Position numbers and translations under genes: made by a program. A model generated the notes under the pieces. That model saw nothing but the letters and a program-made list of their open reading frames with translations. It was not told the origin of the DNA and made no database searches. DNA of 64,000 bases from Ferribacterium limneticum (GTDB lineage: Bacteria; Pseudomonadota; Gammaproteobacteria; Burkholderiales; Rhodocyclaceae). Position 1 is the first letter of the stretch. Each line of letters starts with the position of its first letter. Shown here piece after piece: positions 1-64,000 of the stretch. The DNA is taken from positions 991,501-1,055,500 of the forward strand of contig NZ_CP075189.1 in NCBI RefSeq assembly GCF_020510565.1, written 5' to 3'.

Positions 1-1106
<1,106 letters not shown>

Positions 1107-1142
1107 GATTCGTTCCTTAAAGATAAATGACTGATGTTCGTG

Positions 1143-1170
1143 AGTTGGGGGCTTTGCCAGCGATTTCAAG
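1143..1170 (-). promoter_or_regulatory. Sigma32 (heat-shock) promoter of dnaK
   Basis: On the minus strand the sequence reads CTTGAA (1170-1165), 13 bases, then CCCCCAACT (1151-1143). This matches the RpoH consensus CTTGAA-N13/14-CCCCATNT. It lies about 37 bases upstream of the dnaK start and has the same spacing as the element before grpE. Confidence 0.8.
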
Positions 1171-1186
1171 CCGCGGTTTCAGACTT

Positions 1187-1222
1187 CCACGGTCAACCGG
1201 AAAAAACGCCCAAAAATGAAAT
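1187..1222 (+). repeat. Dispersed ~37-bp repeat, copy 1 (grpE-dnaK gap)
   Basis: Reads CCACGGTCAACCGG, six A, then CGCCCAAAAATGAAAT. It fills the part of the grpE-dnaK gap next to the grpE stop codon (1227), upstream of the dnaK promoter. It matches the copies at 11970, 44252, 58275 and 61275 in the same orientation. Confidence 0.85.
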
Positions 1223-1226
1223 GTGT

Positions 1227-1781
1227 TTATTTGCCCTTGGCGACCATGACCAGGGCCGGACGCAGAACGCGGTCGGCGATGGTGTAGCCCTTTTGCAGCA
1301 CGGTGACGACGGTGTTCGGTTCCTGCTCCGAATCGACCATGCCGATGGCCTGATGCTTGTGCGGATCGAACTTCTCGCCAGCCGGACTGACTTCGTTCAG
1401 TGCGTTCTTTTCGAAGGCGGCAACCAGTTGCTTGAGCGTCAATTCGACGCCGGCCTTGAAACTGTCAACGGTCTGTTCCGGCACGGCCAGCGCGGCTTCC
1501 AGGCTGTCCTTGACGGCCAGCAGTTCGCCGGCAAAACGCTCGACGGCGAACTTGTGCGCCTTGGAAATGTCTTCCTGAGCCCGACGGCGGATGTTTTCGC
1601 CCTCGGCCTTGGCGCGCAGCCAGGCATCGTGGTGTTCGGCAGCCAGCAATTCGAGGGCGCGGAACTGCTCCTCGATGCTCGGCAGCTTGTCGGTGTGTTC
1701 TTCGACATTTGGCTCGGCGACCGGCTCGGTCGCGGGTTCGTTACCCAGCAAGGGTTCCTGGGGGTTCTCGGTATTGCTCAT
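1227..1781 (-). CDS. grpE: Nucleotide exchange factor GrpE
   Basis: 184-residue cytoplasmic co-chaperone that drives ADP release from DnaK. It has an acidic, low-complexity N-terminus (about residues 1-35), a long helical stretch with LEA..DA.LRAKAE.EN.RRRAQ.DI, and the C-terminal beta domain with FDP..HQAI and [17 protein letters not shown], which are GrpE signatures. The ATG at 1781 has a GGGAG ribosome site about 10 bases upstream. It is directly upstream of dnaK on the same strand, and a sigma32-type promoter lies 30-57 bases before it. Length is usual for the family. Confidence 0.97.
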
Positions 1782-1810
1782 GCGTTATTCTCCCAAAATT
1801 CTGCAACGTT

Positions 1811-1838
1811 ATCTGGGGGCTGTCCCAGTGCTTTCAAG
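1811..1838 (-). promoter_or_regulatory. Sigma32 (heat-shock) promoter of grpE
   Basis: The minus strand reads CTTGAA (1838-1833), a 13-base spacer, then CCCCCAGAT (1819-1811). It matches the RpoH consensus and repeats the architecture seen before dnaK. Distance to the grpE ATG is about 30 bases. No HrcA operator (CIRCE, TTAGCACTC-N9-GAGTGCTAA) is visible here. Confidence 0.82.
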
Positions 1839-1931
1839 AGCGGCGAAGAACTATTTTTGCCTGGCAAAACTGCTGTCGTGCCGCAGCCTGCGTGCTACGA
1901 TAATTCCATGTGTCTTTTTGGTGCATCCTGA

Positions 1932-3299
1932 ATGGAAAAGATCGGCAAATACCGGGTAATTAAGGAGCTGGGCAAGGGCGCAACGGCCACTGTCTACCTC
2001 TGTGACGACCCGGATGCCAACCGTCAGGTCGCCGTCAAGGTGATCAGCTTCGGCCATGACAGCGCCGCCATGTCGCGGCGCATGCGCAAGCTGTTCCAGA
2101 ACGAGGGGATGGTTTCCCAGCGCCTCAATCACCCGAATATCGTTCGAGTCTACGAAGCCGTGGTCGAGCCGGACTTCGCCTATCTGGCCATGGAGTATGT
2201 CGACGGCTTCACGCTCGAGGACAACTGCCGGATCGACAAGCTGCTGCCCATGCACCGGGCGATCAGCATCATCTTCAAGTGCTGCATGGCGCTTGATGCG
2301 GCCTACCGACAGGGCATCATCCACCGCGACATCAAGCCGGCCAACATCATGATCGCCGCCAACGACGAGCCGAAGATCGCCGACTTCGGCCTGGCGCTCA
2401 ACATGAACAAGGACATGGACCGCGACTCGACCTTCATCATGGGCGTCGGCTCGCCGGCCTACATGTCGCCGGAACAGATCAAGGGCTATCCGCTCAACCA
2501 GAAGACCGACCTCTATTCGCTCGGTGTGCTGATGTTCCAGCTACTGACCGGCCGCCTGCCCTTCCGCGCCAACAACCAGGCGACGCTCGTTTATCGCATC
2601 ATCAATACCGACGCGCCGGCCGTCACCGCGCTCAACCCGAATTTGCCGGAAGGCCTCAATGCCATCATGCGCCGGGCGCTCGAGAAGGATCTCTACAGCC
2701 GCTACCGGAATGGCGCCGAAATGGCCAAGGACCTCTCGGCGGTGCGCTACCAGATCCTCGAAGAGGACGAAACGGCGCAGGACATGCGGCATTTCGAGAC
2801 CTTGCGCAGCCTCGACTTCTTCGTCGAATTCGAAAACGTTGAAGTCTGGGAAGTCCTGCGCGTCTCCGTCTGGCGCGAAATCCTGCCCAACGTGGCGATC
2901 ATTCGTGAAGGCGAGCGCAACAAATTCTTCGGCATCATCATCAGCGGCTCCGTCGAAATTTCCATCGATGGCAAGGCACTGTGCCGCCTGGGGCGCAGCG
3001 AGCCGATCGGCGAGGTGTCCTATCTGCACCCGTCCAGCGACCAACGCTGTTCGACCGCCGTCACGCTCGAGCCGACGCTGTTCCTCGAAGTCAATGCGGC
3101 AGCGCTCGCCCTGTCGTCCGAAGAGCTGCTCGAACGCATGCGCAATGCGCTGCTGGCCAGAATGATCAATCGTCTGCGCGAAGTTAACCGCATCGCTGCG
3201 GCGCAAGGCCAGCCGGCCGTCAAGACCCAGGGCGGCTCGCTCACCGGCACCACGTCGCGACCGGGCAGTGGCCTCGATCTTGAATTGACGCCGATGTAA
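1932..3299 (+). CDS. Serine/threonine protein kinase with C-terminal cyclic-nucleotide-binding-like domain
   Basis: 455 residues with no membrane segment. The Hanks-type kinase domain is about residues 6-265: glycine loop LGKGATATVYL, VAIK-type AVKV, catalytic loop HRDIKPANIM, DFG, and the activation segment GSPAYMSPEQ, so the catalytic residues are intact. Residues about 300-410 look like a cyclic-nucleotide/CRP-type sensor fold (FFGIIISGSVEISIDGKAL, PIGEVSYL). This suggests ligand-controlled phosphorylation, but the ligand and targets are unknown. The gene is divergent from grpE. An extended -10 (TGCTACGAT, ending 1901) would give a roughly 24-base leader; no strong ribosome site is seen. 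It ends at a shared terminator facing the chemotaxis receptor. Confidence 0.9.
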   Translation: MEKIGKYRVIKELGKGATATVYLCDDPDANRQVAVKVISFGHDSAAMSRRMRKLFQNEGMVSQRLNHPNIVRVYEAVVEPDFAYLAMEYVDGFTLEDNCRIDKLLPMHRAISIIFKCCMALDAAYRQGIIHRDIKPANIMIAANDEPKIADFGLALNMNKDMDRDSTFIMGVGSPAYMSPEQIKGYPLNQKTDLYSLGVLMFQLLTGRLPFRANNQATLVYRIINTDAPAVTALNPNLPEGLNAIMRRALEKDLYSRYRNGAEMAKDLSAVRYQILEEDETAQDMRHFETLRSLDFFVEFENVEVWEVLRVSVWREILPNVAIIREGERNKFFGIIISGSVEISIDGKALCRLGRSEPIGEVSYLHPSSDQRCSTAVTLEPTLFLEVNAAALALSSEELLERMRNALLARMINRLREVNRIAAAQGQPAVKTQGGSLTGTTSRPGSGLDLELTPM

Positions 3300-3324
3300 A
3301 AACAGCCTCCGCAGAGGCTGTTTT
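3299..3324. terminator. Bidirectional terminator between kinase gene and chemotaxis receptor gene
   Basis: Perfect 11-bp stem AAAACAGCCTC / GAGGCTGTTTT with loop CGCA, U-rich on both strands. It lies between two convergent genes and includes the last base of the kinase stop codon. Confidence 0.85.
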
Positions 3325-3343
3325 GCTGACCTGCTTTAAATCC

Positions 3344-4963
3344 TCAGACCTTGAAGCGTCCGACCAGCGATGCCAGGCCTTCGGCCAGTCGCTTGAGGTC
3401 GTGCGCCGCGCCGGCCGTCTGTTCGACCGTGCCGGAATTTTCGCGGGCCATGCCGGCAATCGCTTCGATGCTGCTTTCAACATCACCGGAGAAGCGGCGT
3501 TGCTGGTCGGTGGCCGAGGCGATGGCGTCAAGGCCGTGACCGACTTCGGTCACCGAGCCATTTGTTGCCTCGAGCACGTTGGACACTGAGTGAACGGCCG
3601 CCTGGCTGCTTTCCAGGTGGGCCATGCCGGCCTCGATGCTGCGCCGGACAGCGACTGACTGGGCGCTGAGCTGGGCCGTGATGGCGTCGATTTCGGTAGC
3701 CGAGCGCGACGATTTTTCGGCCAGCTTGCGCACTTCGTCGGCCACTACCGCGAAACCACGTCCCTGTTCGCCAGCTCGGGCTGCCTCGATGGCCGCGTTG
3801 AGGGCGAGCAGGTTGGTCTGTTCGGCGATGTCCTTCACTTCACGGGTCATCGTCGTGATCGATTCGGTGTTCTTGACGAAGTTATTGACCGAATCGGCCA
3901 TTTCCTTGACGGCACGCTCGACGACGTTCATTTCGCCGAGCAGCACGTCGAGGTTGCGGCTACCCTCGGTGGCGCGGGCCAGACTTTCCTGCGACTGGTG
4001 CTGGACGTGTTCGGCGCTCTTGGCAATCGACGAAATGCTCGAAACCAGTTGCTCGACGGCCGAGGCGGCTTCGTTGGATTTTTCGTTCTGCTGATGCGAA
4101 CTTTGCGTGACGCGGTCGGCGCTGTCGGAGAGGGCGGCGACGCGGGCCGATACCTGGCTGGCCGAGTCGCGGACCTGACGGACCAACTGGTTGAAGTTTT
4201 CCATCATTTCGTTGAAAACCTGCGCAGCCTGGCCGACCTCGTCGTTGCCCTTGATCGGCAGGCGGCGTGTCAGGTCGCCTTCGCCGCGGGCGATGTCGGC
4301 GAGGCCGCTGCGCATGGCTTCGAGCGGCTTGCTGACGAAATGATTGGTGATCAGGTAGATGATGACGAGCAGGGCGCCCAGGGCACCCAGCGCGACGCCG
4401 GCGATCTTGACGCGGAAGGCCGAAACCTGCGCTTCGACGGAGTCGAGCGACACCTTCATGCTGACGACGCCGAGCACGGTGCCTTCGGGAACCTGGTGGC
4501 AGAGGATGCAGTCCTTGCCGAGGTAATTTTTCGACGCCTTGGTCGGGTTGATGACGTGCAGGAAAGAGCTGCCGTTGGCGGTTTCAACCGACATGTACGG
4601 CGTGCCGCTGGCCATCACTTCCTTTTCCAGCGCATCGAGCGGACGCTTGCTCTTGGTGTCCGGGCCGTAGAGCTTGGCGACGGCATCGCTGCGGGCGACG
4701 ATGAGATCCTTGATGACCGAGAGTTGTTCGATCTGGTCGAGGAAGACTTCGCGCTGGCCGACGGTGCCGGTCAGCATCATGCCGGTCAGGCCGGCCATGG
4801 TCATTTCGTGGATGCTCTTCGAGAAGTCCTGCGCCTGGAGAATCGCCGTTTCTCGATTGACCTGCGTGGTCCAGACTATTGCCCCTGCCCAGATGATGGC
4901 CAGTACTACCCAGATGGCCGCCGTCAGGCGGATCCAAATCTTCAAATCGGCGAAGCGCGGCAT
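3344..4963 (-). CDS. Methyl-accepting chemotaxis protein with periplasmic c-type heme motif
   Basis: 539-residue membrane chemoreceptor. Order: TM1 (about 11-33), periplasmic sensor (about 35-183), TM2 (about 185-205), HAMP (about 205-258), and a cytoplasmic signalling domain whose hairpin tip is highly conserved ([20 protein letters not shown], then [20 protein letters not shown]). The sensor carries CILCH (residues 152-156), a CXXCH heme-attachment motif, in the context [18 protein letters not shown] covalently bound heme would make it a redox, oxygen or NO sensor; the ligand is inferred. The C-terminus (LVGRFKV) lacks the NWETF-type CheR/CheB docking pentapeptide. It stands alone, with no che genes nearby. 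Confidence 0.92.
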
Positions 4964-4995
4964 GATGTCCCTCGAGTTACTGCCACCATTTTCAG

Positions 4996-6051
4996 CTAGG
5001 CGGTCAGGTCAATTTGCTGGATTGTGCCAGCCGTACCTGATTCGTGCAAAAAAATTCCAGAAGTGCGAATTTGTCCGAGCAATTCATTAGCATTTGTCTT
5101 GAGGTCAAATGGCGTAGCGATGCGGCTTAGCGCGATAGCACCGACCCCGGCATCGTTCAGTGACAGTAGCGTGTCTTTGTCAGTTTTGTCAGGTGTCCAC
5201 AGCGACAATTGTGTAAACGACGCATCGTTTTCGTCAATCCAGCCGTTCTGGTCGCCATCGAGCGCGGCCAATTCCTCAAAGCCGTCGCCGCTGGTCGGGC
5301 CGAACAGTTCGCTGCCATTGTTGATCTTGCCGTCGCCGTTGCGGTCGAAGGCCAGAAAGCCGCTGCCCGGGGCCAGGAAGTTGATGTTCTCCGTGCTGCC
5401 GTCGGCATTGAGGTCGAAAGCGAAACGCTGGTCGGTCAGTTGGGCGGCGGTTCCGGCAAAATTGAGGACGAGCGGATCGACCTTGCGCGCCGCGTCGCCG
5501 AGGCGGAGGCTGATGTCGCTTTCTTCGTGATACTGGCGCGCCATCGACAACTGCAGGTCGAACTTGATCTCGCGACCATCTGCCGTCGTCACCGTGCCGC
5601 TGGCGGCAAAATTCGTCTGCTCGACCTCGCTGTAGGATTCATGGCGGTCGTACTCAATGCCGAAGCCCGCCGACGTCGGGCGGGCCTGTGTGCCGGTTGC
5701 AGGTGGCGCTTCGATGACTGGGGTTTCTGAACTCGGCTGGAGTTCACTGGCATCGAAAATGCGGATCCGGTGTCCGGTCAGCAACTCGAGCATGGAGCGG
5801 ATGAAACGCAGCCGGGGATCGGCATCGAGTTCCTCATCCTCCGGCTTTTCGCAGGCATTGGCCTGGCAGGCGGCCTTGCCGGCATCGGACAGGCTGACGT
5901 TGTCGGTGCGCGCCGGGCGGGGACGCGACTCTTCGCCGGCAAACTGCGGGCGCTGCGACCCGACCCACATTTTCAGCGATTCACGGACTTCATGGCGCTC
6001 GACGCTGGCATGCGACGAGGCCATTTGCAGGCTGCTGCTGGCAATTTTCAT
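4996..6051 (-). CDS. Hypothetical EF-hand-like calcium-binding protein
   Basis: About 351 residues; function not recognised. The C-terminal half has acidic EF-hand-like loops: [27 protein letters not shown] and [15 protein letters not shown], which would bind calcium. The middle region is rich in Asp and Ser; the N-terminus ([15 protein letters not shown]) has no clear signal peptide or membrane segment. The ATG at 6051 is preferred because GGAGG lies five bases upstream; an in-frame ATG at 6072 lacks a ribosome site. Similar loops occur in large proteobacterial surface or secreted proteins, so export by a non-Sec route is possible but unproven. It lies between trxC and the chemoreceptor gene on the same strand. 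Confidence 0.75.
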
Positions 6052-6107
6052 CGTGGCCTCCGTCGAATGCATTGGGATGCATCATTAACGGCGGCTAGGG
6101 GCAGAAG

Positions 6108-6554
6108 TTAAGGCTGGTAAAGATGCGGCTGTATCCAGCGTTTCAGCGAGCCGAGGTCGAGCGCGCCGCTCTGACGGGCGATCTCGCGGCCATTTTTAAA
6201 GATGGCCAGGGTCGGAATGCTGCGGATATTGAAGCGGGCGGCCAGTTGCTGTTCGGCTTCGGTATCGACCTTGACCAACCGCGCGTGGGGCTCGAGGTCG
6301 ATGGCGGCCTGATGGAAATTCGGTGCCATCTGCCGGCAGGGGCCGCACCACGGCGCCCAGAAATCGACGACGACGGGGAGGTCGTTGCGCGAGATGTGAC
6401 GGTCGAAGTTGGCGGCGGTCAGTTCGGCCGGTTCGCCGTTGAACAGCGGCTGTTTGCACTGGCCGCAGTTGGGCGAATCTTTCAATTTTTGGCCAAAAAT
6501 CCGGTTGACCGTGGAACAGTGCGGACAGACGACGTGCAGGCTTTCTTCAGGCAT
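6108..6554 (-). CDS. trxC: Thioredoxin 2 (zinc-binding thioredoxin TrxC)
   Basis: 148-residue cytoplasmic protein-disulfide reductase. The N-terminal zinc ribbon has two Cys pairs (CPHC and CGQC). The thioredoxin fold follows, with active site WAPWCGPCR and cis-proline region RSIPTLAIFKNG. The ATG at 6554 is chosen because GGAG sits about 6 bases upstream; a TTG four codons earlier overlaps that site. A copy of the dispersed repeat (6480-6514) is embedded in frame between the two Cys pairs and encodes STVNRIFGQKLK; related thioredoxins have a similar AINRI stretch here. It is upstream of the EF-hand-like gene and downstream of hemH on the same strand. Confidence 0.95.
   Translation of the reverse strand: MPEESLHVVCPHCSTVNRIFGQKLKDSPNCGQCKQPLFNGEPAELTAANFDRHISRNDLPVVVDFWAPWCGPCRQMAPNFHQAAIDLEPHARLVKVDTEAEQQLAARFNIRSIPTLAIFKNGREIARQSGALDLGSLKRWIQPHLYQP
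6480..6514 (-). repeat. Dispersed repeat, copy 2 (inside trxC)
   Basis: The minus strand reads CCACGGTCAACCGG, then ATTTTTGGCCAAAAATTGAA, then A. It lies fully inside the trxC coding sequence in the linker of the zinc ribbon and keeps the frame open. The A-run after CCGG is replaced by T-rich sequence, so GGCCAAAAAT forms part of a small palindrome. Confidence 0.75.
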
Positions 6555-6605
6555 CAGGCGCTCCAAATATCATGTTTTTCTGATATGGGCACCCGGCGCC
6601 GGATT

Positions 6606-7709
6606 TCAAGAGCGGGCGCCGAATTTGATGGCTTGCCGGGCGCTGGTTTCAAGCGCCTGCGGGTCGATGGCGGCTTTGGTCGGCCAGCCGGCCAGGTGGT
6701 TTTCGACGATGTCGGCCAGCGCCTTGATCCAGGCGTCGTCTTCGTTGAGCGCCGGGATGTAGTGGTATTCCTTGCCACCGGCCTTGAGGAAATCGTCACG
6801 GCCTTCCTGGGCGATTTCCTCGAGGGTTTCGAGGCAATCGGCGACGAAGCCAGGGCAGATGACATCGACTCGGCGGATGCCCTGCTTGCCCCATTTTTCA
6901 AGCGTCGGCGCGGTGTAGGGCTGCAGCCACTCGGCCTTGCCGAAGCGGGACTGGAAGCAGATTTCAAACTGTTCGGGCTTGAGGTTCAGGCGCTCGGCGA
7001 GCAGGCGGCCGGTTTTGTGGCATTCGCAGAAATACGGGTCACCGAGGGTCAGGCTGCGCTTGGGCAGGCCGTGGAAGCTGATGAGCAGCTTGTCGTTTTC
7101 GCCCAATGCACCGTTCGTCTGCCAGTGTTTACGCACCGATTTTTCGAGCGCGGCGAGATAGCCGTCATGGTCATGGAAATTGCGCGTGAAGCGCATTTCG
7201 GGCTGGTTGCGGGTTTTGGTCAGCCAGTTGCAGGCATCGTCGACGACGGTGGCCGTCGTGCTCGCAGCGTATTGCGGGTACATCGGCACGACGAGGACGC
7301 GACTGGCGCCTTCGGCCTTGAGGTGGCTTAGCACATCGGGTAGCGACGGCGAACCGTAGCGCATCGCCCAGGTCACCGTGACGTGATGGCCGCGTTGGCC
7401 GATCAGGCCCTTGAGCAGCTTGGCCTGGCGCTCGGTATGGACGCGCAGTGGCGAGCCTTCGGGCATCCAGACGGTGGCGTACTTGGCGGCCGATTTCTTC
7501 GGTCGGGTGTTGAGGATGATCCCGTTGAGGATCAGCCACCACAGCGGCTTGGGGATTTCGACGACACGCGGGTCGGACAAAAACTGCTTGAGATAGCGCT
7601 TGAGAGCCGGCGCGGTCGGCGCATCCGGCGTGCCGAGATTGACGAGGACGACAGCGGTGCTGGCCGCGTTGCCATGACGGTGCGGCGGCTCGGGGAGGAA
7701 ACGGGGCAT
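6606..7709 (-). CDS. hemH: Ferrochelatase (protoheme ferro-lyase)
   Basis: 367 residues; inserts Fe2+ into protoporphyrin IX, the last step of heme synthesis, peripheral to the inner membrane. Family features: [13 protein letters not shown] near the start, [40 protein letters not shown] with the catalytic His, [15 protein letters not shown], and [17 protein letters not shown]. The ATG at 7709 overlaps the hrcA stop by one base (TAATG), so translation is probably coupled. The open frame continues upstream inside hrcA, but family alignment and the junction favour this start. Confidence 0.96.
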
Positions 7710-8737
7710 TAGTTGTCCGACTTGTAGGAGAGGGCGCTGGAAAGCAGGCGGGCGGTGATGTCGACGATCGGGATGACGCGTTCGTAGGCCATGCGGGTCG
7801 GGCCGATGACGCCGACCGAGCCGACGATGCGGCCGTCGACGCTGTAGGGGGCGGCGATGACGCTGCATTCGTCGAGCGGGGCAATGCCCGATTCGCCGCC
7901 GATGAAAATCTGCACGCCCTCGGCGCGGTTGGAAATGTCGAGCAGGCGAACCAGGCTGGAACGTTGCTCGAAGAGGTCGAACAGTTCGCGCAGGCGCTTC
8001 ATGTTTGACGACAATTCCTCGACATCAAGCAGGTTGCGTTCGCCGGAAATGACGTAGGGGGCGGAATTTTCGGCCATTGCCGCATCGCCGGCATCGAGCG
8101 CCAGGGCCATGAGCGGCTTGATGTCTTCGCGAAGCTTCTGGATTTCACTGGCCAGGCGCTGGCGGATCTGCTCGAAATCGAGACCCGCGAAATTTTGCGT
8201 CAGGTAATTGCCGGCGCTGACCAGTTCAGACGGCGAGTAGACCTTGTCGCTGCTGACGATGCGGTTCTGCACGTCGCCGTCGGTGGTGACGATGATGAGC
8301 AGGATGCGCTTTTCCGACAGGCTGAGGAATTCGATTTGCCGGATGCGGCTGGCCTGGCGGCGCGGCGCGATGACGACGCCGGCGAAGTTAGACAGGCTGG
8401 AGAGTAGTTGCGAGGCGCTGGCGATGATCTGGCTCGACGGCAGGCCGTGCAGCGATTCCTTCATCTCGCCCATTTGCCGGGCCTCGAGCGGCTGCACGGT
8501 GAGCAGGCTGTCGACGAACAGCCGGTAACCGCGCGCCGTCGGAATGCGCCCGGCCGAGGTGTGCGGGCTGGCGACGAAGCCGGCCTCTTCAAGATCGGCC
8601 ATCACGTTGCGGATGGTGGCCGGCGACAGATCAAGGCCGGAAAATTTGGACAGCGCACGCGAGCCGACCGGTTGCCCGTCGGCAATATAGTGTTCGACCA
8701 GCGTTTTCAGCAGGGTGCGCGAGCGTTCATCAAGCAT
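7709..8737 (-). CDS. hrcA: Heat-inducible transcription repressor HrcA
   Basis: 342-residue repressor that binds CIRCE operators, usually before groESL. The N-terminal winged helix contains [37 protein letters not shown] and [15 protein letters not shown], all diagnostic. The C-terminal part contains the [19 protein letters not shown] signature. The stop codon overlaps the hemH start. No CIRCE element is visible before dnaK, grpE or hrcA in this window, so its target is probably elsewhere (inference). A TACAAT hexamer (8746-8751, minus strand) lies only 9 bases before the ATG; whether it is a promoter is unclear. Confidence 0.97.
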
Positions 8738-8779
8738 GGCTGAGGATTGTACAAAAAACGGAGGGGCAGCGACGGGCGA

Positions 8780-9268
8780 TTATGGCCGGCCGCCGGGATG
8801 CAGTGCCAAGCGACGCGATTCGAATTCCTGGCGCAGTTCACGCCGGAGCATGGCCGACTGGTAACGGCGCCTTTCCTCGTCGGTGCTCGGTTCCCGCGGC
8901 GGTACGCTGGTCGCCTTGCCGTTTTCATCGACCGCCACCATGGTGAAAAAGCAGCTGTTGGCATGGCGCACACTTTGTTCGCGGATGTTTTCGGTGAGCA
9001 CCTTGACGCCAATTTCCATCGAGGTCCGGCCGGTGTAATTGACGGCGGCCAGAAAGGTGACCAGTTCGCCGACATGAATCGGTTGGCGGAACATCACCTG
9101 GTCCACCGATAGCGTCACGACATATTCGCCGGCATAGCGGCTGGCGCAGGCATAGGCGACCTGGTCGAGCAGCTTGAGGATGGTGCCGCCATGGACGTTG
9201 CCGGAAAAATTGGCCATGTCCGGTGTCATCAGGACGGTCATGCTGAGTTGGTGGTTGGCAAGAGGCAT
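8780..9268 (-). CDS. Acyl-CoA thioesterase, hotdog fold (YciA/BACH type)
   Basis: 162 residues, cytoplasmic; hydrolyses acyl-CoA to free acid and CoA. The hotdog core shows MTPDMANFSGNVHGGTILKLLDQVAYACASRYAG, with the catalytic Asp in the LLDQ helix region, then VDQVMFRQPIHVGELVTF and the typical strand R.SMEIGVKV. Substrate length is not predictable from sequence. It is divergent from nadK with a 106-bp gap and upstream of hrcA on the same strand with a 42-bp gap. The C-terminal tail is Arg/Glu rich. Confidence 0.9.
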   Translation of the reverse strand: MPLANHQLSMTVLMTPDMANFSGNVHGGTILKLLDQVAYACASRYAGEYVVTLSVDQVMFRQPIHVGELVTFLAAVNYTGRTSMEIGVKVLTENIREQSVRHANSCFFTMVAVDENGKATSVPPREPSTDEERRRYQSAMLRRELRQEFESRRLALHPGGRP

Positions 9269-9374
9269 GGGGTAATCGCGCGCAGGGTGGGTGAGTCATG
9301 TTACTGCGCTTTTCCGGCGAATCGATGCTGCCCGGTGGCACGATTGCGCGGTTTTTATGCAAGAATTCGACCCC

Positions 9375-10286
9375 ATGAACAGAAGCTTTGCTTCCCTCCG
9401 CAATCCCCGGACCATCGCCCTGGTCGGCAAATACCACAGCATGGAAATTGCCGAGTCCTTGCGTCGTCTGGCGGAGTACCTTTACGAGCGCGGCGTCTCG
9501 GTTTTCATTGAGCGCGAAACCTCCGAGCACATCGGCAAGAAGGTCGATCTGTCGCGCTGGGTGACCTGCGGTTTCAACGACATAGGTGCGCATGCCGACC
9601 TCGCCATCGTGCTCGGCGGCGACGGCACCATGCTCAACGCGGCGCGCCGCCTGGCCCGTTATTGCGTGCCGCTGGTCGGCGTCAACCAGGGCCGCCTCGG
9701 CTTCATGACCGACATCGCCCGCGACGACCTGCTGACCTGCATGGACGACCTGCTCGACGGCCGCTTCGCCCAGGAAAACCGGATGCTGCTGGCTGCCGAG
9801 GTAACGCGCGACGGCAAGGAAATCGCTGAAAATCTGGCGCTCAACGATGTGGTGGTCGACAAGGGCGCCATTGGCCGCATGATCGAATTCGAGTTGTTCA
9901 TCGACGGCGAGTTCATCTACAACCTGCGTTCTGATGGCCTGATCGTTTCGACGCCAACCGGCTCGACGGCCTATTCGATGTCGGCCGGCGGGCCGATCCT
10001 GCATCCGACAACGGCCGGCATCGCCCTCGTGCCGCTCTGCCCGCATGCCCTGAGCAATCGCCCGATCATCGTCAACGACAGCGCCGACATCGAGTTGCGC
10101 ATCGCCAATGCCGACGATGCGCGTGTGCACTTCGACGGTCAGGTGACGCTCGATTTGCAGCGTGGCGATTGTGTCCGCCTGCGCCGCTCAGAACACGCCA
10201 TCTGCTTCCTGCACCCGCCGGGCTACAGCTATTTCGCCATGCTGCGCCAGAAACTGCAGTGGAGCGAGCGGCCCAAGGGAACCTGA
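9375..10286 (+). CDS. nadK: NAD kinase
   Basis: 303 residues; phosphorylates NAD to NADP. Signatures are [14 protein letters not shown] (GGDGT loop), [22 protein letters not shown], and [17 protein letters not shown] followed by SNRPIIV. The ATG at 9375 is chosen because family homology starts there ([20 protein letters not shown]); an in-frame ATG at 9357 adds six residues, and neither has a strong ribosome site. recN follows after 7 bases, so the two are probably cotranscribed, an arrangement common in betaproteobacteria. Confidence 0.96.
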
Positions 10287-10293
10287 TAACCTG

Positions 10294-11952
10294 ATGTTGC
10301 AACACCTGACGATTCGCGACTTTGTCATTGTCGACCGGCTGGAACTCTCGTTCCTGGCCGGTTTTGGGGCACTGACCGGTGAGACCGGTGCCGGCAAGTC
10401 GATCCTGATCGACGCCCTGGCGCTGGCCCTCGGCGAACGCGCCGATGCCGGCGTCGTCCGTTCCGGCTGCGACAAGGCCGAAGTCGCCGCCACTTTCGAT
10501 ATCACCGCCCAGCCGCAAGTCGGTGAATGGCTGCGCGCCAATGATCTTGAGGGCGACGACGAACTGCTGCTCCGCCGCGTCGTCGACACCGGCGGCCGTT
10601 CGCGTGCCTACATCAACGGCTCGCCGGCTACCGTTCAGCAAATGCGCGAAGTCGGCGAATGGCTGGTCGATATCCACGGCCAGCACGCCCACCAGTCGCT
10701 GCTGCGCGCCGAAGCCCAGCGCACGCTGCTCGACAGCCATGCCGGCCTGAGCGGGCAGGCACGCGAAGTCGCTGCCGCTTGGAAAATCTGGCGCGATGCC
10801 GAGCAACTGCTGCGCGTCGCCAGCGAAGGCGCCGACGTCCTGCAGCGTGAGCGTGAACAGTTGCAGTGGCAGATCGGCGAACTCGACGCCCTGGCCTTTG
10901 GCGACGACGAATGGGCGACGCTCGATGTCGAACACCGCCGCCTCGGCCACGCCGCCAGCCTGATCGAGGGCGCGCAATACGCGCTCGCTATCCTTTCCGA
11001 CGACGATGCCGCCTGCGAACGCCAGATCGACGGCGTTGCCACGCGGCTCGCCAATCTGGCCGAATACGATCCCGAATTGGCCGAAGTTGCCGCGTTGATC
11101 GGCTCAGTGCAGGCCGAATTGTCCGACGCCGTGTCCACCCTGCGCCGCTACGCCGACCGGGCCGATCTCGACCCGACTCGTCTGGCCCAGGTCGAGCGCC
11201 GGATGGACGCGGTGATGAGCCATTCCCGAAAATATCGTGTCCAGCCCCCCGAATTACCGGGTTTGTTGGTTGGTTGGCGGCAGCGACTCTCCGCGCTTGA
11301 TGAATCAGCCGATCTGGCAGCGCTGGAAACGAAGGTCGCCGCAGCGCGCAAGGATTATCTGGCCCAGGCCGAAAAACTATCGGCTGGCCGCAAAAAAGCG
11401 GCAACCGAGATGGGCAAGGCGGTCAGCGAAATCATGCGCCAGCTGGCACTATCCTCCGGCCGTTTCGAGGTTGCCCTGGTGCCGGTTGCCGATGGTGCGG
11501 TTTATGGCCTAGAACAAATCGAATTCCGCATCGGCGGCCTCGCCGGCAACGAGGCCAAGCCCATGGCCAAGGTCGCCTCCGGCGGCGAACTGTCGCGCAT
11601 CAGCCTGGCGATACAAGTACTCACTTCGCGCTCAGCCAGCGTCCCGACGCTGATTTTCGACGAAGTCGATGTCGGCATCGGCGGCGGCGTCGCCGAAATC
11701 GTCGGTCGCCTGCTGCGCGAACTGGGCAGCGAACGCCAGGTTCTCTGCGTCACCCACCTGCCGCAAGTCGCGGCGCAGGCCAACTGGCAATGGCAAGTCA
11801 GCAAGGCGACGCGCGACGGCGTCACGCTGAGCGCCATCCAGCCGCTCGACGACAACGGCCGAATCCAGGAAGTTGCCCGCATGCTTGGCGGCGTCGAAAT
11901 TTCCGCCATCACGCTGCAGCACGCTCGCGAACTACTCCATTTGCCGGCTTGA
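10294..11952 (+). CDS. recN: DNA repair protein RecN (SMC-like ATPase)
   Basis: 552 residues, cytoplasmic, acts in double-strand break repair. Walker A is GETGAGKSILIDAL (about residues 30-43). The signature motif region has KVASGGELSRISLAIQ, and Walker B is TLIFDEVDVGIGG. The middle (about 150-400) is long coiled coil. The start at 10294 gives MLQHLTIRDFVIVDRLEL, the usual N-terminus; the frame is open further upstream inside nadK, but that is not family sequence. No LexA-type CTGT-N8-ACAG box was seen nearby. The 3' end is followed within 6 bases by a long hairpin made partly from the dispersed repeat. Confidence 0.96.
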   Translation: MLQHLTIRDFVIVDRLELSFLAGFGALTGETGAGKSILIDALALALGERADAGVVRSGCDKAEVAATFDITAQPQVGEWLRANDLEGDDELLLRRVVDTGGRSRAYINGSPATVQQMREVGEWLVDIHGQHAHQSLLRAEAQRTLLDSHAGLSGQAREVAAAWKIWRDAEQLLRVASEGADVLQREREQLQWQIGELDALAFGDDEWATLDVEHRRLGHAASLIEGAQYALAILSDDDAACERQIDGVATRLANLAEYDPELAEVAALIGSVQAELSDAVSTLRRYADRADLDPTRLAQVERRMDAVMSHSRKYRVQPPELPGLLVGWRQRLSALDESADLAALETKVAAARKDYLAQAEKLSAGRKKAATEMGKAVSEIMRQLALSSGRFEVALVPVADGAVYGLEQIEFRIGGLAGNEAKPMAKVASGGELSRISLAIQVLTSRSASVPTLIFDEVDVGIGGGVAEIVGRLLRELGSERQVLCVTHLPQVAAQANWQWQVSKATRDGVTLSAIQPLDDNGRIQEVARMLGGVEISAITLQHARELLHLPA

Positions 11953-11957
11953 AGCCG

Positions 11958-11990
11958 TTTTTTCCGGTTGCTACGGTCAACCGGAAAAAA
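11958..11990. terminator. Terminator-like hairpin at recN 3' end, built from a repeat copy
   Basis: Perfect 13-bp stem TTTTTTCCGGTTG / CAACCGGAAAAAA with loop CTACGGT. A U-run is available on either strand. It lies between the convergent genes recN and the Mn-exporter gene. The right arm is the core of the dispersed repeat; the left arm is an inverted copy of that core. Confidence 0.7.
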
Positions 11991-12006
11991 CAGCCAAAAT
12001 TCAAAT
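11970..12006 (+). repeat. Dispersed repeat, copy 3 (recN / Mn-exporter gap)
   Basis: Reads GCTACGGTCAACCGG, six A, CAGCCAAAATTCAAAT. It overlaps the last bases of the minus-strand Mn-exporter gene, whose TGA stop (12003-12001) lies within it. It is the only copy with an added inverted arm. Confidence 0.85.
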
Positions 12007-12606
12007 AATGCCGAGCAGGCGCAGCACGGCCAATAGCGCCAGCAACAGGAAAAATACGCCGCTGATCCGGTGAATCCAATGCAGCGGCAGGCGATTGAGC
12101 CAGCGCCGGCCGGCCACGACGCCGAGTATCGATGTGCAGGCCAGGGCCAGCGTGGCGCCGACCCAGGTGGCCAGAGCATCGGCGGTGCTGCCCATGCCGG
12201 CGACGGCGATCTGCGTCTTGTCGCCGAATTCGGCGAGAAAGATCATCAGGAAAGTGGTTGCGAAGATGCCGTGGCCCGGTTTCTCGGTGATGTCTTCATC
12301 GTCATCATCTTCCTCGAAGCGCAGGGCGCTAATGCCGAAGACGGCGAAGAGGACTGCAACGGCGGCCGTGACGACCCATTCCGGCAGCCAGGCGGCAATT
12401 GCCGCACCAAACAGTACGGCGAGCAGGTTGAGGAAGGCAAAGGCGGCGACGGCGCCAAGAACGATGGGCAGGCCGCGATGCCGGGCGGCGAGCGTCATGC
12501 AGACGAGCTGGCTCTTGTCGCCAAATTCGGCGAGGGCGATCAGCAGGAAGGTGGTGCCGGCCGAAGACAGCCAGGTGCCTGGCACCACTGCCGCGATTTC
12601 AGTCAT
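12001..12606 (-). CDS. TMEM165/GDT1-family cation transporter (MneA/MntX-like Mn2+ exporter)
   Basis: 201 residues, about six membrane helices in two homologous halves. Each half carries the family motif EFGDKSQL or EFGDKTQI, which forms the cation site. The loop between the halves is strongly acidic (FEEDDDDEDITEK). In proteobacteria this family exports Mn2+. It is 17 bases downstream of fur on the same strand, so it is probably cotranscribed with it. The stop codon lies inside a copy of the dispersed repeat. Specificity is inferred from the family. Confidence 0.9.
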   Translation of the reverse strand: MTEIAAVVPGTWLSSAGTTFLLIALAEFGDKSQLVCMTLAARHRGLPIVLGAVAAFAFLNLLAVLFGAAIAAWLPEWVVTAAVAVLFAVFGISALRFEEDDDDEDITEKPGHGIFATTFLMIFLAEFGDKTQIAVAGMGSTADALATWVGATLALACTSILGVVAGRRWLNRLPLHWIHRISGVFFLLLALLAVLRLLGII

Positions 12607-12623
12607 CGGGGGAAATCAGAATG

Positions 12624-13067
12624 TCAGGACTTGGCGCCCGGATGGTCGCGATGCGGGCACTCGGTCTTGGTGCACTGGGCGTAAAGGTAGAGCGCGTGGT
12701 CCTGGATGGCGAAGCCGCGTTCCTGGGCAATGGCGTTCTGGCGCTTTTCGATTTCCGGATCGTAGAACTCTTCGACGCGGCCGCAGTTGATGCAGACCAG
12801 ATGGTCGTGATGCTTGCCGTGGTTGATTTCGAAGACTGCCTTGCCGGATTCGAAGAAATGTCGTTCGAGCAGGCCGGCCTGCTCGAACTGGGTGAGCACG
12901 CGGTAAACGGTGGCCAGCCCGATGTCCATGTTTTCGGCAATGAGCATCTTGTAGACGTCTTCCGCCGTCATGTGGCGCAAGGTACTCGTTTCGAACAGTT
13001 CAAGAATTTTCAGACGGGGAAAGGTGGCTTTCAGCCCCATGTTCTTGAGGCTTTGCGGATCGCTCAT
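12624..13067 (-). CDS. fur: Ferric uptake regulator Fur
   Basis: 147-residue iron-dependent repressor. The winged helix contains [14 protein letters not shown] and [33 protein letters not shown]. The metal-binding part contains [16 protein letters not shown] and the C-terminal region [11 protein letters not shown]. The start is taken at 13067 ([15 protein letters not shown]) because AGGAAAT lies upstream and it matches Fur; the frame is open for another 47 codons without homology. It is divergent from bamE with a 94-bp gap, a conserved arrangement in betaproteobacteria. Confidence 0.97.
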
Positions 13068-13161
13068 TGCTGGATTTCCTGAAATTGTTCGGTCAGGCGA
13101 AATGCTGATTTCGGGTATGATATACCGCTTCAAAGCCGATTGAAAAACTCCGGAAAACTGA

Positions 13162-13644
13162 ATGCGCCGTTCCCGTCTATTGCTCGTAGCCGCCTCCTGC
13201 GCGCTCATCTCCGCTTGCTCCTACAAGCCGGGCTTCATCAACGAATACAAGATCGACATCCAGCAGGGAAATGTCCTGACGCAAGAGATGGTTTCCCAGC
13301 TCAAGCCGGGCCAGACGCGCGACCAGGTTCGCTTCCTGCTCGGTACGCCGATGGTGGCAGACATCTTCCATCAGCAGCGCTGGGACTACGTCTACCGCTA
13401 CCAGAGCGGCCAGACTGGCAAGGTCGAAGCGCGCAAATTTACGGCATTTTTCAATAATGACGGTCTGCTCGAGCGGGTTGAGGGCGATATCGCCGAAGGC
13501 GAATCCGGCGAACTGAATGCCCCGCTCAACAAGAGCCGTCTCGTCGATCTCGGATCGCTGTCGGCCGAACAGGCTGACAAACCGTTGCCGCCACGCGAGC
13601 CGCCGGGCTATTACCGTCGTTTCATGGACATGATGGGGTTTTAA
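13162..13644 (+). CDS. bamE: Outer-membrane assembly lipoprotein BamE (SmpA/OmlA)
   Basis: 160-residue lipoprotein of the BAM beta-barrel assembly machine, anchored in the outer membrane. The signal peptide ends in lipobox LISAC (Cys about residue 19). The BamE fold shows [26 protein letters not shown], then [22 protein letters not shown] and [14 protein letters not shown]. The C-terminal tail beyond residue 120 is longer than in E. coli and Pro-rich. A TATGAT hexamer near 13116 could be its -10. dapB follows after three bases. Confidence 0.94.
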
Positions 13645-14454
<810 letters not shown>

Positions 14455-14459
14455 CCTTC

Positions 14460-17030
14460 ATGAAATCCCGCCTGCTCGATCGGCAACTCCAGGAAATCTT
14501 CGGCGGCGAAGGTGAGCCGCAATTCAGGCAGTTGATCGAGCAGGCCAGGGCGGCGCGGCAGGATGTGCTGGCCGACGGCATGGAAAGGCTGGTCGGCGTC
14601 GTTGATTCCTCCTATCGCGCCTACGCCGGGCTCAATCTCAGCGCTTGGCATACCAAGTTGTCGGGCGATGCGTTGGCCGACTGGAATCTGCGGGCGGGTA
14701 CCGTCGAAGCCGGTCGCCAGTGGAAGGAAATGCTCGGTTACGCCGCCGGCGATTTCGACAATTCGATCGCCCAGTGGCAGCGCATGCTGCATCCGGATGA
14801 TCTGCGCCTGTTGCAGGCGCGCATCGATGCGCATGTCCAGAGTCAGGATCCCTATTTTCAGGCTGAGTGCCGCTTCAAGGCGCGCGACGGGCAATGGCGC
14901 TGGTTCCTGCTGCGTGGTGCCGTCGCGGCCCGCGATGCCGATGGGCAACCGGTGCGTATGCTGGTCTTGCAGCGCGACATCAGCGAAGTCAAGGCGGCGG
15001 AGGCGGCGCTGATTTCGGCCAAGGAGGCCGCCGAGGCAGCCAACAAGGCGCGCGGTGCTTTCCTGGCCAACATGAGCCACGAAATCCGGACGCCAATGAA
15101 CGGCATTATCGGCATGACTGAACTGGCGCTTGATACCCAGCTTGATGCCGAGCAGCGCCACTATCTGAAGACGGTCAAATCATCGGCCGAGGCCTTGCTG
15201 ACCATCGTCAACGACATTCTCGACTTTTCGAAAATCGAAGCCGGCAAGATGGAGTTTGAGGCGCTGGCGTTTTCGATCCAGGACACGGTGCTCGAGGCCG
15301 TTCGGGTGCTGGCGGTCAGCGCGCACAAGAAAGGCCTCGAGCTGGTGGCCAATGTGCAGCCCGATGTGCCGCCACGCATCGTCGGCGATCCGACGCGCCT
15401 GCGCCAGGTCATCATCAACCTGATCGGCAACGCCATTAAATTTACCGAGCGGGGCGAAGTGGCGCTCGACGTGAGTATTGACCAGCAGACCGAGCATTCC
15501 GTTTATTTGCGCTTTTCTATCCGCGACACAGGCATCGGTGTCCCGCCCGACAAGCAACAGGCAATCTTCGAAGCGTTTTCCCAGGCCGACGTATCGACGA
15601 CCCGTCGTTTTGGCGGGACGGGCCTTGGGCTGGCTATTAGCGCCCGCCTTGTGCAGTTGATGGATGGCAAGATTTCGCTTGAAAGCACGCAGGGCGTCGG
15701 CTCGGTCTTTTCATTCACCGGGCGTTTTGGCGTCGAAACCTCGGTGTTGTCGCAGACCCAGGCGTTTTCGCCGGGGGCGCGCTATGTTGGCCGGCGCGCC
15801 TTGGTCATTGATGACAACGAGACGGTGGGGCGCTATCTGGTTGAATTGCTTGAGCGCTGTGGAATCCAGTCTTCGCTGTCGGCGGACGGGGCGGCTGCTG
15901 TCGCTGCCATCGAGCGCAGCCGTGCCGTCGATTTTCCTTACGACTATGTGGTGGCCGACGCCAACATGGAGGCGCCAGCCGGTTTTGCTTTGGCTGAAGC
16001 CTGGCAGAAATCCGGCCGTATCGAGAAATTGCTGGTCATGCTGACGACTGAAAATCAGCGGCATGACCTGACCAGGCTGCGTGAAATCGGTGTCTCGGCT
16101 CATCTCGTCAAGCCGATCGGTAATGCCGACCTGGTTGACGCGCTGGCGCTGGCTGAAGGTCCGGCTTTGTCGGAGCAGAACGAAATCATGCTGTCGCAAA
16201 TTGACTTGGGTGAGATTACCCAAGGTGGCAGTTCGGCACTGAATATTCTGTTGGTTGAAGATAATCCGGTCAATCAGGAACTGGCGACCCGCTTGCTTGA
16301 GCGCCTGTCGCATCGGGTGACGCTGGCCAACAACGGTGTCGAGGCGGTTGATTTGTTCGATAGCAGCCATTTCGACGTGATCCTGATGGATATGCAGATG
16401 CCCGTGATGGGAGGTATCGAGGCGACAGAGGCCATTCGTTCCCGCGAGATGCGCCGAAGCTGGGTGGTTTCTCACGAGGTCAAGCCCGTCTACATCATCG
16501 CCATGACCGCCAACGTCATGGCCAGCGACCGGGAACGTTGCATGGAGGCAGGAATGAACGACTATGTCGCCAAGCCATTGCGGCCGGACGAGTTGTTTGC
16601 TGCTCTGGATCGATCCCGTGGTGTTGGCGGCGCAGACGAGCCCATCATTTTTGGCACGGCGCCGATCAGGGCGGGCGCACAACTCGATCTGGCGGCAGCT
16701 CTTCGCGATATCGGCGAACCCGAGTTGTTTGCGACGATGGCTGGCATGTTTCTGTCGGAGTGGGATACGCACCTGGGACGCATCAGGAAAGCGCTCGATA
16801 GTTCCGATGCGCATGAGTTGCGCATGCATGCGCATACCGTGAAGAGCCTCCTTGCCATGTTTCATGCCGAAAATGCTCGGCGTCGCGCAATGGAAATCGA
16901 GCAGGCGGTCAAGGTGGCAGACAATGTCGACTGGGCTGCCTGCAATCGGCTCCACGCTGCTCTGGTCGATGAAATGTCACACATCAAACCCATATTGAAG
17001 CACTACGTCGAGACTCGCGTAATCCCTTGA
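14460..17030 (+). CDS. Hybrid sensor histidine kinase: PAS-HisKA-HATPase-REC-REC-HPt
   Basis: 856 residues, no membrane segment, so a cytoplasmic BarA/GacS-like phosphorelay kinase. Domains: PAS (about 50-175), HisKA with phosphorylated His in [19 protein letters not shown] (about 200-270), HATPase with GTGLGLAIS (about 310-425), REC1 (about 440-560; VIDDNE acidic pocket, VVADANM as the likely phospho-Asp site), REC2 (about 595-725; [22 protein letters not shown]), and HPt with HAHTVKSLL (about 750-850). The partner regulator is not next to it. It starts 5 bases after dapB. The signal sensed by PAS is unknown. Confidence 0.93.
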
Positions 17031-17032
17031 AT

Positions 17033-17062
17033 TTGCCTGAAAAGCCTCTTTTCGGCTAAAAT
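17033..17062 (+). promoter_or_regulatory. Sigma70-type promoter of carAB
   Basis: TTGCCT (17033-17038), an 18-base spacer, TAAAAT (17057-17062). The predicted start near 17069 gives a leader of about 75 bases before carA that contains a strong hairpin. Confidence 0.6.
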
Positions 17063-17080
17063 AGGAAGGTTAAAAAACAC

Positions 17081-17108
17081 GAGCGGGGAGGCGCAAGCCT
17101 TCCCGCTC
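17081..17108 (+). promoter_or_regulatory. Hairpin in the carA leader
   Basis: A 12-bp stem, GAGCGGGGAGGC / GCCTTCCCGCTC, closed by a GCAA tetraloop, with one G-U pair. It is not followed by a T-run, so it is not an ordinary terminator. It ends about 23 bases before the AAGGAGA ribosome site of carA and may control transcript stability or translation. Confidence 0.6.
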
Positions 17109-17145
17109 GGCACATGAAAAATTAGAAATTCAAGGAGAGCCGGTC

Positions 17146-18303
17146 GTGTCGTTGCTGCCCTCATTTATACCCGCCATTCTCGCCCTCGCCGACGGAACGG
17201 TTTTCAAGGGCCAATCCATTGGCGCTGATGGCGTTACCAGTGGCGAGGTGGTGTTTAACACTGCCATGTCGGGCTACCAGGAAATCCTTACCGATCCCTC
17301 CTATTGCCGTCAGATCGTCACGCTGACCTACCCGCATATCGGCAACACCGGTTGCAATGCGGAAGATTTTGAGTCCAATGCCAATTACGCCGCCGGCCTG
17401 GTCATTCGTGACCTGCCGCTGGTTGCCTCCAACTGGCGTAGCGAAGAGGACTTGTCGTCTTACCTCAAGAAGCACGGTATCGTCGCCATAGCCGGCATCG
17501 ATACGCGCAAGCTGACCCGTATCCTGCGGGAAAAGGGCGCTCAGGCTGGTTGCATCCTGGCCGGCGAAGTCGATGAATCGAAGGCGCTGGCCTTGGCCAA
17601 GGCCTTCCCTGGCCTGGCTGGCATGGATCTGGCCAAGGTCGTTTCGGCCAAGGCCAACTATGCGTGGACCGAGGCCGAGTGGACGCTGGATGGTTACAAG
17701 CAAGCTGCCGAGCCGCGTTTCCATGTCGTTGCCTACGATTTTGGCGTCAAGCGCAATATCCTGCGCATGCTGGCCGAGCGTGGCTGTCGCCTGACCGTGG
17801 TGCCGGCCGAGACGCCGGCGGCCGATGTGCTGGCCATGAAGCCGGACGGTATTTTCCTGTCTAATGGCCCCGGCGATCCTGAGCCTTGCGACTACGCCAT
17901 TGCCGCCATTCGCGAATTCCTCGAGCGTGGCGTGCCGACCTTCGGTATCTGCCTCGGCCACCAGTTGCTGGCCCTGGCTTCCGGCGCCAAGACGGCCAAG
18001 ATGAAGTTCGGCCACCACGGCGCCAACCATCCGGTCAAGGATCTCGATAGCGGCCAGGTGCTGATTACCAGCCAGAATCACGGTTTCGCGGCGGATATCG
18101 ATTCGCTGCCCGCCAATCTGCGGGTCACCCACGTCTCGCTGTTCGACGGTTCCCTGCAAGGCATCGCCCGCACCGACGTGCCGGCCTTCTCCTTCCAGGG
18201 GCATCCGGAAGCCAGCCCAGGTCCGCACGACGTGGCCTACTTGTTCGATCGCTTCCTTGACACCATGACGCGTGGCGTTGCCGCGCTCAACAACGCGCAA
18301 TAA
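17146..18303 (+). CDS. carA: Carbamoyl-phosphate synthase small subunit (glutamine amidotransferase)
   Basis: 385 residues; releases ammonia from glutamine for carbamoyl phosphate used in arginine and pyrimidine synthesis. N-terminal domain: [15 protein letters not shown] and [20 protein letters not shown]. The C-terminal class I amidotransferase domain has [14 protein letters not shown], the nucleophile Cys in [13 protein letters not shown], and the catalytic His-Glu in [13 protein letters not shown]. The start is GTG at 17146, 8 bases after AAGGAGA. carB follows after 21 bases. Confidence 0.98.
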
Positions 18304-18324
18304 GCGGCACAGAGAGAGATAAAG

Positions 18325-21531
<3,207 letters not shown>

Positions 21532-21541
21532 GACAAACCTG

Positions 21542-21580
21542 AAACCGCCGGGTAGCCTTAGGGCTCCGGCGGTTTTGCTT
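21542..21580 (+). terminator. Terminator after carB
   Basis: Stem AAACCGCCGG / CCGGCGGTTT with a 14-base loop that itself can pair (AGCC/GGCT), followed by TGCTTTTGC. It separates carAB from greA. Confidence 0.85.
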
Positions 21581-21595
21581 TTGCTGGAAGACGAT

Positions 21596-22072
21596 ATGAG
21601 CAAAGTTCCATTGACCGTAAAGGGCGCCGAAAAGCTGCGCGAAGAACTGCATCGACTGAAGACGGTTGATCGTCCGTGGGTAATTGGTGCTATCGCCGAA
21701 GCCAGGGCCCATGGCGATCTTTCCGAAAACGCCGAGTACGATGCCGCCAAGGAACGCCAGGGCTTCATTGAAGGGCGTATTCAGGAAGTCGAGGGTAAGC
21801 TGTCACACGCCCAGATCATCGATCCGAAGCTACTCGATGCCGATGGGCGCTGCGTGTTTGGTGCGACATTGGATCTTGAGGATCAGGATACCGGCGATGC
21901 CGTGACCTACCAGATCGTTGGCGAGGACGAAGCCGACATCAAGGGGGGGAAGATTTCGGTTAATTCGCCGATTGCCCGGGCGCTGATCGGCAAGTACGCC
22001 GGCGATATTGCCCAGGTCCAGGCGCCGGGCGGCATTCGCGAGTACGAAGTTATCGACGTTCGTTACGAGTAA
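21596..22072 (+). CDS. greA: Transcription elongation factor GreA
   Basis: 158 residues, the standard GreA length. It rescues backtracked RNA polymerase by stimulating transcript cleavage. The N-terminal coiled coil has the acidic tip in [20 protein letters not shown]; the C-terminal FKBP-like domain has [21 protein letters not shown] at 21596 was chosen from the family N-terminus ([14 protein letters not shown]) after a GGAAG site; the frame is open further upstream in carB. It lies only 15 bases after the carB terminator, so readthrough or an overlapping promoter must supply it. Confidence 0.97.
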
Positions 22073-22077
22073 TTTCT

Positions 22078-22539
22078 TTGCGTCGTCTGTCCGAAGCCCT
22101 TTATCTGTTCGCCGTCACACTGTGGGTGGGCGGCCTGTGGGCGATTGGTTACATGGCTGCGCCTGTGCTCTTTGCCAGTCTGGGTGACCGGCAACTGGCC
22201 GGCATGGTGGCTGGCAAACTGTTTGCCTTGATCGGCTGGGTTGGTTTGGGGTGTGCCGCCTGGTTACTGGTGTTTCTGGTTTCCCGTTGCGGCGGGCAGG
22301 TGTTCAAGCGCGGCATCTTTTGGCTAGTCGTCCTGATGGCGCTGATGACCATTGTCAGCCAGTTTGGCATCCAGCCTTTGATGGCGCAGCTAAAGCTCGA
22401 TGCCATGCCGCGCGAGGTGATGGAAAGTGTGTTGCGCGACCGCTTTGCTGCTTGGCACGGTATCTCCAGCATTCTCTACCTGATGCAGAGTCTGCTGGGT
22501 TTGTGGCTCGTGATCTGGAGTGGTCGCGGACTGAAGTGA
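22078..22539 (+). CDS. DUF4149 family inner-membrane protein
   Basis: 153 residues, four predicted membrane helices (about 7-27, 49-70, 78-97, 128-148). The first has LYLFAVTLWVGGLWAIGYMAAPVLF, typical of DUF4149/YqhA-like small membrane proteins found next to greA in betaproteobacteria. Function unknown. Start is TTG at 22078, five bases after greA; no clear ribosome site, so coupling to greA translation is likely. The stop abuts the stop of convergent yhbY with no gap. Confidence 0.75.
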   Translation: MRRLSEALYLFAVTLWVGGLWAIGYMAAPVLFASLGDRQLAGMVAGKLFALIGWVGLGCAAWLLVFLVSRCGGQVFKRGIFWLVVLMALMTIVSQFGIQPLMAQLKLDAMPREVMESVLRDRFAAWHGISSILYLMQSLLGLWLVIWSGRGLK

Positions 22540-22905
22540 TCAGCCCTGGAAGGATCGCTTGCTTTTGCGCGGAGCGGCAGAAGCGGGGCGTTTTGATTTT
22601 GGGGCTTTTTTCGGGTTGACCGTGGCATTGTCGGTGGGTGACGGGCGATAGACCACCAGAAGCTTGCCGATGTGCTGGACTGGAGCGGCATCCAGTTGGG
22701 CGCAGATTTGATCGTAATAGGCCAGACGATTTTCCCGGCTGTCACCATAAACGCGAATCTTGATCAGTTCGTGAGCGTTCAGGTTCATATTGATTTCCTT
22801 TAGAACGGCCTCAGTCAGGCCGTTTTCGGCAATCGAAACAACCGGATTCAGGTCGTGGGCCTTGGCGCGCAGTTCGCGTCGCTGGGCAGATGATATTTGC
22901 AGCAT
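22540..22905 (-). CDS. yhbY: YhbY-family ribosome-assembly RNA-binding protein (CRM domain)
   Basis: 121 residues. The CRM domain (about 1-95) shows [30 protein letters not shown] and ELIKIRVYG, with [10 protein letters not shown] near its end; it binds pre-50S rRNA. The C-terminal tail (about 96-121) is Lys/Pro/Ser-rich and longer than E. coli YhbY. Much of the tail ([14 protein letters not shown]) is encoded by a copy of the dispersed repeat. Divergent from rlmE with a 31-bp gap. Confidence 0.93.
22592..22627 (-). repeat. Dispersed repeat, copy 4 (inside yhbY)
   Basis: Minus strand reads TGCCACGGTCAACCCG, six A, GCCCCAAAATCAAAA. It encodes the basic C-terminal tail of YhbY, outside the conserved CRM domain. 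Confidence 0.75.
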
Positions 22906-22936
22906 AGTAAACCTTTCAAAAACGGCATTTTACCGA

Positions 22937-23554
22937 ATGAAAAGAACCAGAACCAGCAAAGCTTGGATGCGCGAGCATGTTAATGATACCTACGTTCAAC
23001 TTGCGAAGAAGGAGGGCTGGCGTTCTCGCGCCGCTTTCAAGCTGCTTGAGATCGATGACAAGGATAAGTTGCTCAAGCGTGGCGAGGTTGTGGTTGACCT
23101 TGGTGCCACGCCGGGAGGCTGGTCCCAAGTCGCTACCAAGCGGGTCGGCGATGGCGGAATGGTGATTGCGCTCGATCTTCTCGAAATGGAACCTATTCAT
23201 AATGTCCATTTCATTCAGGGCGATTTTCGCGAAGACGATGTTCTGGAACAACTCGAAAAACAATTGGGTGATCGCCGTGTGGGGCTTGTAATGTCCGACA
23301 TGGCACCCAATATGTCAGGAGTGCCTCTGGTCGATCAGGCCCGCGTCATGCACCTGGCTGAGTTGGGACTGGAGTTTTCCAGGGCACACCTGAAACCGGA
23401 TGGCGCTTTTCTGGTCAAAGTGTTTCAAGGAACGGATTACGAGACATTTCTTCGTCAAATGCGTGAAACGTTCAAGACTGTCGTAGTGCGCAAACCGGAC
23501 GCTTCCCGTGATCGTAGTGCCGAGCTTTATTTGCTCGGACGTACATTGCGCTGA
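22937..23554 (+). CDS. rlmE: 23S rRNA (uridine-2'-O)-methyltransferase RlmE (FtsJ/RrmJ)
   Basis: 205 residues; SAM-dependent methylation of U2552 in 23S rRNA. Contains [23 protein letters not shown] motif [27 protein letters not shown] with the catalytic Asp, and [12 protein letters not shown] with the catalytic Lys (K-D-K-E tetrad type). ATG at 22937 matches the family start ([17 protein letters not shown]). It is upstream of ftsH, the classic rrmJ-ftsH pair. Confidence 0.97.
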
Positions 23555-23609
23555 GAGTTTTGTTTAGAATGGCATTTTTATCGCTCGTCGCTGTATAAGG
23601 AGTGCAAGC

Positions 23610-25490
23610 TTGAACAACATGTTCAAAAACCTGGCAGTCTGGCTGGTCATCGGCCTGGTGCTGATGACGGTGTTTAATCAGTTCAACAGCCGTCAGGTTG
23701 CAACCGGATCCGTCGAATACTCCCAGTTCATCGAGGAGGTGAAGTCCGGCCGCATTTCCAAGGTGGTCATGGAAGGCCGTACGCTGAAGGCAACGACGAG
23801 CGAGGGCAAGCGCATCACTTCCTACGCGCCGCCCGATTTGTGGCTGGTTTCCGACCTGCTCAAGAATGGCGTCAAGATTGAAGCCAAGCCGGAAGAAGAG
23901 CCGTCCTTCCTGATGAATCTCTTCGTCAGCTGGTTCCCGATGCTGTTGCTGATCGGCGTCTGGGTATTCTTTATGCGTCAGATGCAGGGCGGCGGCAAGG
24001 GCGGAGCTTTTTCCTTCGGCAAGTCCAAGGCGCGCATGATGGACGAGTCGACCAATGTCATCACCTTCGCCGATGTCGCCGGTTGTGACGAGGCCAAGGA
24101 AGAGGTTCAGGAGATCGTTGATTTCCTGCGTGACCCTTCAAAGTTCCAGAAGCTCGGTGGCCGTATTCCGAAGGGCGTGCTGATGGTCGGCAATCCGGGA
24201 ACGGGCAAGACGCTGCTCGCCAAGGCCATTGCCGGCGAAGCCAAGGTGCCGTTCTTCAGTATTTCCGGTTCCGATTTCGTTGAAATGTTTGTCGGCGTCG
24301 GTGCTGCCCGAGTTCGCGACATGTTCGAAAATGCCAAGAAGCACGCGCCATGCATCATTTTCATTGATGAAATCGACGCTGTCGGCCGCCATCGCGGCGC
24401 CGGCCTCGGCGGTGGCAATGACGAGCGTGAGCAGACGCTGAACCAGTTGCTGGTCGAGATGGACGGCTTCGAAGGTCACTCCGGCATTATCGTGATCGCC
24501 GCAACCAACCGCCCGGATATCCTTGACCCGGCATTGCTGCGTCCGGGCCGCTTTGACCGTCAGGTTGTCGTACCGTTGCCTGATATTCGTGGTCGCGAGG
24601 AAATCCTCAAGGTTCACATGCGCAAGGTGCCAATTTCCGGCGATGTCAAGGCTGACATCATTGCCCGTGGCACTCCGGGCTTCTCTGGTGCAGACTTAGC
24701 CAATCTGGTGAATGAAGCGGCATTGTTCGCTGCGCGTACGAACAAGCGCCTTGTTGACATGGATGATTTTGAGAAGGCCAAGGACAAAATCATGATGGGC
24801 GCTGAGCGCCGCAGCATGGTGATGAGCGAGGAAGAGAAGATGAATACGGCGTACCACGAGTCGGGGCATGCCGTGGTCGCCAAACTGGTGCCAAAATCAG
24901 ATCCCGTTCACAAGGTCACCATCATTCCGCGCGGCCGCGCTCTGGGGCTGACCATGCAACTGCCGGAAGAGGATCGTTATGCTTACGACCGGCAGTACCT
25001 GATGAGCCGCATTGCCGTACTCTTTGGTGGGCGTATTGCCGAAGAGTTGTTCATGAACCAGATGACGACTGGTGCCTCGAATGATTTTGAACGTGCCACT
25101 GCGATGGCGCGCGATATGGTCACTCGTTACGGTATGTCGGATCTGGGGGTCATGGTCTATGGCGAAAACGATGGTGAAGTTTTCCTCGGCCGCTCGGTGA
25201 CCCAGCACAAGAATGTTTCTGAAGCGACCATGCAGAAGGTGGATGCTGAAATCCGTCGCCTGATCGACGAACAGTACGCACTGGCTCGTCGTTTGCTGGA
25301 AGAGAATCGTGACAAGGTTGAAGCAATGACCAAGGCCTTGCTGGAGTGGGAAACCATTGATGCCGAGCAAATCGACGACATCATGGCTGGCAAGGCGCCA
25401 CGTCCGCCCAAGCCGTCCCAGTCGACGTCGCGCTCGAATACGCCGAGCGATACCCCGGGGGCGGAACCCAGCGCTGCTGCGACGGCCTGA
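23610..25490 (+). CDS. ftsH: ATP-dependent zinc metalloprotease FtsH
   Basis: 626-residue inner-membrane AAA+ protease that degrades unassembled membrane proteins and regulators such as sigma32 and LpxC in relatives. TM1 (about 6-22), periplasmic part, TM2 (about 100-120), AAA domain with Walker [12 protein letters not shown], Walker [12 protein letters not shown] and SRH region, then zinc site HESGH (about 417-421). C-terminal tail is Ser/Thr/Pro rich. Start is TTG at 23610, seven bases after AAGGAG; an ATG three codons later is the alternative. A strong terminator follows. Confidence 0.98.
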
Positions 25491-25509
25491 GTTTTCTGAT
25501 TGCTGAATC

Positions 25510-25541
25510 GGCCGGGAGTCCTCTCCCGGCCTTTTATTTTT
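25510..25541 (+). terminator. Strong intrinsic terminator between ftsH and folP
   Basis: Perfect 9-bp stem GGCCGGGAG / CTCCCGGCC with loop TCCT, followed by TTTTATTTTT. The T-run ends five bases before the folP ATG. Confidence 0.93.
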
Positions 25542-25546
25542 GCGCC

Positions 25547-26383
25547 ATGACAACACTGCACTGTGGCCGTTTCAGGCTTTCGCTGGCTCGTCCCTTGTTG
25601 ATGGGGATCGTCAATCTGACGCCGGATTCGTTTTCCGGTGATGGACTGGTCGGTAATGTTGAGCAGGCCATCAAACATGCCCGTCAGCAATTTGAGGCAG
25701 GCGCGGATATTCTTGATATCGGTGCCGAGTCATCCCGCCCGGGCGCGATTCCGACCTCTGAAGAGGATGAGTTGCGGCGTCTGTTACCAGTTCTGAAAGA
25801 AATTACCGACTGGGGTGTTCCCATCTCGGTGGATACCTACAAGCCGGCTGTTATGCGTGCCGCACTTGAGGCAGGGGCGACGATGATCAATGACATCACC
25901 GGCATGACCCAACCTGAAGCCTTGTCGGTTGTTGCGCAGAGCGATTGCGCCGTTTGTGTCATGCACATGCAGGGCGAGCCCGGTACGATGCAGCAAACGC
26001 CGCAGTATCGTGATGTCGTCACGGAGGTGAGATCGTTTTTGCTGGCAGCTGTAGAGCGTTGCAGGAAGGTTGGTATTGACGATGGTCGAATTGTGGTCGA
26101 TCCAGGGTTTGGATTCGGCAAGACAGTGGACCACAATTTGGCCCTTTTTTCGGCGTTGACCGTAGCAGGCGTCGGTGATCTTCCAATGTTGGTCGGAGTT
26201 TCCAGAAAATCCATGCTGGGCGCAATTACCGGCCGACCTGTTGGTGAGCGACAGGCTGCCAGTGTGGCGGCCGCGCTGCTGGCTGCGCAAAAAGGTGCGA
26301 AAATACTACGTGTGCATGACGTGGCGGCAACCAGGGATGCTTTGACGGTCTGGGCTGCAATAGAACAGAGAGGTCGGGAATGA
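25547..26383 (+). CDS. folP: Dihydropteroate synthase
   Basis: 278 residues; joins p-aminobenzoate to dihydropterin pyrophosphate in folate synthesis, the sulfonamide target. Signatures: [87 protein letters not shown], and [11 protein letters not shown]. The start codon follows the ftsH terminator T-run by five bases and no Shine-Dalgarno is visible. A copy of the dispersed repeat overlaps codons for [12 protein letters not shown]. The last four bases overlap glmM (ATGA). Confidence 0.97.
26135..26166 (-). repeat. Dispersed repeat, copy 5 (inside folP)
   Basis: Minus strand reads GCTACGGTCAACGCCG, six A, GGGCCAAATT. About three mismatches to the consensus over roughly 29 bases. It overlaps the conserved HNLAL segment of FolP, so part of the match could be chance plus protein constraint; the CTACGGTCAAC half is the stronger evidence. 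Confidence 0.6.
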
Positions 26384-27732
26384 GCAGAAAATATTTTGGA
26401 ACCGATGGTGTTCGCGGTCGTGTCGGCCAGTCGCCGATCACCCCTGATTTTGTAATGCGCCTCGGCTATTCGGCAGGCAAGGCCTTGCTGGGGCAGAGCA
26501 ACATGCCGTCTGGCGAACGTCCCGCTGTGTTGATCGGCAAGGATACGCGTCTATCTGGTTATATGCTGGAATCGGCCCTTGAGGCGGGGTTCTCCGCGGC
26601 GGGTATCGATGTCTTGCTAGTCGGCCCGTTGCCGACTCCGGCTGTTGCCTATCTCACCCGTGCGCTGCGTTTGCAGGCCGGGATCGTTATCTCCGCGTCG
26701 CATAACCCTTATTACGATAACGGTATAAAGTTCTTCTCGGCACAGGGTAGCAAATTGCCTGACGAGGTCGAGCGCTCCATCGAGGAGGGTATCGATCAGC
26801 CCATGGTTTGTGCGTCTCCTGCCGATCTTGGGCGCGTTAGGCGCATCGAGGATGCGCGTGGTCGCTACATCGAATTCTGCAAGAGCACTTTTCCCAATGA
26901 CCTCGATCTACGTGGGCTGAAAATCGTTGTCGATTGTGCACACGGTGCGGCCTATCACATTGCTCCTGCCGTTTTCCATGAACTGGGTGCCGAGGTGGTT
27001 AGCATCGGGGTTCAGCCGAATGGCCTGAACATCAACGATGCTGTCGGGGCCACCGCGCCGAAAGCACTGTGCGAGGCGGTTCTGGCCAATCGTGCCGATC
27101 TCGGTGTGGCACTGGATGGCGATGCTGATCGTCTCCAGATGGTTGATGCCGAAGGGAATCTATATGACGGTGATCAATTGTTGTTCGCTATTGTTCGAAG
27201 TCGAGCTCGTGCAACCAAGGTCAAGGGTGTCGTCGGTACGCTGATGAGCAATCTGGCTCTGGAACATGCTTTGGGCAAGATCGACATACCGTTTGCCCGC
27301 GCGGCGGTGGGTGATCGTTATGTTGTGGAGATGCTCAACGAAAAAGGCTGGCTCTACGGCGGTGAAAACTCCGGTCACATTCTCGCCATGGACCGACATA
27401 CGACGGGTGATGGCATCATTGCTGCCTTGCAGGTTCTGGCCGCCCTACGCGAAGTCGGGGGCAATTTGAAGGGGTTGCTGGGAGGCTTGGCGCTCTATCC
27501 GCAGAAATTGATCAACGTGCCAATCACACGTGGATTTCCATGGAAAGATCATCCGGGAATTACGTCGGCACTGGCCGAAACCGAGGCCGGTATGGCGGGG
27601 CGGGGAAGGGTGCTGCTGCGAGCGTCGGGGACGGAGCCATTGTTGCGAGTGATGGTTGAAGGCGAAGATGCTTCCGAAGTGACCTCTGCGGCAGAAAAGC
27701 TGGCTGGTGTCGTGCGGGAGTCGACGCAATAA
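26380..27732 (+). CDS. glmM: Phosphoglucosamine mutase
   Basis: 450 residues; converts glucosamine-6-phosphate to glucosamine-1-phosphate for peptidoglycan and LPS. Phosphoserine loop [19 protein letters not shown], Mg2+ site ALDGDADR, sugar-binding GGENSGHIL, and phosphate-binding [15 protein letters not shown]. It overlaps folP by 4 bases, the widely conserved folP-glmM coupling. Confidence 0.98.
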
Positions 27733-27755
27733 ATCACCGTATTCGTCTAATCGTA

Positions 27756-27785
27756 TTGACCGAAAAAACGACGAGTCGCTATAAT
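27756..27785 (+). promoter_or_regulatory. Sigma70 promoter of tpiA
   Basis: TTGACC (27756-27761), 18-base spacer, TATAAT (27780-27785), a near-consensus housekeeping promoter. Predicted start about 27792 gives a leader of about 28 bases. The -35 is followed by GAAAAAACG, a faint likeness to the dispersed repeat. Confidence 0.85.
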
Positions 27786-27819
27786 CCGAAGGTTTTTCGC
27801 CAACAGAATCGTCTAGCCC

Positions 27820-28569
27820 ATGCGTAAAAAGCTCGTTGCTGGTAACTGGAAGATGCACGGCGCACTGCAGCAAAATACGGCACTGCTGGCGCATATCACG
27901 GCAGCGGCATCCGGGATGGCTTGTGAAATAGCGGTTTGCCCACCATATCCGTACCTCGCGCAGGCGCAGTCGGCGCTGGCGGGCTCCGTGGTTGCCTTGG
28001 GGGCTCAGTCGGTCAGCGAGCATGCTTGCGGCGCGTTTACCGGCGAAGTTTCGGCTTCGATGCTGGCTGAATTCGGATGTCGCTACGTACTGCTTGGGCA
28101 CTCCGAGCGACGTGGGTTGTTCGGAGAAACGGATGCGATTGTTGCGGTCAAGTTTGAGGCAGCACAAAAGGCCGGATTGCTCCCCGTGTTGTGTTTGGGC
28201 GAAACGCTGGGTGAGCGTGAGTCGGGAAATACGATGCGGGTGATTGCCAGGCAGTTGTCGGCAGTCTTGGATCGGCTCGGGGTGGCTGCTATGGCGTCGG
28301 CTGTAGTTGCGTATGAGCCGGTATGGGCAATAGGTACTGGTGTGACAGCGTCTCCGGCGCAGGCGCAGGAAGTGCATGCAGCAATCCGCGCCCAGGTCGC
28401 TGTGCTCGATGCAGGGGTTGCTGAAGGTTTGCGTATCCTCTACGGTGGTAGTGTAAAACCGCAGAATGCGGTGGAGTTGTTTGGGCAGTCCGATATTGAT
28501 GGTGGTTTGATCGGTGGTGCTGCCTTGGTTGCTGACGATTTTCTGAAGATTTGCCTCGCGGCGAATTGA
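27820..28569 (+). CDS. tpiA: Triosephosphate isomerase
   Basis: 249-residue glycolytic TIM barrel that interconverts dihydroxyacetone phosphate and glyceraldehyde-3-phosphate. It has LVAGNWKMHG with the active-site Lys, VLLGHSERRGLFGE with the catalytic His, VVAYEPVWAIGTG with the catalytic Glu, and RILYGGSVKPQNA. ATG at 27820 with no strong ribosome site. It is driven by its own near-consensus promoter and followed by secG after 11 bases, the common tpiA-secG pair. Confidence 0.98.
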   Translation: MRKKLVAGNWKMHGALQQNTALLAHITAAASGMACEIAVCPPYPYLAQAQSALAGSVVALGAQSVSEHACGAFTGEVSASMLAEFGCRYVLLGHSERRGLFGETDAIVAVKFEAAQKAGLLPVLCLGETLGERESGNTMRVIARQLSAVLDRLGVAAMASAVVAYEPVWAIGTGVTASPAQAQEVHAAIRAQVAVLDAGVAEGLRILYGGSVKPQNAVELFGQSDIDGGLIGGAALVADDFLKICLAAN

Positions 28570-28580
28570 TAGGCTGACAA

Positions 28581-28952
28581 ATGAACTGGTTTTTCTCTCT
28601 CCTCCTGACGGTCCATATTCTGGTTGCGATCGTTATTATTGGTCTAGTGTTGATGCAGCATGGTAAAGGTGCCGACATGGGGGCAGCTTTTGGCAGTGGC
28701 GCCTCTGGTAGTCTGTTCGGTGCTACAGGGTCAGCCAATTTTCTCAGTCGCACTACTGGCGTTCTCGCGGCGGTATTTTTTGCGACAAGCCTGACCTTGG
28801 CGTACGTCGCCTCCAATAAGCCAAAAACGACTGGCAGTGTCATGCAAGAACCAGTACAATCGCAGACTGTTTCGCAGCCAGCTTCGGCGGGTGGTGAATC
28901 GCCGACTGCTCCTGTGGGTGCGGCTTCCAAGGCGAAAGATATACCGAAGTAA
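28581..28952 (+). CDS. secG: Preprotein translocase subunit SecG
   Basis: 123-residue inner-membrane protein of the SecYEG channel. Two membrane helices (about 4-24 and 53-75) flank the conserved loop LMQHGKGADMGAAFGSGASGSLFGATGSANFLSRTT. The C-terminal tail is Ser/Pro/Ala rich. It lies between tpiA and tRNA-Leu/nuoA, as in most betaproteobacteria. Confidence 0.95.
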   Translation: MNWFFSLLLTVHILVAIVIIGLVLMQHGKGADMGAAFGSGASGSLFGATGSANFLSRTTGVLAAVFFATSLTLAYVASNKPKTTGSVMQEPVQSQTVSQPASAGGESPTAPVGAASKAKDIPK

Positions 28953-29003
28953 CGCAAGGTGGTTTGTCCGGCATTGAGTCCTCGCCGGGTAGCCAAAAAA
29001 CGT

Positions 29004-29088
29004 GCCGACGTGGTGAAATTGGTAGACACGCTATCTTGAGGGGGTAGTGGCGCAAGCTGTGCGAGTTCGAGTCTCGCCGTCGGCACCA
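29004..29088 (+). tRNA. tRNA-Leu, anticodon GAG
   Basis: 85 bases including an encoded CCA. The acceptor stem GCCGACG pairs with CGTCGGC. The D-arm has TGGTGAAATTGGTAGACAC, anticodon stem CTATC / GGTAG encloses loop TTGAGGG with anticodon GAG, there is a class II variable arm, and the T-loop is GTTCGAGTC. It reads CUC and CUU codons. It lies between secG and nuoA. Confidence 0.97.
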
Positions 29089-29152
29089 AAAACTGGGCAG
29101 TGGCCGTAAGGTGCGCTGTTTCGAACAAAAAACTGAATATTGGCGGCGGGTC

Positions 29153-29524
29153 ATGGAAAACTACTTTCCAATCCTGATGTTCGTTCTGGTGGGGGTTGCG
29201 GTGGGTGTATTGCCTATCGCGATGGGCTTTATTCTTGCTCCAAGCCGGCCGGATCCTGAAAAGCTCTCTCCTTACGAGTGCGGCTTTGAGGCTTTCGAGG
29301 ATGCGCGCATGAAGTTCGATGTGCGTTTCTATCTGATTGCCATCCTCTTCATTTTGTTCGATCTGGAAATTGCTTTCCTGTTCCCTTGGGCAGCAATCTT
29401 CAAGGATATCGTTGCGACAGAGTCGATCAAGCTGTTCGGCTTTATCGAGATGCTGGTATTCGTTGCCATTCTGGTCGCTGGCTATATTTATGCCTGGGCC
29501 AAGGGCGCGCTGGAATGGGAGTGA
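29153..29524 (+). CDS. nuoA: NADH-quinone oxidoreductase subunit A
   Basis: 123-residue membrane subunit of complex I near the quinone channel. Three helices; conserved loop [32 protein letters not shown] with the redox-sensitive Cys. ATG at 29153 begins MENYFPILM; the frame is open upstream, but that part is not family sequence. First gene of a 14-gene nuo operon, 64 bases after tRNA-Leu. Confidence 0.97.
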
Positions 29525-29533
29525 GGCTAGGTT

Positions 29534-30010
29534 ATGGCTATTGAGGGTGTCCTCCAGGAAGGTTTTGTCACCACAACGGCTGACAAGCTGATCAATTACA
29601 TGCGCACCGGTTCGATCTGGCCAATGACCTTTGGTTTGGCTTGTTGTGCGGTTGAGATGATTCATGCTGGCGTTTCTCGCTACGATCTCGATCGTTTCGG
29701 TATTGTTTTTCGGGCTAGCCCCCGGCAATCTGATGTCATGATCGTTGCGGGTACGTTGACCAATAAGATGGCGCCAGCCTTGCGTAAGGTTTATGACCAG
29801 ATGGCCGAGCCGCGTTGGGTAATATCGATGGGTTCGTGTGCCAATGGTGGTGGTTACTACCATTACTCCTACTCTGTTGTGCGCGGTTGTGATCGCATTG
29901 TGCCTGTTGATATCTACGTGCCGGGTTGTCCGCCAACTGCTGAAGCCTTGATTTACGGCTTGATTCAGTTGCAGAACAAGATTCGTCGCACCAATACCAT
30001 TGCTCGTTAA
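29534..30010 (+). CDS. nuoB: NADH-quinone oxidoreductase subunit B
   Basis: 158-residue peripheral subunit carrying the terminal 4Fe-4S cluster N2 that reduces quinone. Cluster ligands lie in LACCAVEM (adjacent Cys pair), [21 protein letters not shown] and [15 protein letters not shown] basic, amphipathic N-terminus replaces the longer N-terminus of E. coli. Nine-base gap from nuoA. Confidence 0.98.
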
Positions 30011-30029
30011 TTGCCAAGGCTGATTCGAT

Positions 30030-30635
30030 ATGTCTGCCAAGCTGGAAACGCTTAGTCAAACCCTGCAAAAGCACTTTGGCGATAAACTGAAATCGCTGAA
30101 ACTGGCTTTGGGTGAGGTCACCATTGAGGTTGGTGCAGCCGATTATCTCGGTGTGATGACTGCATTGCGGGATGAGGTTGACCTTCGTTTTGAAGAAATC
30201 ATCGATCTGTGTGGTGTCGACTATTCGACCTACGGTGATGGTTGTTGGTCGGGTCGGCGCTACGCAGCGGTTTCCCATCTTCTTTCGATTGCCAACAACT
30301 GGCGTTTGCGTGTTCGCGTCTTTGCCGAGGACGATGACTTTCCTTCTGTTGATTCCGTAACTGGCGTCTGGAGCAGCGTTAACTGGTTTGAGCGCGAAGC
30401 ATTTGATCTCTACGGGATTGCCTTCGTGGGTCATGACGACCTACGTCGCATTCTGACCGATTACGGTTTCATTGGACATCCGTTCCGCAAGGATTTTCCG
30501 ATTTCCGGTCACGTCGAAATGCGCTACGACCCCGATCAGGCTCGTGTGATCTATCAACCGGTTACCATCGAGCCTCGCGAGAACACCCCGCGCATCGTGC
30601 GCGAAGACACTTTCGGGGATACCGCTCATGGCTGA
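30030..30635 (+). CDS. nuoC: NADH-quinone oxidoreductase subunit C
   Basis: 201-residue peripheral-arm subunit, separate from NuoD (the two are fused in E. coli). Family region: [49 protein letters not shown]. No cofactor. Its last eight bases overlap the nuoD start, indicating coupled translation. Confidence 0.97.
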
Positions 30636-31881
30636 CATCCGCAATTTCACGCTTAACTTTGGTCCGCAACACCCGGCGGCACACGGTGTGCTCCGTCTGG
30701 TGCTTGAGCTGGACGGCGAAGTCGTTCAGCGTGCCGACCCGCACATTGGTCTCCTACATCGCGCAACCGAGAAGCTTGCTGAAACCCGTACCTGGGTTCA
30801 GTCTGTGCCCTATATGGATCGGCTCGACTACGTCTCGATGATGTGTAATGAGCACGCCTACTGCTTGGCTACTGAAAAGCTGCTCGGCATTGAGGTGCCG
30901 GAGCGCGGCAAGTACATCCGCGTCATGTTCGACGAAGTGACCCGTATCCTCAACCACCTGTTGTGGATCGGCTGTCACGCGCTGGACGTCGGTGCGATGA
31001 CTATGGCGCTCTATACTTTCCGTGAGCGCGAAGACCTGATGGACGTTTACGAGGCGGTTTCCGGTGCCCGGATGCATGCCGCCTACTATCGTCCGGGTGG
31101 TGTCTATCGCGATCTGCCGGACCGCATGCCGCAATATCAGGAATCAACTTGGTCCAATGCCAACAAGGTGGCCGAGAAGAACGAGAACCGTAGCGGTTCC
31201 CTGCTCGATTTCCTGGAGGATTTCACCAATCGCTTCCCGACTTATCATTCCGAATACCACACCCTGCTGACCGACAACCGGATCTGGAAGCAGCGCTTGG
31301 TCAATGTTGGCGTCGTGACCCCGGAGCGGGCCTTGCAGATGGGCTTTTCCGGCGCCATGCTGCGCGGTTCAGGCATCGCCTGGGATTTGCGCAAGAAGCA
31401 GCCGTACGCCGCCTACGACAAGATTAATTTCGATGTACCGGTAGGCGTCAATGGCGATAGCTATGACCGCTATCTGGTTCGCATGGAAGAAATGATCCAG
31501 TCGAACAATATCATCAAGCAATGTATCGCTTGGCTGCGCAAGAATCCCGGCCCGGTGATCACTGACAACAACAAGGTGGCGCCGCCGCCGCGCGAAAATA
31601 TGAAGACCAACATGGAGGAGCTGATTCACCACTTCAAGCTCTTCACCGAAGGCATTCATGTTCCGGCCGGTGAGGCCTATGCTGCAGTCGAGCACCCGAA
31701 GGGCGAGTTTGGCATCTACTTTGTTTCCGATGGTGCCAACAAGCCTTACCGCATGAAGATTCGTGCGCCGGGCTTTGTGCACCTGGCTGGTCTGGATGAA
31801 ATGTCCAGAGGCCACATGATCGCCGACGTCGTTACGATTATCGGTTCCCAAGATATTGTTTTTGGCGAGATCGACCGCTGA
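30628..31881 (+). CDS. nuoD: NADH-quinone oxidoreductase subunit D
   Basis: 417-residue peripheral-arm subunit forming the quinone pocket with NuoB; evolutionarily related to the large subunit of [NiFe] hydrogenases, including HoxH in this window, but with no metal site. Contains [35 protein letters not shown], and the C-terminal [18 protein letters not shown]. The stop shares one base with the nuoE start (TGATG). Confidence 0.98.
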
Positions 31882-32354
31882 TGTTTTCCGCTGAAACCCT
31901 CCAGAAGTTTGCCCGCGAGGTCGCCAAGTACCCCGCCGATCAAAAACAATCGGCGTCGATGGCCTGTCTCGCCCACGCCCAGGAAGAAAAAGGCTGGCTG
32001 GCGCCCGAGTCCATCGAGGCCGTTGCCAACTACCTTGGTATGCCGCCGATGGCAGCCTACGAAGTGGCCTCTTTCTACAACATGTATGACCTGAAGCCGG
32101 TCGGCAAGTACAAGATCACGGTCTGTACCAACCTGCCTTGTGCGCTGTCGGGTGGCTATCACGCCGGGGAATACCTGCAGCACAAGCTGGGTGTCGGCTA
32201 TGGCGAAACGACGCCGGATGGCAAATTCACATTGAAGGAAGGTGAGTGCATGGGGGCCTGCGGTGATGCGCCGGTCTTCATCGTCAACAATCGCTCGATG
32301 TGCAGCCACATGCACCCGGAACAGATCGACAAGCTGCTTGAGGAGTGCAAATAA
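31881..32354 (+). CDS. nuoE: NADH-quinone oxidoreductase subunit E (24 kDa, 2Fe-2S)
   Basis: 157 residues; peripheral thioredoxin-like subunit binding the N1a 2Fe-2S cluster. All four ligands are present: CTNLPC and CMGAC. Helical N-terminal domain precedes it. The stop TAA overlaps the nuoF ATG by one base. Comparison with the HoxF N-terminus, which lacks the first Cys pair, is informative. Confidence 0.97.
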
Positions 32355-33682
32355 TGGCCATGCTTGGTTCGATCAATGGCGTTCTGATGGAAGGCCTGGA
32401 TGGCGACAATACTTGGCACCTCAAGGATTACGTTGCCCGCGGTGGCTATGCGCAGCTAAAGCGCATCCTGGAAAGCAAGATGACCCAGGAAGACGTCATT
32501 AGCGAAGTCAAGAAGTCCGTGCTGCGCGGTCGTGGCGGCGCTGGCTTCCCGACCGGCCTGAAATGGTCATTTATGCCGCGTTCGTTTCCTGGGGACAAAT
32601 ACGTCGTCTGCAATACCGACGAAGGCGAGCCGGGCACGTTCAAAGACCGTGACATCATGCGCTACAACCCGCATGCCGTCATCGAAGGCATGGCGATCGC
32701 AGCCTATGCTATGGGTGCTAATCGCGGTTACAACTACGTGCACGGTGAGGTCTGGCAAGAGTACAAGCGTTTTGAAGAAGCACTCGACGAAGCTCGCGCC
32801 GCCGGTTTCATTGGCCAGAACATTCTCGGCTCGGGTTTCAACTTCGAACTTTTCGCGCACCACGGCTACGGCGCCTATATCTGTGGCGAAGAAACTGCAC
32901 TGCTCGAATCGATCGAAGGCAAGAAGGGACAGCCGCGCTTCAAGCCGCCGTTCCCGGCTTCCTTCGGTTTGTACGGCAAGCCGACGACGATCAACAATAC
33001 CGAAACCTTTGCTGCCATTCCCTTTATTCTGAAGATGGGGGGCGAAGAGTTCCTGAATCTGGGCAAGCCGAACAACGGTGGTACCAAGTTGTTCTCGGTG
33101 TCCGGCCACGTCAATCGTCCTGGTAATTACGAGATTCCGCTGGGTACGCCGTTTGCCATCTTGCTTGAAATGTGCGGCGGCATGCGTGGTGGGCGCAAGC
33201 TCAAGGCGGTCATTCCGGGTGGTTCATCGGCCCCGGTCATGCCGGGCGAAGTCATCATGGATTGCACCATGGACTACGACTCGATCAGCAAGGGTGGTTC
33301 GATGCTCGGTTCGGGTGCGGTCATTGTCATGGACGAAACGGTCTGCATGGTCAAGGCGCTGGAGCGTCTGTCCTTCTTCTACTACGAAGAGTCCTGCGGA
33401 CAATGCACGCCCTGCCGTGAAGGTACTGCGTGGATGTACAAGGTTGTGCATCGTATCGAGAACGGACTCGGCAAACCCGAAGATCTGGATCTGTTGAACA
33501 GTGTGCTTGGCAATATTGCCGGTCGTACGATCTGTGCGCTTGGTGATGCGGCAGCTTTCCCGGTGCAGAGTTTCATCAAGCACTTCGGCAAAGAATTTGA
33601 GTATCACATCGAAAACAAGACCTGTCTTGTGCCCAAGGATGTGCAATGGGCGGGCAGTGGCTTCCACAAGATTCCGGCCTGA
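32354..33682 (+). CDS. nuoF: NADH-quinone oxidoreductase subunit F (NADH/FMN-binding)
   Basis: 442 residues; site of NADH oxidation with FMN and the N3 4Fe-4S cluster. It has [14 protein letters not shown] (NADH/FMN glycine loop), [30 protein letters not shown], and cluster ligands [11 protein letters not shown] plus the downstream Cys in [12 protein letters not shown] at 32354 overlaps the nuoE stop (TAATG) with GAGGAG upstream; an in-frame GTG lies three codons earlier. Confidence 0.98.
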
Positions 33683-33737
33683 TGGCTGCGGGTTGCAACG
33701 AAATTAACGACGAAAAGTCAGGCTACAAGGTAGCGAC

Positions 33738-36071
33738 ATGCTAGAAATCGAAATCGACGGCAAAAAGGCGCAAGTGCCCGATGGCAGCACGGTGATGGAT
33801 GCCGCGCAGCAGGTGGGCGTTTACATTCCGCATTTCTGCTACCACAAGAAACTTTCGATTGCCGCCAACTGCCGCATGTGTCTCGTGCAGGTAGAGAAGG
33901 CACCGAAGCCGTTGCCGGCCTGCGCAACGCCGGTGACCAACGGCATGAAGGTCTTTACCCACTCCGAACTGGCCGTCAAGGCGCAGAAGGGGGTGATGGA
34001 ATTCCTGCTCATTAATCACCCCCTGGATTGCCCGATCTGCGATCAGGGCGGCGAGTGCCAGTTGCAGGACATGTCCGTCGGCTACGGCCCGATGAAGAGC
34101 CGCTATACCGAAGAAAAACACGTCGTTTTCCACAAGAGTGTCGGTCCGCTGATCTCCATGGAAGAAATGAGCCGCTGCATTCACTGCACCCGTTGCGTCC
34201 GCTTCGGTCAGGAAATCGGCGGCATCATGGAACTCGGCATGGCCAACCGCAACATGCATTCCGAGATCATGACCTTCGTCGGTCGTACGGTGGACTCCGA
34301 ATTGTCGGGCAATATGATCGACCTCTGTCCGGTAGGCGCGCTGACCTCCAAGCCTTTCCGCTACACGGCACGTTCCTGGGAATTGCAGCGCCGCAAGTCG
34401 GTCAGCCCGCACGATTCCGTCGGTGCCAATCTGGTCGTCCAGGTCAAGCACGACAACGTGATGCGCGTTCTGCCGCGTGAAAACGAAGAAGTTAACGAGT
34501 GCTGGATCTCCGACAAGGAGCGTTTCTCCTATCAGTCCCTGAACTCCGACGAACGCCTGACTAAGCCGATGGTCAAGCAGGGTGGCGAGTGGAAGGAAGT
34601 CGACTGGAATGTCGCCCTCGACTACGTCGCCCATGGCCTGAAGGACGTTGCCCGCGAACACGGCGGCGATGCGCTGGCCGCGCTGGCCGCGCAAAGCTCG
34701 ACGGTCGAAGAACTCTTCCTGCTCGGCAAGGTCATGAAGGGTTTGGGTAGCGGCAATATTGATTTCCGTCCGCGTCAATGCGATTTTTCCGCTGATTCCA
34801 AGCGTGCCGGCGCACCGTGGCTGGGCATGCGTCTGGCCGAAATCAAGGACCTCGATGCTGCCCTGGTGATCGGCTCCTTCCTGCGTAAGGATCATCCTCT
34901 GATCGCTCAGCGTATGCGTCAGGCCGCCAAGAAATACACCAAGGTCAGCTTGTTGTCGGTGACCGGCGATGATCAACTGATCAATCTGCATGCACGCTTG
35001 ACCGTTGCGCCGTCCCAACTGACTGCCGCGCTCGCCGCTGTTGTCAAGGCTGCGGCCGAGATCAAAGGCGTTACGATGCCGGCCGGTGTCGAGTCGGCTG
35101 TGGTATGTGAGACGACCCAGAAAATTGCTCAAAGCCTGGTCGATGGTGAAAAGCGTGCCGTATTCCTCGGTAACGTTGTCACCCAATCTGCCGATGCGAC
35201 CCAATTGCAGGCACTGGCTCTGGAGCTTGGCAAGCTAACCGGCGCAACCGTCGGTTTCCTTGGCGAGGGCGCAAATACCGTGGGTGGCCATGTTGCCCGG
35301 GCGCTGCCCTCTGGCGCTAATGCTCGTCTGATGTTCGAGCAGCCGCGCAAGGCTTATGTCCTGATGGGAGTTGAGCCGGAATTCGATTGTGCTAATCCGC
35401 AACTGGTTCTGGGGGCGCTGAAGCAGGCAAGTCTCGTGGTCTACATGTCAGCCTTCAAGCATGCTCCGGCTCTGGAGTTTGCCGATGTTATGTTGCCGGT
35501 TGCTCCTTACACCGAAACCTCGGGAACCTTCGTCAATATTGAAGGCCGCGTCCAGAGTTTTAACGGTGTGGCCAAGGCTCGTGGTGATGCCCGCCCGGCC
35601 TGGAAGCTGTTGCGCGTTCTCGGCAACGTGTTGAATCTCGATGGCTTCAGCTATGGCTCAAGTGAAGAAATTCGCGACCAGGTGCTGGGCAAGGGGGCCG
35701 AGTTCGTTACTGGCCTCGACAACGGCCTGAAGGATGTCAGCATTGCCCTGTCTGCTACCGGTACTGGTGGTTTTCAGCGAATTGCCGATGTGCCGATCAA
35801 CTTTGCCGATCCGATGGCCCGGCGCGCACCTGCGCTGCAACAGACTGCCGATGCTGTTGCTCCGACTGCACGCATGAACGAGCAAACCTTGGCGCAGATT
35901 GGCGTTGCCGATGGTGTGCAAGTTTGTGTCAAGCAAGGTTCTGGTGAGACTGTACTGATCGCCAAGAGCGACAACAATGTGCCTGCCGGTTGTGTTCGCG
36001 TTTCGGCGGCACATGCAAGCACAGCGATGCTGGGCGACATGTTCGGCTCGATTTCTGTGGAGCGTGCATAA
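33738..36071 (+). CDS. nuoG: NADH-quinone oxidoreductase subunit G
   Basis: 777 residues; the largest peripheral subunit, carrying iron-sulfur clusters that pass electrons inward. N-terminal 2Fe-2S domain with HFCYHKKLSIAANCRMCLV. The region HPLDCPICDQGGECQLQD and the histidine-liganded cluster follow, then the 4Fe-4S ligands CIHCTRCVRF and CPVGAL. A molybdopterin-oxidoreductase-like domain without cofactor (about 220-690) completes it. 55-bp gap after nuoF. Confidence 0.97.
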   Translation: MLEIEIDGKKAQVPDGSTVMDAAQQVGVYIPHFCYHKKLSIAANCRMCLVQVEKAPKPLPACATPVTNGMKVFTHSELAVKAQKGVMEFLLINHPLDCPICDQGGECQLQDMSVGYGPMKSRYTEEKHVVFHKSVGPLISMEEMSRCIHCTRCVRFGQEIGGIMELGMANRNMHSEIMTFVGRTVDSELSGNMIDLCPVGALTSKPFRYTARSWELQRRKSVSPHDSVGANLVVQVKHDNVMRVLPRENEEVNECWISDKERFSYQSLNSDERLTKPMVKQGGEWKEVDWNVALDYVAHGLKDVAREHGGDALAALAAQSSTVEELFLLGKVMKGLGSGNIDFRPRQCDFSADSKRAGAPWLGMRLAEIKDLDAALVIGSFLRKDHPLIAQRMRQAAKKYTKVSLLSVTGDDQLINLHARLTVAPSQLTAALAAVVKAAAEIKGVTMPAGVESAVVCETTQKIAQSLVDGEKRAVFLGNVVTQSADATQLQALALELGKLTGATVGFLGEGANTVGGHVARALPSGANARLMFEQPRKAYVLMGVEPEFDCANPQLVLGALKQASLVVYMSAFKHAPALEFADVMLPVAPYTETSGTFVNIEGRVQSFNGVAKARGDARPAWKLLRVLGNVLNLDGFSYGSSEEIRDQVLGKGAEFVTGLDNGLKDVSIALSATGTGGFQRIADVPINFADPMARRAPALQQTADAVAPTARMNEQTLAQIGVADGVQVCVKQGSGETVLIAKSDNNVPAGCVRVSAAHASTAMLGDMFGSISVERA

Positions 36072-37121
36072 ATGGATGCACTGATGAACTTCGGACTTGG
36101 GATCTTCGGGGGCGCTTGGCCTGCTGTCTGGACCCTTCTAAAAATCGTCCTGATCGTTGCTCCGCTGATGCTTGGCGTTGCGTATTTGACTTACTTTGAA
36201 CGCAAAGTTATCGGTTACATGCAGGTTCGTATCGGCCCCAACCGGGTTGGTCCTTGGGGTCTGATACAGCCAATTGCCGACGGCCTGAAGCTGCTCCTCA
36301 AGGAAATTATCGTACCGACCACTGCTAACAAGGGTATTTTCATTATTGCCCCGATGTTGGCTATTGCTCCTGCGCTGGCTGCGTGGGCAGTGATTCCATT
36401 CACGGATTCGCTGGTCGTTGCCAATATCGATGCCAGCCTGCTTTACATTATGGCGATCACCTCCATGGGGGTGTATGGGATTATTCTCTCCGGTTGGGCA
36501 TCCAACTCGAAGTACGCTTTCCTCGGAGCCATGCGTTCTGCGGCGCAAATGGTTTCCTACGAAATCTCGATGGGCTTCTCGCTGATCTGTGTGCTGATGG
36601 TATCGAACAGTTTGAATCTGGTAGATATCGTCAATGTTCAGGATCAAGGACGTTTCGCTGGTTGGGGGCTCAGTTTCCTGTCCTGGAACTGGTTGCCCTT
36701 GTTCCCGATGTTCATCGTCTACCTGATTTCCGGCACCGCGGAACTGAACCGGGCACCATTTGACGTAGCCGAAGGCGAATCTGAAATTGTTGCTGGCTTC
36801 CATGTTGAATATTCCGGTATGGCGTTCGCGCTATTCTTCCTGGCTGAATATGCCAACATGATTCTGGTCGCGGCGCTGACATCCCTCCTGTTTCTGGGGG
36901 GCTGGTTGTCTCCGGTTGGTTTCCTGCCTGACGGCATCCTTTGGCTGTTTGCCAAGATGTCGGTCATCCTCTTCCTTTTCTTGTGGTTCCGCGCGACTTT
37001 CCCGCGCTACCGCTATGACCAGTTGATGCGTCTGGGCTGGAAGGTTTTCTTGCCGATCTGCTTGATCTGGCTGGTTGTCGTCGGCGTCTGGATGATGTCG
37101 CCATTGAATATCTGGAAGTGA
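36072..37121 (+). CDS. nuoH: NADH-quinone oxidoreductase subunit H
   Basis: 349 residues, about eight membrane helices; links the quinone site to the proton-pumping arm. Conserved stretches: [32 protein letters not shown] region, [19 protein letters not shown] and [15 protein letters not shown]. The start codon directly follows the nuoG stop. Confidence 0.98.
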
Positions 37122-37131
37122 GGAGAGACTA

Positions 37132-37620
37132 ATGGGTTCGATGAAGGAAATCTTCAACAGCCTCTTCCTCAAGGAATTGTTGAAGGGCATGTCGGTGACG
37201 GGCAGGTATTTCTTTGCCCGCAAGATCACCGTTCAATATCCGGAAGAAAAGACGCCGCAAAGTTTCCGCTTTCGTGGTCTTCATGCGCTGCGTCGCTACC
37301 CGAATGGCGAAGAGCGTTGCATTGCCTGCAAACTATGCGAGGCAATCTGCCCGGCCTTGGCGATTACGATCGAGGCTGAACCGCGTGATGATGGTTCGCG
37401 TCGCACAACCCGCTACGACATCGATTTGACCAAGTGCATTTTCTGCGGGTTCTGCGAAGAAGCATGCCCGGTTGATGCCGTGGTCGAAACGCGTATTTTT
37501 GAATACCACGGCGAAAAGCGCGGTGATTTGTACTACACCAAGCAGATGTTGCTGGCCAACGGCGACCGCTACGAAGATCAAATCGCAAAAGATCGCGAAC
37601 TTGACGCTTCTTACCGATAA
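37132..37620 (+). CDS. nuoI: NADH-quinone oxidoreductase subunit I (two 4Fe-4S)
   Basis: 162 residues; ferredoxin-like peripheral subunit passing electrons through clusters N6a and N6b. Two motifs: [16 protein letters not shown] and [17 protein letters not shown]-terminal amphipathic helix docks to the membrane. Ten-base gap from nuoH with a GGAGAG ribosome site. Confidence 0.98.
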
Positions 37621-37632
37621 CAGGTGCTAGCA

Positions 37633-38229
37633 ATGGATTTTCAAACTGCCGTTTTCTACTTCCTGTCTGCGATCCTGGTTTTCGCCAGCTTGCGCGTAAT
37701 TACTGCGCGAAATCCCGTACATGCCGCGCTGCATCTAATCCTTGCCTTCTTCACCTGCGGTGGCATCTGGGCGTTGCTGCAGGCCGAGTTTCTGGCGATC
37801 GCCATTATTCTTGTATATGTTGGCGCAGTCATGGTGCTCTTCCTGTTCGTCGTCATGATGCTCGATATCAATATCGACCGCATTCGCCAGGGGTTCTGGA
37901 ATTACCTTCCCCTCGGGGCACTGCTGGGTTTGCTCATGGTTCTGGAAATGGGGCTGGTGCTTGGTAGCAAGTACTTCCAGATTCCCGCTGCCGAGGCTCT
38001 CGTCCCGGCTGGTGTGTCGAATACAAAGAGTATCGGTGCGCTGATGTTCACCGATTATGTCTATCCCTTCGAGCTGGCTTCTCTCATTCTGCTCGTCGGC
38101 ATGATCGCGGCGATCGTGCTGACTTACCGCGGTCCGAAGAAGTCCAAGTACACCAACCCGAATCAGCAGGTCTTCGTCAAAGCGAAGGATCGCGTGCGCG
38201 TCCTGCAGATGCCGGTTGAAAAAGACTGA
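37633..38229 (+). CDS. nuoJ: NADH-quinone oxidoreductase subunit J
   Basis: 198 residues, five membrane helices. It includes [53 protein letters not shown], cited here as positions about 28-80 of the protein, the family hallmark including the conserved Glu and pi-bulge region. ATG at 37633 is preferred; a GTG lies three codons earlier. Confidence 0.96.
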
Positions 38230-38243
38230 ACCCCGGGGAAACA

Positions 38244-38555
38244 ATGCTAACTCTCTCTCTCTCCCATTTCCTGATTCTGGGCGCGATACTTTTCGCGATC
38301 AGCGTGGTCGGCATCTTCCTGAACCGGAAGAACCTTATTGTGCTGCTGATGGCCATCGAGTTGATGCTTCTTGCGGTCAACATGAATTTTGTGGCTTTTT
38401 CACACTATCTGCAGGACCTCTCCGGTCAGATTTTCGTCTTTTTCATCCTGACTGTTGCCGCTGCCGAATCGGCGATCGGCCTGGCCATACTGATCGTGCT
38501 GTTCCGCAACCTCAAGAGCATCCATGTGGATGACCTGGGCAGCCTGAAGGGTTAA
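38244..38555 (+). CDS. nuoK: NADH-quinone oxidoreductase subunit K
   Basis: 103 residues, three helices; antiporter-like subunit related to MnhC/MrpC. Conserved Glu residues sit in [18 protein letters not shown] and [13 protein letters not shown]. Two-base gap to nuoL. Confidence 0.97.
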
Positions 38556-38557
38556 AC

Positions 38558-40603
38558 ATGGAAATGCAAAAACTCTATCTGCTCGTTCCCATGGCACCGT
38601 TGGTCGGTGCCATGATTGCCGGCCTGTTCTGTCGCGTCATTCCGCGCTGGGTTGCCCATACCGCAACCATTGCCGGTGTCGCCATCGCCTTCATCGCCTC
38701 GGTTATCATCTTCAAGGATGTCTTGGCTGGCCACACCTACAACGGCGCTGTCTATACCTGGCTGACTAGTGGCGACTACAAGTTCGAAGTTGGTTTCCTG
38801 ATCGATACGCTGACCACCACAATGATGCTGGTCGTGACCTTCGTGTCGTTGATGGTCCATATCTACACCATCGGCTACATGCAGGAAGACCCCGGCTACA
38901 ACCGGTTCTTCAGCTACATCTCGTTGTTTACCTTCTCCATGCTGATGCTGGTGATGAGCAACAACTTCATGCAGCTCTTCTTTGGCTGGGAAGCGGTGGG
39001 TCTCGTTTCTTATCTGCTGATCGGTTTCTGGTACACCCGCCCGACCGCCATCTTCGCCAACATGAAGGCCTTCCTTGTCAATCGCGTAGGTGACTTCGGT
39101 TTCATCCTTGGCATTGGTCTCGTCCTCGCCTTCACCGGCTCGCTGGATTACGCGACGGTCTTCGAGAAGGCTCCGGGGCTTGTCGATACGACGATCAATC
39201 TGTTTGCCGGTCGCGAGTGGGCCACCGTCTCTCTGATGACTGCAACCTGTATCTGCCTGTTCATCGGTGCGATGGGCAAATCGGCTCAGGTTCCGTTGCA
39301 TGTCTGGCTGCCTGATTCTATGGAAGGTCCGACCCCGATCTCCGCATTGATCCACGCCGCAACCATGGTGACGGCGGGTATATTCATGGTTGCCCGGATG
39401 TCGCCACTGTTTGAGCTGTCGACCACGGCACTGTCCTTCGTTATCGTTATCGGTGCGATCACTGCGCTGTTCATGGGCTTTCTGGGCATCATTCAGAACG
39501 ACATCAAGCGGGTGGTTGCCTATTCCACACTGTCGCAGCTTGGCTACATGACTGTTGCGCTGGGTGCTTCGGCTTATTCGGTGGCCATCTTCCACCTGAT
39601 GACGCACGCTTTCTTCAAGGCATTGCTGTTCCTTGGCGCCGGTTCGGTGATCATCGGTATGCACCATGATCAGGACATCCGCAACATGGGTGGTCTGCGC
39701 AAGTACATGCCGATTACCTGGATTACCTCGCTTATCGGTTCGCTGGCACTCATCGGCACGCCCTTCATGTCCGGCTTCTATTCGAAGGACTCGATCATCG
39801 AAGCTGTCGCCCTGTCGCACATTCCAGGTGCGGGTTTCGCTTATTTCGCAGTGCTCGCTGGTGTGTTCGTGACCGCCTTCTACTCCTTCCGCATGTACTT
39901 CCTCGTTTTTCACGGCGAGGAACGTTTCGGCAAGGCTGACGAAGCCCACCATCACGAGCATGAAGGTGACCACGACGACGAAGAAACCTCGCATGACCAC
40001 CATCATGGCCTGGCTCCCGGTCAGAAGCCGCATGAAACCCCGTGGGTTGTCACGCTGCCGCTCGTCTTGCTCGCCATTCCTTCGGTTGTCATCGGTTTTA
40101 TCGCGATCGGTCCGATGGTCTTCGGTGACTACTTCAAGGGCGTGATCTTCATCGACCACCACGCCCATCCGGCCATGGAGCATCTGTCCGAGCATTTCCA
40201 CGGCGCAGTTGCCATGGGCGTTCATTCCCTGACCTCGCTGCCGTTCATTCTGGCCCTGTCCGGTGTGGTGGTTTCCTGGTTCTTCTACATGAAGCGCCCC
40301 GACATCCCGGCGGCCATTCAACGTCGCTTCTCGGCCGTCCATACCTTGCTTGAGAACAAGTACTACTTCGATAAATTCAACGAGGTTGTATTTGCCGGCG
40401 GCGCCCGCCTTCTGGGCAAGGTGCTGTGGCGTGGCGGCGATGTTGCCATCATTGACGGCCTGATCGTCAATGGCTCGGCCAAGGTTGTTGGCTGGATCTC
40501 TTCCATTACCCGTCTGTTCCAGACCGGTTACGTCTATCACTACGCTTTCACCATGATCATCGGCGTCTTTGTGCTGATGACTCTGTGGATCAACCGCGCC
40601 TAA
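38558..40603 (+). CDS. nuoL: NADH-quinone oxidoreductase subunit L
   Basis: 681 residues, about 16 membrane helices; distal proton-pumping subunit with the long lateral helix. Antiporter motifs: FFGWEAVGLVSYLLIGFW with the key Glu, AMGKSAQVPLHVWLPDSMEGPTP with the key Lys, and HAATMVTAGIFM. A hydrophilic loop at about 461-490 is very rich in His, Asp and Glu (HHHEHEGDHDDEE), a possible metal-binding stretch absent from E. coli NuoL. Confidence 0.98.
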   Translation: MEMQKLYLLVPMAPLVGAMIAGLFCRVIPRWVAHTATIAGVAIAFIASVIIFKDVLAGHTYNGAVYTWLTSGDYKFEVGFLIDTLTTTMMLVVTFVSLMVHIYTIGYMQEDPGYNRFFSYISLFTFSMLMLVMSNNFMQLFFGWEAVGLVSYLLIGFWYTRPTAIFANMKAFLVNRVGDFGFILGIGLVLAFTGSLDYATVFEKAPGLVDTTINLFAGREWATVSLMTATCICLFIGAMGKSAQVPLHVWLPDSMEGPTPISALIHAATMVTAGIFMVARMSPLFELSTTALSFVIVIGAITALFMGFLGIIQNDIKRVVAYSTLSQLGYMTVALGASAYSVAIFHLMTHAFFKALLFLGAGSVIIGMHHDQDIRNMGGLRKYMPITWITSLIGSLALIGTPFMSGFYSKDSIIEAVALSHIPGAGFAYFAVLAGVFVTAFYSFRMYFLVFHGEERFGKADEAHHHEHEGDHDDEETSHDHHHGLAPGQKPHETPWVVTLPLVLLAIPSVVIGFIAIGPMVFGDYFKGVIFIDHHAHPAMEHLSEHFHGAVAMGVHSLTSLPFILALSGVVVSWFFYMKRPDIPAAIQRRFSAVHTLLENKYYFDKFNEVVFAGGARLLGKVLWRGGDVAIIDGLIVNGSAKVVGWISSITRLFQTGYVYHYAFTMIIGVFVLMTLWINRA

Positions 40604-40636
40604 GCGTGAATAGTTCACAGAAAAGCAAGGAATAAC

Positions 40637-42121
40637 ATGTCGACTTACCCGTTGCTATCTCTCGCAATCTGGATTCCGATTTTCGCCGGCCTAGTGGTGC
40701 TATCCACTGGCGGCGACCGGAACGCACCGCTGGCAAGAATGCTTTCCCTGGTGGGCGCTGTTGCCGCTTTCCTGATTACGATTCCGCTGTGGACCGGTTT
40801 CGATGTTGCCAACGGTGGCATGCAGTTCGTTGAACTGAAGGGCTGGATTCCTCGCTTCAACATCAACTATCACCTAGGGGTGGACGGCATCTCTATGCTG
40901 TTCGTGATTCTGAACGCCTTCATCACCATCATCGTTGTTGCCGCCGGCTGGGAAGTGATCCAGACCAAGGTTGCCCAGTACAACGCCGCGTTCCTGATCA
41001 TGTCAGGCCTGATGAACGGCATTTTCACTTCGCTTGATGGCGTTCTGTTCTACGTCTTCTTCGAAGCATCGCTGATCCCGCTTTATCTGATCATTGGTGT
41101 CTGGGGCGGCCCGAAGCGTGTTTATGCCGCCTTCAAGTTCTTCCTCTACACCCTGTTTGGCTCGCTGCTCTTTTTGATCGCACTGATGTATCTGTTCATC
41201 CAGTCCGGTGGCAGCTTCTCGATTCTCGAATGGCACAAGCTGCCGATCGCTCTGGGGGCGCAGGTCTGGCTGTTCCTGGCGTTCCTCATCGCTTTTGCCG
41301 TCAAGGTGCCAATGTGGCCGGTGCATACCTGGTTGCCGGATGCCCACGTTGAAGCGCCTACTGGCGGTTCCATCGTACTGGCTGCCATCGCCCTGAAGCT
41401 AGGTGCCTACGGTTTCCTGCGCTTCTCGCTGCCGATCCTGCCAGATGCCTCGCATGAACTGTCCGGTCTGGTTGTCGCCCTGTCGCTGATCGCTGTCGTC
41501 TATATCGGTTTTGTCGCCCTGGTTCAGGAGGACATGAAGAAACTGGTGGCCTACTCGTCGATCGCTCACATGGGCTTCGTCACGCTGGGCTTCTTCATGT
41601 TCAGCCCGATGGGGGTCGAAGGCGCGCTGGTCCAGATGGTCTCGCACGGTTTTGTCTCCGGCGCCATGTTCTTCTGTATCGGCGTCATGTACGACCGCGT
41701 GCATAGTCGCCAGATCGCTGATTACGGCGGCGTGGTCAACAAGATGCCGAAATTCGCCGCACTGTTCATGCTCTTTACCATGGCCAATGCCGGCCTGCCG
41801 GCCACTTCCGGCTTCGTCGGTGAATTCATGGTCATCCTCGGTGCCGTCAAGTTTAATTTCTGGGTTGCCTTCGCTGCTGCCAGCTCGATGGTCATCGGCG
41901 CCGCCTATTCGCTGTGGATGTACAAACGCGTGATCTTCGGCGATGTGGCCAATCATCATGTCGAAGAGCTGTCTGACATCAACATGCGCGAGTTCGCCAT
42001 CCTTGGCATCCTGGCGATAGCCACCCTGTGGATGGGTCTCTACCCGCAGCCTTTCACGGAAGTCATGCACGCCTCGGTCAATGACCTGTTGCGTCATGTC
42101 GCCATCAGCAAGATTCAATAA
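40637..42121 (+). CDS. nuoM: NADH-quinone oxidoreductase subunit M
   Basis: 494 residues, 14 membrane helices; proton-pumping antiporter-like subunit. Contains YVFFEASLIPLYLIIGVWGG with the key Glu, AVKVPMWPVHTWLPDAHVEAPTGGS with the key Lys, and AYSSIAHMGFVTLG. AAGGAA ribosome site 6 bases before the ATG. Confidence 0.98.
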   Translation: MSTYPLLSLAIWIPIFAGLVVLSTGGDRNAPLARMLSLVGAVAAFLITIPLWTGFDVANGGMQFVELKGWIPRFNINYHLGVDGISMLFVILNAFITIIVVAAGWEVIQTKVAQYNAAFLIMSGLMNGIFTSLDGVLFYVFFEASLIPLYLIIGVWGGPKRVYAAFKFFLYTLFGSLLFLIALMYLFIQSGGSFSILEWHKLPIALGAQVWLFLAFLIAFAVKVPMWPVHTWLPDAHVEAPTGGSIVLAAIALKLGAYGFLRFSLPILPDASHELSGLVVALSLIAVVYIGFVALVQEDMKKLVAYSSIAHMGFVTLGFFMFSPMGVEGALVQMVSHGFVSGAMFFCIGVMYDRVHSRQIADYGGVVNKMPKFAALFMLFTMANAGLPATSGFVGEFMVILGAVKFNFWVAFAAASSMVIGAAYSLWMYKRVIFGDVANHHVEELSDINMREFAILGILAIATLWMGLYPQPFTEVMHASVNDLLRHVAISKIQ

Positions 42122-42133
42122 ACGGTAGCCGAC

Positions 42134-43612
42134 ATGTTCGACAATTTCGTTGTCCCCAATCTTCTGCCCGCAGCGCCGGAAATTTTTCTGACGGTGATGG
42201 CGCTGGCCATCCTGATGATCGACCTGCTGGTCAAGGATAGCCGCCGCACCGTTATCTTCGTGCTGACCCAACTGACCCTGATCGGCTGTGCCGCCATTCA
42301 GTTTGCAACGAGTACCGGTGAAATCACCTACACGTTCAGCAACATGTTCGTCGACGATCTGATGTCCGATCTGCTGAAGCTCTTCCTGTACATGACCATG
42401 GTCATCGTCATGTTCTATTCGCGCGGCTATATCATCGAGCGCGAATCGATGAACAAGGGCGAATACTACGTGCTGGCGCTGTTCGCAACGCTCGGCATGA
42501 TGGTCATGATCTCTGCCAATCACTTCCTGACCATCTACATCGGTCTCGAACTGCTCTCTCTCTCGCTCTATGCCATGGTCGCCATGAACCGCGACTCGGT
42601 GCAGTCGACCGAAGCGGCGATGAAATACTTCGTCCTCGGCGCCCTGGCCTCCGGCCTGCTGCTCTACGGCATGTCGATGATCTACGGAGCCACCGGTACG
42701 CTGGAAATCACCGGCATTGCCGAGCGCCTGTACGGCGGCGGTGTAAACAAGAGCGTAATGGTCTTCGGCCTGGTCTTCCTGGTTGCCGGCCTGGCTTTCA
42801 AGCTTGGCGTCGTGCCCTTCCACATGTGGATTCCGGACGTCTATCACGGTGCGCCGACCTCGGTCACCCTGCTCATCGGTTCTGCACCAAAGCTGGCTGC
42901 CTTCGCCATCGTCATGCGCCTGCTCGTCAATGGCCTGATCACTATGGCCGCCGATTGGCAGGCCATGCTGATCATCCTGTCCGTGCTGTCGATGGCCATC
43001 GGTAACCTGGCCGCCATCGCCCAGACCAACCTCAAGCGCATGCTGGCCTACTCCACCATTTCGCACATGGGCTTCATGCTGCTCGGCATCGTTACCGGCG
43101 TGGTTGGCGGTGACGCCCGCTACGCCCTGAACGCCTATAGCTCGTCGATGTTCTACGTCATCGCCTACGTGCTGATGAGCGCCGGTACATTCGGCATGAT
43201 CCTGCTCATGTCGCGGGCTGGCTTCGAAGCCGAGGAAATCGATGACTTCAAGGGCCTCAACAAGCGCAGCCCGTGGTTCGCCGGCATCATGCTCATGCTC
43301 ATGTTCTCGATGGCTGGCGTGCCGTTCTTCATCGGCTTCTTCGCCAAGTTCTCGGTGCTGCAGGCTGTCGTTGCCGCCGGCTACATGTGGCTGGCCATCG
43401 TTGCCGTCCTCTTCTCGCTGATCGGTGCCTTCTACTACCTGCGCGTCGTCAAGGTCATGTACTTCGATGCCCCGGCTGACGATACCCCGTTCGCCGCACC
43501 GATGGACATGCGCATCCTGATTTCTGCCAACGGTTTGGCTGTTGCCTTCCTCGGCATCTTCCCGCAGGTCATCATGTCGCTGTGCGCCTACGCGCTGCTC
43601 CGTTCGCTCTGA
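42134..43612 (+). CDS. nuoN: NADH-quinone oxidoreductase subunit N
   Basis: 492 residues, 14 membrane helices; last subunit of the operon and third antiporter-like pump. Key segments: [37 protein letters not shown], and [16 protein letters not shown] terminator follows, closing the nuo operon. Confidence 0.98.
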
Positions 43613-43635
43613 TGCCGCAGTGAAGTTATTCAATA

Positions 43636-43667
43636 AAACGCCCCGCCAGTCGGGGCGTTTGTTTTTG
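43636..43667 (+). terminator. Terminator of the nuo operon
   Basis: Perfect 10-bp stem AAACGCCCCG / CGGGGCGTTT with loop CCAGT, followed by GTTTTTG. It ends about 12 bases before the nudF start. Confidence 0.92.
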
Positions 43668-43678
43668 TGGAGTTTGAA

Positions 43679-44221
43679 ATGTCGCACGACGCACACCTCA
43701 TCGAATCCGAAGTCTCCTCCGAGAGCGTCTTCAAGGGGGCTTTGCTCAACGTCCGCAAGGATCGCGTACTGCTTCCCAATGGTCAGGAATCGATTCGGGA
43801 ATACATCGTTCATCCCGGCGCCGTCGTCATCCTCGCCTTCCTGCCCAACGGCAACCTGCTCTTTGAGCGTCAGTTCCGCTATCCGTTGCGCCGCGTTTTC
43901 CTGGAGCTACCGGCCGGCAAGATCGATCACGGCGAAGCCATCATCGACACCGCCCAGCGCGAACTCAAGGAAGAAACCGGCTACGTCGCCAGCGACTGGG
44001 AGTATCTCGGCGTGATGCACCCGTGCATCGGTTATTCCGACGAACGGATCGAGATCTTCGCCGCCCGCGGCCTGCACCTTGCTGGTGAAAAGCAGCTCGA
44101 CCACAACGAATTCCTCGATGTCGTCGAACTGTCGCCGGCTGAAGCCAGGCAGGCGGTCTGGGATGGCCGCATTACCGACGCCAAGACCATCACGTCATTG
44201 TTCTGGCTCGACAAGCCCTAA
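43679..44221 (+). CDS. nudF: Nudix hydrolase, ADP-ribose pyrophosphatase type
   Basis: 180 residues, cytoplasmic; hydrolyses ADP-ribose or similar nucleoside diphosphate sugars. Nudix box GKIDHGEAIIDTAQRELKEETGY carries the Mg2+-binding REXXEE (23 residues; described by position about 77-99). Upstream RQFRYPLRRVFLELPAG is typical of the ADP-ribose class. ATG at 43679 is preferred because GGAG lies about 6 bases upstream; a GTG at 43667 is inside the terminator T-run. Substrate not certain. Confidence 0.88.
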   Translation: MSHDAHLIESEVSSESVFKGALLNVRKDRVLLPNGQESIREYIVHPGAVVILAFLPNGNLLFERQFRYPLRRVFLELPAGKIDHGEAIIDTAQRELKEETGYVASDWEYLGVMHPCIGYSDERIEIFAARGLHLAGEKQLDHNEFLDVVELSPAEARQAVWDGRITDAKTITSLFWLDKP

Positions 44222-44251
44222 ACCCGAGTTTTGAGCTGGTTCGCAGCGAAT

Positions 44252-44288
44252 GCTACGGTCAACCGGAAAATACGGCCAAAATTGAAAT
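44252..44288 (+). repeat. Dispersed repeat, copy 6 (after nudF)
   Basis: Reads GCTACGGTCAACCGG, AAAATACGG, CCAAAATTGAAAT, the copy closest to the consensus end. The flank to the left, AGCGAATGCT, can pair with itself and resembles the flank of copy 7. Confidence 0.88.
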
Positions 44289-44321
44289 CCAGGTTTGGGC
44301 CTGAAATTCCTCCCCCAAAGC

Positions 44322-44351
44322 AAAACGCCCCGGTATGACCGGGGCGTTTTT
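44322..44351. terminator. Bidirectional terminator between nudF and nrdJ
   Basis: Perfect 12-bp stem AAAACGCCCCGG / CCGGGGCGTTTT with loop TATGA and U-runs on both strands. It serves both convergent genes. Confidence 0.92.
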
Positions 44352-44369
44352 GGTTGAGGCAGTCAGCGA

Positions 44370-47267
44370 TCAGCCGCAGGTGCCTACCGCGCCGCAGGCC
44401 GTACAGAAATCACAGCCATCCTTGCGGATCATCGTGTGGTTGCCGCATTCGCCGCACAGCTTGCCTTGCGTCGGCAGGACCTTGTTGCTGGTCGAGTCTT
44501 CCGGCGCTTCGAGGATGCCCATCTGCTGCAGCGGGAAGCCGCTCTCGTCGAGAATGCCGAGCATGGCGTAGCGGTGGATGATGAGCTGGGCGATGTAGGC
44601 GACGGTGGACGGGAAGGTCTGCTGTTTGCGCGAGCCCGGAACGAAGGCCATGAAGTCGCCTAGCGGCTCGGAGTAGTCGATCAGCTTGCGCAGCTTCATG
44701 CCAATCCAGGCCGGATCGAGGACGCGCATGTCGAGCGAGAGCAGCTTGGACAGGCCGTCGAGGGCACGCGGGTAGTTGCCCGACAGCCACATCGAGTAGG
44801 GGCGGGTAACGCCGTCCGGCAGGGTGATTTCCTTGAGGCCGAGGACGAAATCTTCGCTGGTCGACGGATTGTTGATGTCGACCGTCCAGGACAGCGTGCC
44901 ATCGGTGCCGGTCTTCGGCTCCTTGGCGCTGAACAGGGCGTCCTTAACTGGCGTCGGGCCTTCGTGCTTGAAAGCGCCGAGCTGTTCGCAACGCCAGGCG
45001 ATGACTTGGGCCATGGCTGAAACCACGGACGGCACGCGCTTGCGCTCGCCGTGCGGCGGCATCGGCATTTCGAAGGAGTCGCCCGGCGTCTTGGCCAGGG
45101 CTTCGAGCTTCATTTGCAGCCAGGCGTGGTCCTTGGCGCGCATGTCCATCGACAGCGTCTTGGCGACGGCGCCCAGACCGCGCGGTTCGGCCGGGCCGTT
45201 GGCCCAGACTTCGAACGGCCAGGCTTTGCCTTCCGGTTCGACGTGGCCGACGAACAACGCGAACTTGCCGATCGGCGAGTCGAGCATGTAGGTCCAGCAC
45301 AGGTTGCCTTCCGGCAGGTTCGGACGGCCCGGCCAGCGCAGGCTGGCGAGCACCGGGGCCGGCAGGTTCTTGATCGACAGGCGGCGGTTGGCATCGGAAA
45401 CGAAATCCTGCGGTGCCTTGGCTGCGTCAGCTTCGGTCTTGGCCGGTTCGGTCGAGGTGACGGAAAGCACAGAGCCGAGCACGCTGTTCGGACGGTAGGT
45501 AGCCAGACCCTTGAGGCCGGATTTCCAGGCGCTCATGTAGAGATCCTGGAAGTCTTCATACGGGTAGTCAGCCGGGACGTTGACCGTCTTCGAAATCGAG
45601 GTGTCGATGAACGGGGCGACGGCGGCAACCATGTCGCTGTGAGCCTGAGCGGAGATTTCCAGCGCCGTGACGAAGTACTCCGGCAGCTTGGAAACATCGC
45701 CGCCATGATGCTTGTACAGGCGCCAGGCGTAATCCTCGACCGAATATTCCTTGATCGTCCCGTCCTGCATGCGCTTCTTGCGGCTGTAGGTCCAGGAGAA
45801 CGGTGGTTCGATGCCGTTCGAAGCGTTGTCGGCGAAGGCCAACGAAATGGTGCCGGTCGGCGCGATTGACAGCAGGTGCGAGTTGCGCAGGCCGTGCTTG
45901 CGGATCTCGGCCTTGACGTCGCCCGGCAGGCGCGAAGCGAAGTTGCCGCCGGACAGGTAGAGTTCGGCGTTGAACAGCGGGAAGGCGCCGCGTTCCTTGG
46001 CCATTTCGACCGAGTACAGATAGGCCGTGTCGCGCATGAATTCGCTGATACGGGCGGCCATGGCGCGGGCTTCCGGCTTGTCGTAGCGCAGGCGGAGCAT
46101 GGCCAGCGCATCGCCCAGGCCGGTGTAGCCGAGGCCGACGCGACGCTTGTTGGCGGCTTCCTGCTGCTGGCGCTCAAGCGGCCAGTGGGTCGCGTCGAGG
46201 ACGTTGTCGAGCATGCGCGTCGAGATGCGGATGACTTCGGCGAAGGTGTCGAAATCGAACTCGGCCTGCTCGGAGAAGGCATCCTTGATGTACAGCGTCA
46301 GGTTGATCGAACCCAGGCAGCAGCAGCCATACGGCGGCAGCGGCTGTTCGGCGCAGGGGTTGGTCGCCTCGATCACTTCACAGTAATTGAGGTTGTTGTC
46401 CTTGTTCATGCGGTCGAGGAACAGGATGCCCGGCTCGGCGTGGTCGTAGGTCGATTTCATGACCTGGTCCCACAGTTCGCGGGCGCGCAGCTTGCGGTAA
46501 ACCCACATGCCATCTTCACGCTGATAGGCACCGGCCGCACGCATCTCGGCATTCGGCTCGGCGCGGTGCAGCAGTTCAACGTCGCCGTCGGCATCAACAG
46601 CTTGCATGAACGGGTCGGTGACGCCAATCGAAATGTTGAAATTGGTCAGGTCGCCCTTGTCCTTGGCGTGGATGAAAACTTCGATATCCGGGTGGTCGCA
46701 GCGCAGCACACCCATCTGGGCGCCACGACGGGCGCCGGCCGATTCGACGGTCTCGCACGAGCGGTCGAAAACACGCATGTACGACACCGGGCCGGAAGCG
46801 CGCGACTGGGTACCCTTGACGCGGGCGCCTTGCGGACGGATGGACGAGAAATCGTAGCCGACGCCGCCACCGCGACGCATCGTTTCAGCGGCCTGGGCCA
46901 GCGCGGTATAGATGCCAGGACGGCCATCGGTGTTTTCGACGATGGAGTCGCCAACCGGCTGCACGAAGCAGTTGATCAGCGTCGCCTGGAGGTCGGTACC
47001 GGCGGCGGAGTTGATGCGGCCGGCGGGAATGAAACCGTTTTCCTGGGCCCACAGGAATTTCGATTCCCAATGGGCGCGATCAGCTTCCTGTTCAACCTGC
47101 GACAGCGCATAGGCAACGCGACGGCGCACGTCATGAACGTTGGTTTCCTTGCCCTTGGCGTACTTCTCGATGAGCACTTCGGCGGAAATTTCCTGCTCCG
47201 GCAGCGGGGCGAATTGCGGTGCTGCGGGAATGTCTGCCAGCGAAAGCTGTTCGGCGATTTTGCTCAT
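44370..47267 (-). CDS. nrdJ: Adenosylcobalamin-dependent ribonucleotide reductase (class II)
   Basis: 965 residues; reduces ribonucleotides using B12, independent of oxygen. N-terminal reductase barrel includes [48 protein letters not shown], and the active-site [12 protein letters not shown]. The barrel ends near residue 600. Two TSCPD-like repeats follow (about 645-770 and 790-910; compare PFEVWANG and YSMWLSGN), then a zinc-ribbon tail [21 protein letters not shown] at 47267 is preferred because AGAGGAG lies six bases upstream; the frame is open for 19 codons more. NrdR-box-like sites lie upstream. Confidence 0.97.
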
Positions 47268-47326
47268 CCAAGGCTCCTCTACAAAATTCGGATTTTCTGG
47301 GTTATTAATTTTCGAATGTTGCAAAG

Positions 47327-47362
47327 CTACTAGATATAGTGCCCGAAGGCAATATCTTGACT
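47327..47362 (-). promoter_or_regulatory. NrdR-box-like operator pair upstream of nrdJ
   Basis: Site 1 (47327-47342) reads CTACTAGATATAGTGC, about 13 of 16 to the NrdR box acaCwATATaTwGtgt. Site 2 (47347-47362) reads AGGCAATATCTTGACT, about 11 of 16. They are 20 bases apart start to start, close to two helical turns. NrdR is the ATP/dATP-sensing repressor of ribonucleotide reductase genes. The second site is weak. Confidence 0.55.
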
Positions 47363-47407
47363 AGATACGGTGTTTCTGGTCTCGGTTGAAAATGATGTTG
47401 TCGTATT

Positions 47408-47456
47408 GAAAAAAGCCCGAAAAAACAAAGCCCCGGCCGCTTTCGGGGCCGAGGCT
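47408..47456 (-). terminator. Terminator upstream of nrdJ, serving the minus-strand genes to the right
   Basis: Stem AGCCTCGGCC / GGCCGGGGCT (one mismatch) on the minus strand at 47456-47429, followed by TTTGTTTTTTCGGGCTTTTT. It isolates nrdJ from the hypothetical gene and the ackA remnant. Confidence 0.8.
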
Positions 47457-47475
47457 CATGCTAAAAAAATATTTT

Positions 47476-47562
47476 TCAGAGCGCCAAAAGTGTCTGCGCG
47501 TGGTGCGCCATCATCCACTCTTAATTGGTCGGAATGACCGGCACATCGATGCTGCTGTTGCT
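47476..47562 (-). pseudogene. Remnant of the ackA 3' end
   Basis: Translating the minus strand gives SNSSIDVPVIPTN, a stop (TAA), then EWMMAHHAQTLLAL and TGA. The intact ackA ends SAGNSSVDVLVIPTN, E, EWMMAHHAQTLLAL. So about 29 codons of the acetate kinase C-terminus are duplicated here, with one Glu codon (GAA) changed to TAA. Similarity ends just right of 47562. The remnant lies just beyond the stop of the hypothetical gene at 47588, so that gene is flanked by two copies of the ackA 3' end. Confidence 0.88.
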
Positions 47563-47587
47563 AATTCAGATTCCTCTCGTCGGTATC

Positions 47588-48562
47588 CTAGGCCGTCACG
47601 CCAGCCTCGAAAGGTAGCCACTTGCCGGCCTGGCGGATGAACAAATCAGGGCTGATCAGATGATCGCCTCCTTGGCTGACCTTGGCTGAAACGGCGCGCA
47701 GCTCGGCGATGCCTTCCGACGACGAAACATCGCAAAAAGCGCAGACATCGCGCGACGGAAGTGCGACCACTGGCGCATTCGGCAGGTATTTCTTCAACGC
47801 CCCTTCCCAAAGGGAGTCGAGCAATACCAGGCTGGCCTCGAAATGACCATCCAGGCGTAGCCCGTAGGCCTTGTTTTGCAAGGGAATGAGTTTGAATGAT
47901 TGTTTGTGCTCGTGCAGATGTGCAGCGAGATTCTTCAGTCCGATTTGGCGAAGTTCCTCCGGACTTAGTCCTGCTGCCTTCATCTCTCCCATTGTCGCGA
48001 AGCCGTAGCTGTTGCCTTGGTCGACCAGATACATCGCCCCGAAGGCGCCCTTGAGGACTTGGCAGACTGGCTGGTTCGCTTCGGGAATATCGATGCCCGG
48101 CGCGGATATTTTCGTCTCCAGCAATTGTCCCTCGGAAACGCCGGTCAGTCCGGCCATCTTGATCGCCGGTAAGGCTTTGGTAATGGCGTTGTCTGCTTTG
48201 GCGGCGGGAGCGGCGGGGGGCGGTGCACTTCGTTTTGGCAGGGGCGGTGGTAAAGATTCGGGTACAGCCTCATCGACAGTGCGAATCGCCTGCTTGGCCT
48301 TGAGAAGGAACCATGCGATCGGTATCAGATTGAAAGTTGGCATCAGGGTCAGGCAAATCGACAGCCATTTTGCGAGTCCGTTGGTTTGTATCTCGTCAGC
48401 GACTTTGATGATGCCCACACTGCCACCCAGTACTGCCACTATTAGGCACATCATGCCGAAAGCGTTAGCCTTGCTGCTCGCTAGCAAGGGAATCGACAAT
48501 AGCGCCGCTATCAACCCCGCAATAAGTAGCTTTCGCCCTTGGTCCAACTGTTCACGATCCAT
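47588..48562 (-). CDS. Hypothetical membrane-anchored protein, DUF1444-like C-terminus
   Basis: 324 residues. N-terminal half: three predicted membrane helices (about 13-29, 33-53, 66-87). A Pro/Ala linker (ESLPPPLPKRSAPPPAAPAA) leads to a soluble domain (about 165-320) with LRQIGLKNLAAHL, DGHFEASLVLLDSLWEGAL, LPNAPVVALPSRDVCAFCD and GGDHLISPDLFIRQ. This pattern resembles DUF1444/YtpQ-type proteins; the assignment is tentative and no function is known. Codon use looks less GC-rich than the neighbours, and the gene sits between a decayed and an intact ackA 3' end, hinting at insertion. Confidence 0.7.
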   Translation of the reverse strand: MDREQLDQGRKLLIAGLIAALLSIPLLASSKANAFGMMCLIVAVLGGSVGIIKVADEIQTNGLAKWLSICLTLMPTFNLIPIAWFLLKAKQAIRTVDEAVPESLPPPLPKRSAPPPAAPAAKADNAITKALPAIKMAGLTGVSEGQLLETKISAPGIDIPEANQPVCQVLKGAFGAMYLVDQGNSYGFATMGEMKAAGLSPEELRQIGLKNLAAHLHEHKQSFKLIPLQNKAYGLRLDGHFEASLVLLDSLWEGALKKYLPNAPVVALPSRDVCAFCDVSSSEGIAELRAVSAKVSQGGDHLISPDLFIRQAGKWLPFEAGVTA

Positions 48563-48713
48563 TTTTCCCCTCCCGAAACTGCGTATCTCCGCAGGAGGGA
48601 ATTATATGCCGTTGAAATAGGCGCGCATTGGCGGTTCGCGATGGATGGTGCAAATATTGAGGGCGCTTTGAGCTGGATCTTGCCGCGCCTCAGACGTCAT
48701 GCCTCCTGAAAGA

Positions 48714-48746
48714 CAAGACACCGCCGGCAGGTGCGGCGGTGTCTTG
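48714..48746 (-). terminator. Terminator after ackA
   Basis: 12-bp stem CAAGACACCGCC / GGCGGTGTCTTG with a 9-base loop. The following minus-strand sequence is only modestly T-rich (TCTTTC), so it is probably moderate in strength. It ends 13 bases after the ackA stop. Confidence 0.7.
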
Positions 48747-48758
48747 CTATTTTGGGGC

Positions 48759-49940
48759 TTACAGCGCCAGCAACGTCTGCGCGTGGTGCGCCATCATCCA
48801 CTCTTCGTTGGTCGGAATGACCAGCACATCGACGCTGCTGTTGCCGGCGCTGATCACGATGTCGTGACGCGCATTGGCTTCCGGGTTGAGGCGGATGCCC
48901 AGCCATTCGGACTGCAGGCAGACACGGCGGCGAACCTCGGCAGCGTGCTCGCCGATGCCGCCGGTGAATACCAGCGCGTCGATGCCGCCGGAGGCCGCGG
49001 CGAGCGAGCCGAGTTCGCGGGCGATGCGGTAGCAGAACAGGTCGACTGCCTCCTGGGCTTCCGGCTTGTTGCTCGAGAGCAGGGTGCGCATGTCCTGACT
49101 GATGCCGGAAACGCCGAGCAGGCCGGATTCCTTGTAGAGCATCTTGGTCATGTCCTTGACCGACAGACCCTTGGTTTCCATGAGGTGCAGGATGACGCCC
49201 GGGTCGAGGTTGCCACAGCGCGTGCCCATGAGCAGGCCATCGATGGTCGAGAAACCGAGGGTTGTCGCCACGCATTTGCGATTGACCATGGCTGCCATGC
49301 TGGCGCCATTGCCGAGGTGGGCGACGACGACGCGGCCGTTGGCGCGGTGCGAGTGCTGGGGCAGGGCGCGGGCGATGAATTCGTAGGACAGGCCGTGGAA
49401 GCCGTAGCGCTTGATGCCTTCGGCCGACAGGGCGCGCGGCAGGCCGAAGGTCTGGGCGACGTCGGGCTGGCTGCGGTGGAAGGCGGTATCGAAACAGGCG
49501 ATTTGCGGCACGCCGGGGAGCAGCGCCTGCAGGGCGCGAATGCCGGCGACGTTGTGCGGTTCGTGCAGCGGAGCGAGCGGAATGAAACTGGTCAGGTGGC
49601 CGAGTACGGTGTCGTCGACGATGGTCGGCTGCGAGTAACGCTCGCCGCCATGCACGACGCGATGGCCGACGGCGACGATCTGCCAGCCGGCGTGCGTCGC
49701 CATGAACCACTTGAGCAACGCGTCGAAAGCCTGGTCGTGGCTGACCTGCTCGCCAGCGATCATCTGGTCGGCGATTTTTTCGCCGGCCTTGTCCTTGGCG
49801 ACCATTTTCGTCGCGTTGGTGCCGATGCCGTCAATCTGGCCGGAGACTTCGGCTTCCGGGGAAATCGGGTGGGCGAGGGAGAAAAGGGCGAACTTGATGG
49901 ATGACGATCCAGCATTGATCGTCAGGATGCCTTGCTTCAT
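48759..49940 (-). CDS. ackA: Acetate (acyl) kinase
   Basis: 393 residues, cytoplasmic; interconverts acetyl phosphate and ADP with acetate and ATP. Signatures: [65 protein letters not shown], and FTGGIGEHAAEVR. Propionate may also be used. Its ATG directly abuts the pta stop codon. The 3' end exists a second time as a decayed fragment at 47476-47562. Confidence 0.97.
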   Translation of the reverse strand: MKQGILTINAGSSSIKFALFSLAHPISPEAEVSGQIDGIGTNATKMVAKDKAGEKIADQMIAGEQVSHDQAFDALLKWFMATHAGWQIVAVGHRVVHGGERYSQPTIVDDTVLGHLTSFIPLAPLHEPHNVAGIRALQALLPGVPQIACFDTAFHRSQPDVAQTFGLPRALSAEGIKRYGFHGLSYEFIARALPQHSHRANGRVVVAHLGNGASMAAMVNRKCVATTLGFSTIDGLLMGTRCGNLDPGVILHLMETKGLSVKDMTKMLYKESGLLGVSGISQDMRTLLSSNKPEAQEAVDLFCYRIARELGSLAAASGGIDALVFTGGIGEHAAEVRRRVCLQSEWLGIRLNPEANARHDIVISAGNSSVDVLVIPTNEEWMMAHHAQTLLAL

Positions 49941-51359
49941 TTAGACGGTTCCAGTTTTGCGGTTGTGGTGGGCGATCAGTGCGGCGATGACGCACGATGC
50001 GGTACGGGTTTCGGCTGTGTCGGCGCGGCTGGTCAGCACGATGGGCACCTTGGTGCCGAGCACGATGCCGGCGGTCAGGGCATTGGCCAGATATTCGAGT
50101 TGCTTGGCGACCATGTTGCCGGATTCAAGATCGGGCACGACGAGGATCTCGGCATGGCCGGCAACGGCCGATTTGATGCCCTTGGTCTTGGCGGCAACGA
50201 TCGAAATGGCGTTGTCGAAAGCCAGCGGGCCATCGAGGATGCCGCCCTTGATCTGGCCGCGGTCGGCCATTTTGCACAGGGCGGCGGCATCGAGTGTTGA
50301 TTGAATCTTCGGATTGATCGTTTCGACCGCTGACAGGATCGCCACCTTGGGTTCCGGGATGCCGAGGATGTGGGCGAGATCAATGGCGTTGCGGATGATG
50401 TCGGCCTTCTCCTCGAGCGTCGGGGCGATGTTGATGGCGGCGTCGGTGATGAGCAACGGACGGTGATAGGTCGGCACGTCCATGACAAAAACGTGGCTGA
50501 TCCGGCGGCTGGTACGCAGACCGTTGGCGCGGGCGACGACTTCGCCCATCAACTCGTCGGTATGCAGGCTGCCTTTCATCAAGGCCTCGGCGTCGCCGGT
50601 GCGCACCAGCGAAACGGCCAGTGCGGCAGAGTCGTGGCTGTGCGCGGCATGGACGATGCGGATGCCGGACAGGTCGATGCCGAATTCTTCGGCAATGGCG
50701 CGAATCTTGTTTTCCGGGCCGACCAGGATCGGCTCGATGATGCCGGCCTGGAAGGCCATGACCGGGCCTTTGAGCGATTCGTGGTCGCACGGGTGGGCGA
50801 CGGCAGTCGGGATCGGCTCCAGTCCCCTGACCCGTTCGAGCAACTGGATGTAGCGTTCGTGCTTGTCGTCGATGCGGATCTCCGGCATATGCACTTCCTG
50901 CAGGCGGGAGACCTTCTCCGTCGGGGCCAGCACTTCGGCCGTGCCGCGCACGACCTGCAGGCCTTCCTGGTTGGTGCATACGCAGTCGAAATTGACATGC
51001 TTGTTGTGATCGAATTTTTGCTTGGCCGTGACGGTGATGGTGATCGTGTCGCCGATCGTCACCGGGCGCGAGAAGTGCAGCGCCTGGTCGATCAGGATGG
51101 TGCCGGGGCCGGGAAACTGGGTGCCGAGGACGGTCGAAATCAGCGAGCCGCTCCACATGCCGTGGGCGATGACTTCGCGGAACAGGCCGCTTTCGGAATA
51201 ACCCGGGTCGACCACCGAGGGATTGACGTCGCCGGTCAGGATGGCGAACAGCTTCACGTCCTCGGGCATCAGGGTTCGCGTCAGGCTGGCCGAGTCGCCG
51301 ACGCGGATTTCGTCGTAGGTCTTGTTGACCAGATAACGCTGCTCGCTGCTTTCATGCAT
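49941..51359 (-). CDS. Bifunctional enoyl-CoA hydratase (MaoC) / phosphate acetyltransferase
   Basis: 472 residues. N-terminal MaoC-like hotdog domain (about 10-140): YDEIRVGDSASLTRTL, DVKLFAILTGDVNPSVVD with the hydratase Asp, and REVIAHGMWSGSLIS with the hydratase His. C-terminal phosphate acetyl/butyryl-transferase domain (about 160-472): AHPCDHESLKGP, GILDGPLAFDNAIS and VVPDLESGNMVAKQLEYL. The product acyl phosphate is passed to AckA. The fusion is known in proteobacteria next to ackA and fabI. A Shine-Dalgarno-like AGCAAG precedes the ATG. Confidence 0.94.
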   Translation of the reverse strand: MHESSEQRYLVNKTYDEIRVGDSASLTRTLMPEDVKLFAILTGDVNPSVVDPGYSESGLFREVIAHGMWSGSLISTVLGTQFPGPGTILIDQALHFSRPVTIGDTITITVTAKQKFDHNKHVNFDCVCTNQEGLQVVRGTAEVLAPTEKVSRLQEVHMPEIRIDDKHERYIQLLERVRGLEPIPTAVAHPCDHESLKGPVMAFQAGIIEPILVGPENKIRAIAEEFGIDLSGIRIVHAAHSHDSAALAVSLVRTGDAEALMKGSLHTDELMGEVVARANGLRTSRRISHVFVMDVPTYHRPLLITDAAINIAPTLEEKADIIRNAIDLAHILGIPEPKVAILSAVETINPKIQSTLDAAALCKMADRGQIKGGILDGPLAFDNAISIVAAKTKGIKSAVAGHAEILVVPDLESGNMVAKQLEYLANALTAGIVLGTKVPIVLTSRADTAETRTASCVIAALIAHHNRKTGTV

Positions 51360-51380
51360 GGTCTTGCTCCAGATAAAGGG

Positions 51381-51869
51381 TCAGGCCGGTCGTGGCCTGC
51401 TGCGCCGGTCGCATGCCGCATTGGCCGGCGGAATGTCGATATCCAGCTCGGGGCGCAGTTGCGACAACTGATTGACCACCCAATGGTTGGCCTCGCCGGT
51501 GAATTCCCGCGAAATCAGCGGCGCGCCAGTATAGGCCTCGACAAAAAGGGCGACGGCGGCCGAGCGACTGACGCCATATTCGCAATGGACCAGCATCGAC
51601 ACAGCATCCGGGGCGTTGTGCACGTCTTGGACGAAGGTGGATATCTGGCGGGCCATCCGGTAATCAAACAGGCCGGGCATCGGCGCCGGCAGGTATTCGT
51701 CAGCCGGTACGGCGTCGTAGAAGGCGAGGCGCAGGACGTGCTCGAACTGGGCGTGCAGGTTGGCTTCCGGGGTGCCCGGGTCGGTAATCGAAATGACCGC
51801 CATCGACGGCTTGCCGATCAGCGATTCGGCCAATTCGCGCGAGGCGAAATAAACTTTGCTGATGGTCAT
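51381..51869 (-). CDS. Dual-specificity/tyrosine phosphatase-like protein
   Basis: 162 residues, cytoplasmic. The only strong signature is VHCEYGVSRSAAVALF, the HCX5R phosphatase P-loop (Cys and Arg both present), about residues 94-109. A general-acid Asp could lie in the preceding loop. Start (51869) overlaps the stop of the kinase-like gene by four bases, so translation is coupled. Substrate unknown. The C-terminal tail is basic (CDRRSRPRPA). It is 21 bases before pta on the same strand. Confidence 0.8.
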   Translation of the reverse strand: MTISKVYFASRELAESLIGKPSMAVISITDPGTPEANLHAQFEHVLRLAFYDAVPADEYLPAPMPGLFDYRMARQISTFVQDVHNAPDAVSMLVHCEYGVSRSAAVALFVEAYTGAPLISREFTGEANHWVVNQLSQLRPELDIDIPPANAACDRRSRPRPA

Positions 51870-52441
51870 TCCATGAACACCGGATCGGAGAAAACGAGGG
51901 TGCCGTCCTTGCGCATCATGAGGTTGTCGGCCTTGATGAGGTCAGGCAGGGCGCCGTATTCGGTCGAAAAATCTTCGACTGCCTTGAGCGATTCCTTGAG
52001 CGCGTCGGTCCACCCCATCGGCGTGACGACGAGGTGGTGCAGCGCAATACGGCCCATGTCCTGGGCCAGATTGCGCCACATCATGCAGGCGTCGAAATAC
52101 GAGGTGGACAGCTTGGTCGCCACTTCCGCCGCGTCGCCGGCAACGGGCAGCGGATAGAGTCGCTCGACTTCGACGACATGAAACGGAAAGCCGCGGCTGG
52201 AGCGGCCAACGGTACCGTGATCGGCAAAGACGACCGGGAAATGGTTGCCGGTCGGACGATCATCTGCCGTGTAGTAGGCATAGTCGGTGGGCGAAGAGAG
52301 CACCTTGTAGACGCGTTCCTGGCCATCGACGGTGTCGGCTTCGAGGACGATGGTGCTTTCGCCGCGGCCGATTTCCTGGCGTCCGCGCAACAGCGGGTGA
52401 TCCGGTACGGGATCGGGGAGTAGTCCGTCAATGTCAGGCAT
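51866..52441 (-). CDS. Protein-kinase-fold-like protein (function unknown)
   Basis: 191 residues. IGRGESTIVLEADTVDGQ followed by RVYKVL resembles a kinase glycine loop and ATP-anchoring Lys (about residues 23-50). Near the C-terminus, LPDLIKADNLMMRKDGTLVF then SDPVF resembles a catalytic-loop Asp/Asn and a DFG-like Asp. The lobes are short and the C-terminal lobe is truncated compared with Hanks kinases, so it may be a minimal or atypical kinase. ATG at 52441 has GGAG seven bases upstream; an open frame extends 16 codons further. Translation is coupled to the phosphatase-like gene. No homologue recognised with certainty. Confidence 0.65.
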   Translation of the reverse strand: MPDIDGLLPDPVPDHPLLRGRQEIGRGESTIVLEADTVDGQERVYKVLSSPTDYAYYTADDRPTGNHFPVVFADHGTVGRSSRGFPFHVVEVERLYPLPVAGDAAEVATKLSTSYFDACMMWRNLAQDMGRIALHHLVVTPMGWTDALKESLKAVEDFSTEYGALPDLIKADNLMMRKDGTLVFSDPVFME

Positions 52442-52493
52442 CAGATTCTCCGAAATCGTTTCAAACTGGCGGGAGTTTGTCCCCGCCAATTTG

Positions 52494-52525
52494 AAATTTA
52501 GCCCTTTTTTCCGGTTGACCGTAGC
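52494..52525 (-). repeat. Dispersed repeat, copy 7 (fabI to kinase-like gap)
   Basis: Minus strand reads GCTACGGTCAACCGG, six A, GGGCTAAATTT. Flanked by GTAGCGATTGCTAC, a short self-pairing stretch similar to the flank of copy 6. It sits 18 bases after the fabI stop. Confidence 0.85.
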
Positions 52526-52543
52526 AATCGCTACAAAATGGCC

Positions 52544-53353
52544 TCAGGCGACGATATGGGCGCCAGCGTCGACGTAGATCGTCTGGCCAGTCATGCCGGA
52601 CGAACCCGGCGTGCACAGGAAGGCGGTCAGGGCGCCGACTTCGTCAATGGTCACGGTGCGGCCGAGCGGTGCCTTGGCGGCATCGTTTTCGAGCAGGGTG
52701 TTGAAATTGGCGATGCCGGAAGCGGCACGGGTCATGATCGGGCCCGGCGACACGGCAAAGACGCGGATGCCCTTGGGGCCGAGGTCGTAGGCCATGTAGC
52801 GGACGGCCGATTCAAGCGCCGCCTTGATTATGCCCATCACGCCGTAGTTGCGCACGACGCGCTCGGCGCCGAGGTAGGACATGGTGATCAGCGAACCGCC
52901 GTGCGCCATCAGCGGTTCGACCGCCTTGGCCATGCGCAGGAAGCTGTGGCAGGAAATGTTCATGGCCGAGTCGAAGCCGGCTTCGGTGGTGTCGATGACG
53001 CGGCCGTGCAGGTCGTCGCCATTGCAGAAGGCCATCGAGTGGATGGCGAAGTCGAGTTCGCCGAACTCGTCGCCGCACTGCTTGATGGCTGCTTCAAGGC
53101 TGCCTTCCTCGGTCACGTCGAGCTTGAGGAAGAGCTTGGCGCCGAGGGCTTCGGCCAGCGGCTGGGTGTATTTGGCCGTCTTGTCGTTCTGGTAGGTCAG
53201 GGCAATTTCGCCGCCCAGAGCGCGAATGGCCTTGGCGACGGCGAAGGCGATCGACTTGTCGTTGGCGACACCGGTAATCAGGCCTTTTTTGCCAGCCAGG
53301 GGCAACAGGGTGTTCATGCTGGCCAGGGGGGATTGTTCGTTTATTGTGTTCAT
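52544..53353 (-). CDS. fabI: Enoyl-[acyl-carrier-protein] reductase (FabI type)
   Basis: 269 residues; NADH-dependent last step of fatty-acid elongation, SDR fold. GLITGVANDKSIAFAVAKAI is the FabI nucleotide motif, the catalytic Tyr/Lys are in SYLGAERVVRNYGVMGIIKAALE (about 155-177), and GIRVFAVSPGPIMTRAASGI is the substrate loop. ATG at 53353 with GAGGAAG about 8 bases upstream; the frame is open further. It begins a minus-strand run ending at ackA and is divergent from hoxF. Whether this is the main reductase or a second copy cannot be told here. Confidence 0.92.
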   Translation of the reverse strand: MNTINEQSPLASMNTLLPLAGKKGLITGVANDKSIAFAVAKAIRALGGEIALTYQNDKTAKYTQPLAEALGAKLFLKLDVTEEGSLEAAIKQCGDEFGELDFAIHSMAFCNGDDLHGRVIDTTEAGFDSAMNISCHSFLRMAKAVEPLMAHGGSLITMSYLGAERVVRNYGVMGIIKAALESAVRYMAYDLGPKGIRVFAVSPGPIMTRAASGIANFNTLLENDAAKAPLGRTVTIDEVGALTAFLCTPGSSGMTGQTIYVDAGAHIVA

Positions 53354-53464
53354 GCTGTTCTTCCTCGAAGAGTCGATCAGGGGCGTATTGCGTTGCACCA
53401 TTCGTAATCGTCTATCGCCAATTGATGGTGCTTTATCTATGTTGCGACGCAGCACCATTGTTGC

Positions 53465-53486
53465 ACATTCCGGTTTCCCGGAGTGT
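53465..53486. promoter_or_regulatory. Inverted repeat in the fabI-hoxF intergenic region
   Basis: ACATTCCGG, four bases (TTTC), CCGGAGTGT: 9-bp arms with one mismatch, 22 bp in total. It lies about 90 bases before hoxF and about 112 before fabI, a suitable place for an operator. No regulator identified. The rest of the 223-bp gap shows no consensus promoter that I can defend. Confidence 0.45.
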
Positions 53487-53576
53487 TACAAATGCCCGCC
53501 AGTTGACCTCGGACAACAAACTGAAACGTTCCGGTGCTAGTCTTTTGATGTCATAGGCAATTTTCAGGAGATTGTC

Positions 53577-55475
53577 GTGGGGCTAAATGAGATGCATGCC
53601 GAAGCGGTCGCCGGTGTTGTCGACCGGGTGATCAATCGATATCGACGCGACCCGACCTGCATGTTGCAGATCCTGCGCGAGGTTCAGGAGGCCTGCGACT
53701 GGGTTCCGCCGGAAGCCATCGACCGCATGCAGGCCATGCTCGGCGTGCCGCGGACCAAGATCGAAGGCGTCGCCGGTTTTTATTCCTTCATTTACACCGA
53801 GCCGCGCGGCAAATACCGAGTGTTGTTTTCTGACAACATCACCGACCGCATGCAGGGCAATCGGGCGCTCATGGAACGCCTGTGCAACAACCTCTGGGTC
53901 GAGCGCGGCAAGGTTTCCGAGGACGGCCTGGTCAGCGTCGGCAAGACGGCTTGTACCGGCCTGTGCGACCAGGGGCCGGGCATGCTGGTCAATAACTATG
54001 CGATTGCCGGCTTGAGCCTGGAGCGTATCGACGAAATCGCCGAACTGATCCGCAACAAGGTACCGCTGGCCGACTGGCCACCGGCCTATTTCAAGATTGA
54101 AGACAATATCCGGCGCGCCGACATTCTGCTCAACGCCGACTTCAAACCCGGCGAAGCCTTGCTCGCCGCCCGGGCGCGGGCGCCAAGCGACGGCCTCAAT
54201 TCGTCGAACATGCGTTCCTGGCGCGAAGGCCTGCCCAGCGGCATCGGCGGTCCGGGCGCGACGCTCGACGAAATCAAGCGTTCCGGCCTGCGCGGCCGTG
54301 GTGGCGCCGGCTTCACCACCGGCCTCAAATGGGAAGCCTGCCGCAATGCGCAGCTCAAGGCCGGCCATCAGCGCGTCGTTGTCTGCAACGCCGACGAAGG
54401 CGAACCGGGTACCTTCAAGGATCGCGTCCTGCTCTCGAAATGTCCCGATCTTGTTTTCGAGGGCATGACCGTCGCCGCCTACGCCATCGGCGCGACGCGC
54501 GGCTTCGTCTACCTGCGCGGCGAGTACCGCTACCTGCTCGATCACCTCAATGCCGTGCTGGCCAACCGTCGCCGCCAGAATTTGTTGGGCAAGGACATCT
54601 GCGGCCTGCCCGGGGCCGATTTCGATATCGAGATCCACGTCGGCGCCGGCGCCTACGTTTGCGGCGAGGAATCGGCGCTCATCGAGTCGCTCGAAGGCAA
54701 ACGCGGCACGCCGCGCAACCGGCCGCCTTTCCCGGTGACCAACGGCTATCTTGACCAGCCAACCATCGTCAATAACGTCGAAACCTTTGCCGCCGCGGCG
54801 ATGATCGCCCTCAAGGGCGGCGAGTGGTACGCCGGCATCGGCACCAAACAGTCGGCCGGGACGAAGATCATTTCGGTATCCGGCGATTGTGAGCGGCCGG
54901 GCATCTACGAATACCCGTTCGGCGTCAGCATCCGCCAGGTTCTGGAAGATTGCGGGGCGACCGACACGCAGGCCGTGCAGGTCAGCGGCCCGTCCGGCAT
55001 CTGCGTCGCCGAGGACGAGTTCGACCGCATCATCGGCTTCGAGGATATTCCGACCGCCGGCGCCTTCACGATCTTCAACAAGAGCCGCGACATGTTCGAG
55101 GTGGCGCGCAACTACGTGCATTTCTTCCAGCACGAAAGCTGCGGTTTCTGCACGCCGTGCCGGGTCGGCACTTCGCTGCTCAAGAACCTCATGGACAAGC
55201 TGCATTACGGCAGTGGTTCGCCCTACGACTTTGCCGAGATCGAAAAGCTCAACCAGTTGCTGCAATCGATGAGCCATTGCGGCCTCGGCCATACCGCCTG
55301 CAATCCGGTGCTCGATACCATCGCCAAGTTCCGCCCGGCTTACGACCGGCGGATGATGCAGCAAGACTTCACGCCAGCCTTCGATCTCGACCGCGAACTA
55401 TCGGCCGCCCGGCAGATGACTGGCCGTGACGATGCCGGGGCGCATCTGGCGACGGAACATGGAGGTCAATCATGA
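53577..55475 (+). CDS. hoxF: NAD-reducing [NiFe] hydrogenase, diaphorase subunit HoxF
   Basis: 632 residues; fuses NuoE-like (about 1-150) and NuoF-like (about 160-620) domains. FMN and NAD+ reduction site: [28 protein letters not shown] and GAYVCGEESALIESLEG. 4Fe-4S ligands: SCGFCTPCRVG and the downstream Cys in GLGHTACN. The NuoE-like part keeps only CTGLC; the first Cys pair of NuoE is replaced (FSDNITDRM). GTG start at 53577 with AGGAG seven bases upstream. Soluble, cytoplasmic; overlaps hoxU by four bases. Confidence 0.96.
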   Translation: MGLNEMHAEAVAGVVDRVINRYRRDPTCMLQILREVQEACDWVPPEAIDRMQAMLGVPRTKIEGVAGFYSFIYTEPRGKYRVLFSDNITDRMQGNRALMERLCNNLWVERGKVSEDGLVSVGKTACTGLCDQGPGMLVNNYAIAGLSLERIDEIAELIRNKVPLADWPPAYFKIEDNIRRADILLNADFKPGEALLAARARAPSDGLNSSNMRSWREGLPSGIGGPGATLDEIKRSGLRGRGGAGFTTGLKWEACRNAQLKAGHQRVVVCNADEGEPGTFKDRVLLSKCPDLVFEGMTVAAYAIGATRGFVYLRGEYRYLLDHLNAVLANRRRQNLLGKDICGLPGADFDIEIHVGAGAYVCGEESALIESLEGKRGTPRNRPPFPVTNGYLDQPTIVNNVETFAAAAMIALKGGEWYAGIGTKQSAGTKIISVSGDCERPGIYEYPFGVSIRQVLEDCGATDTQAVQVSGPSGICVAEDEFDRIIGFEDIPTAGAFTIFNKSRDMFEVARNYVHFFQHESCGFCTPCRVGTSLLKNLMDKLHYGSGSPYDFAEIEKLNQLLQSMSHCGLGHTACNPVLDTIAKFRPAYDRRMMQQDFTPAFDLDRELSAARQMTGRDDAGAHLATEHGGQS

Positions 55476-56179
55476 GCCATACCTTTACGCTCGACGGCAA
55501 GGTCGTTCCCTTCGTCGACGGGCAGACCATCATCCAGGCGGCCAGCGCGGCCGGCGTCTTCATTCCGCACCTCTGTTACCACCCGGAATTCAAGCCGCAC
55601 GGCTCGTGCAAGCTATGCACGGTCAAGGTCAATGGCCGGCATACGGCCTCGTGTACGATGCGCGCGGCGCCCGGCATGGTCGTCGAGAGCGAGACTGAGG
55701 AAATCAACGCCGAACGCCGGGCGCTGACCCAGATGCTGTTCGTCGAGGGCAACCACTTCTGTCCGTCGTGCGAGAAGAGCGGCAACTGCCAGTTGCAGGC
55801 CACGGCCTACCACCTCGGCATGATGTCGGCGCACTACGATCACTTTTTCCCAAATCGTCCAGTCGACGCCTCGCATCCCGAGGTTTTGCTCGATTTCAAC
55901 CGCTGCATCCTCTGCTCGCTGTGTGTGCGGGCCAGCCGAGATGTCGATGGCAAGAATGTCTTTGGGCTGTCCGGGCGCGGCATCAAGACGCACCTGATCG
56001 TCAATGCCAAGTCCGGCCAGCTGGCCGACACCGACTTCACGCTGGCCGACAAGGCGGCGCAGGTCTGCCCGGTCGGCGTCATCCTAAAGAAGCGCCAGGG
56101 TTTCGCCGTGCCGATAGGCGAGCGCAAGTACGACAAGGCGCCGATTTCCGAAACCGCCGAAACGACGGAGGGCCACTGA
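55472..56179 (+). CDS. hoxU: NAD-reducing hydrogenase, diaphorase subunit HoxU
   Basis: 235 residues, similar to the N-terminal part of NuoG. N-terminal 2Fe-2S domain: HLCYHPEFKPHGSCKLCTVKV. Then FCPSCEKSGNCQLQ with the His-containing cluster region, CILCSLCVRASRDVDGK, and CPVGVILKK. It links HoxF to the hydrogenase pair HoxYH. Starts inside the last four bases of hoxF (ATGA). Confidence 0.96.
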   Translation: MSHTFTLDGKVVPFVDGQTIIQAASAAGVFIPHLCYHPEFKPHGSCKLCTVKVNGRHTASCTMRAAPGMVVESETEEINAERRALTQMLFVEGNHFCPSCEKSGNCQLQATAYHLGMMSAHYDHFFPNRPVDASHPEVLLDFNRCILCSLCVRASRDVDGKNVFGLSGRGIKTHLIVNAKSGQLADTDFTLADKAAQVCPVGVILKKRQGFAVPIGERKYDKAPISETAETTEGH

Positions 56180-56180
56180 A

Positions 56181-56732
56181 ATGAACGCCCCCAAGAAAAA
56201 GCTCAAGGTCGCCACCACCTCGCTGGCCGGCTGTTTCGGCTGCCACATGTCCTTCCTCGACATCGATGAGCGTTTGTTTACGCTGCTCGAACACATCGAG
56301 TTCGACCGCTCGCCGCTGACCGACATCAAGACCTGCAGCCCGGACTGCGACATCGGCCTCATCGAGGGCGGCCTGTGCAATGCCGAGAACGTCCATGTCC
56401 TGCGCGAGTTTCGCAAGAACTGCAAGATCCTCATCGCCATGGGTGCCTGCGCCATCAACGGCGGCCTGCCGGCCCAGCGCAACCACCTGCCGCTGACGAC
56501 CATCCTCGAAGAGGTGTATCACACCAGCCCGGGGCTGAAAAACGGCATGATCCCGAACGACCCCGAACTGCCGCTGCCGCTCAACCAAGTGCATCCGATC
56601 CATGAGGTCGTCAAGATCGATTACTTCATGCCCGGCTGTCCGCCTTCGGCTGACGCGATCTGGAAGGTGCTGACTGATCTGTTGGCTGGTAAAGAACCTG
56701 AGTTAGGCCACGGCCTGATGCACTACGATTAA
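56181..56732 (+). CDS. hoxY: NAD-reducing hydrogenase, small subunit HoxY
   Basis: 183 residues; short [NiFe]-hydrogenase small subunit with one proximal 4Fe-4S cluster. Ligands: TSLAGCFGCHMSFLDID, MGACAINGG and FMPGCPPSADAIW. No Tat signal, so cytoplasmic. One base after hoxU. Related to NuoB. Confidence 0.96.
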   Translation: MNAPKKKLKVATTSLAGCFGCHMSFLDIDERLFTLLEHIEFDRSPLTDIKTCSPDCDIGLIEGGLCNAENVHVLREFRKNCKILIAMGACAINGGLPAQRNHLPLTTILEEVYHTSPGLKNGMIPNDPELPLPLNQVHPIHEVVKIDYFMPGCPPSADAIWKVLTDLLAGKEPELGHGLMHYD

Positions 56733-56744
56733 TTGAGGTAGAAC

Positions 56745-58208
56745 ATGACCTACCAACTAGAAACCGCCGCCCACCCCGAAACCCTGCGCCGCGTGGCGAT
56801 TGACCCGGTGTCCCGGGTCGAGGGCCACGGCAAGGTGACCATCCTGCTCGACGACCAGAACAAGGTGCATCAGGTGCGCCTGCACATCGTCGAGTTTCGT
56901 GGCTTTGAAAAATTCATCCAGGGCCGGCCGTACTGGGAAGTGCCGGTCATGGTCCAGCGCCTGTGCGGCATCTGCCCGGTGTCGCACCATCTGGCGGCCT
57001 CGAAGGCGCTCGATGTGATCGTCGGGGCGAAAAAGCTCACGGCGACGGCCGAGAAGATGCGCCGCCTGATGCACTACGGCCAGATGCTGCAATCGCATGC
57101 GCTGCATTTCTTCCACCTCTGTTCGCCCGACCTGCTGTTCGGCTTCGACAGCGACGTGACCAAGCGCAATATTGTCGGCGTCGCCATGGCCCATCCAGAA
57201 ACGGCCAAGCGCGGCGTGCTGCTGCGCAGGTTTGGGCAGGAAGTGATCCGGGTTACGGCCGGCAAGCGCGTCCATGGCACCGGCGCCATCCCGGGCGGGG
57301 TCAACAAGGCGCTGACGGTGGCCGAGCGCGATGAGCTACTCAAGGACATCTATCACATCGTCCAGTGGTCGCGCGACGCGGTACAGCTAATCCAGAAGGT
57401 GCACACGCAGGACCCCGGGCTGTACAACAGCTTCGGCATTTTCCGCTCGAATTTCATGTCCATCGTCGGCCACAACGGTGATCTCGACTTCTATCACGGC
57501 ACGCTGCGCGCCCGCGACGACAACGGCAAGATCATCTTCGACCACGTCGATTACCAGCAATACAACCAGTACATCGAGGAAGAAGTGCGGCCGTGGAGCT
57601 ACATGAAATTCCCGTACTTCAAGTCGATCGGCAAGGAACACGGCTGGTACAAGGTCGGCCCGCTGGCCCGGGTGCAGAACTGCTGCCAGATTTCGACGCC
57701 CTTCGCCGAACACGAGCGCAAGGAATTCGTCGATTACGCCGGCGGCTCGCCCATGCATGCGCCGCTCGCCTATCACTGGACGCGGATGATCGAGATGCTG
57801 CACGCCGCCGAGGTGATCAAGGAATTGCTGCACGACGACGACCTGCTCGGCAGCGACCTGATGGTCCAGGGCGAGCGCCAGTCGGAAGGCGTCGGTGTCA
57901 TCGAGGCGCCGCGCGGCACGCTGTTCCACCACTACCGCGTCGATGAAAACGACCTGATCACGATGGCCAACCTGATCGTGTCGACGACCAACAACAACCA
58001 GGCGATGAACGAAGCCATCCGCCACGTTGCCCGGCGCTACCTGCACGGCCACGAAGTGACTGAAGGCCTGCTCAATCACATCGAAGTCGCCATCCGCGCC
58101 TTCGACCCCTGCCTGTCCTGCGCCACGCACGCGCTCGGCAAGATGCCGCTGGAAGTCGAGCTGGTCGATCCGGAAGGGCGCATCGTCCATTCGCTGAGCC
58201 GTTCGTGA
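56745..58208 (+). CDS. hoxH: NAD-reducing hydrogenase, large subunit HoxH
   Basis: 487 residues; holds the Ni-Fe site. L1 motif RLCGICPVSHH (about 65-75) and L2 motif DPCLSCATH (about 454-462), giving the four Cys ligands. The tail after the L2 His, about 25 residues ending VHSLSRS, is the extension removed by HoxW after nickel insertion. Also SRVEGHGKVTILLDD near the N-terminus. Its last four bases overlap hoxW. Confidence 0.97.
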   Translation: MTYQLETAAHPETLRRVAIDPVSRVEGHGKVTILLDDQNKVHQVRLHIVEFRGFEKFIQGRPYWEVPVMVQRLCGICPVSHHLAASKALDVIVGAKKLTATAEKMRRLMHYGQMLQSHALHFFHLCSPDLLFGFDSDVTKRNIVGVAMAHPETAKRGVLLRRFGQEVIRVTAGKRVHGTGAIPGGVNKALTVAERDELLKDIYHIVQWSRDAVQLIQKVHTQDPGLYNSFGIFRSNFMSIVGHNGDLDFYHGTLRARDDNGKIIFDHVDYQQYNQYIEEEVRPWSYMKFPYFKSIGKEHGWYKVGPLARVQNCCQISTPFAEHERKEFVDYAGGSPMHAPLAYHWTRMIEMLHAAEVIKELLHDDDLLGSDLMVQGERQSEGVGVIEAPRGTLFHHYRVDENDLITMANLIVSTTNNNQAMNEAIRHVARRYLHGHEVTEGLLNHIEVAIRAFDPCLSCATHALGKMPLEVELVDPEGRIVHSLSRS

Positions 58209-58693
58209 GCGCACCCGTCGTCATCTTCGCCGTCGGCAACCCTAGCCGCGGCGACGACGCCCTCGGGCCGGAATGCTACGGTCAACTGGAAAAATGGCTC
58301 AAAAATGAAATGCTGGCCGACCAGTTCGAGCTGATCGAGGATTTCCAGCTCCAGATCGAACACGCCCTCGACCTGCAAGGCCGGCAACTCGCCCTGTTCA
58401 TCGACGCCGGCGCCAACACGCCGGGGCCATTCACCTTCGCGCGCATCGCACCGGCCACTGGCGCTGCCTATACGACGCACGAACTGCCGCCCGAAGCGGT
58501 GCTCCAGGTTTATCTCCAGACCGAAGGCCAGGAACCACCACCGGCCTTCGTGCTGTGCATTCGCGGTGAGCAGTTTGAGCTGGGAGAGCCGTTATCGGCC
58601 GCAGCGAGCCGCCATCTTGAAGCAGGCTTCAGCCTGTTAGTCAGTCTTTGCCGGCAACCCTCCGTGGCGGCCTGGGAGCAGGCGGCAAACTGA
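58205..58693 (+). CDS. hoxW: Hydrogenase maturation protease HoxW
   Basis: 162 residues; nickel-dependent endopeptidase of the HybD/HycI family that trims HoxH. VGNPSRGDDALGP, IEDFQLQIEHALDL and LFIDAGAN carry the conserved acidic metal ligands. A copy of the dispersed repeat encodes CYGQLEKWLKNEM (about 24-36), a region poorly conserved in the family. GTG start overlapping hoxH by four bases (GTGA). Confidence 0.93.
   Translation: MSAPVVIFAVGNPSRGDDALGPECYGQLEKWLKNEMLADQFELIEDFQLQIEHALDLQGRQLALFIDAGANTPGPFTFARIAPATGAAYTTHELPPEAVLQVYLQTEGQEPPPAFVLCIRGEQFELGEPLSAAASRHLEAGFSLLVSLCRQPSVAAWEQAAN
58275..58311 (+). repeat. Dispersed repeat, copy 8 (inside hoxW)
   Basis: Reads GCTACGGTCAACTGG, AAAAATGGCTC, AAAAATGAAAT. 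It lies in the hoxW coding region in the frame giving YGQ, and does not break it. The end AAAAATGAAAT equals that of copy 1. Confidence 0.78.
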
Positions 58694-58744
58694 AGATTTG
58701 ACCGCGCTTCTGGCAGCCTTTGCGGTGAGTCGCGGCCTGGGTTT

Positions 58745-59467
58745 ATGCTGGAAGCTCCGAGCACGGCTTCGCTTTTGTCCATGAAGTTTTCCCGCCTCTT
58801 CCTGAACCGCCTGCAAAATCAGCCGATCGCCACCGATACGGTGGTCGTCATCGACGTTCTGCGCTCGTTTACGACGGCGGCTGTGGTGCTGGCGCGGGGA
58901 GCACAGACCATCTATCCGGTCGAGCGCATCGCCGAGGCGACGGCGCTGCTTGGCGAGATTCCGCATTCCGTGTCGATCGGCGCCGTCGGCGGCGGCGATC
59001 CGGTGCCCGGCTTCGATTTTGGCAACTCGCCATCGCAACTGATGCAGGCCGATCTGGCTGGACGGCAGGTGGTGATGACCACGGCGGCGGGCGTCCGCGG
59101 ACTGCAGCGTTTCCGCCAGGCGCGGCATCTCTACGCGGCCAGCCTCGTCTGCGCCCGGGCAACGGCCGAAGCGGTCCGTGCAGCGGGGGCGGATGAGGTC
59201 TGCTTCGTTATCACCGGCGAGTGGGTTGATCGCGATGGCGACGAGGACATTGCCTGCGCTGACTACATCGAAGCGCTGCTGCGCGGCGAGGCAGTGGCGC
59301 CGGATGCATTCATCGAGCGGGTGCGCAACTCCGATTTCGGTCAGCGCTTCACCGCCGGCACCTGGCCCAATCTGCCGCTGGCCGATCTCGATCTCGCCAC
59401 CCAGGCCGATCTTTTCAAATTTGCCATGCCGGTGCGGCGCCAAGGTGGGCGCCTGGTCATTCGCTGA
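58745..59467 (+). CDS. 2-phosphosulfolactate phosphatase family protein (ComB-like)
   Basis: 240 residues. DTVVVIDVLRSFTTAAVVLARGA, PGFDFGNSP and VVMTTAAGVRGLQ are ComB-family motifs. In coenzyme M synthesis ComB removes phosphate from phosphosulfolactate; bacterial homologues often have no known coenzyme M pathway, and none is seen here, so the true substrate is open. The first ATG (58745) is used; an ATG at 58781 (MKFSRLFLNRL) fits the family N-terminus better. Neither has a clear ribosome site. Confidence 0.85.
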   Translation: MLEAPSTASLLSMKFSRLFLNRLQNQPIATDTVVVIDVLRSFTTAAVVLARGAQTIYPVERIAEATALLGEIPHSVSIGAVGGGDPVPGFDFGNSPSQLMQADLAGRQVVMTTAAGVRGLQRFRQARHLYAASLVCARATAEAVRAAGADEVCFVITGEWVDRDGDEDIACADYIEALLRGEAVAPDAFIERVRNSDFGQRFTAGTWPNLPLADLDLATQADLFKFAMPVRRQGGRLVIR

Positions 59468-59575
59468 CTGGCCGTCAACGGCATCAGGGTTTGTTGATAT
59501 GCATCATGGGCAGCGTCGGCCTTGAAGTGGAAAATTCATTCGACTTGTTGCTTTATGGAAGCGTTTCAAGTCGAC

Positions 59576-60289
59576 ATGTTTTTCCTCAGATACACATTCG
59601 CGGCGACTTTGGTCGCCGCCTTTTTTGGTGCGGCTCAGGCGGCTGAAACCGCCGAGCGGCAGTTCGTTGCCATCGCCGAACTCCCGGCGGAAAGCCTCAA
59701 CGCCCGGCTAGAGCAGATCGTCGAAGTCGATGTCGATCTGACGGCCAGCGGCAGCCTAGCCGTCAGCGTCGTTGGCGAGCGGATCGACGTTCTCTACCGC
59801 ATGGCCTTCAACCAGATTGCCGAAGGCTGGAGCTGGCGACCGCTGGCCGATCCGGCGGTCGACGACTATTACCAGTACAAATTCCTGCCTTTGCAGTCGG
59901 TGTCCGTCGAGCGCGGCCAGTACGAGCATGAAGACAAGATTGGCACTCCGCAGCTGATGAAGGTCAGCTGGCGTTACGACTATTTCCTGGCTTTCGCCAA
60001 TCTCTACGATTTCTATCCGCGCAGCGTCGATGACGACGCCGGGTTTTCGGCCAATCTGTCGGCAGCGTTGGCCGGGCATGTCGGCATGCGGGCGAAGGCA
60101 CGGCTGATCGAACCGGTGATCAGTGAAAGCACGACTTTCTGGAAGGCGACCTATGGCAAGCCGACCGATTTCACGCTCAAAAAGCGCTACCTGGTTGGCA
60201 AGCTGGAAGAAGTGGCGTTCATCGATACCGCCAGCGGCGAAGTGCTCTGCCGCATCGGGCCGGGACAGGGGCGCTGCACCGGCCGTTGA
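59576..60289 (+). CDS. Hypothetical secreted protein
   Basis: 237 residues. The ATG at 59576 gives a clean signal peptide (MFFLRYTFAATLVAAFFGAAQA, 22 residues; cleavage after AQA), so the mature protein is probably periplasmic. The frame is open further upstream from a TTG. The mature part is beta-rich with aromatic stretches (WSWRPLADPAVDDYYQYKF and WRYDYFLAFANLYDFYP). It ends in a short Cys pair, CRIGPGQGRC, that could form a disulfide. No family recognised. Confidence 0.72.
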   Translation: MFFLRYTFAATLVAAFFGAAQAAETAERQFVAIAELPAESLNARLEQIVEVDVDLTASGSLAVSVVGERIDVLYRMAFNQIAEGWSWRPLADPAVDDYYQYKFLPLQSVSVERGQYEHEDKIGTPQLMKVSWRYDYFLAFANLYDFYPRSVDDDAGFSANLSAALAGHVGMRAKARLIEPVISESTTFWKATYGKPTDFTLKKRYLVGKLEEVAFIDTASGEVLCRIGPGQGRCTGR

Positions 60290-60307
60290 GCCCTGCTTAG
60301 GGCGCGT

Positions 60308-60751
60308 TCAGCGATAGACCAGCACCGGCACCTTGGAGTGGGTCAGTACCTTGTTGGTTTCGCTGCCGAGCAGGAAGCCGCTGATGCCGCGGCGACCGTG
60401 GGAGGCCATGAAAATCAGGTCGCAGCCGGCTTTTTCGGCGGCTTCGATGATCGCTTCGTAGGGAATGTCGCTCGTGGCGGCGGCCGTGCTGCACTGGACG
60501 CCGGCTTCGGCGCACAGTTTCTCGACTTCGCCGAGATATTCACGCGCCTGCTGGTCGGCCAGCTCTGCGAATTTTTCCGGGGTCGTCGGGTCGATCAGGG
60601 CGCCTTCGCCGAAATAAGCGATGGGATATTCCGGCTTGGCGAAAAACACCGTAATCCGGGCGCCGGCTTCCTTGGCGAAGGAAACGGCACGGGCTGCCGT
60701 GGCGCGGGAGAGTTCTGAGCCATCGGTCGGAACGAAAATATGCTGGAACAT
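60308..60751 (-). CDS. Universal stress protein, UspA family
   Basis: 147-residue single-domain Usp. N-terminal HIFVPTDGSELS and C-terminal ASHGRRGISGFLLGSETNKVL with the ATP-binding G-2X-G-9X-G(S/T) pattern, ending SKVPVLVYR. Such proteins bind ATP and help in starvation or redox stress. AGGAGGT lies upstream of the ATG. Convergent with the secreted protein gene, divergent from the beta-CASP gene. Confidence 0.93.
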   Translation of the reverse strand: MFQHIFVPTDGSELSRATAARAVSFAKEAGARITVFFAKPEYPIAYFGEGALIDPTTPEKFAELADQQAREYLGEVEKLCAEAGVQCSTAAATSDIPYEAIIEAAEKAGCDLIFMASHGRRGISGFLLGSETNKVLTHSKVPVLVYR

Positions 60752-60834
60752 GCGTAACCTCCTGAAATGGTCTGCTGGCGTTGCATTCAGCCTTATTGAG
60801 GTTCATGCTACGCCAAGTCGGGAGGAATGAAAAC

Positions 60835-62247
60835 ATGCGTCTCGGGTTTCTCGGAGCGGCTGGTGAAGTCACCGGTTCCTGCACGTTGGTGGAAGCGGGC
60901 GGCGTCCGTTTTCTGGTCGATTGCGGCATGTTTCAGGGCGGCCCCGAAGCGCGGCAAAAGAACCAGAAAGCGCTCAATTTCGGCTTCGATGTCCGGCAAA
61001 TCGATTTCGTCCTGCTCACCCACGCCCACATCGATCATTCAGGGTTGTTGCCGCGGCTTTCCATGCTCGGTTATCGCGGGCCGGTCTATGCCACGCAGGC
61101 GACAATCGATCTGCTTGAAGTTCTGCTGCCGGACAGCGCTCACATCCAGGAAAAGGAAGCCGAGTGGCAATTGCGCCATCGGCGGCGTGGCGGCAAGAGC
61201 GAGCAGGGCATCCCGGCACCGCTCTATTCCGTGGCCCAGGCCCTGGCCTCGCTCAAACTGCTGCGCCCCGTTTCCTACGGTCAACCGGAAAAAACGGCCG
61301 AAAACGTAAGCGTTGTTTTCCGCGATGCCGGCCACATTCTCGGCTCGGCCTCGCTCGAGGTGACCGTCAGCGGCGAAGGCCGACAGCGCCGGCTGGTCTT
61401 TTCCGGCGATCTCGGCATGCCCGACCGGCCGGTGCTCTGTGACCCGGCGCCGTCGCCCACCGAGGCCGATGTGCTGCTCATCGAATCGACCTACGGCGAC
61501 CGCCTGCACCGTTCGCTGCCGGAAACCGAAGACGAAATCGTCGCCGCCTTCGACCGTACCCGGGCCGCCAACGGCAACCTGATCATCCCGGCCTTCGCCG
61601 TCGGGCGGACGCAGGAAATCATCTACATGCTGGCCGACCTTGTGCGTCGCAAGCGGCTGGCGCCGCTCAAGGTCTACGTTGATTCGCCGATGGCCAACTC
61701 GGCAACGCGTATCACGCTGGCCAACCAGAACCTGCTCGACCCCGAAACGCGCGACCTGATCGCCTGGCTCAAGGCGCATCCCAAGCAGATGAGCCTCGAA
61801 CTGGTCGCCGATGTCGAGCGCTCCATCCAGCTCAACGACATACGTAGCGGTGCCGTGATCATTTCGGCCAGCGGCATGTGCGAGGCCGGGCGGATCAAGT
61901 ACCACCTGCGCGAAAACCTGCCGCGCAGCGAATGCACGATCCTGATTGCCGGCTTCCAGGCGGCCGGGACACTAGGTCGGCGTCTGGTCGATGGGGCGAA
62001 ACTGGTTCATATTTTCGGCCAGCCGGTGCCGGTTCGGGCCCGCATTTACACCGTCGGCGGCCTGTCGGCCCATGCCGATCAGGCGGCCTTGCTCAAGTGG
62101 CTGGGTGGTTTTCACAAGCCGCCGGCCAATACCTTCGTCGTGCATGGCGAGGCCGGCGCTTCGGCCAATTTCAAGCGCGCCATCGAAGAAAAACTCGGCT
62201 GGTCGAATGTCCGCTTGCCGCTCCCTGGCGAGTTCGTATCGCTGTAA
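60835..62247 (+). CDS. MBL-fold beta-CASP RNA-processing nuclease (RNase J/CPSF73-like)
   Basis: 470 residues, cytoplasmic. Metallo-beta-lactamase motif THAHIDHSG (HxHxDH), AGHILGSASLEV with a further metal His, and FSGDLGMPDRP with the metal Asp. Beta-CASP part with STYGDR, PAFAVGRTQEII, YVDSPMANSATRI, SASGMCEAGRI and VGGLSAHADQAALLKWLGG. Probably a zinc-dependent RNA exo/endonuclease. ATG at 60835 is taken because GGAGG lies upstream. A repeat copy is inside the coding sequence. Confidence 0.92.
   Translation: MRLGFLGAAGEVTGSCTLVEAGGVRFLVDCGMFQGGPEARQKNQKALNFGFDVRQIDFVLLTHAHIDHSGLLPRLSMLGYRGPVYATQATIDLLEVLLPDSAHIQEKEAEWQLRHRRRGGKSEQGIPAPLYSVAQALASLKLLRPVSYGQPEKTAENVSVVFRDAGHILGSASLEVTVSGEGRQRRLVFSGDLGMPDRPVLCDPAPSPTEADVLLIESTYGDRLHRSLPETEDEIVAAFDRTRAANGNLIIPAFAVGRTQEIIYMLADLVRRKRLAPLKVYVDSPMANSATRITLANQNLLDPETRDLIAWLKAHPKQMSLELVADVERSIQLNDIRSGAVIISASGMCEAGRIKYHLRENLPRSECTILIAGFQAAGTLGRRLVDGAKLVHIFGQPVPVRARIYTVGGLSAHADQAALLKWLGGFHKPPANTFVVHGEAGASANFKRAIEEKLGWSNVRLPLPGEFVSL
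61275..61305 (+). repeat. Dispersed repeat, copy 9 (inside the beta-CASP nuclease gene)
   Basis: Reads CCTACGGTCAACCGG, six A, CGGCCGAAAA. It encodes SYGQPEKTAEN, a loop just before the conserved AGHILGSA motif. The 3' end of the repeat is lost. Confidence 0.8.
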
Positions 62248-62291
62248 CATCAATCTGTTGTGTTCACACTGAGTCAGTAAGAGGAAATCCC

Positions 62292-64000
62292 ATGTCTGGT
62301 AATGGAACAGCCCGTCGCAACGGGGTCGATATCAATACCCTGAGCCCCGTCGAATCGCTCGGCAAAGCAGTCAGCAACGCCATCGACCCGTACGGCGTCA
62401 CGACTTCGCTGCTCAATGCGCAAATGGCCTGGTTGATGCACCCGCAGGAGCTGACCCGCGCCATGAGCGCGCTGTCGGGCGATCTCATGGCGCTCCAGTC
62501 GCATGTCATGCGCCGGGCCCTGGGCATTCAGTCCGCCGATGTCGTCCGGCCGAGTGCCGACGATGCGCGTTTCGCCGACCCGGTGTGGACCGAGTCGGCC
62601 AGTTGGGACATCGTCAAGGAATGGTATGTCGCCTTCGAACACCGCTTCGAGGACATGCTGTTCGAAACGCCGGGCATCTCCGACAAGGAACGTCGCCGCT
62701 CGGCCTTCTGGCTGCGTAACTGGCTCAACATGGTGGCGCCGACCAACTTCTTCTGGCTCAACCCGGTGGCCATGAAACGCTTCGTCGAAACCAATGGCGG
62801 CAGCCTCAAGCAGGGTTGGGAAAACTTCCAGCGCGACGTCAAGGCCAAGAACATCCTGATGGTCGAGCCGGATGCCTTCAGGGTCGGCGAGGATCTGGCG
62901 ACGACGCCCGGCAAGGTCGTCTTCCGCAACCGTCTGGTCGAGCTGATCCACTACACGCCGACCACTGACAAGGTACGGGCGACGCCCATCGTCATCATCA
63001 CGCCGTGGATCAACAAGTTCTACATCCTCGACTTGACGGCCAGGAAGAGCATGGTCAAGCACCTGACCGACCAGGGATTCTCGGTCTTCATCACGAGCTG
63101 GAAGAACCCGGATGGGGATCTGGCCGACGTCCGCTTCGACGATTACCTGCTCGAAGGCGTTAACGAGGTCGTGCGTGTGGTGACCGAATTCTGCAAGGTG
63201 CCCCAGGTTCACCTCGTCGGCTACTGCATCGGCGGCACCCTGGTCAGCACCTACATGGCCTGGGCCAACAAGCATTTCGGCGCGGACAAGGTGCCGGTCG
63301 CCCACTGGACGCTATTCACGACCCTGACCGATTTCGCCCACCCCGGCGATATCGATGTCTTCATCGACGAAGCCTGCATCAACGCGCTCGAAGAATCGAT
63401 GGCCAAGAAGGGTTATCTCGACGGCAGCGAAATGGCCAGTTCCTTCCGCCTGTTGCGCTCGAACCCGCTGATCTGGAACTACTGGGTCAACAGTTATCTG
63501 CTCGGTCAGCCGCTGCCACCGTTCGACGTGCTGTTCTGGAACATGGACACGACGCGCATGCCGCAGGCCATGCATTCCTTCTACCTGCGCGAACTCTACC
63601 TCGACAACAACCTGATCAAGCGTGACAAGCTGACCATCGCCGGCGAAGCCATCGACCTCGACCTCATCGAGCAGCCGCTCTACGCGGCGACCGCCGAGGA
63701 CGACCACATCGCGCCGTGGAAGCAGTGCTACCGCATCCGCAAGCAGATCAACGTCAAGGCGCCGGTGCGCTTCGTGCTGTCGACCTCGGGGCACATTCTC
63801 GGCATCGTCAATCCGCCGGCCAATCCGCCCAAGCGCGCCTACTGGATCGGCGAACCCGAGCGCAACGAGCACTGGGAACACTGGTTCGACCGGGCCGAGA
63901 AAAAAACGGGAACCTGGTGGGACGACTGGACGCACTGGCTCGGCGAACGCACCGGTGATCTCGTCGCGGCCTACCCGGCGGCCAATCGCAAGTTCCCGGC
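62292..64000 (+). CDS. phaC: Class I poly(3-hydroxyalkanoate) synthase PhaC, cut by window edge
   Basis: At least 569 residues; polymerises (R)-3-hydroxyacyl-CoA into storage granules. Lipase-like box VGYCIGGTLVSTYMAWAN with the nucleophile Cys, catalytic Asp near YAATAEDDHIAPW and catalytic His in STSGHILGIVNPP. All three catalytic residues are visible; only the C-terminal end is missing. AAGAGGAAAT ribosome site 5 bases before the ATG. Confidence 0.97.
   Translation, partial: MSGNGTARRNGVDINTLSPVESLGKAVSNAIDPYGVTTSLLNAQMAWLMHPQELTRAMSALSGDLMALQSHVMRRALGIQSADVVRPSADDARFADPVWTESASWDIVKEWYVAFEHRFEDMLFETPGISDKERRRSAFWLRNWLNMVAPTNFFWLNPVAMKRFVETNGGSLKQGWENFQRDVKAKNILMVEPDAFRVGEDLATTPGKVVFRNRLVELIHYTPTTDKVRATPIVIITPWINKFYILDLTARKSMVKHLTDQGFSVFITSWKNPDGDLADVRFDDYLLEGVNEVVRVVTEFCKVPQVHLVGYCIGGTLVSTYMAWANKHFGADKVPVAHWTLFTTLTDFAHPGDIDVFIDEACINALEESMAKKGYLDGSEMASSFRLLRSNPLIWNYWVNSYLLGQPLPPFDVLFWNMDTTRMPQAMHSFYLRELYLDNNLIKRDKLTIAGEAIDLDLIEQPLYAATAEDDHIAPWKQCYRIRKQINVKAPVRFVLSTSGHILGIVNPPANPPKRAYWIGEPERNEHWEHWFDRAEKKTGTWWDDWTHWLGERTGDLVAAYPAANRKFP

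Follow-up and report, generated by a model that had tools for sequence, protein, structure and literature searches.

The dispersed repeat of the 64,000-nucleotide stretch of DNA analysed here (the window) probably serves an Azonexus-group bacterium as its DNA uptake signal, as judged from its sequence and distribution. Among the three readings offered in the earlier note (small mobile element, uptake signal, binding site of a chromosome-organising protein), the uptake signal is the best supported, namely by the anatomy of the motif, its restriction to one genus, its origin by substitution and its dialects. With somewhat less assurance, we also favour a third, independent origin of sequence-specific uptake, located in Rhodocyclales and converged on the mechanical design of the Haemophilus uptake signal sequence (USS), with at least four dialects within one genus, one of them palindromic, a shift visible among orthologous copies and several events of loss or gain. 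DNA uptake signals are known only from Pasteurellaceae and Neisseriaceae according to the available portion of a 2025 paper, and no DNA uptake label was reported for the host family in the literature found. If the reading is true, a third group with an uptake signal would mean that the trait evolves repeatedly. The bacteria concerned live in the environment and are not known to depend on animals.

All nine repeat copies described earlier, in both orientations, were recovered with scores of 36-60 for a 41-bp matrix (Table 1), and five of them do lie inside genes (trxC, a yhbY homologue, folP, a small hydrogenase-adjacent gene and a beta-CASP hydrolase gene), the remaining four being intergenic. 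The repeat is real but longer than the approximately 37 bp first assigned to it, with a consensus of about 41 bp; likewise, the copies behind the first estimate of about one per 7 kb are genuine, but the genome sample is denser, at about one per 4-5 kb. For the gene of copy 8, a Pfam scan gave no match; the gene presumably resembles a hydrogenase maturation protease. Four weaker matrix matches in the window (19733, 21017, 38366 and 59848; scores 12-26) were excluded from the family, and the one at 21017 also scores 12-14 in the motif-poor genomes G152 and G338.

Table 1. Copies of the repeat in the window, with their genomic setting and the score of the 41-bp matrix.
Copy	Position	Strand	Setting	Score
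1	1182..1222	+	intergenic, adjoins grpE 3' end (GrpE by Pfam)	57.7
2	6479..6519	-	inside trxC (Thioredoxin and Zn_ribbon_Thio2, Pfam), codes STVNRIFGQKLKD	42.3
3	11966..12006	+	between convergent genes 10294-11952 (+) and 12001-12606 (-), reaching into the final bases of the latter	59.2
4	22590..22630	-	yhbY homologue, 3' part (CRS1_YhbY, Pfam)	47.7
5	26130..26170	-	inside folP (25547-26383, +; Pterin_bind, Pfam), antisense	36.0
6	44248..44288	+	between convergent genes 43667-44221 (+, NUDIX) and 44370-47324 (-)	60.3
7	52489..52529	-	intergenic, between 51866-52489 (-) and 52544-53401 (-)	59.5
8	58271..58311	+	inside small gene 58205-58693 (+), adjoining the NiFe hydrogenase large subunit	53.0
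9	61270..61310	+	inside beta-CASP metallo-hydrolase gene (Beta-Casp and RMMBL, Pfam), codes SYGQPEKTAENV	49.5

Allowing at most one mismatch, ACGGTCAACCGGAAAA was found 534 times in the own genome (273 and 261 copies on the two strands) and on neither strand of the control. The general pattern CGGTCRAC-N4-WWW-N8-WWWW gave 780 matches against 2 in the control. The matrix puts the genome total at approximately 870-1010 copies, extrapolated from 464 kb; it was trained on the same stretches, and the best score of the reversed sequence over 464 kb was 8.0. The copy number is thus clearly above chance (534 vs 0) and conservation extends past the shared 10-mer (41-bp logo), the two points on which the earlier note had made the family depend. 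The 10-mer core alone, with one mismatch, is a weak indicator, occurring 13 times in the window against 6.8 expected. The earlier note was right to set the repeat apart from CRISPR repeats and from typical REPs.

In the 41-bp consensus the core is followed by two A/T tracts at a spacing of one helical turn, and the logo has unconstrained columns within. Runs of five A/T show peaks at gaps of 3-5 and 14-15 past the core (G000, G187, G339, G337, G359 and G319). The Pasteurellaceae USS, as described in the available text of PMC1626085, likewise has a short core and a one-sided pair of A/T-rich segments separated by roughly one helical turn, and it shares with the motif its occurrence on both strands, substitution origin and clade dialects. 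The same text places about 65% of H. influenzae USS in genes, the figure also obtained here, and sets the A/T segment centres of the Hin-type USS 12 positions apart, compared with 11 in the motif. The USS inner core is GCGG according to the available portion of the 2025 paper, and is shared by those dialects that include GCGGT. A phased A/T design common to both would suggest that the uptake machine requires it for mechanical reasons. The motif is, however, not a USS proper: its core is CGGTCRAC instead of AAGTGCGGT or ACAAGCGGT, its host belongs to Rhodocyclales and not to Pasteurellaceae, and, unlike in the USS, several dialects, one palindromic, exist inside one genus. Its density of about one per 4-5 kb is also below the approximately one per kb given for USS and for the Neisseriaceae DUS in the source text available. 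With the DUS, as far as the available text of PMC3630211 describes it, the motif shares a host in Betaproteobacteria, several dialects and a constant inner core, and the overlapping dyad pairs of the Simonsiella DUS are a further likeness; in contrast to the motif with its A/T tracts, the DUS is described in the 2025 paper as an uninterrupted stretch of at most about 13 nt that lacks A/T segments, and its sequence is another.

Of 113 sampled sites, 73 lie in called genes, which together with folP, overlooked by the gene caller, amounts to about 65%, compared with 85% of bases called coding; the caller also includes a doubtful ORF (L011:1577-1888). The motif is over-represented in noncoding DNA, yet many copies are genic. 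At in-gene copies, net length change was 0 in 38 of 46 alignments (30 copies), with a maximum of 9 nt, and 0 in 23 of 30 alignments of copies scoring at least 30. For another fifteen pairs of query and relative in called genes, no alignment spanned the copy, and they do not enter the 46; one copy among them gave an apparent +41/+45, but just past a stop codon. Copy 9 aligned to G337 and G152 without gaps, and at the site of the trxC copy, where a conserved residue is altered, 17 of 30 genus genomes have VNRIP, VNRLP or INRIP at equal length. Coding copies, for which this mode of origin is demonstrated, arose by substitution, with codons replaced without added length. The same length test had been applied to the origin of the USS by substitution, according to the available text of PMC1626085.

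That copies were instead inserted by a small mobile element (MITE or REP-like), at least between genes, is highly improbable as an account of the family. Its strong consensus would fit such an element (35 exact copies of the 16-mer against 27 singly mismatched ones in the genome sample), as would three non-genic copies (1182, L011:1600 and L028:12969) within 41-69-nt segments missing from relatives. An excess of perfect over singly mismatched copies is also a characteristic of uptake signals. The coding copies, however, refute it for genes by their unchanged length, and they mostly use one frame per orientation (30/44 and 20/28); the unconstrained logo columns speak against it as well, and intergenic length varies even without the motif. 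The segment of copy 1 is lacking in G337, G152 and G338 and present in G359 and G319, and 4 of 8 intergenic spanning alignments differ by 14-53 nt. The mobile element of the earlier note therefore fails for coding copies but may apply to some intergenic ones, because relatives lack an approximately motif-sized segment there. REP/BIME and MITE repeats, which are inserted copies, also occur as hundreds of dispersed short copies; unlike them, the coding copies here are not insertions.

Sites outside called genes are enriched between convergent genes, where 16 of 40 fall in 11.4 of 65 kb. This enrichment, an inverted stem-loop pair (L028) and the terminator-like hairpins among the palindromic copies of G187 would suit a signal acting at the RNA level, such as a transcription terminator or a promoter, but most sites are single, genic and in both orientations (45 in the same direction as the gene, 28 opposite), and uptake signals are known to be used secondarily, in pairs, as terminators according to the available text of PMC12616744. 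An RNA-level signal as the basis of the family is thus very hard to credit.

The general pattern lies far above background in one genus only (Azonexus group, Rhodocyclales). There, 42 of 76 genomes hold 50-819 matches, the remaining 34 being low-count; among 297 sampled family genomes, the 12 that belong to the genus have 5-795 matches, against 0-6 in the 285 from other genera. In same-dialect relatives, conservation of the motif exceeds that of its 60-nt flanks, with values in G359 of 0.937 vs 0.902 in genes and 0.927 vs 0.883 between genes, and likewise in G012 and G319; in the motif-poor G152 it is lower than that of the flanks (0.610 vs 0.782). In three stretches of recently acquired DNA the motif was scarce, a feature equally to be expected of other slowly spreading chromosomal motifs: the matrix scan of two 20-kb stretches (L022 and L023), one bearing ParM-like and integrase genes, gave zero copies, and none lies inside a 34-kb element splitting comEC in G002, the flanks of which hold seven and four. 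Separately, one IMG/VR contig carries one exact motif match.

Sites in the sampled stretches were distributed over both strands (51 + / 62 -) with neither strand nor GC-skew bias, and the general-pattern matches of the whole genome were split 392/388. A polar replication motif of the KOPS/Chi type was rejected, since replichore strand bias was absent from the sampled stretches. Inter-site gaps had a CV of 0.79 and counts a variance/mean of 0.89 per 10 kb, with gap lengths limited by the 20-kb stretches. Abundant, dispersed sites, helically phased A/T tracts favouring bending, and dialects that could track a protein are also compatible with a site that is bound inside the cell by a protein for chromosome organisation or segregation and co-evolves with it. 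Such sites usually have far fewer copies. We regard this reading as unlikely, though deserving more weight than the mobile element: besides the missing strand and skew bias, about two thirds of the copies are genic, the one in trxC even at the cost of a conserved residue, each site would need separate selection, dialect shift included, and high counts are confined to part of one genus. The chromosome-organising site of the earlier note has thus lost ground while keeping a small chance.

For the uptake signal, components of an uptake machinery are present. A comEC domain was detected in the own genome, in 71 of 76 genus genomes and in 51 of the 51 that are at least 90% complete, and 15 matches to pilins or pseudopilins occur in the own genome. 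The core CGGTCRAC would be bound by a DNA receptor that sits on the cell surface as part of the type IV pilus/competence machinery, and the A/T tracts may let the helix bend or open while DNA is pulled in. Motif-bearing DNA would be taken up preferentially and then recombine back; because this preference would over-represent chance-improved near-matches among donors, copies would build up by substitution (molecular drive), genic and intergenic alike. A change in receptor specificity would let the copies drift jointly to a new dialect. comEC does not simply track motif count, because the Competence-domain match is unbroken (at least 255 of 270 positions) in 26 of the 34 genomes with low counts and split in the motif-rich G002; that the motif was lost through loss of comEC is not supported. 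Between the two pilins compared, FimT and a short PilA paralogue, no receptor following the dialect was found. FimT was rejected as sole dialect determinant, the same-dialect genomes G359, G360, G349 and G002 giving best E-values of only 1e-7 to 5e-9 compared with 6e-82 in G344. The PilA paralogue was rejected as receptor, its full-length matches occurring, among the matches listed, in high- and low-count genomes alike, and among these the high-count G319, G349 and G012 had none.

All dialects keep the inner CGGTC constant and follow phylogeny in a tree of 30 genomes. In the window, the core takes the form ACGGTCAACCGG. ACGGTCGACCGTAAAA has 248, 224 and 117 matches in G187, G011 and G280 (symmetric sites counted twice), GCGGTCGAC with the distal A/T tract is found in G337 and G339, and AATGCTACGGTC, usually followed by GG, in G361 and G357. 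The latter two genomes, which belong to the 34 with low counts, are nested in a clade of otherwise motif-rich genomes of the same tree. Of the covered sites orthologous to the window copies (7 in G361 and 5 in G357), AATGCTACGGT is present at 6 and 4, respectively, and CGGTCAAC at none; the shift is incomplete, since CGGTCGGC occurs at only 3 and 2 of them. Because dialects differ between species and orthologous copies moved together to a new consensus in this nested clade, a trans-acting reader is proposed as the best explanation. Since the genus naturally comprises similar genomes that differ in dialect or have lost the motif, two questions become testable in it: by which protein the signal is read, and by what route a genome switches dialect. 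Decayed ghosts, as considered for the trxC copy in G361, were rejected, since the sites show another dialect, and early refined motifs of G339 (tandem repeats) and of G152, G334 and G338 (too few sites) were discarded as artefacts.

The nine copies of a dispersed repeat that the earlier note had reported in the window proved to be real and to be a small sample of a family spread over the whole genome. On the single contig of 4,150,051 bp, of which the window covers 991501-1055500, the 16-mer ACGGTCAACCGGAAAA was found 273 times in forward and 261 times in reverse orientation with at most one mismatch, far from the chance number given 0 matches for its reversed control at the same tolerance. 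A logo of 72 copies, derived from a 464-kb sample made up of the window plus twenty 20-kb stretches, revealed conservation beyond the 10-mer shared by the window copies, extending over ~41 bp (GATTGCYACGGTCAACCGGAAAAAANGGCCAAAWTTGAAAT) with background level on either side. A matrix trained on the same 464 kb that it scored yielded 113 sites at a score of ≥12 and 97 at ≥20, with no site at ≥10 for its reversed control, which extrapolates to about 870-1010 copies in the genome; the counts by 16-mer and by general pattern are independent of this matrix.

In the motif, AAAAAA, a GC step, AAAWTT and GAAAT come in this order after the core ACGGTCAACCGG, and the flanks vary between species. To assess A/T phasing, every CGGTCRAC in a genome's sample was aligned without further selection and runs of five A/T were scored. 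These runs peaked at gaps of 3-5 and 14-15 bases past the core in G000, apparently the source genome, and in the genus relatives G187, G339, G337, G359 and G319; the peaks were weak in G338 and were not seen in G334 or G152 in the same alignment. The Haemophilus uptake signal sequence (USS), which according to PMC1626085 carries 3' of its core two A/T-rich segments centred 12 positions apart, has the same plan as the motif.

Among genomes representing GTDB species, a 30-base form of the motif occurred in at least 120 stretches; the matches listed came from Azonexus, Azonexaceae, Dechloromonas and Rhodocyclaceae, and from MAGs labelled just Betaproteobacteria, Gammaproteobacteria or Proteobacteria. 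We infer that the motif-bearing genus is the Azonexus group. Searching related genomes, as the earlier note had proposed, with the general pattern CGGTCRAC-N4-WWW-N8-WWWW gave 5-795 matches per genome in the 12 sampled members of this genus, against 0-6 in each of 285 genomes sampled from 67 other genera of the family. Across 76 genus genomes, the motif was abundant in 42 (50-819 matches) and 34 had 0-43, at least two of the latter (G361, G357) having a dialect, or variant form of the motif, that this pattern misses. A single viral contig, L307 (IMGVR_UViG_3300033565_000011), which may include host sequence, contained the exact 20-base pattern (9694-9713).

Called genes held 73 of the 113 sites, with 85% of bases called coding and folP missed by gene calling; 16 of the 40 sites outside them lay between convergent genes. 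At 4379-4453 of L028, one of the 20-kb samples, two copies face each other with starts 34 nt apart, an inverted pair of stem-loop form and a candidate terminator. Within genes, each orientation favoured one frame (30/44 same-strand, 20/28 antisense sites), and across the sampled stretches the copies showed no preference for either strand and no relation to GC skew. Samples L022, with genes for a ParM-like protein, an integrase and a RES protein, and L023, with catabolic-type genes, contained 0 copies each against about five expected in each; L014, likewise low in GC, contained two. The comEC gene of relative G002 is split by a ~34-kb mobile element encoding a serine recombinase, a tyrosine (phage-type) integrase, a type ISP restriction enzyme, DNA polymerase B and a DUF4917 protein. 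This element contained 0 copies, with seven in the preceding 24 kb and four in the following 16 kb.

Split matches to the ComEC Competence domain in genus genomes
Feature	Genome	Contig	Position (kb)	Fetched stretches
Split comEC Competence-domain match, ~33 kb apart	G002	33	~109.6-143.3	L316, L317
Split comEC Competence-domain match, ~33 kb apart	G365	1	~2218.7-2251.2	L319-L321

Window synteny is kept in five relatives, and coding copies could be aligned with motif-less orthologues. For trxC, 10 of 30 genomes, the source genome among them, encode VNRIF with the motif; G361 and G372 encode VNRIF by CGGTCAAT, G217 has VNRVL, and the remaining 17, including the motif-rich G005 and G014, have VNRIP, VNRLP or INRIP at equal length. 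Using fetched stretches of G187, G338, G334, G152, G339 and G337, 46 alignments were obtained over 30 of 74 in-gene sites. Net length change was 0 in 38, the others giving +3 (three), +9, +8, +1, -3 and -6; for sites scoring ≥30 it was 0 in 23 of 30 alignments (21 sites), with the same maximum. A gap fell within the motif in 14 of the 46, and mean identity was 0.67 in the motif against 0.81 in the flanks, as expected if motif stretches were rewritten. Insertions might escape an analysis limited to spanning alignments, so the 15 further query-relative pairs that lacked one in called genes were inspected as well. The copy at L011:1600, where 45 and 41 nt are missing in two relatives, is probably intergenic: the ORF called there is doubtful, and the copy lies 20 nt past its stop codon. 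The alignments indicate that coding copies arise by substitution and that insertion is not their origin, which, for these copies, speaks against the mobile element suggested earlier; Redfield and colleagues (PMC1626085) reached the same conclusion for the USS by the same test, with 24% of alignments gapped. Between genes, all eight spanning alignments were gapped (net -1 to +53), and copies 1182 and L028:12969 lie inside 58-69-nt segments missing in relatives. Intergenic copies may have been inserted, which such gaps do not show, since intergenic length varies freely.

ACGGTCAACCGGAAAA reached at least 170 copies in 11 of the 76 genus genomes, the next having 85, and ACGGTCGACCGTAAAA gave 248 matches in G187, 224 in G011 and 117 in G280, symmetric sites being counted twice; several in G187 were symmetric, with A/T tracts on either side. 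GCGGTCGAC was favoured in G337 and G339, and AATGCTACGGTC, then mostly GG, was the dialect of G361 and G357. In a tree of the trxC region from 30 of the 76 genomes, G361, G357 and G372 were nested in a 14-genome clade (support 99/98) together with 11 motif-rich genomes, from which we infer the direction of the dialect shift in G361 and G357. G361 was covered at the orthologues of seven of the nine window copies, of which six had AATGCTACGGT, three CGGTCGGC and none CGGTCAAC; G357 was covered at five, of which four had AATGCTACGGTC and two CGGTCGGC, with no motif at trxC. CGGTCAAC was present at the window-orthologous sites of G000, G359 and G012, bar the G012 folP site, which had no motif, and G319 had CGGTCGAC at one site. 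The shift in G361 and G357 is incomplete; scattered orthologous sites moving to one new consensus imply that something must read them all. A binding site of an intracellular protein, akin to the chromosome-organising protein considered earlier, appears an improbable identity for the motif.

From its structure, origin in genes, distribution and dialects, and from the host machinery, the motif is probably a DNA uptake signal, the remaining proposal of the earlier note. The ComEC Competence domain was found in 71 of the 76 genus genomes and in all 51 that are ≥90% complete, and 15 matches to pilins or pseudopilins came from the source genome. Two candidate readers of the motif, FimT and a short PilA-like pilin, did not correspond to the dialects. 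According to PMC12616744, a 2025 paper, such signals are known from just two families, Pasteurellaceae and Neisseriaceae. In open-licence papers, no report of uptake sequences in Rhodocyclaceae, Dechloromonas or Rhodocyclales was found; among the matches listed, one paper, on Neisseria, appeared for Betaproteobacteria. In two broader sets of papers, the 10 listed of 4,569 and the 10 listed of 219 contained nothing on this group, and none of the latter 10 had Dechloromonas.

Internally repeated stretches, which dominated the k-mer counts, were masked (L224 and L226 of G339, L183 and L185 of G187), as were the repeated k-mers of G337, mainly in L238. The latter, repeated ~90 times and including TCCCCGCGAACG and GGATAGGCCC, resembled a CRISPR array. 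In the window, the 82-nt segments 47480-47561 and 48763-48844, 1283 nt apart, were 90% identical.
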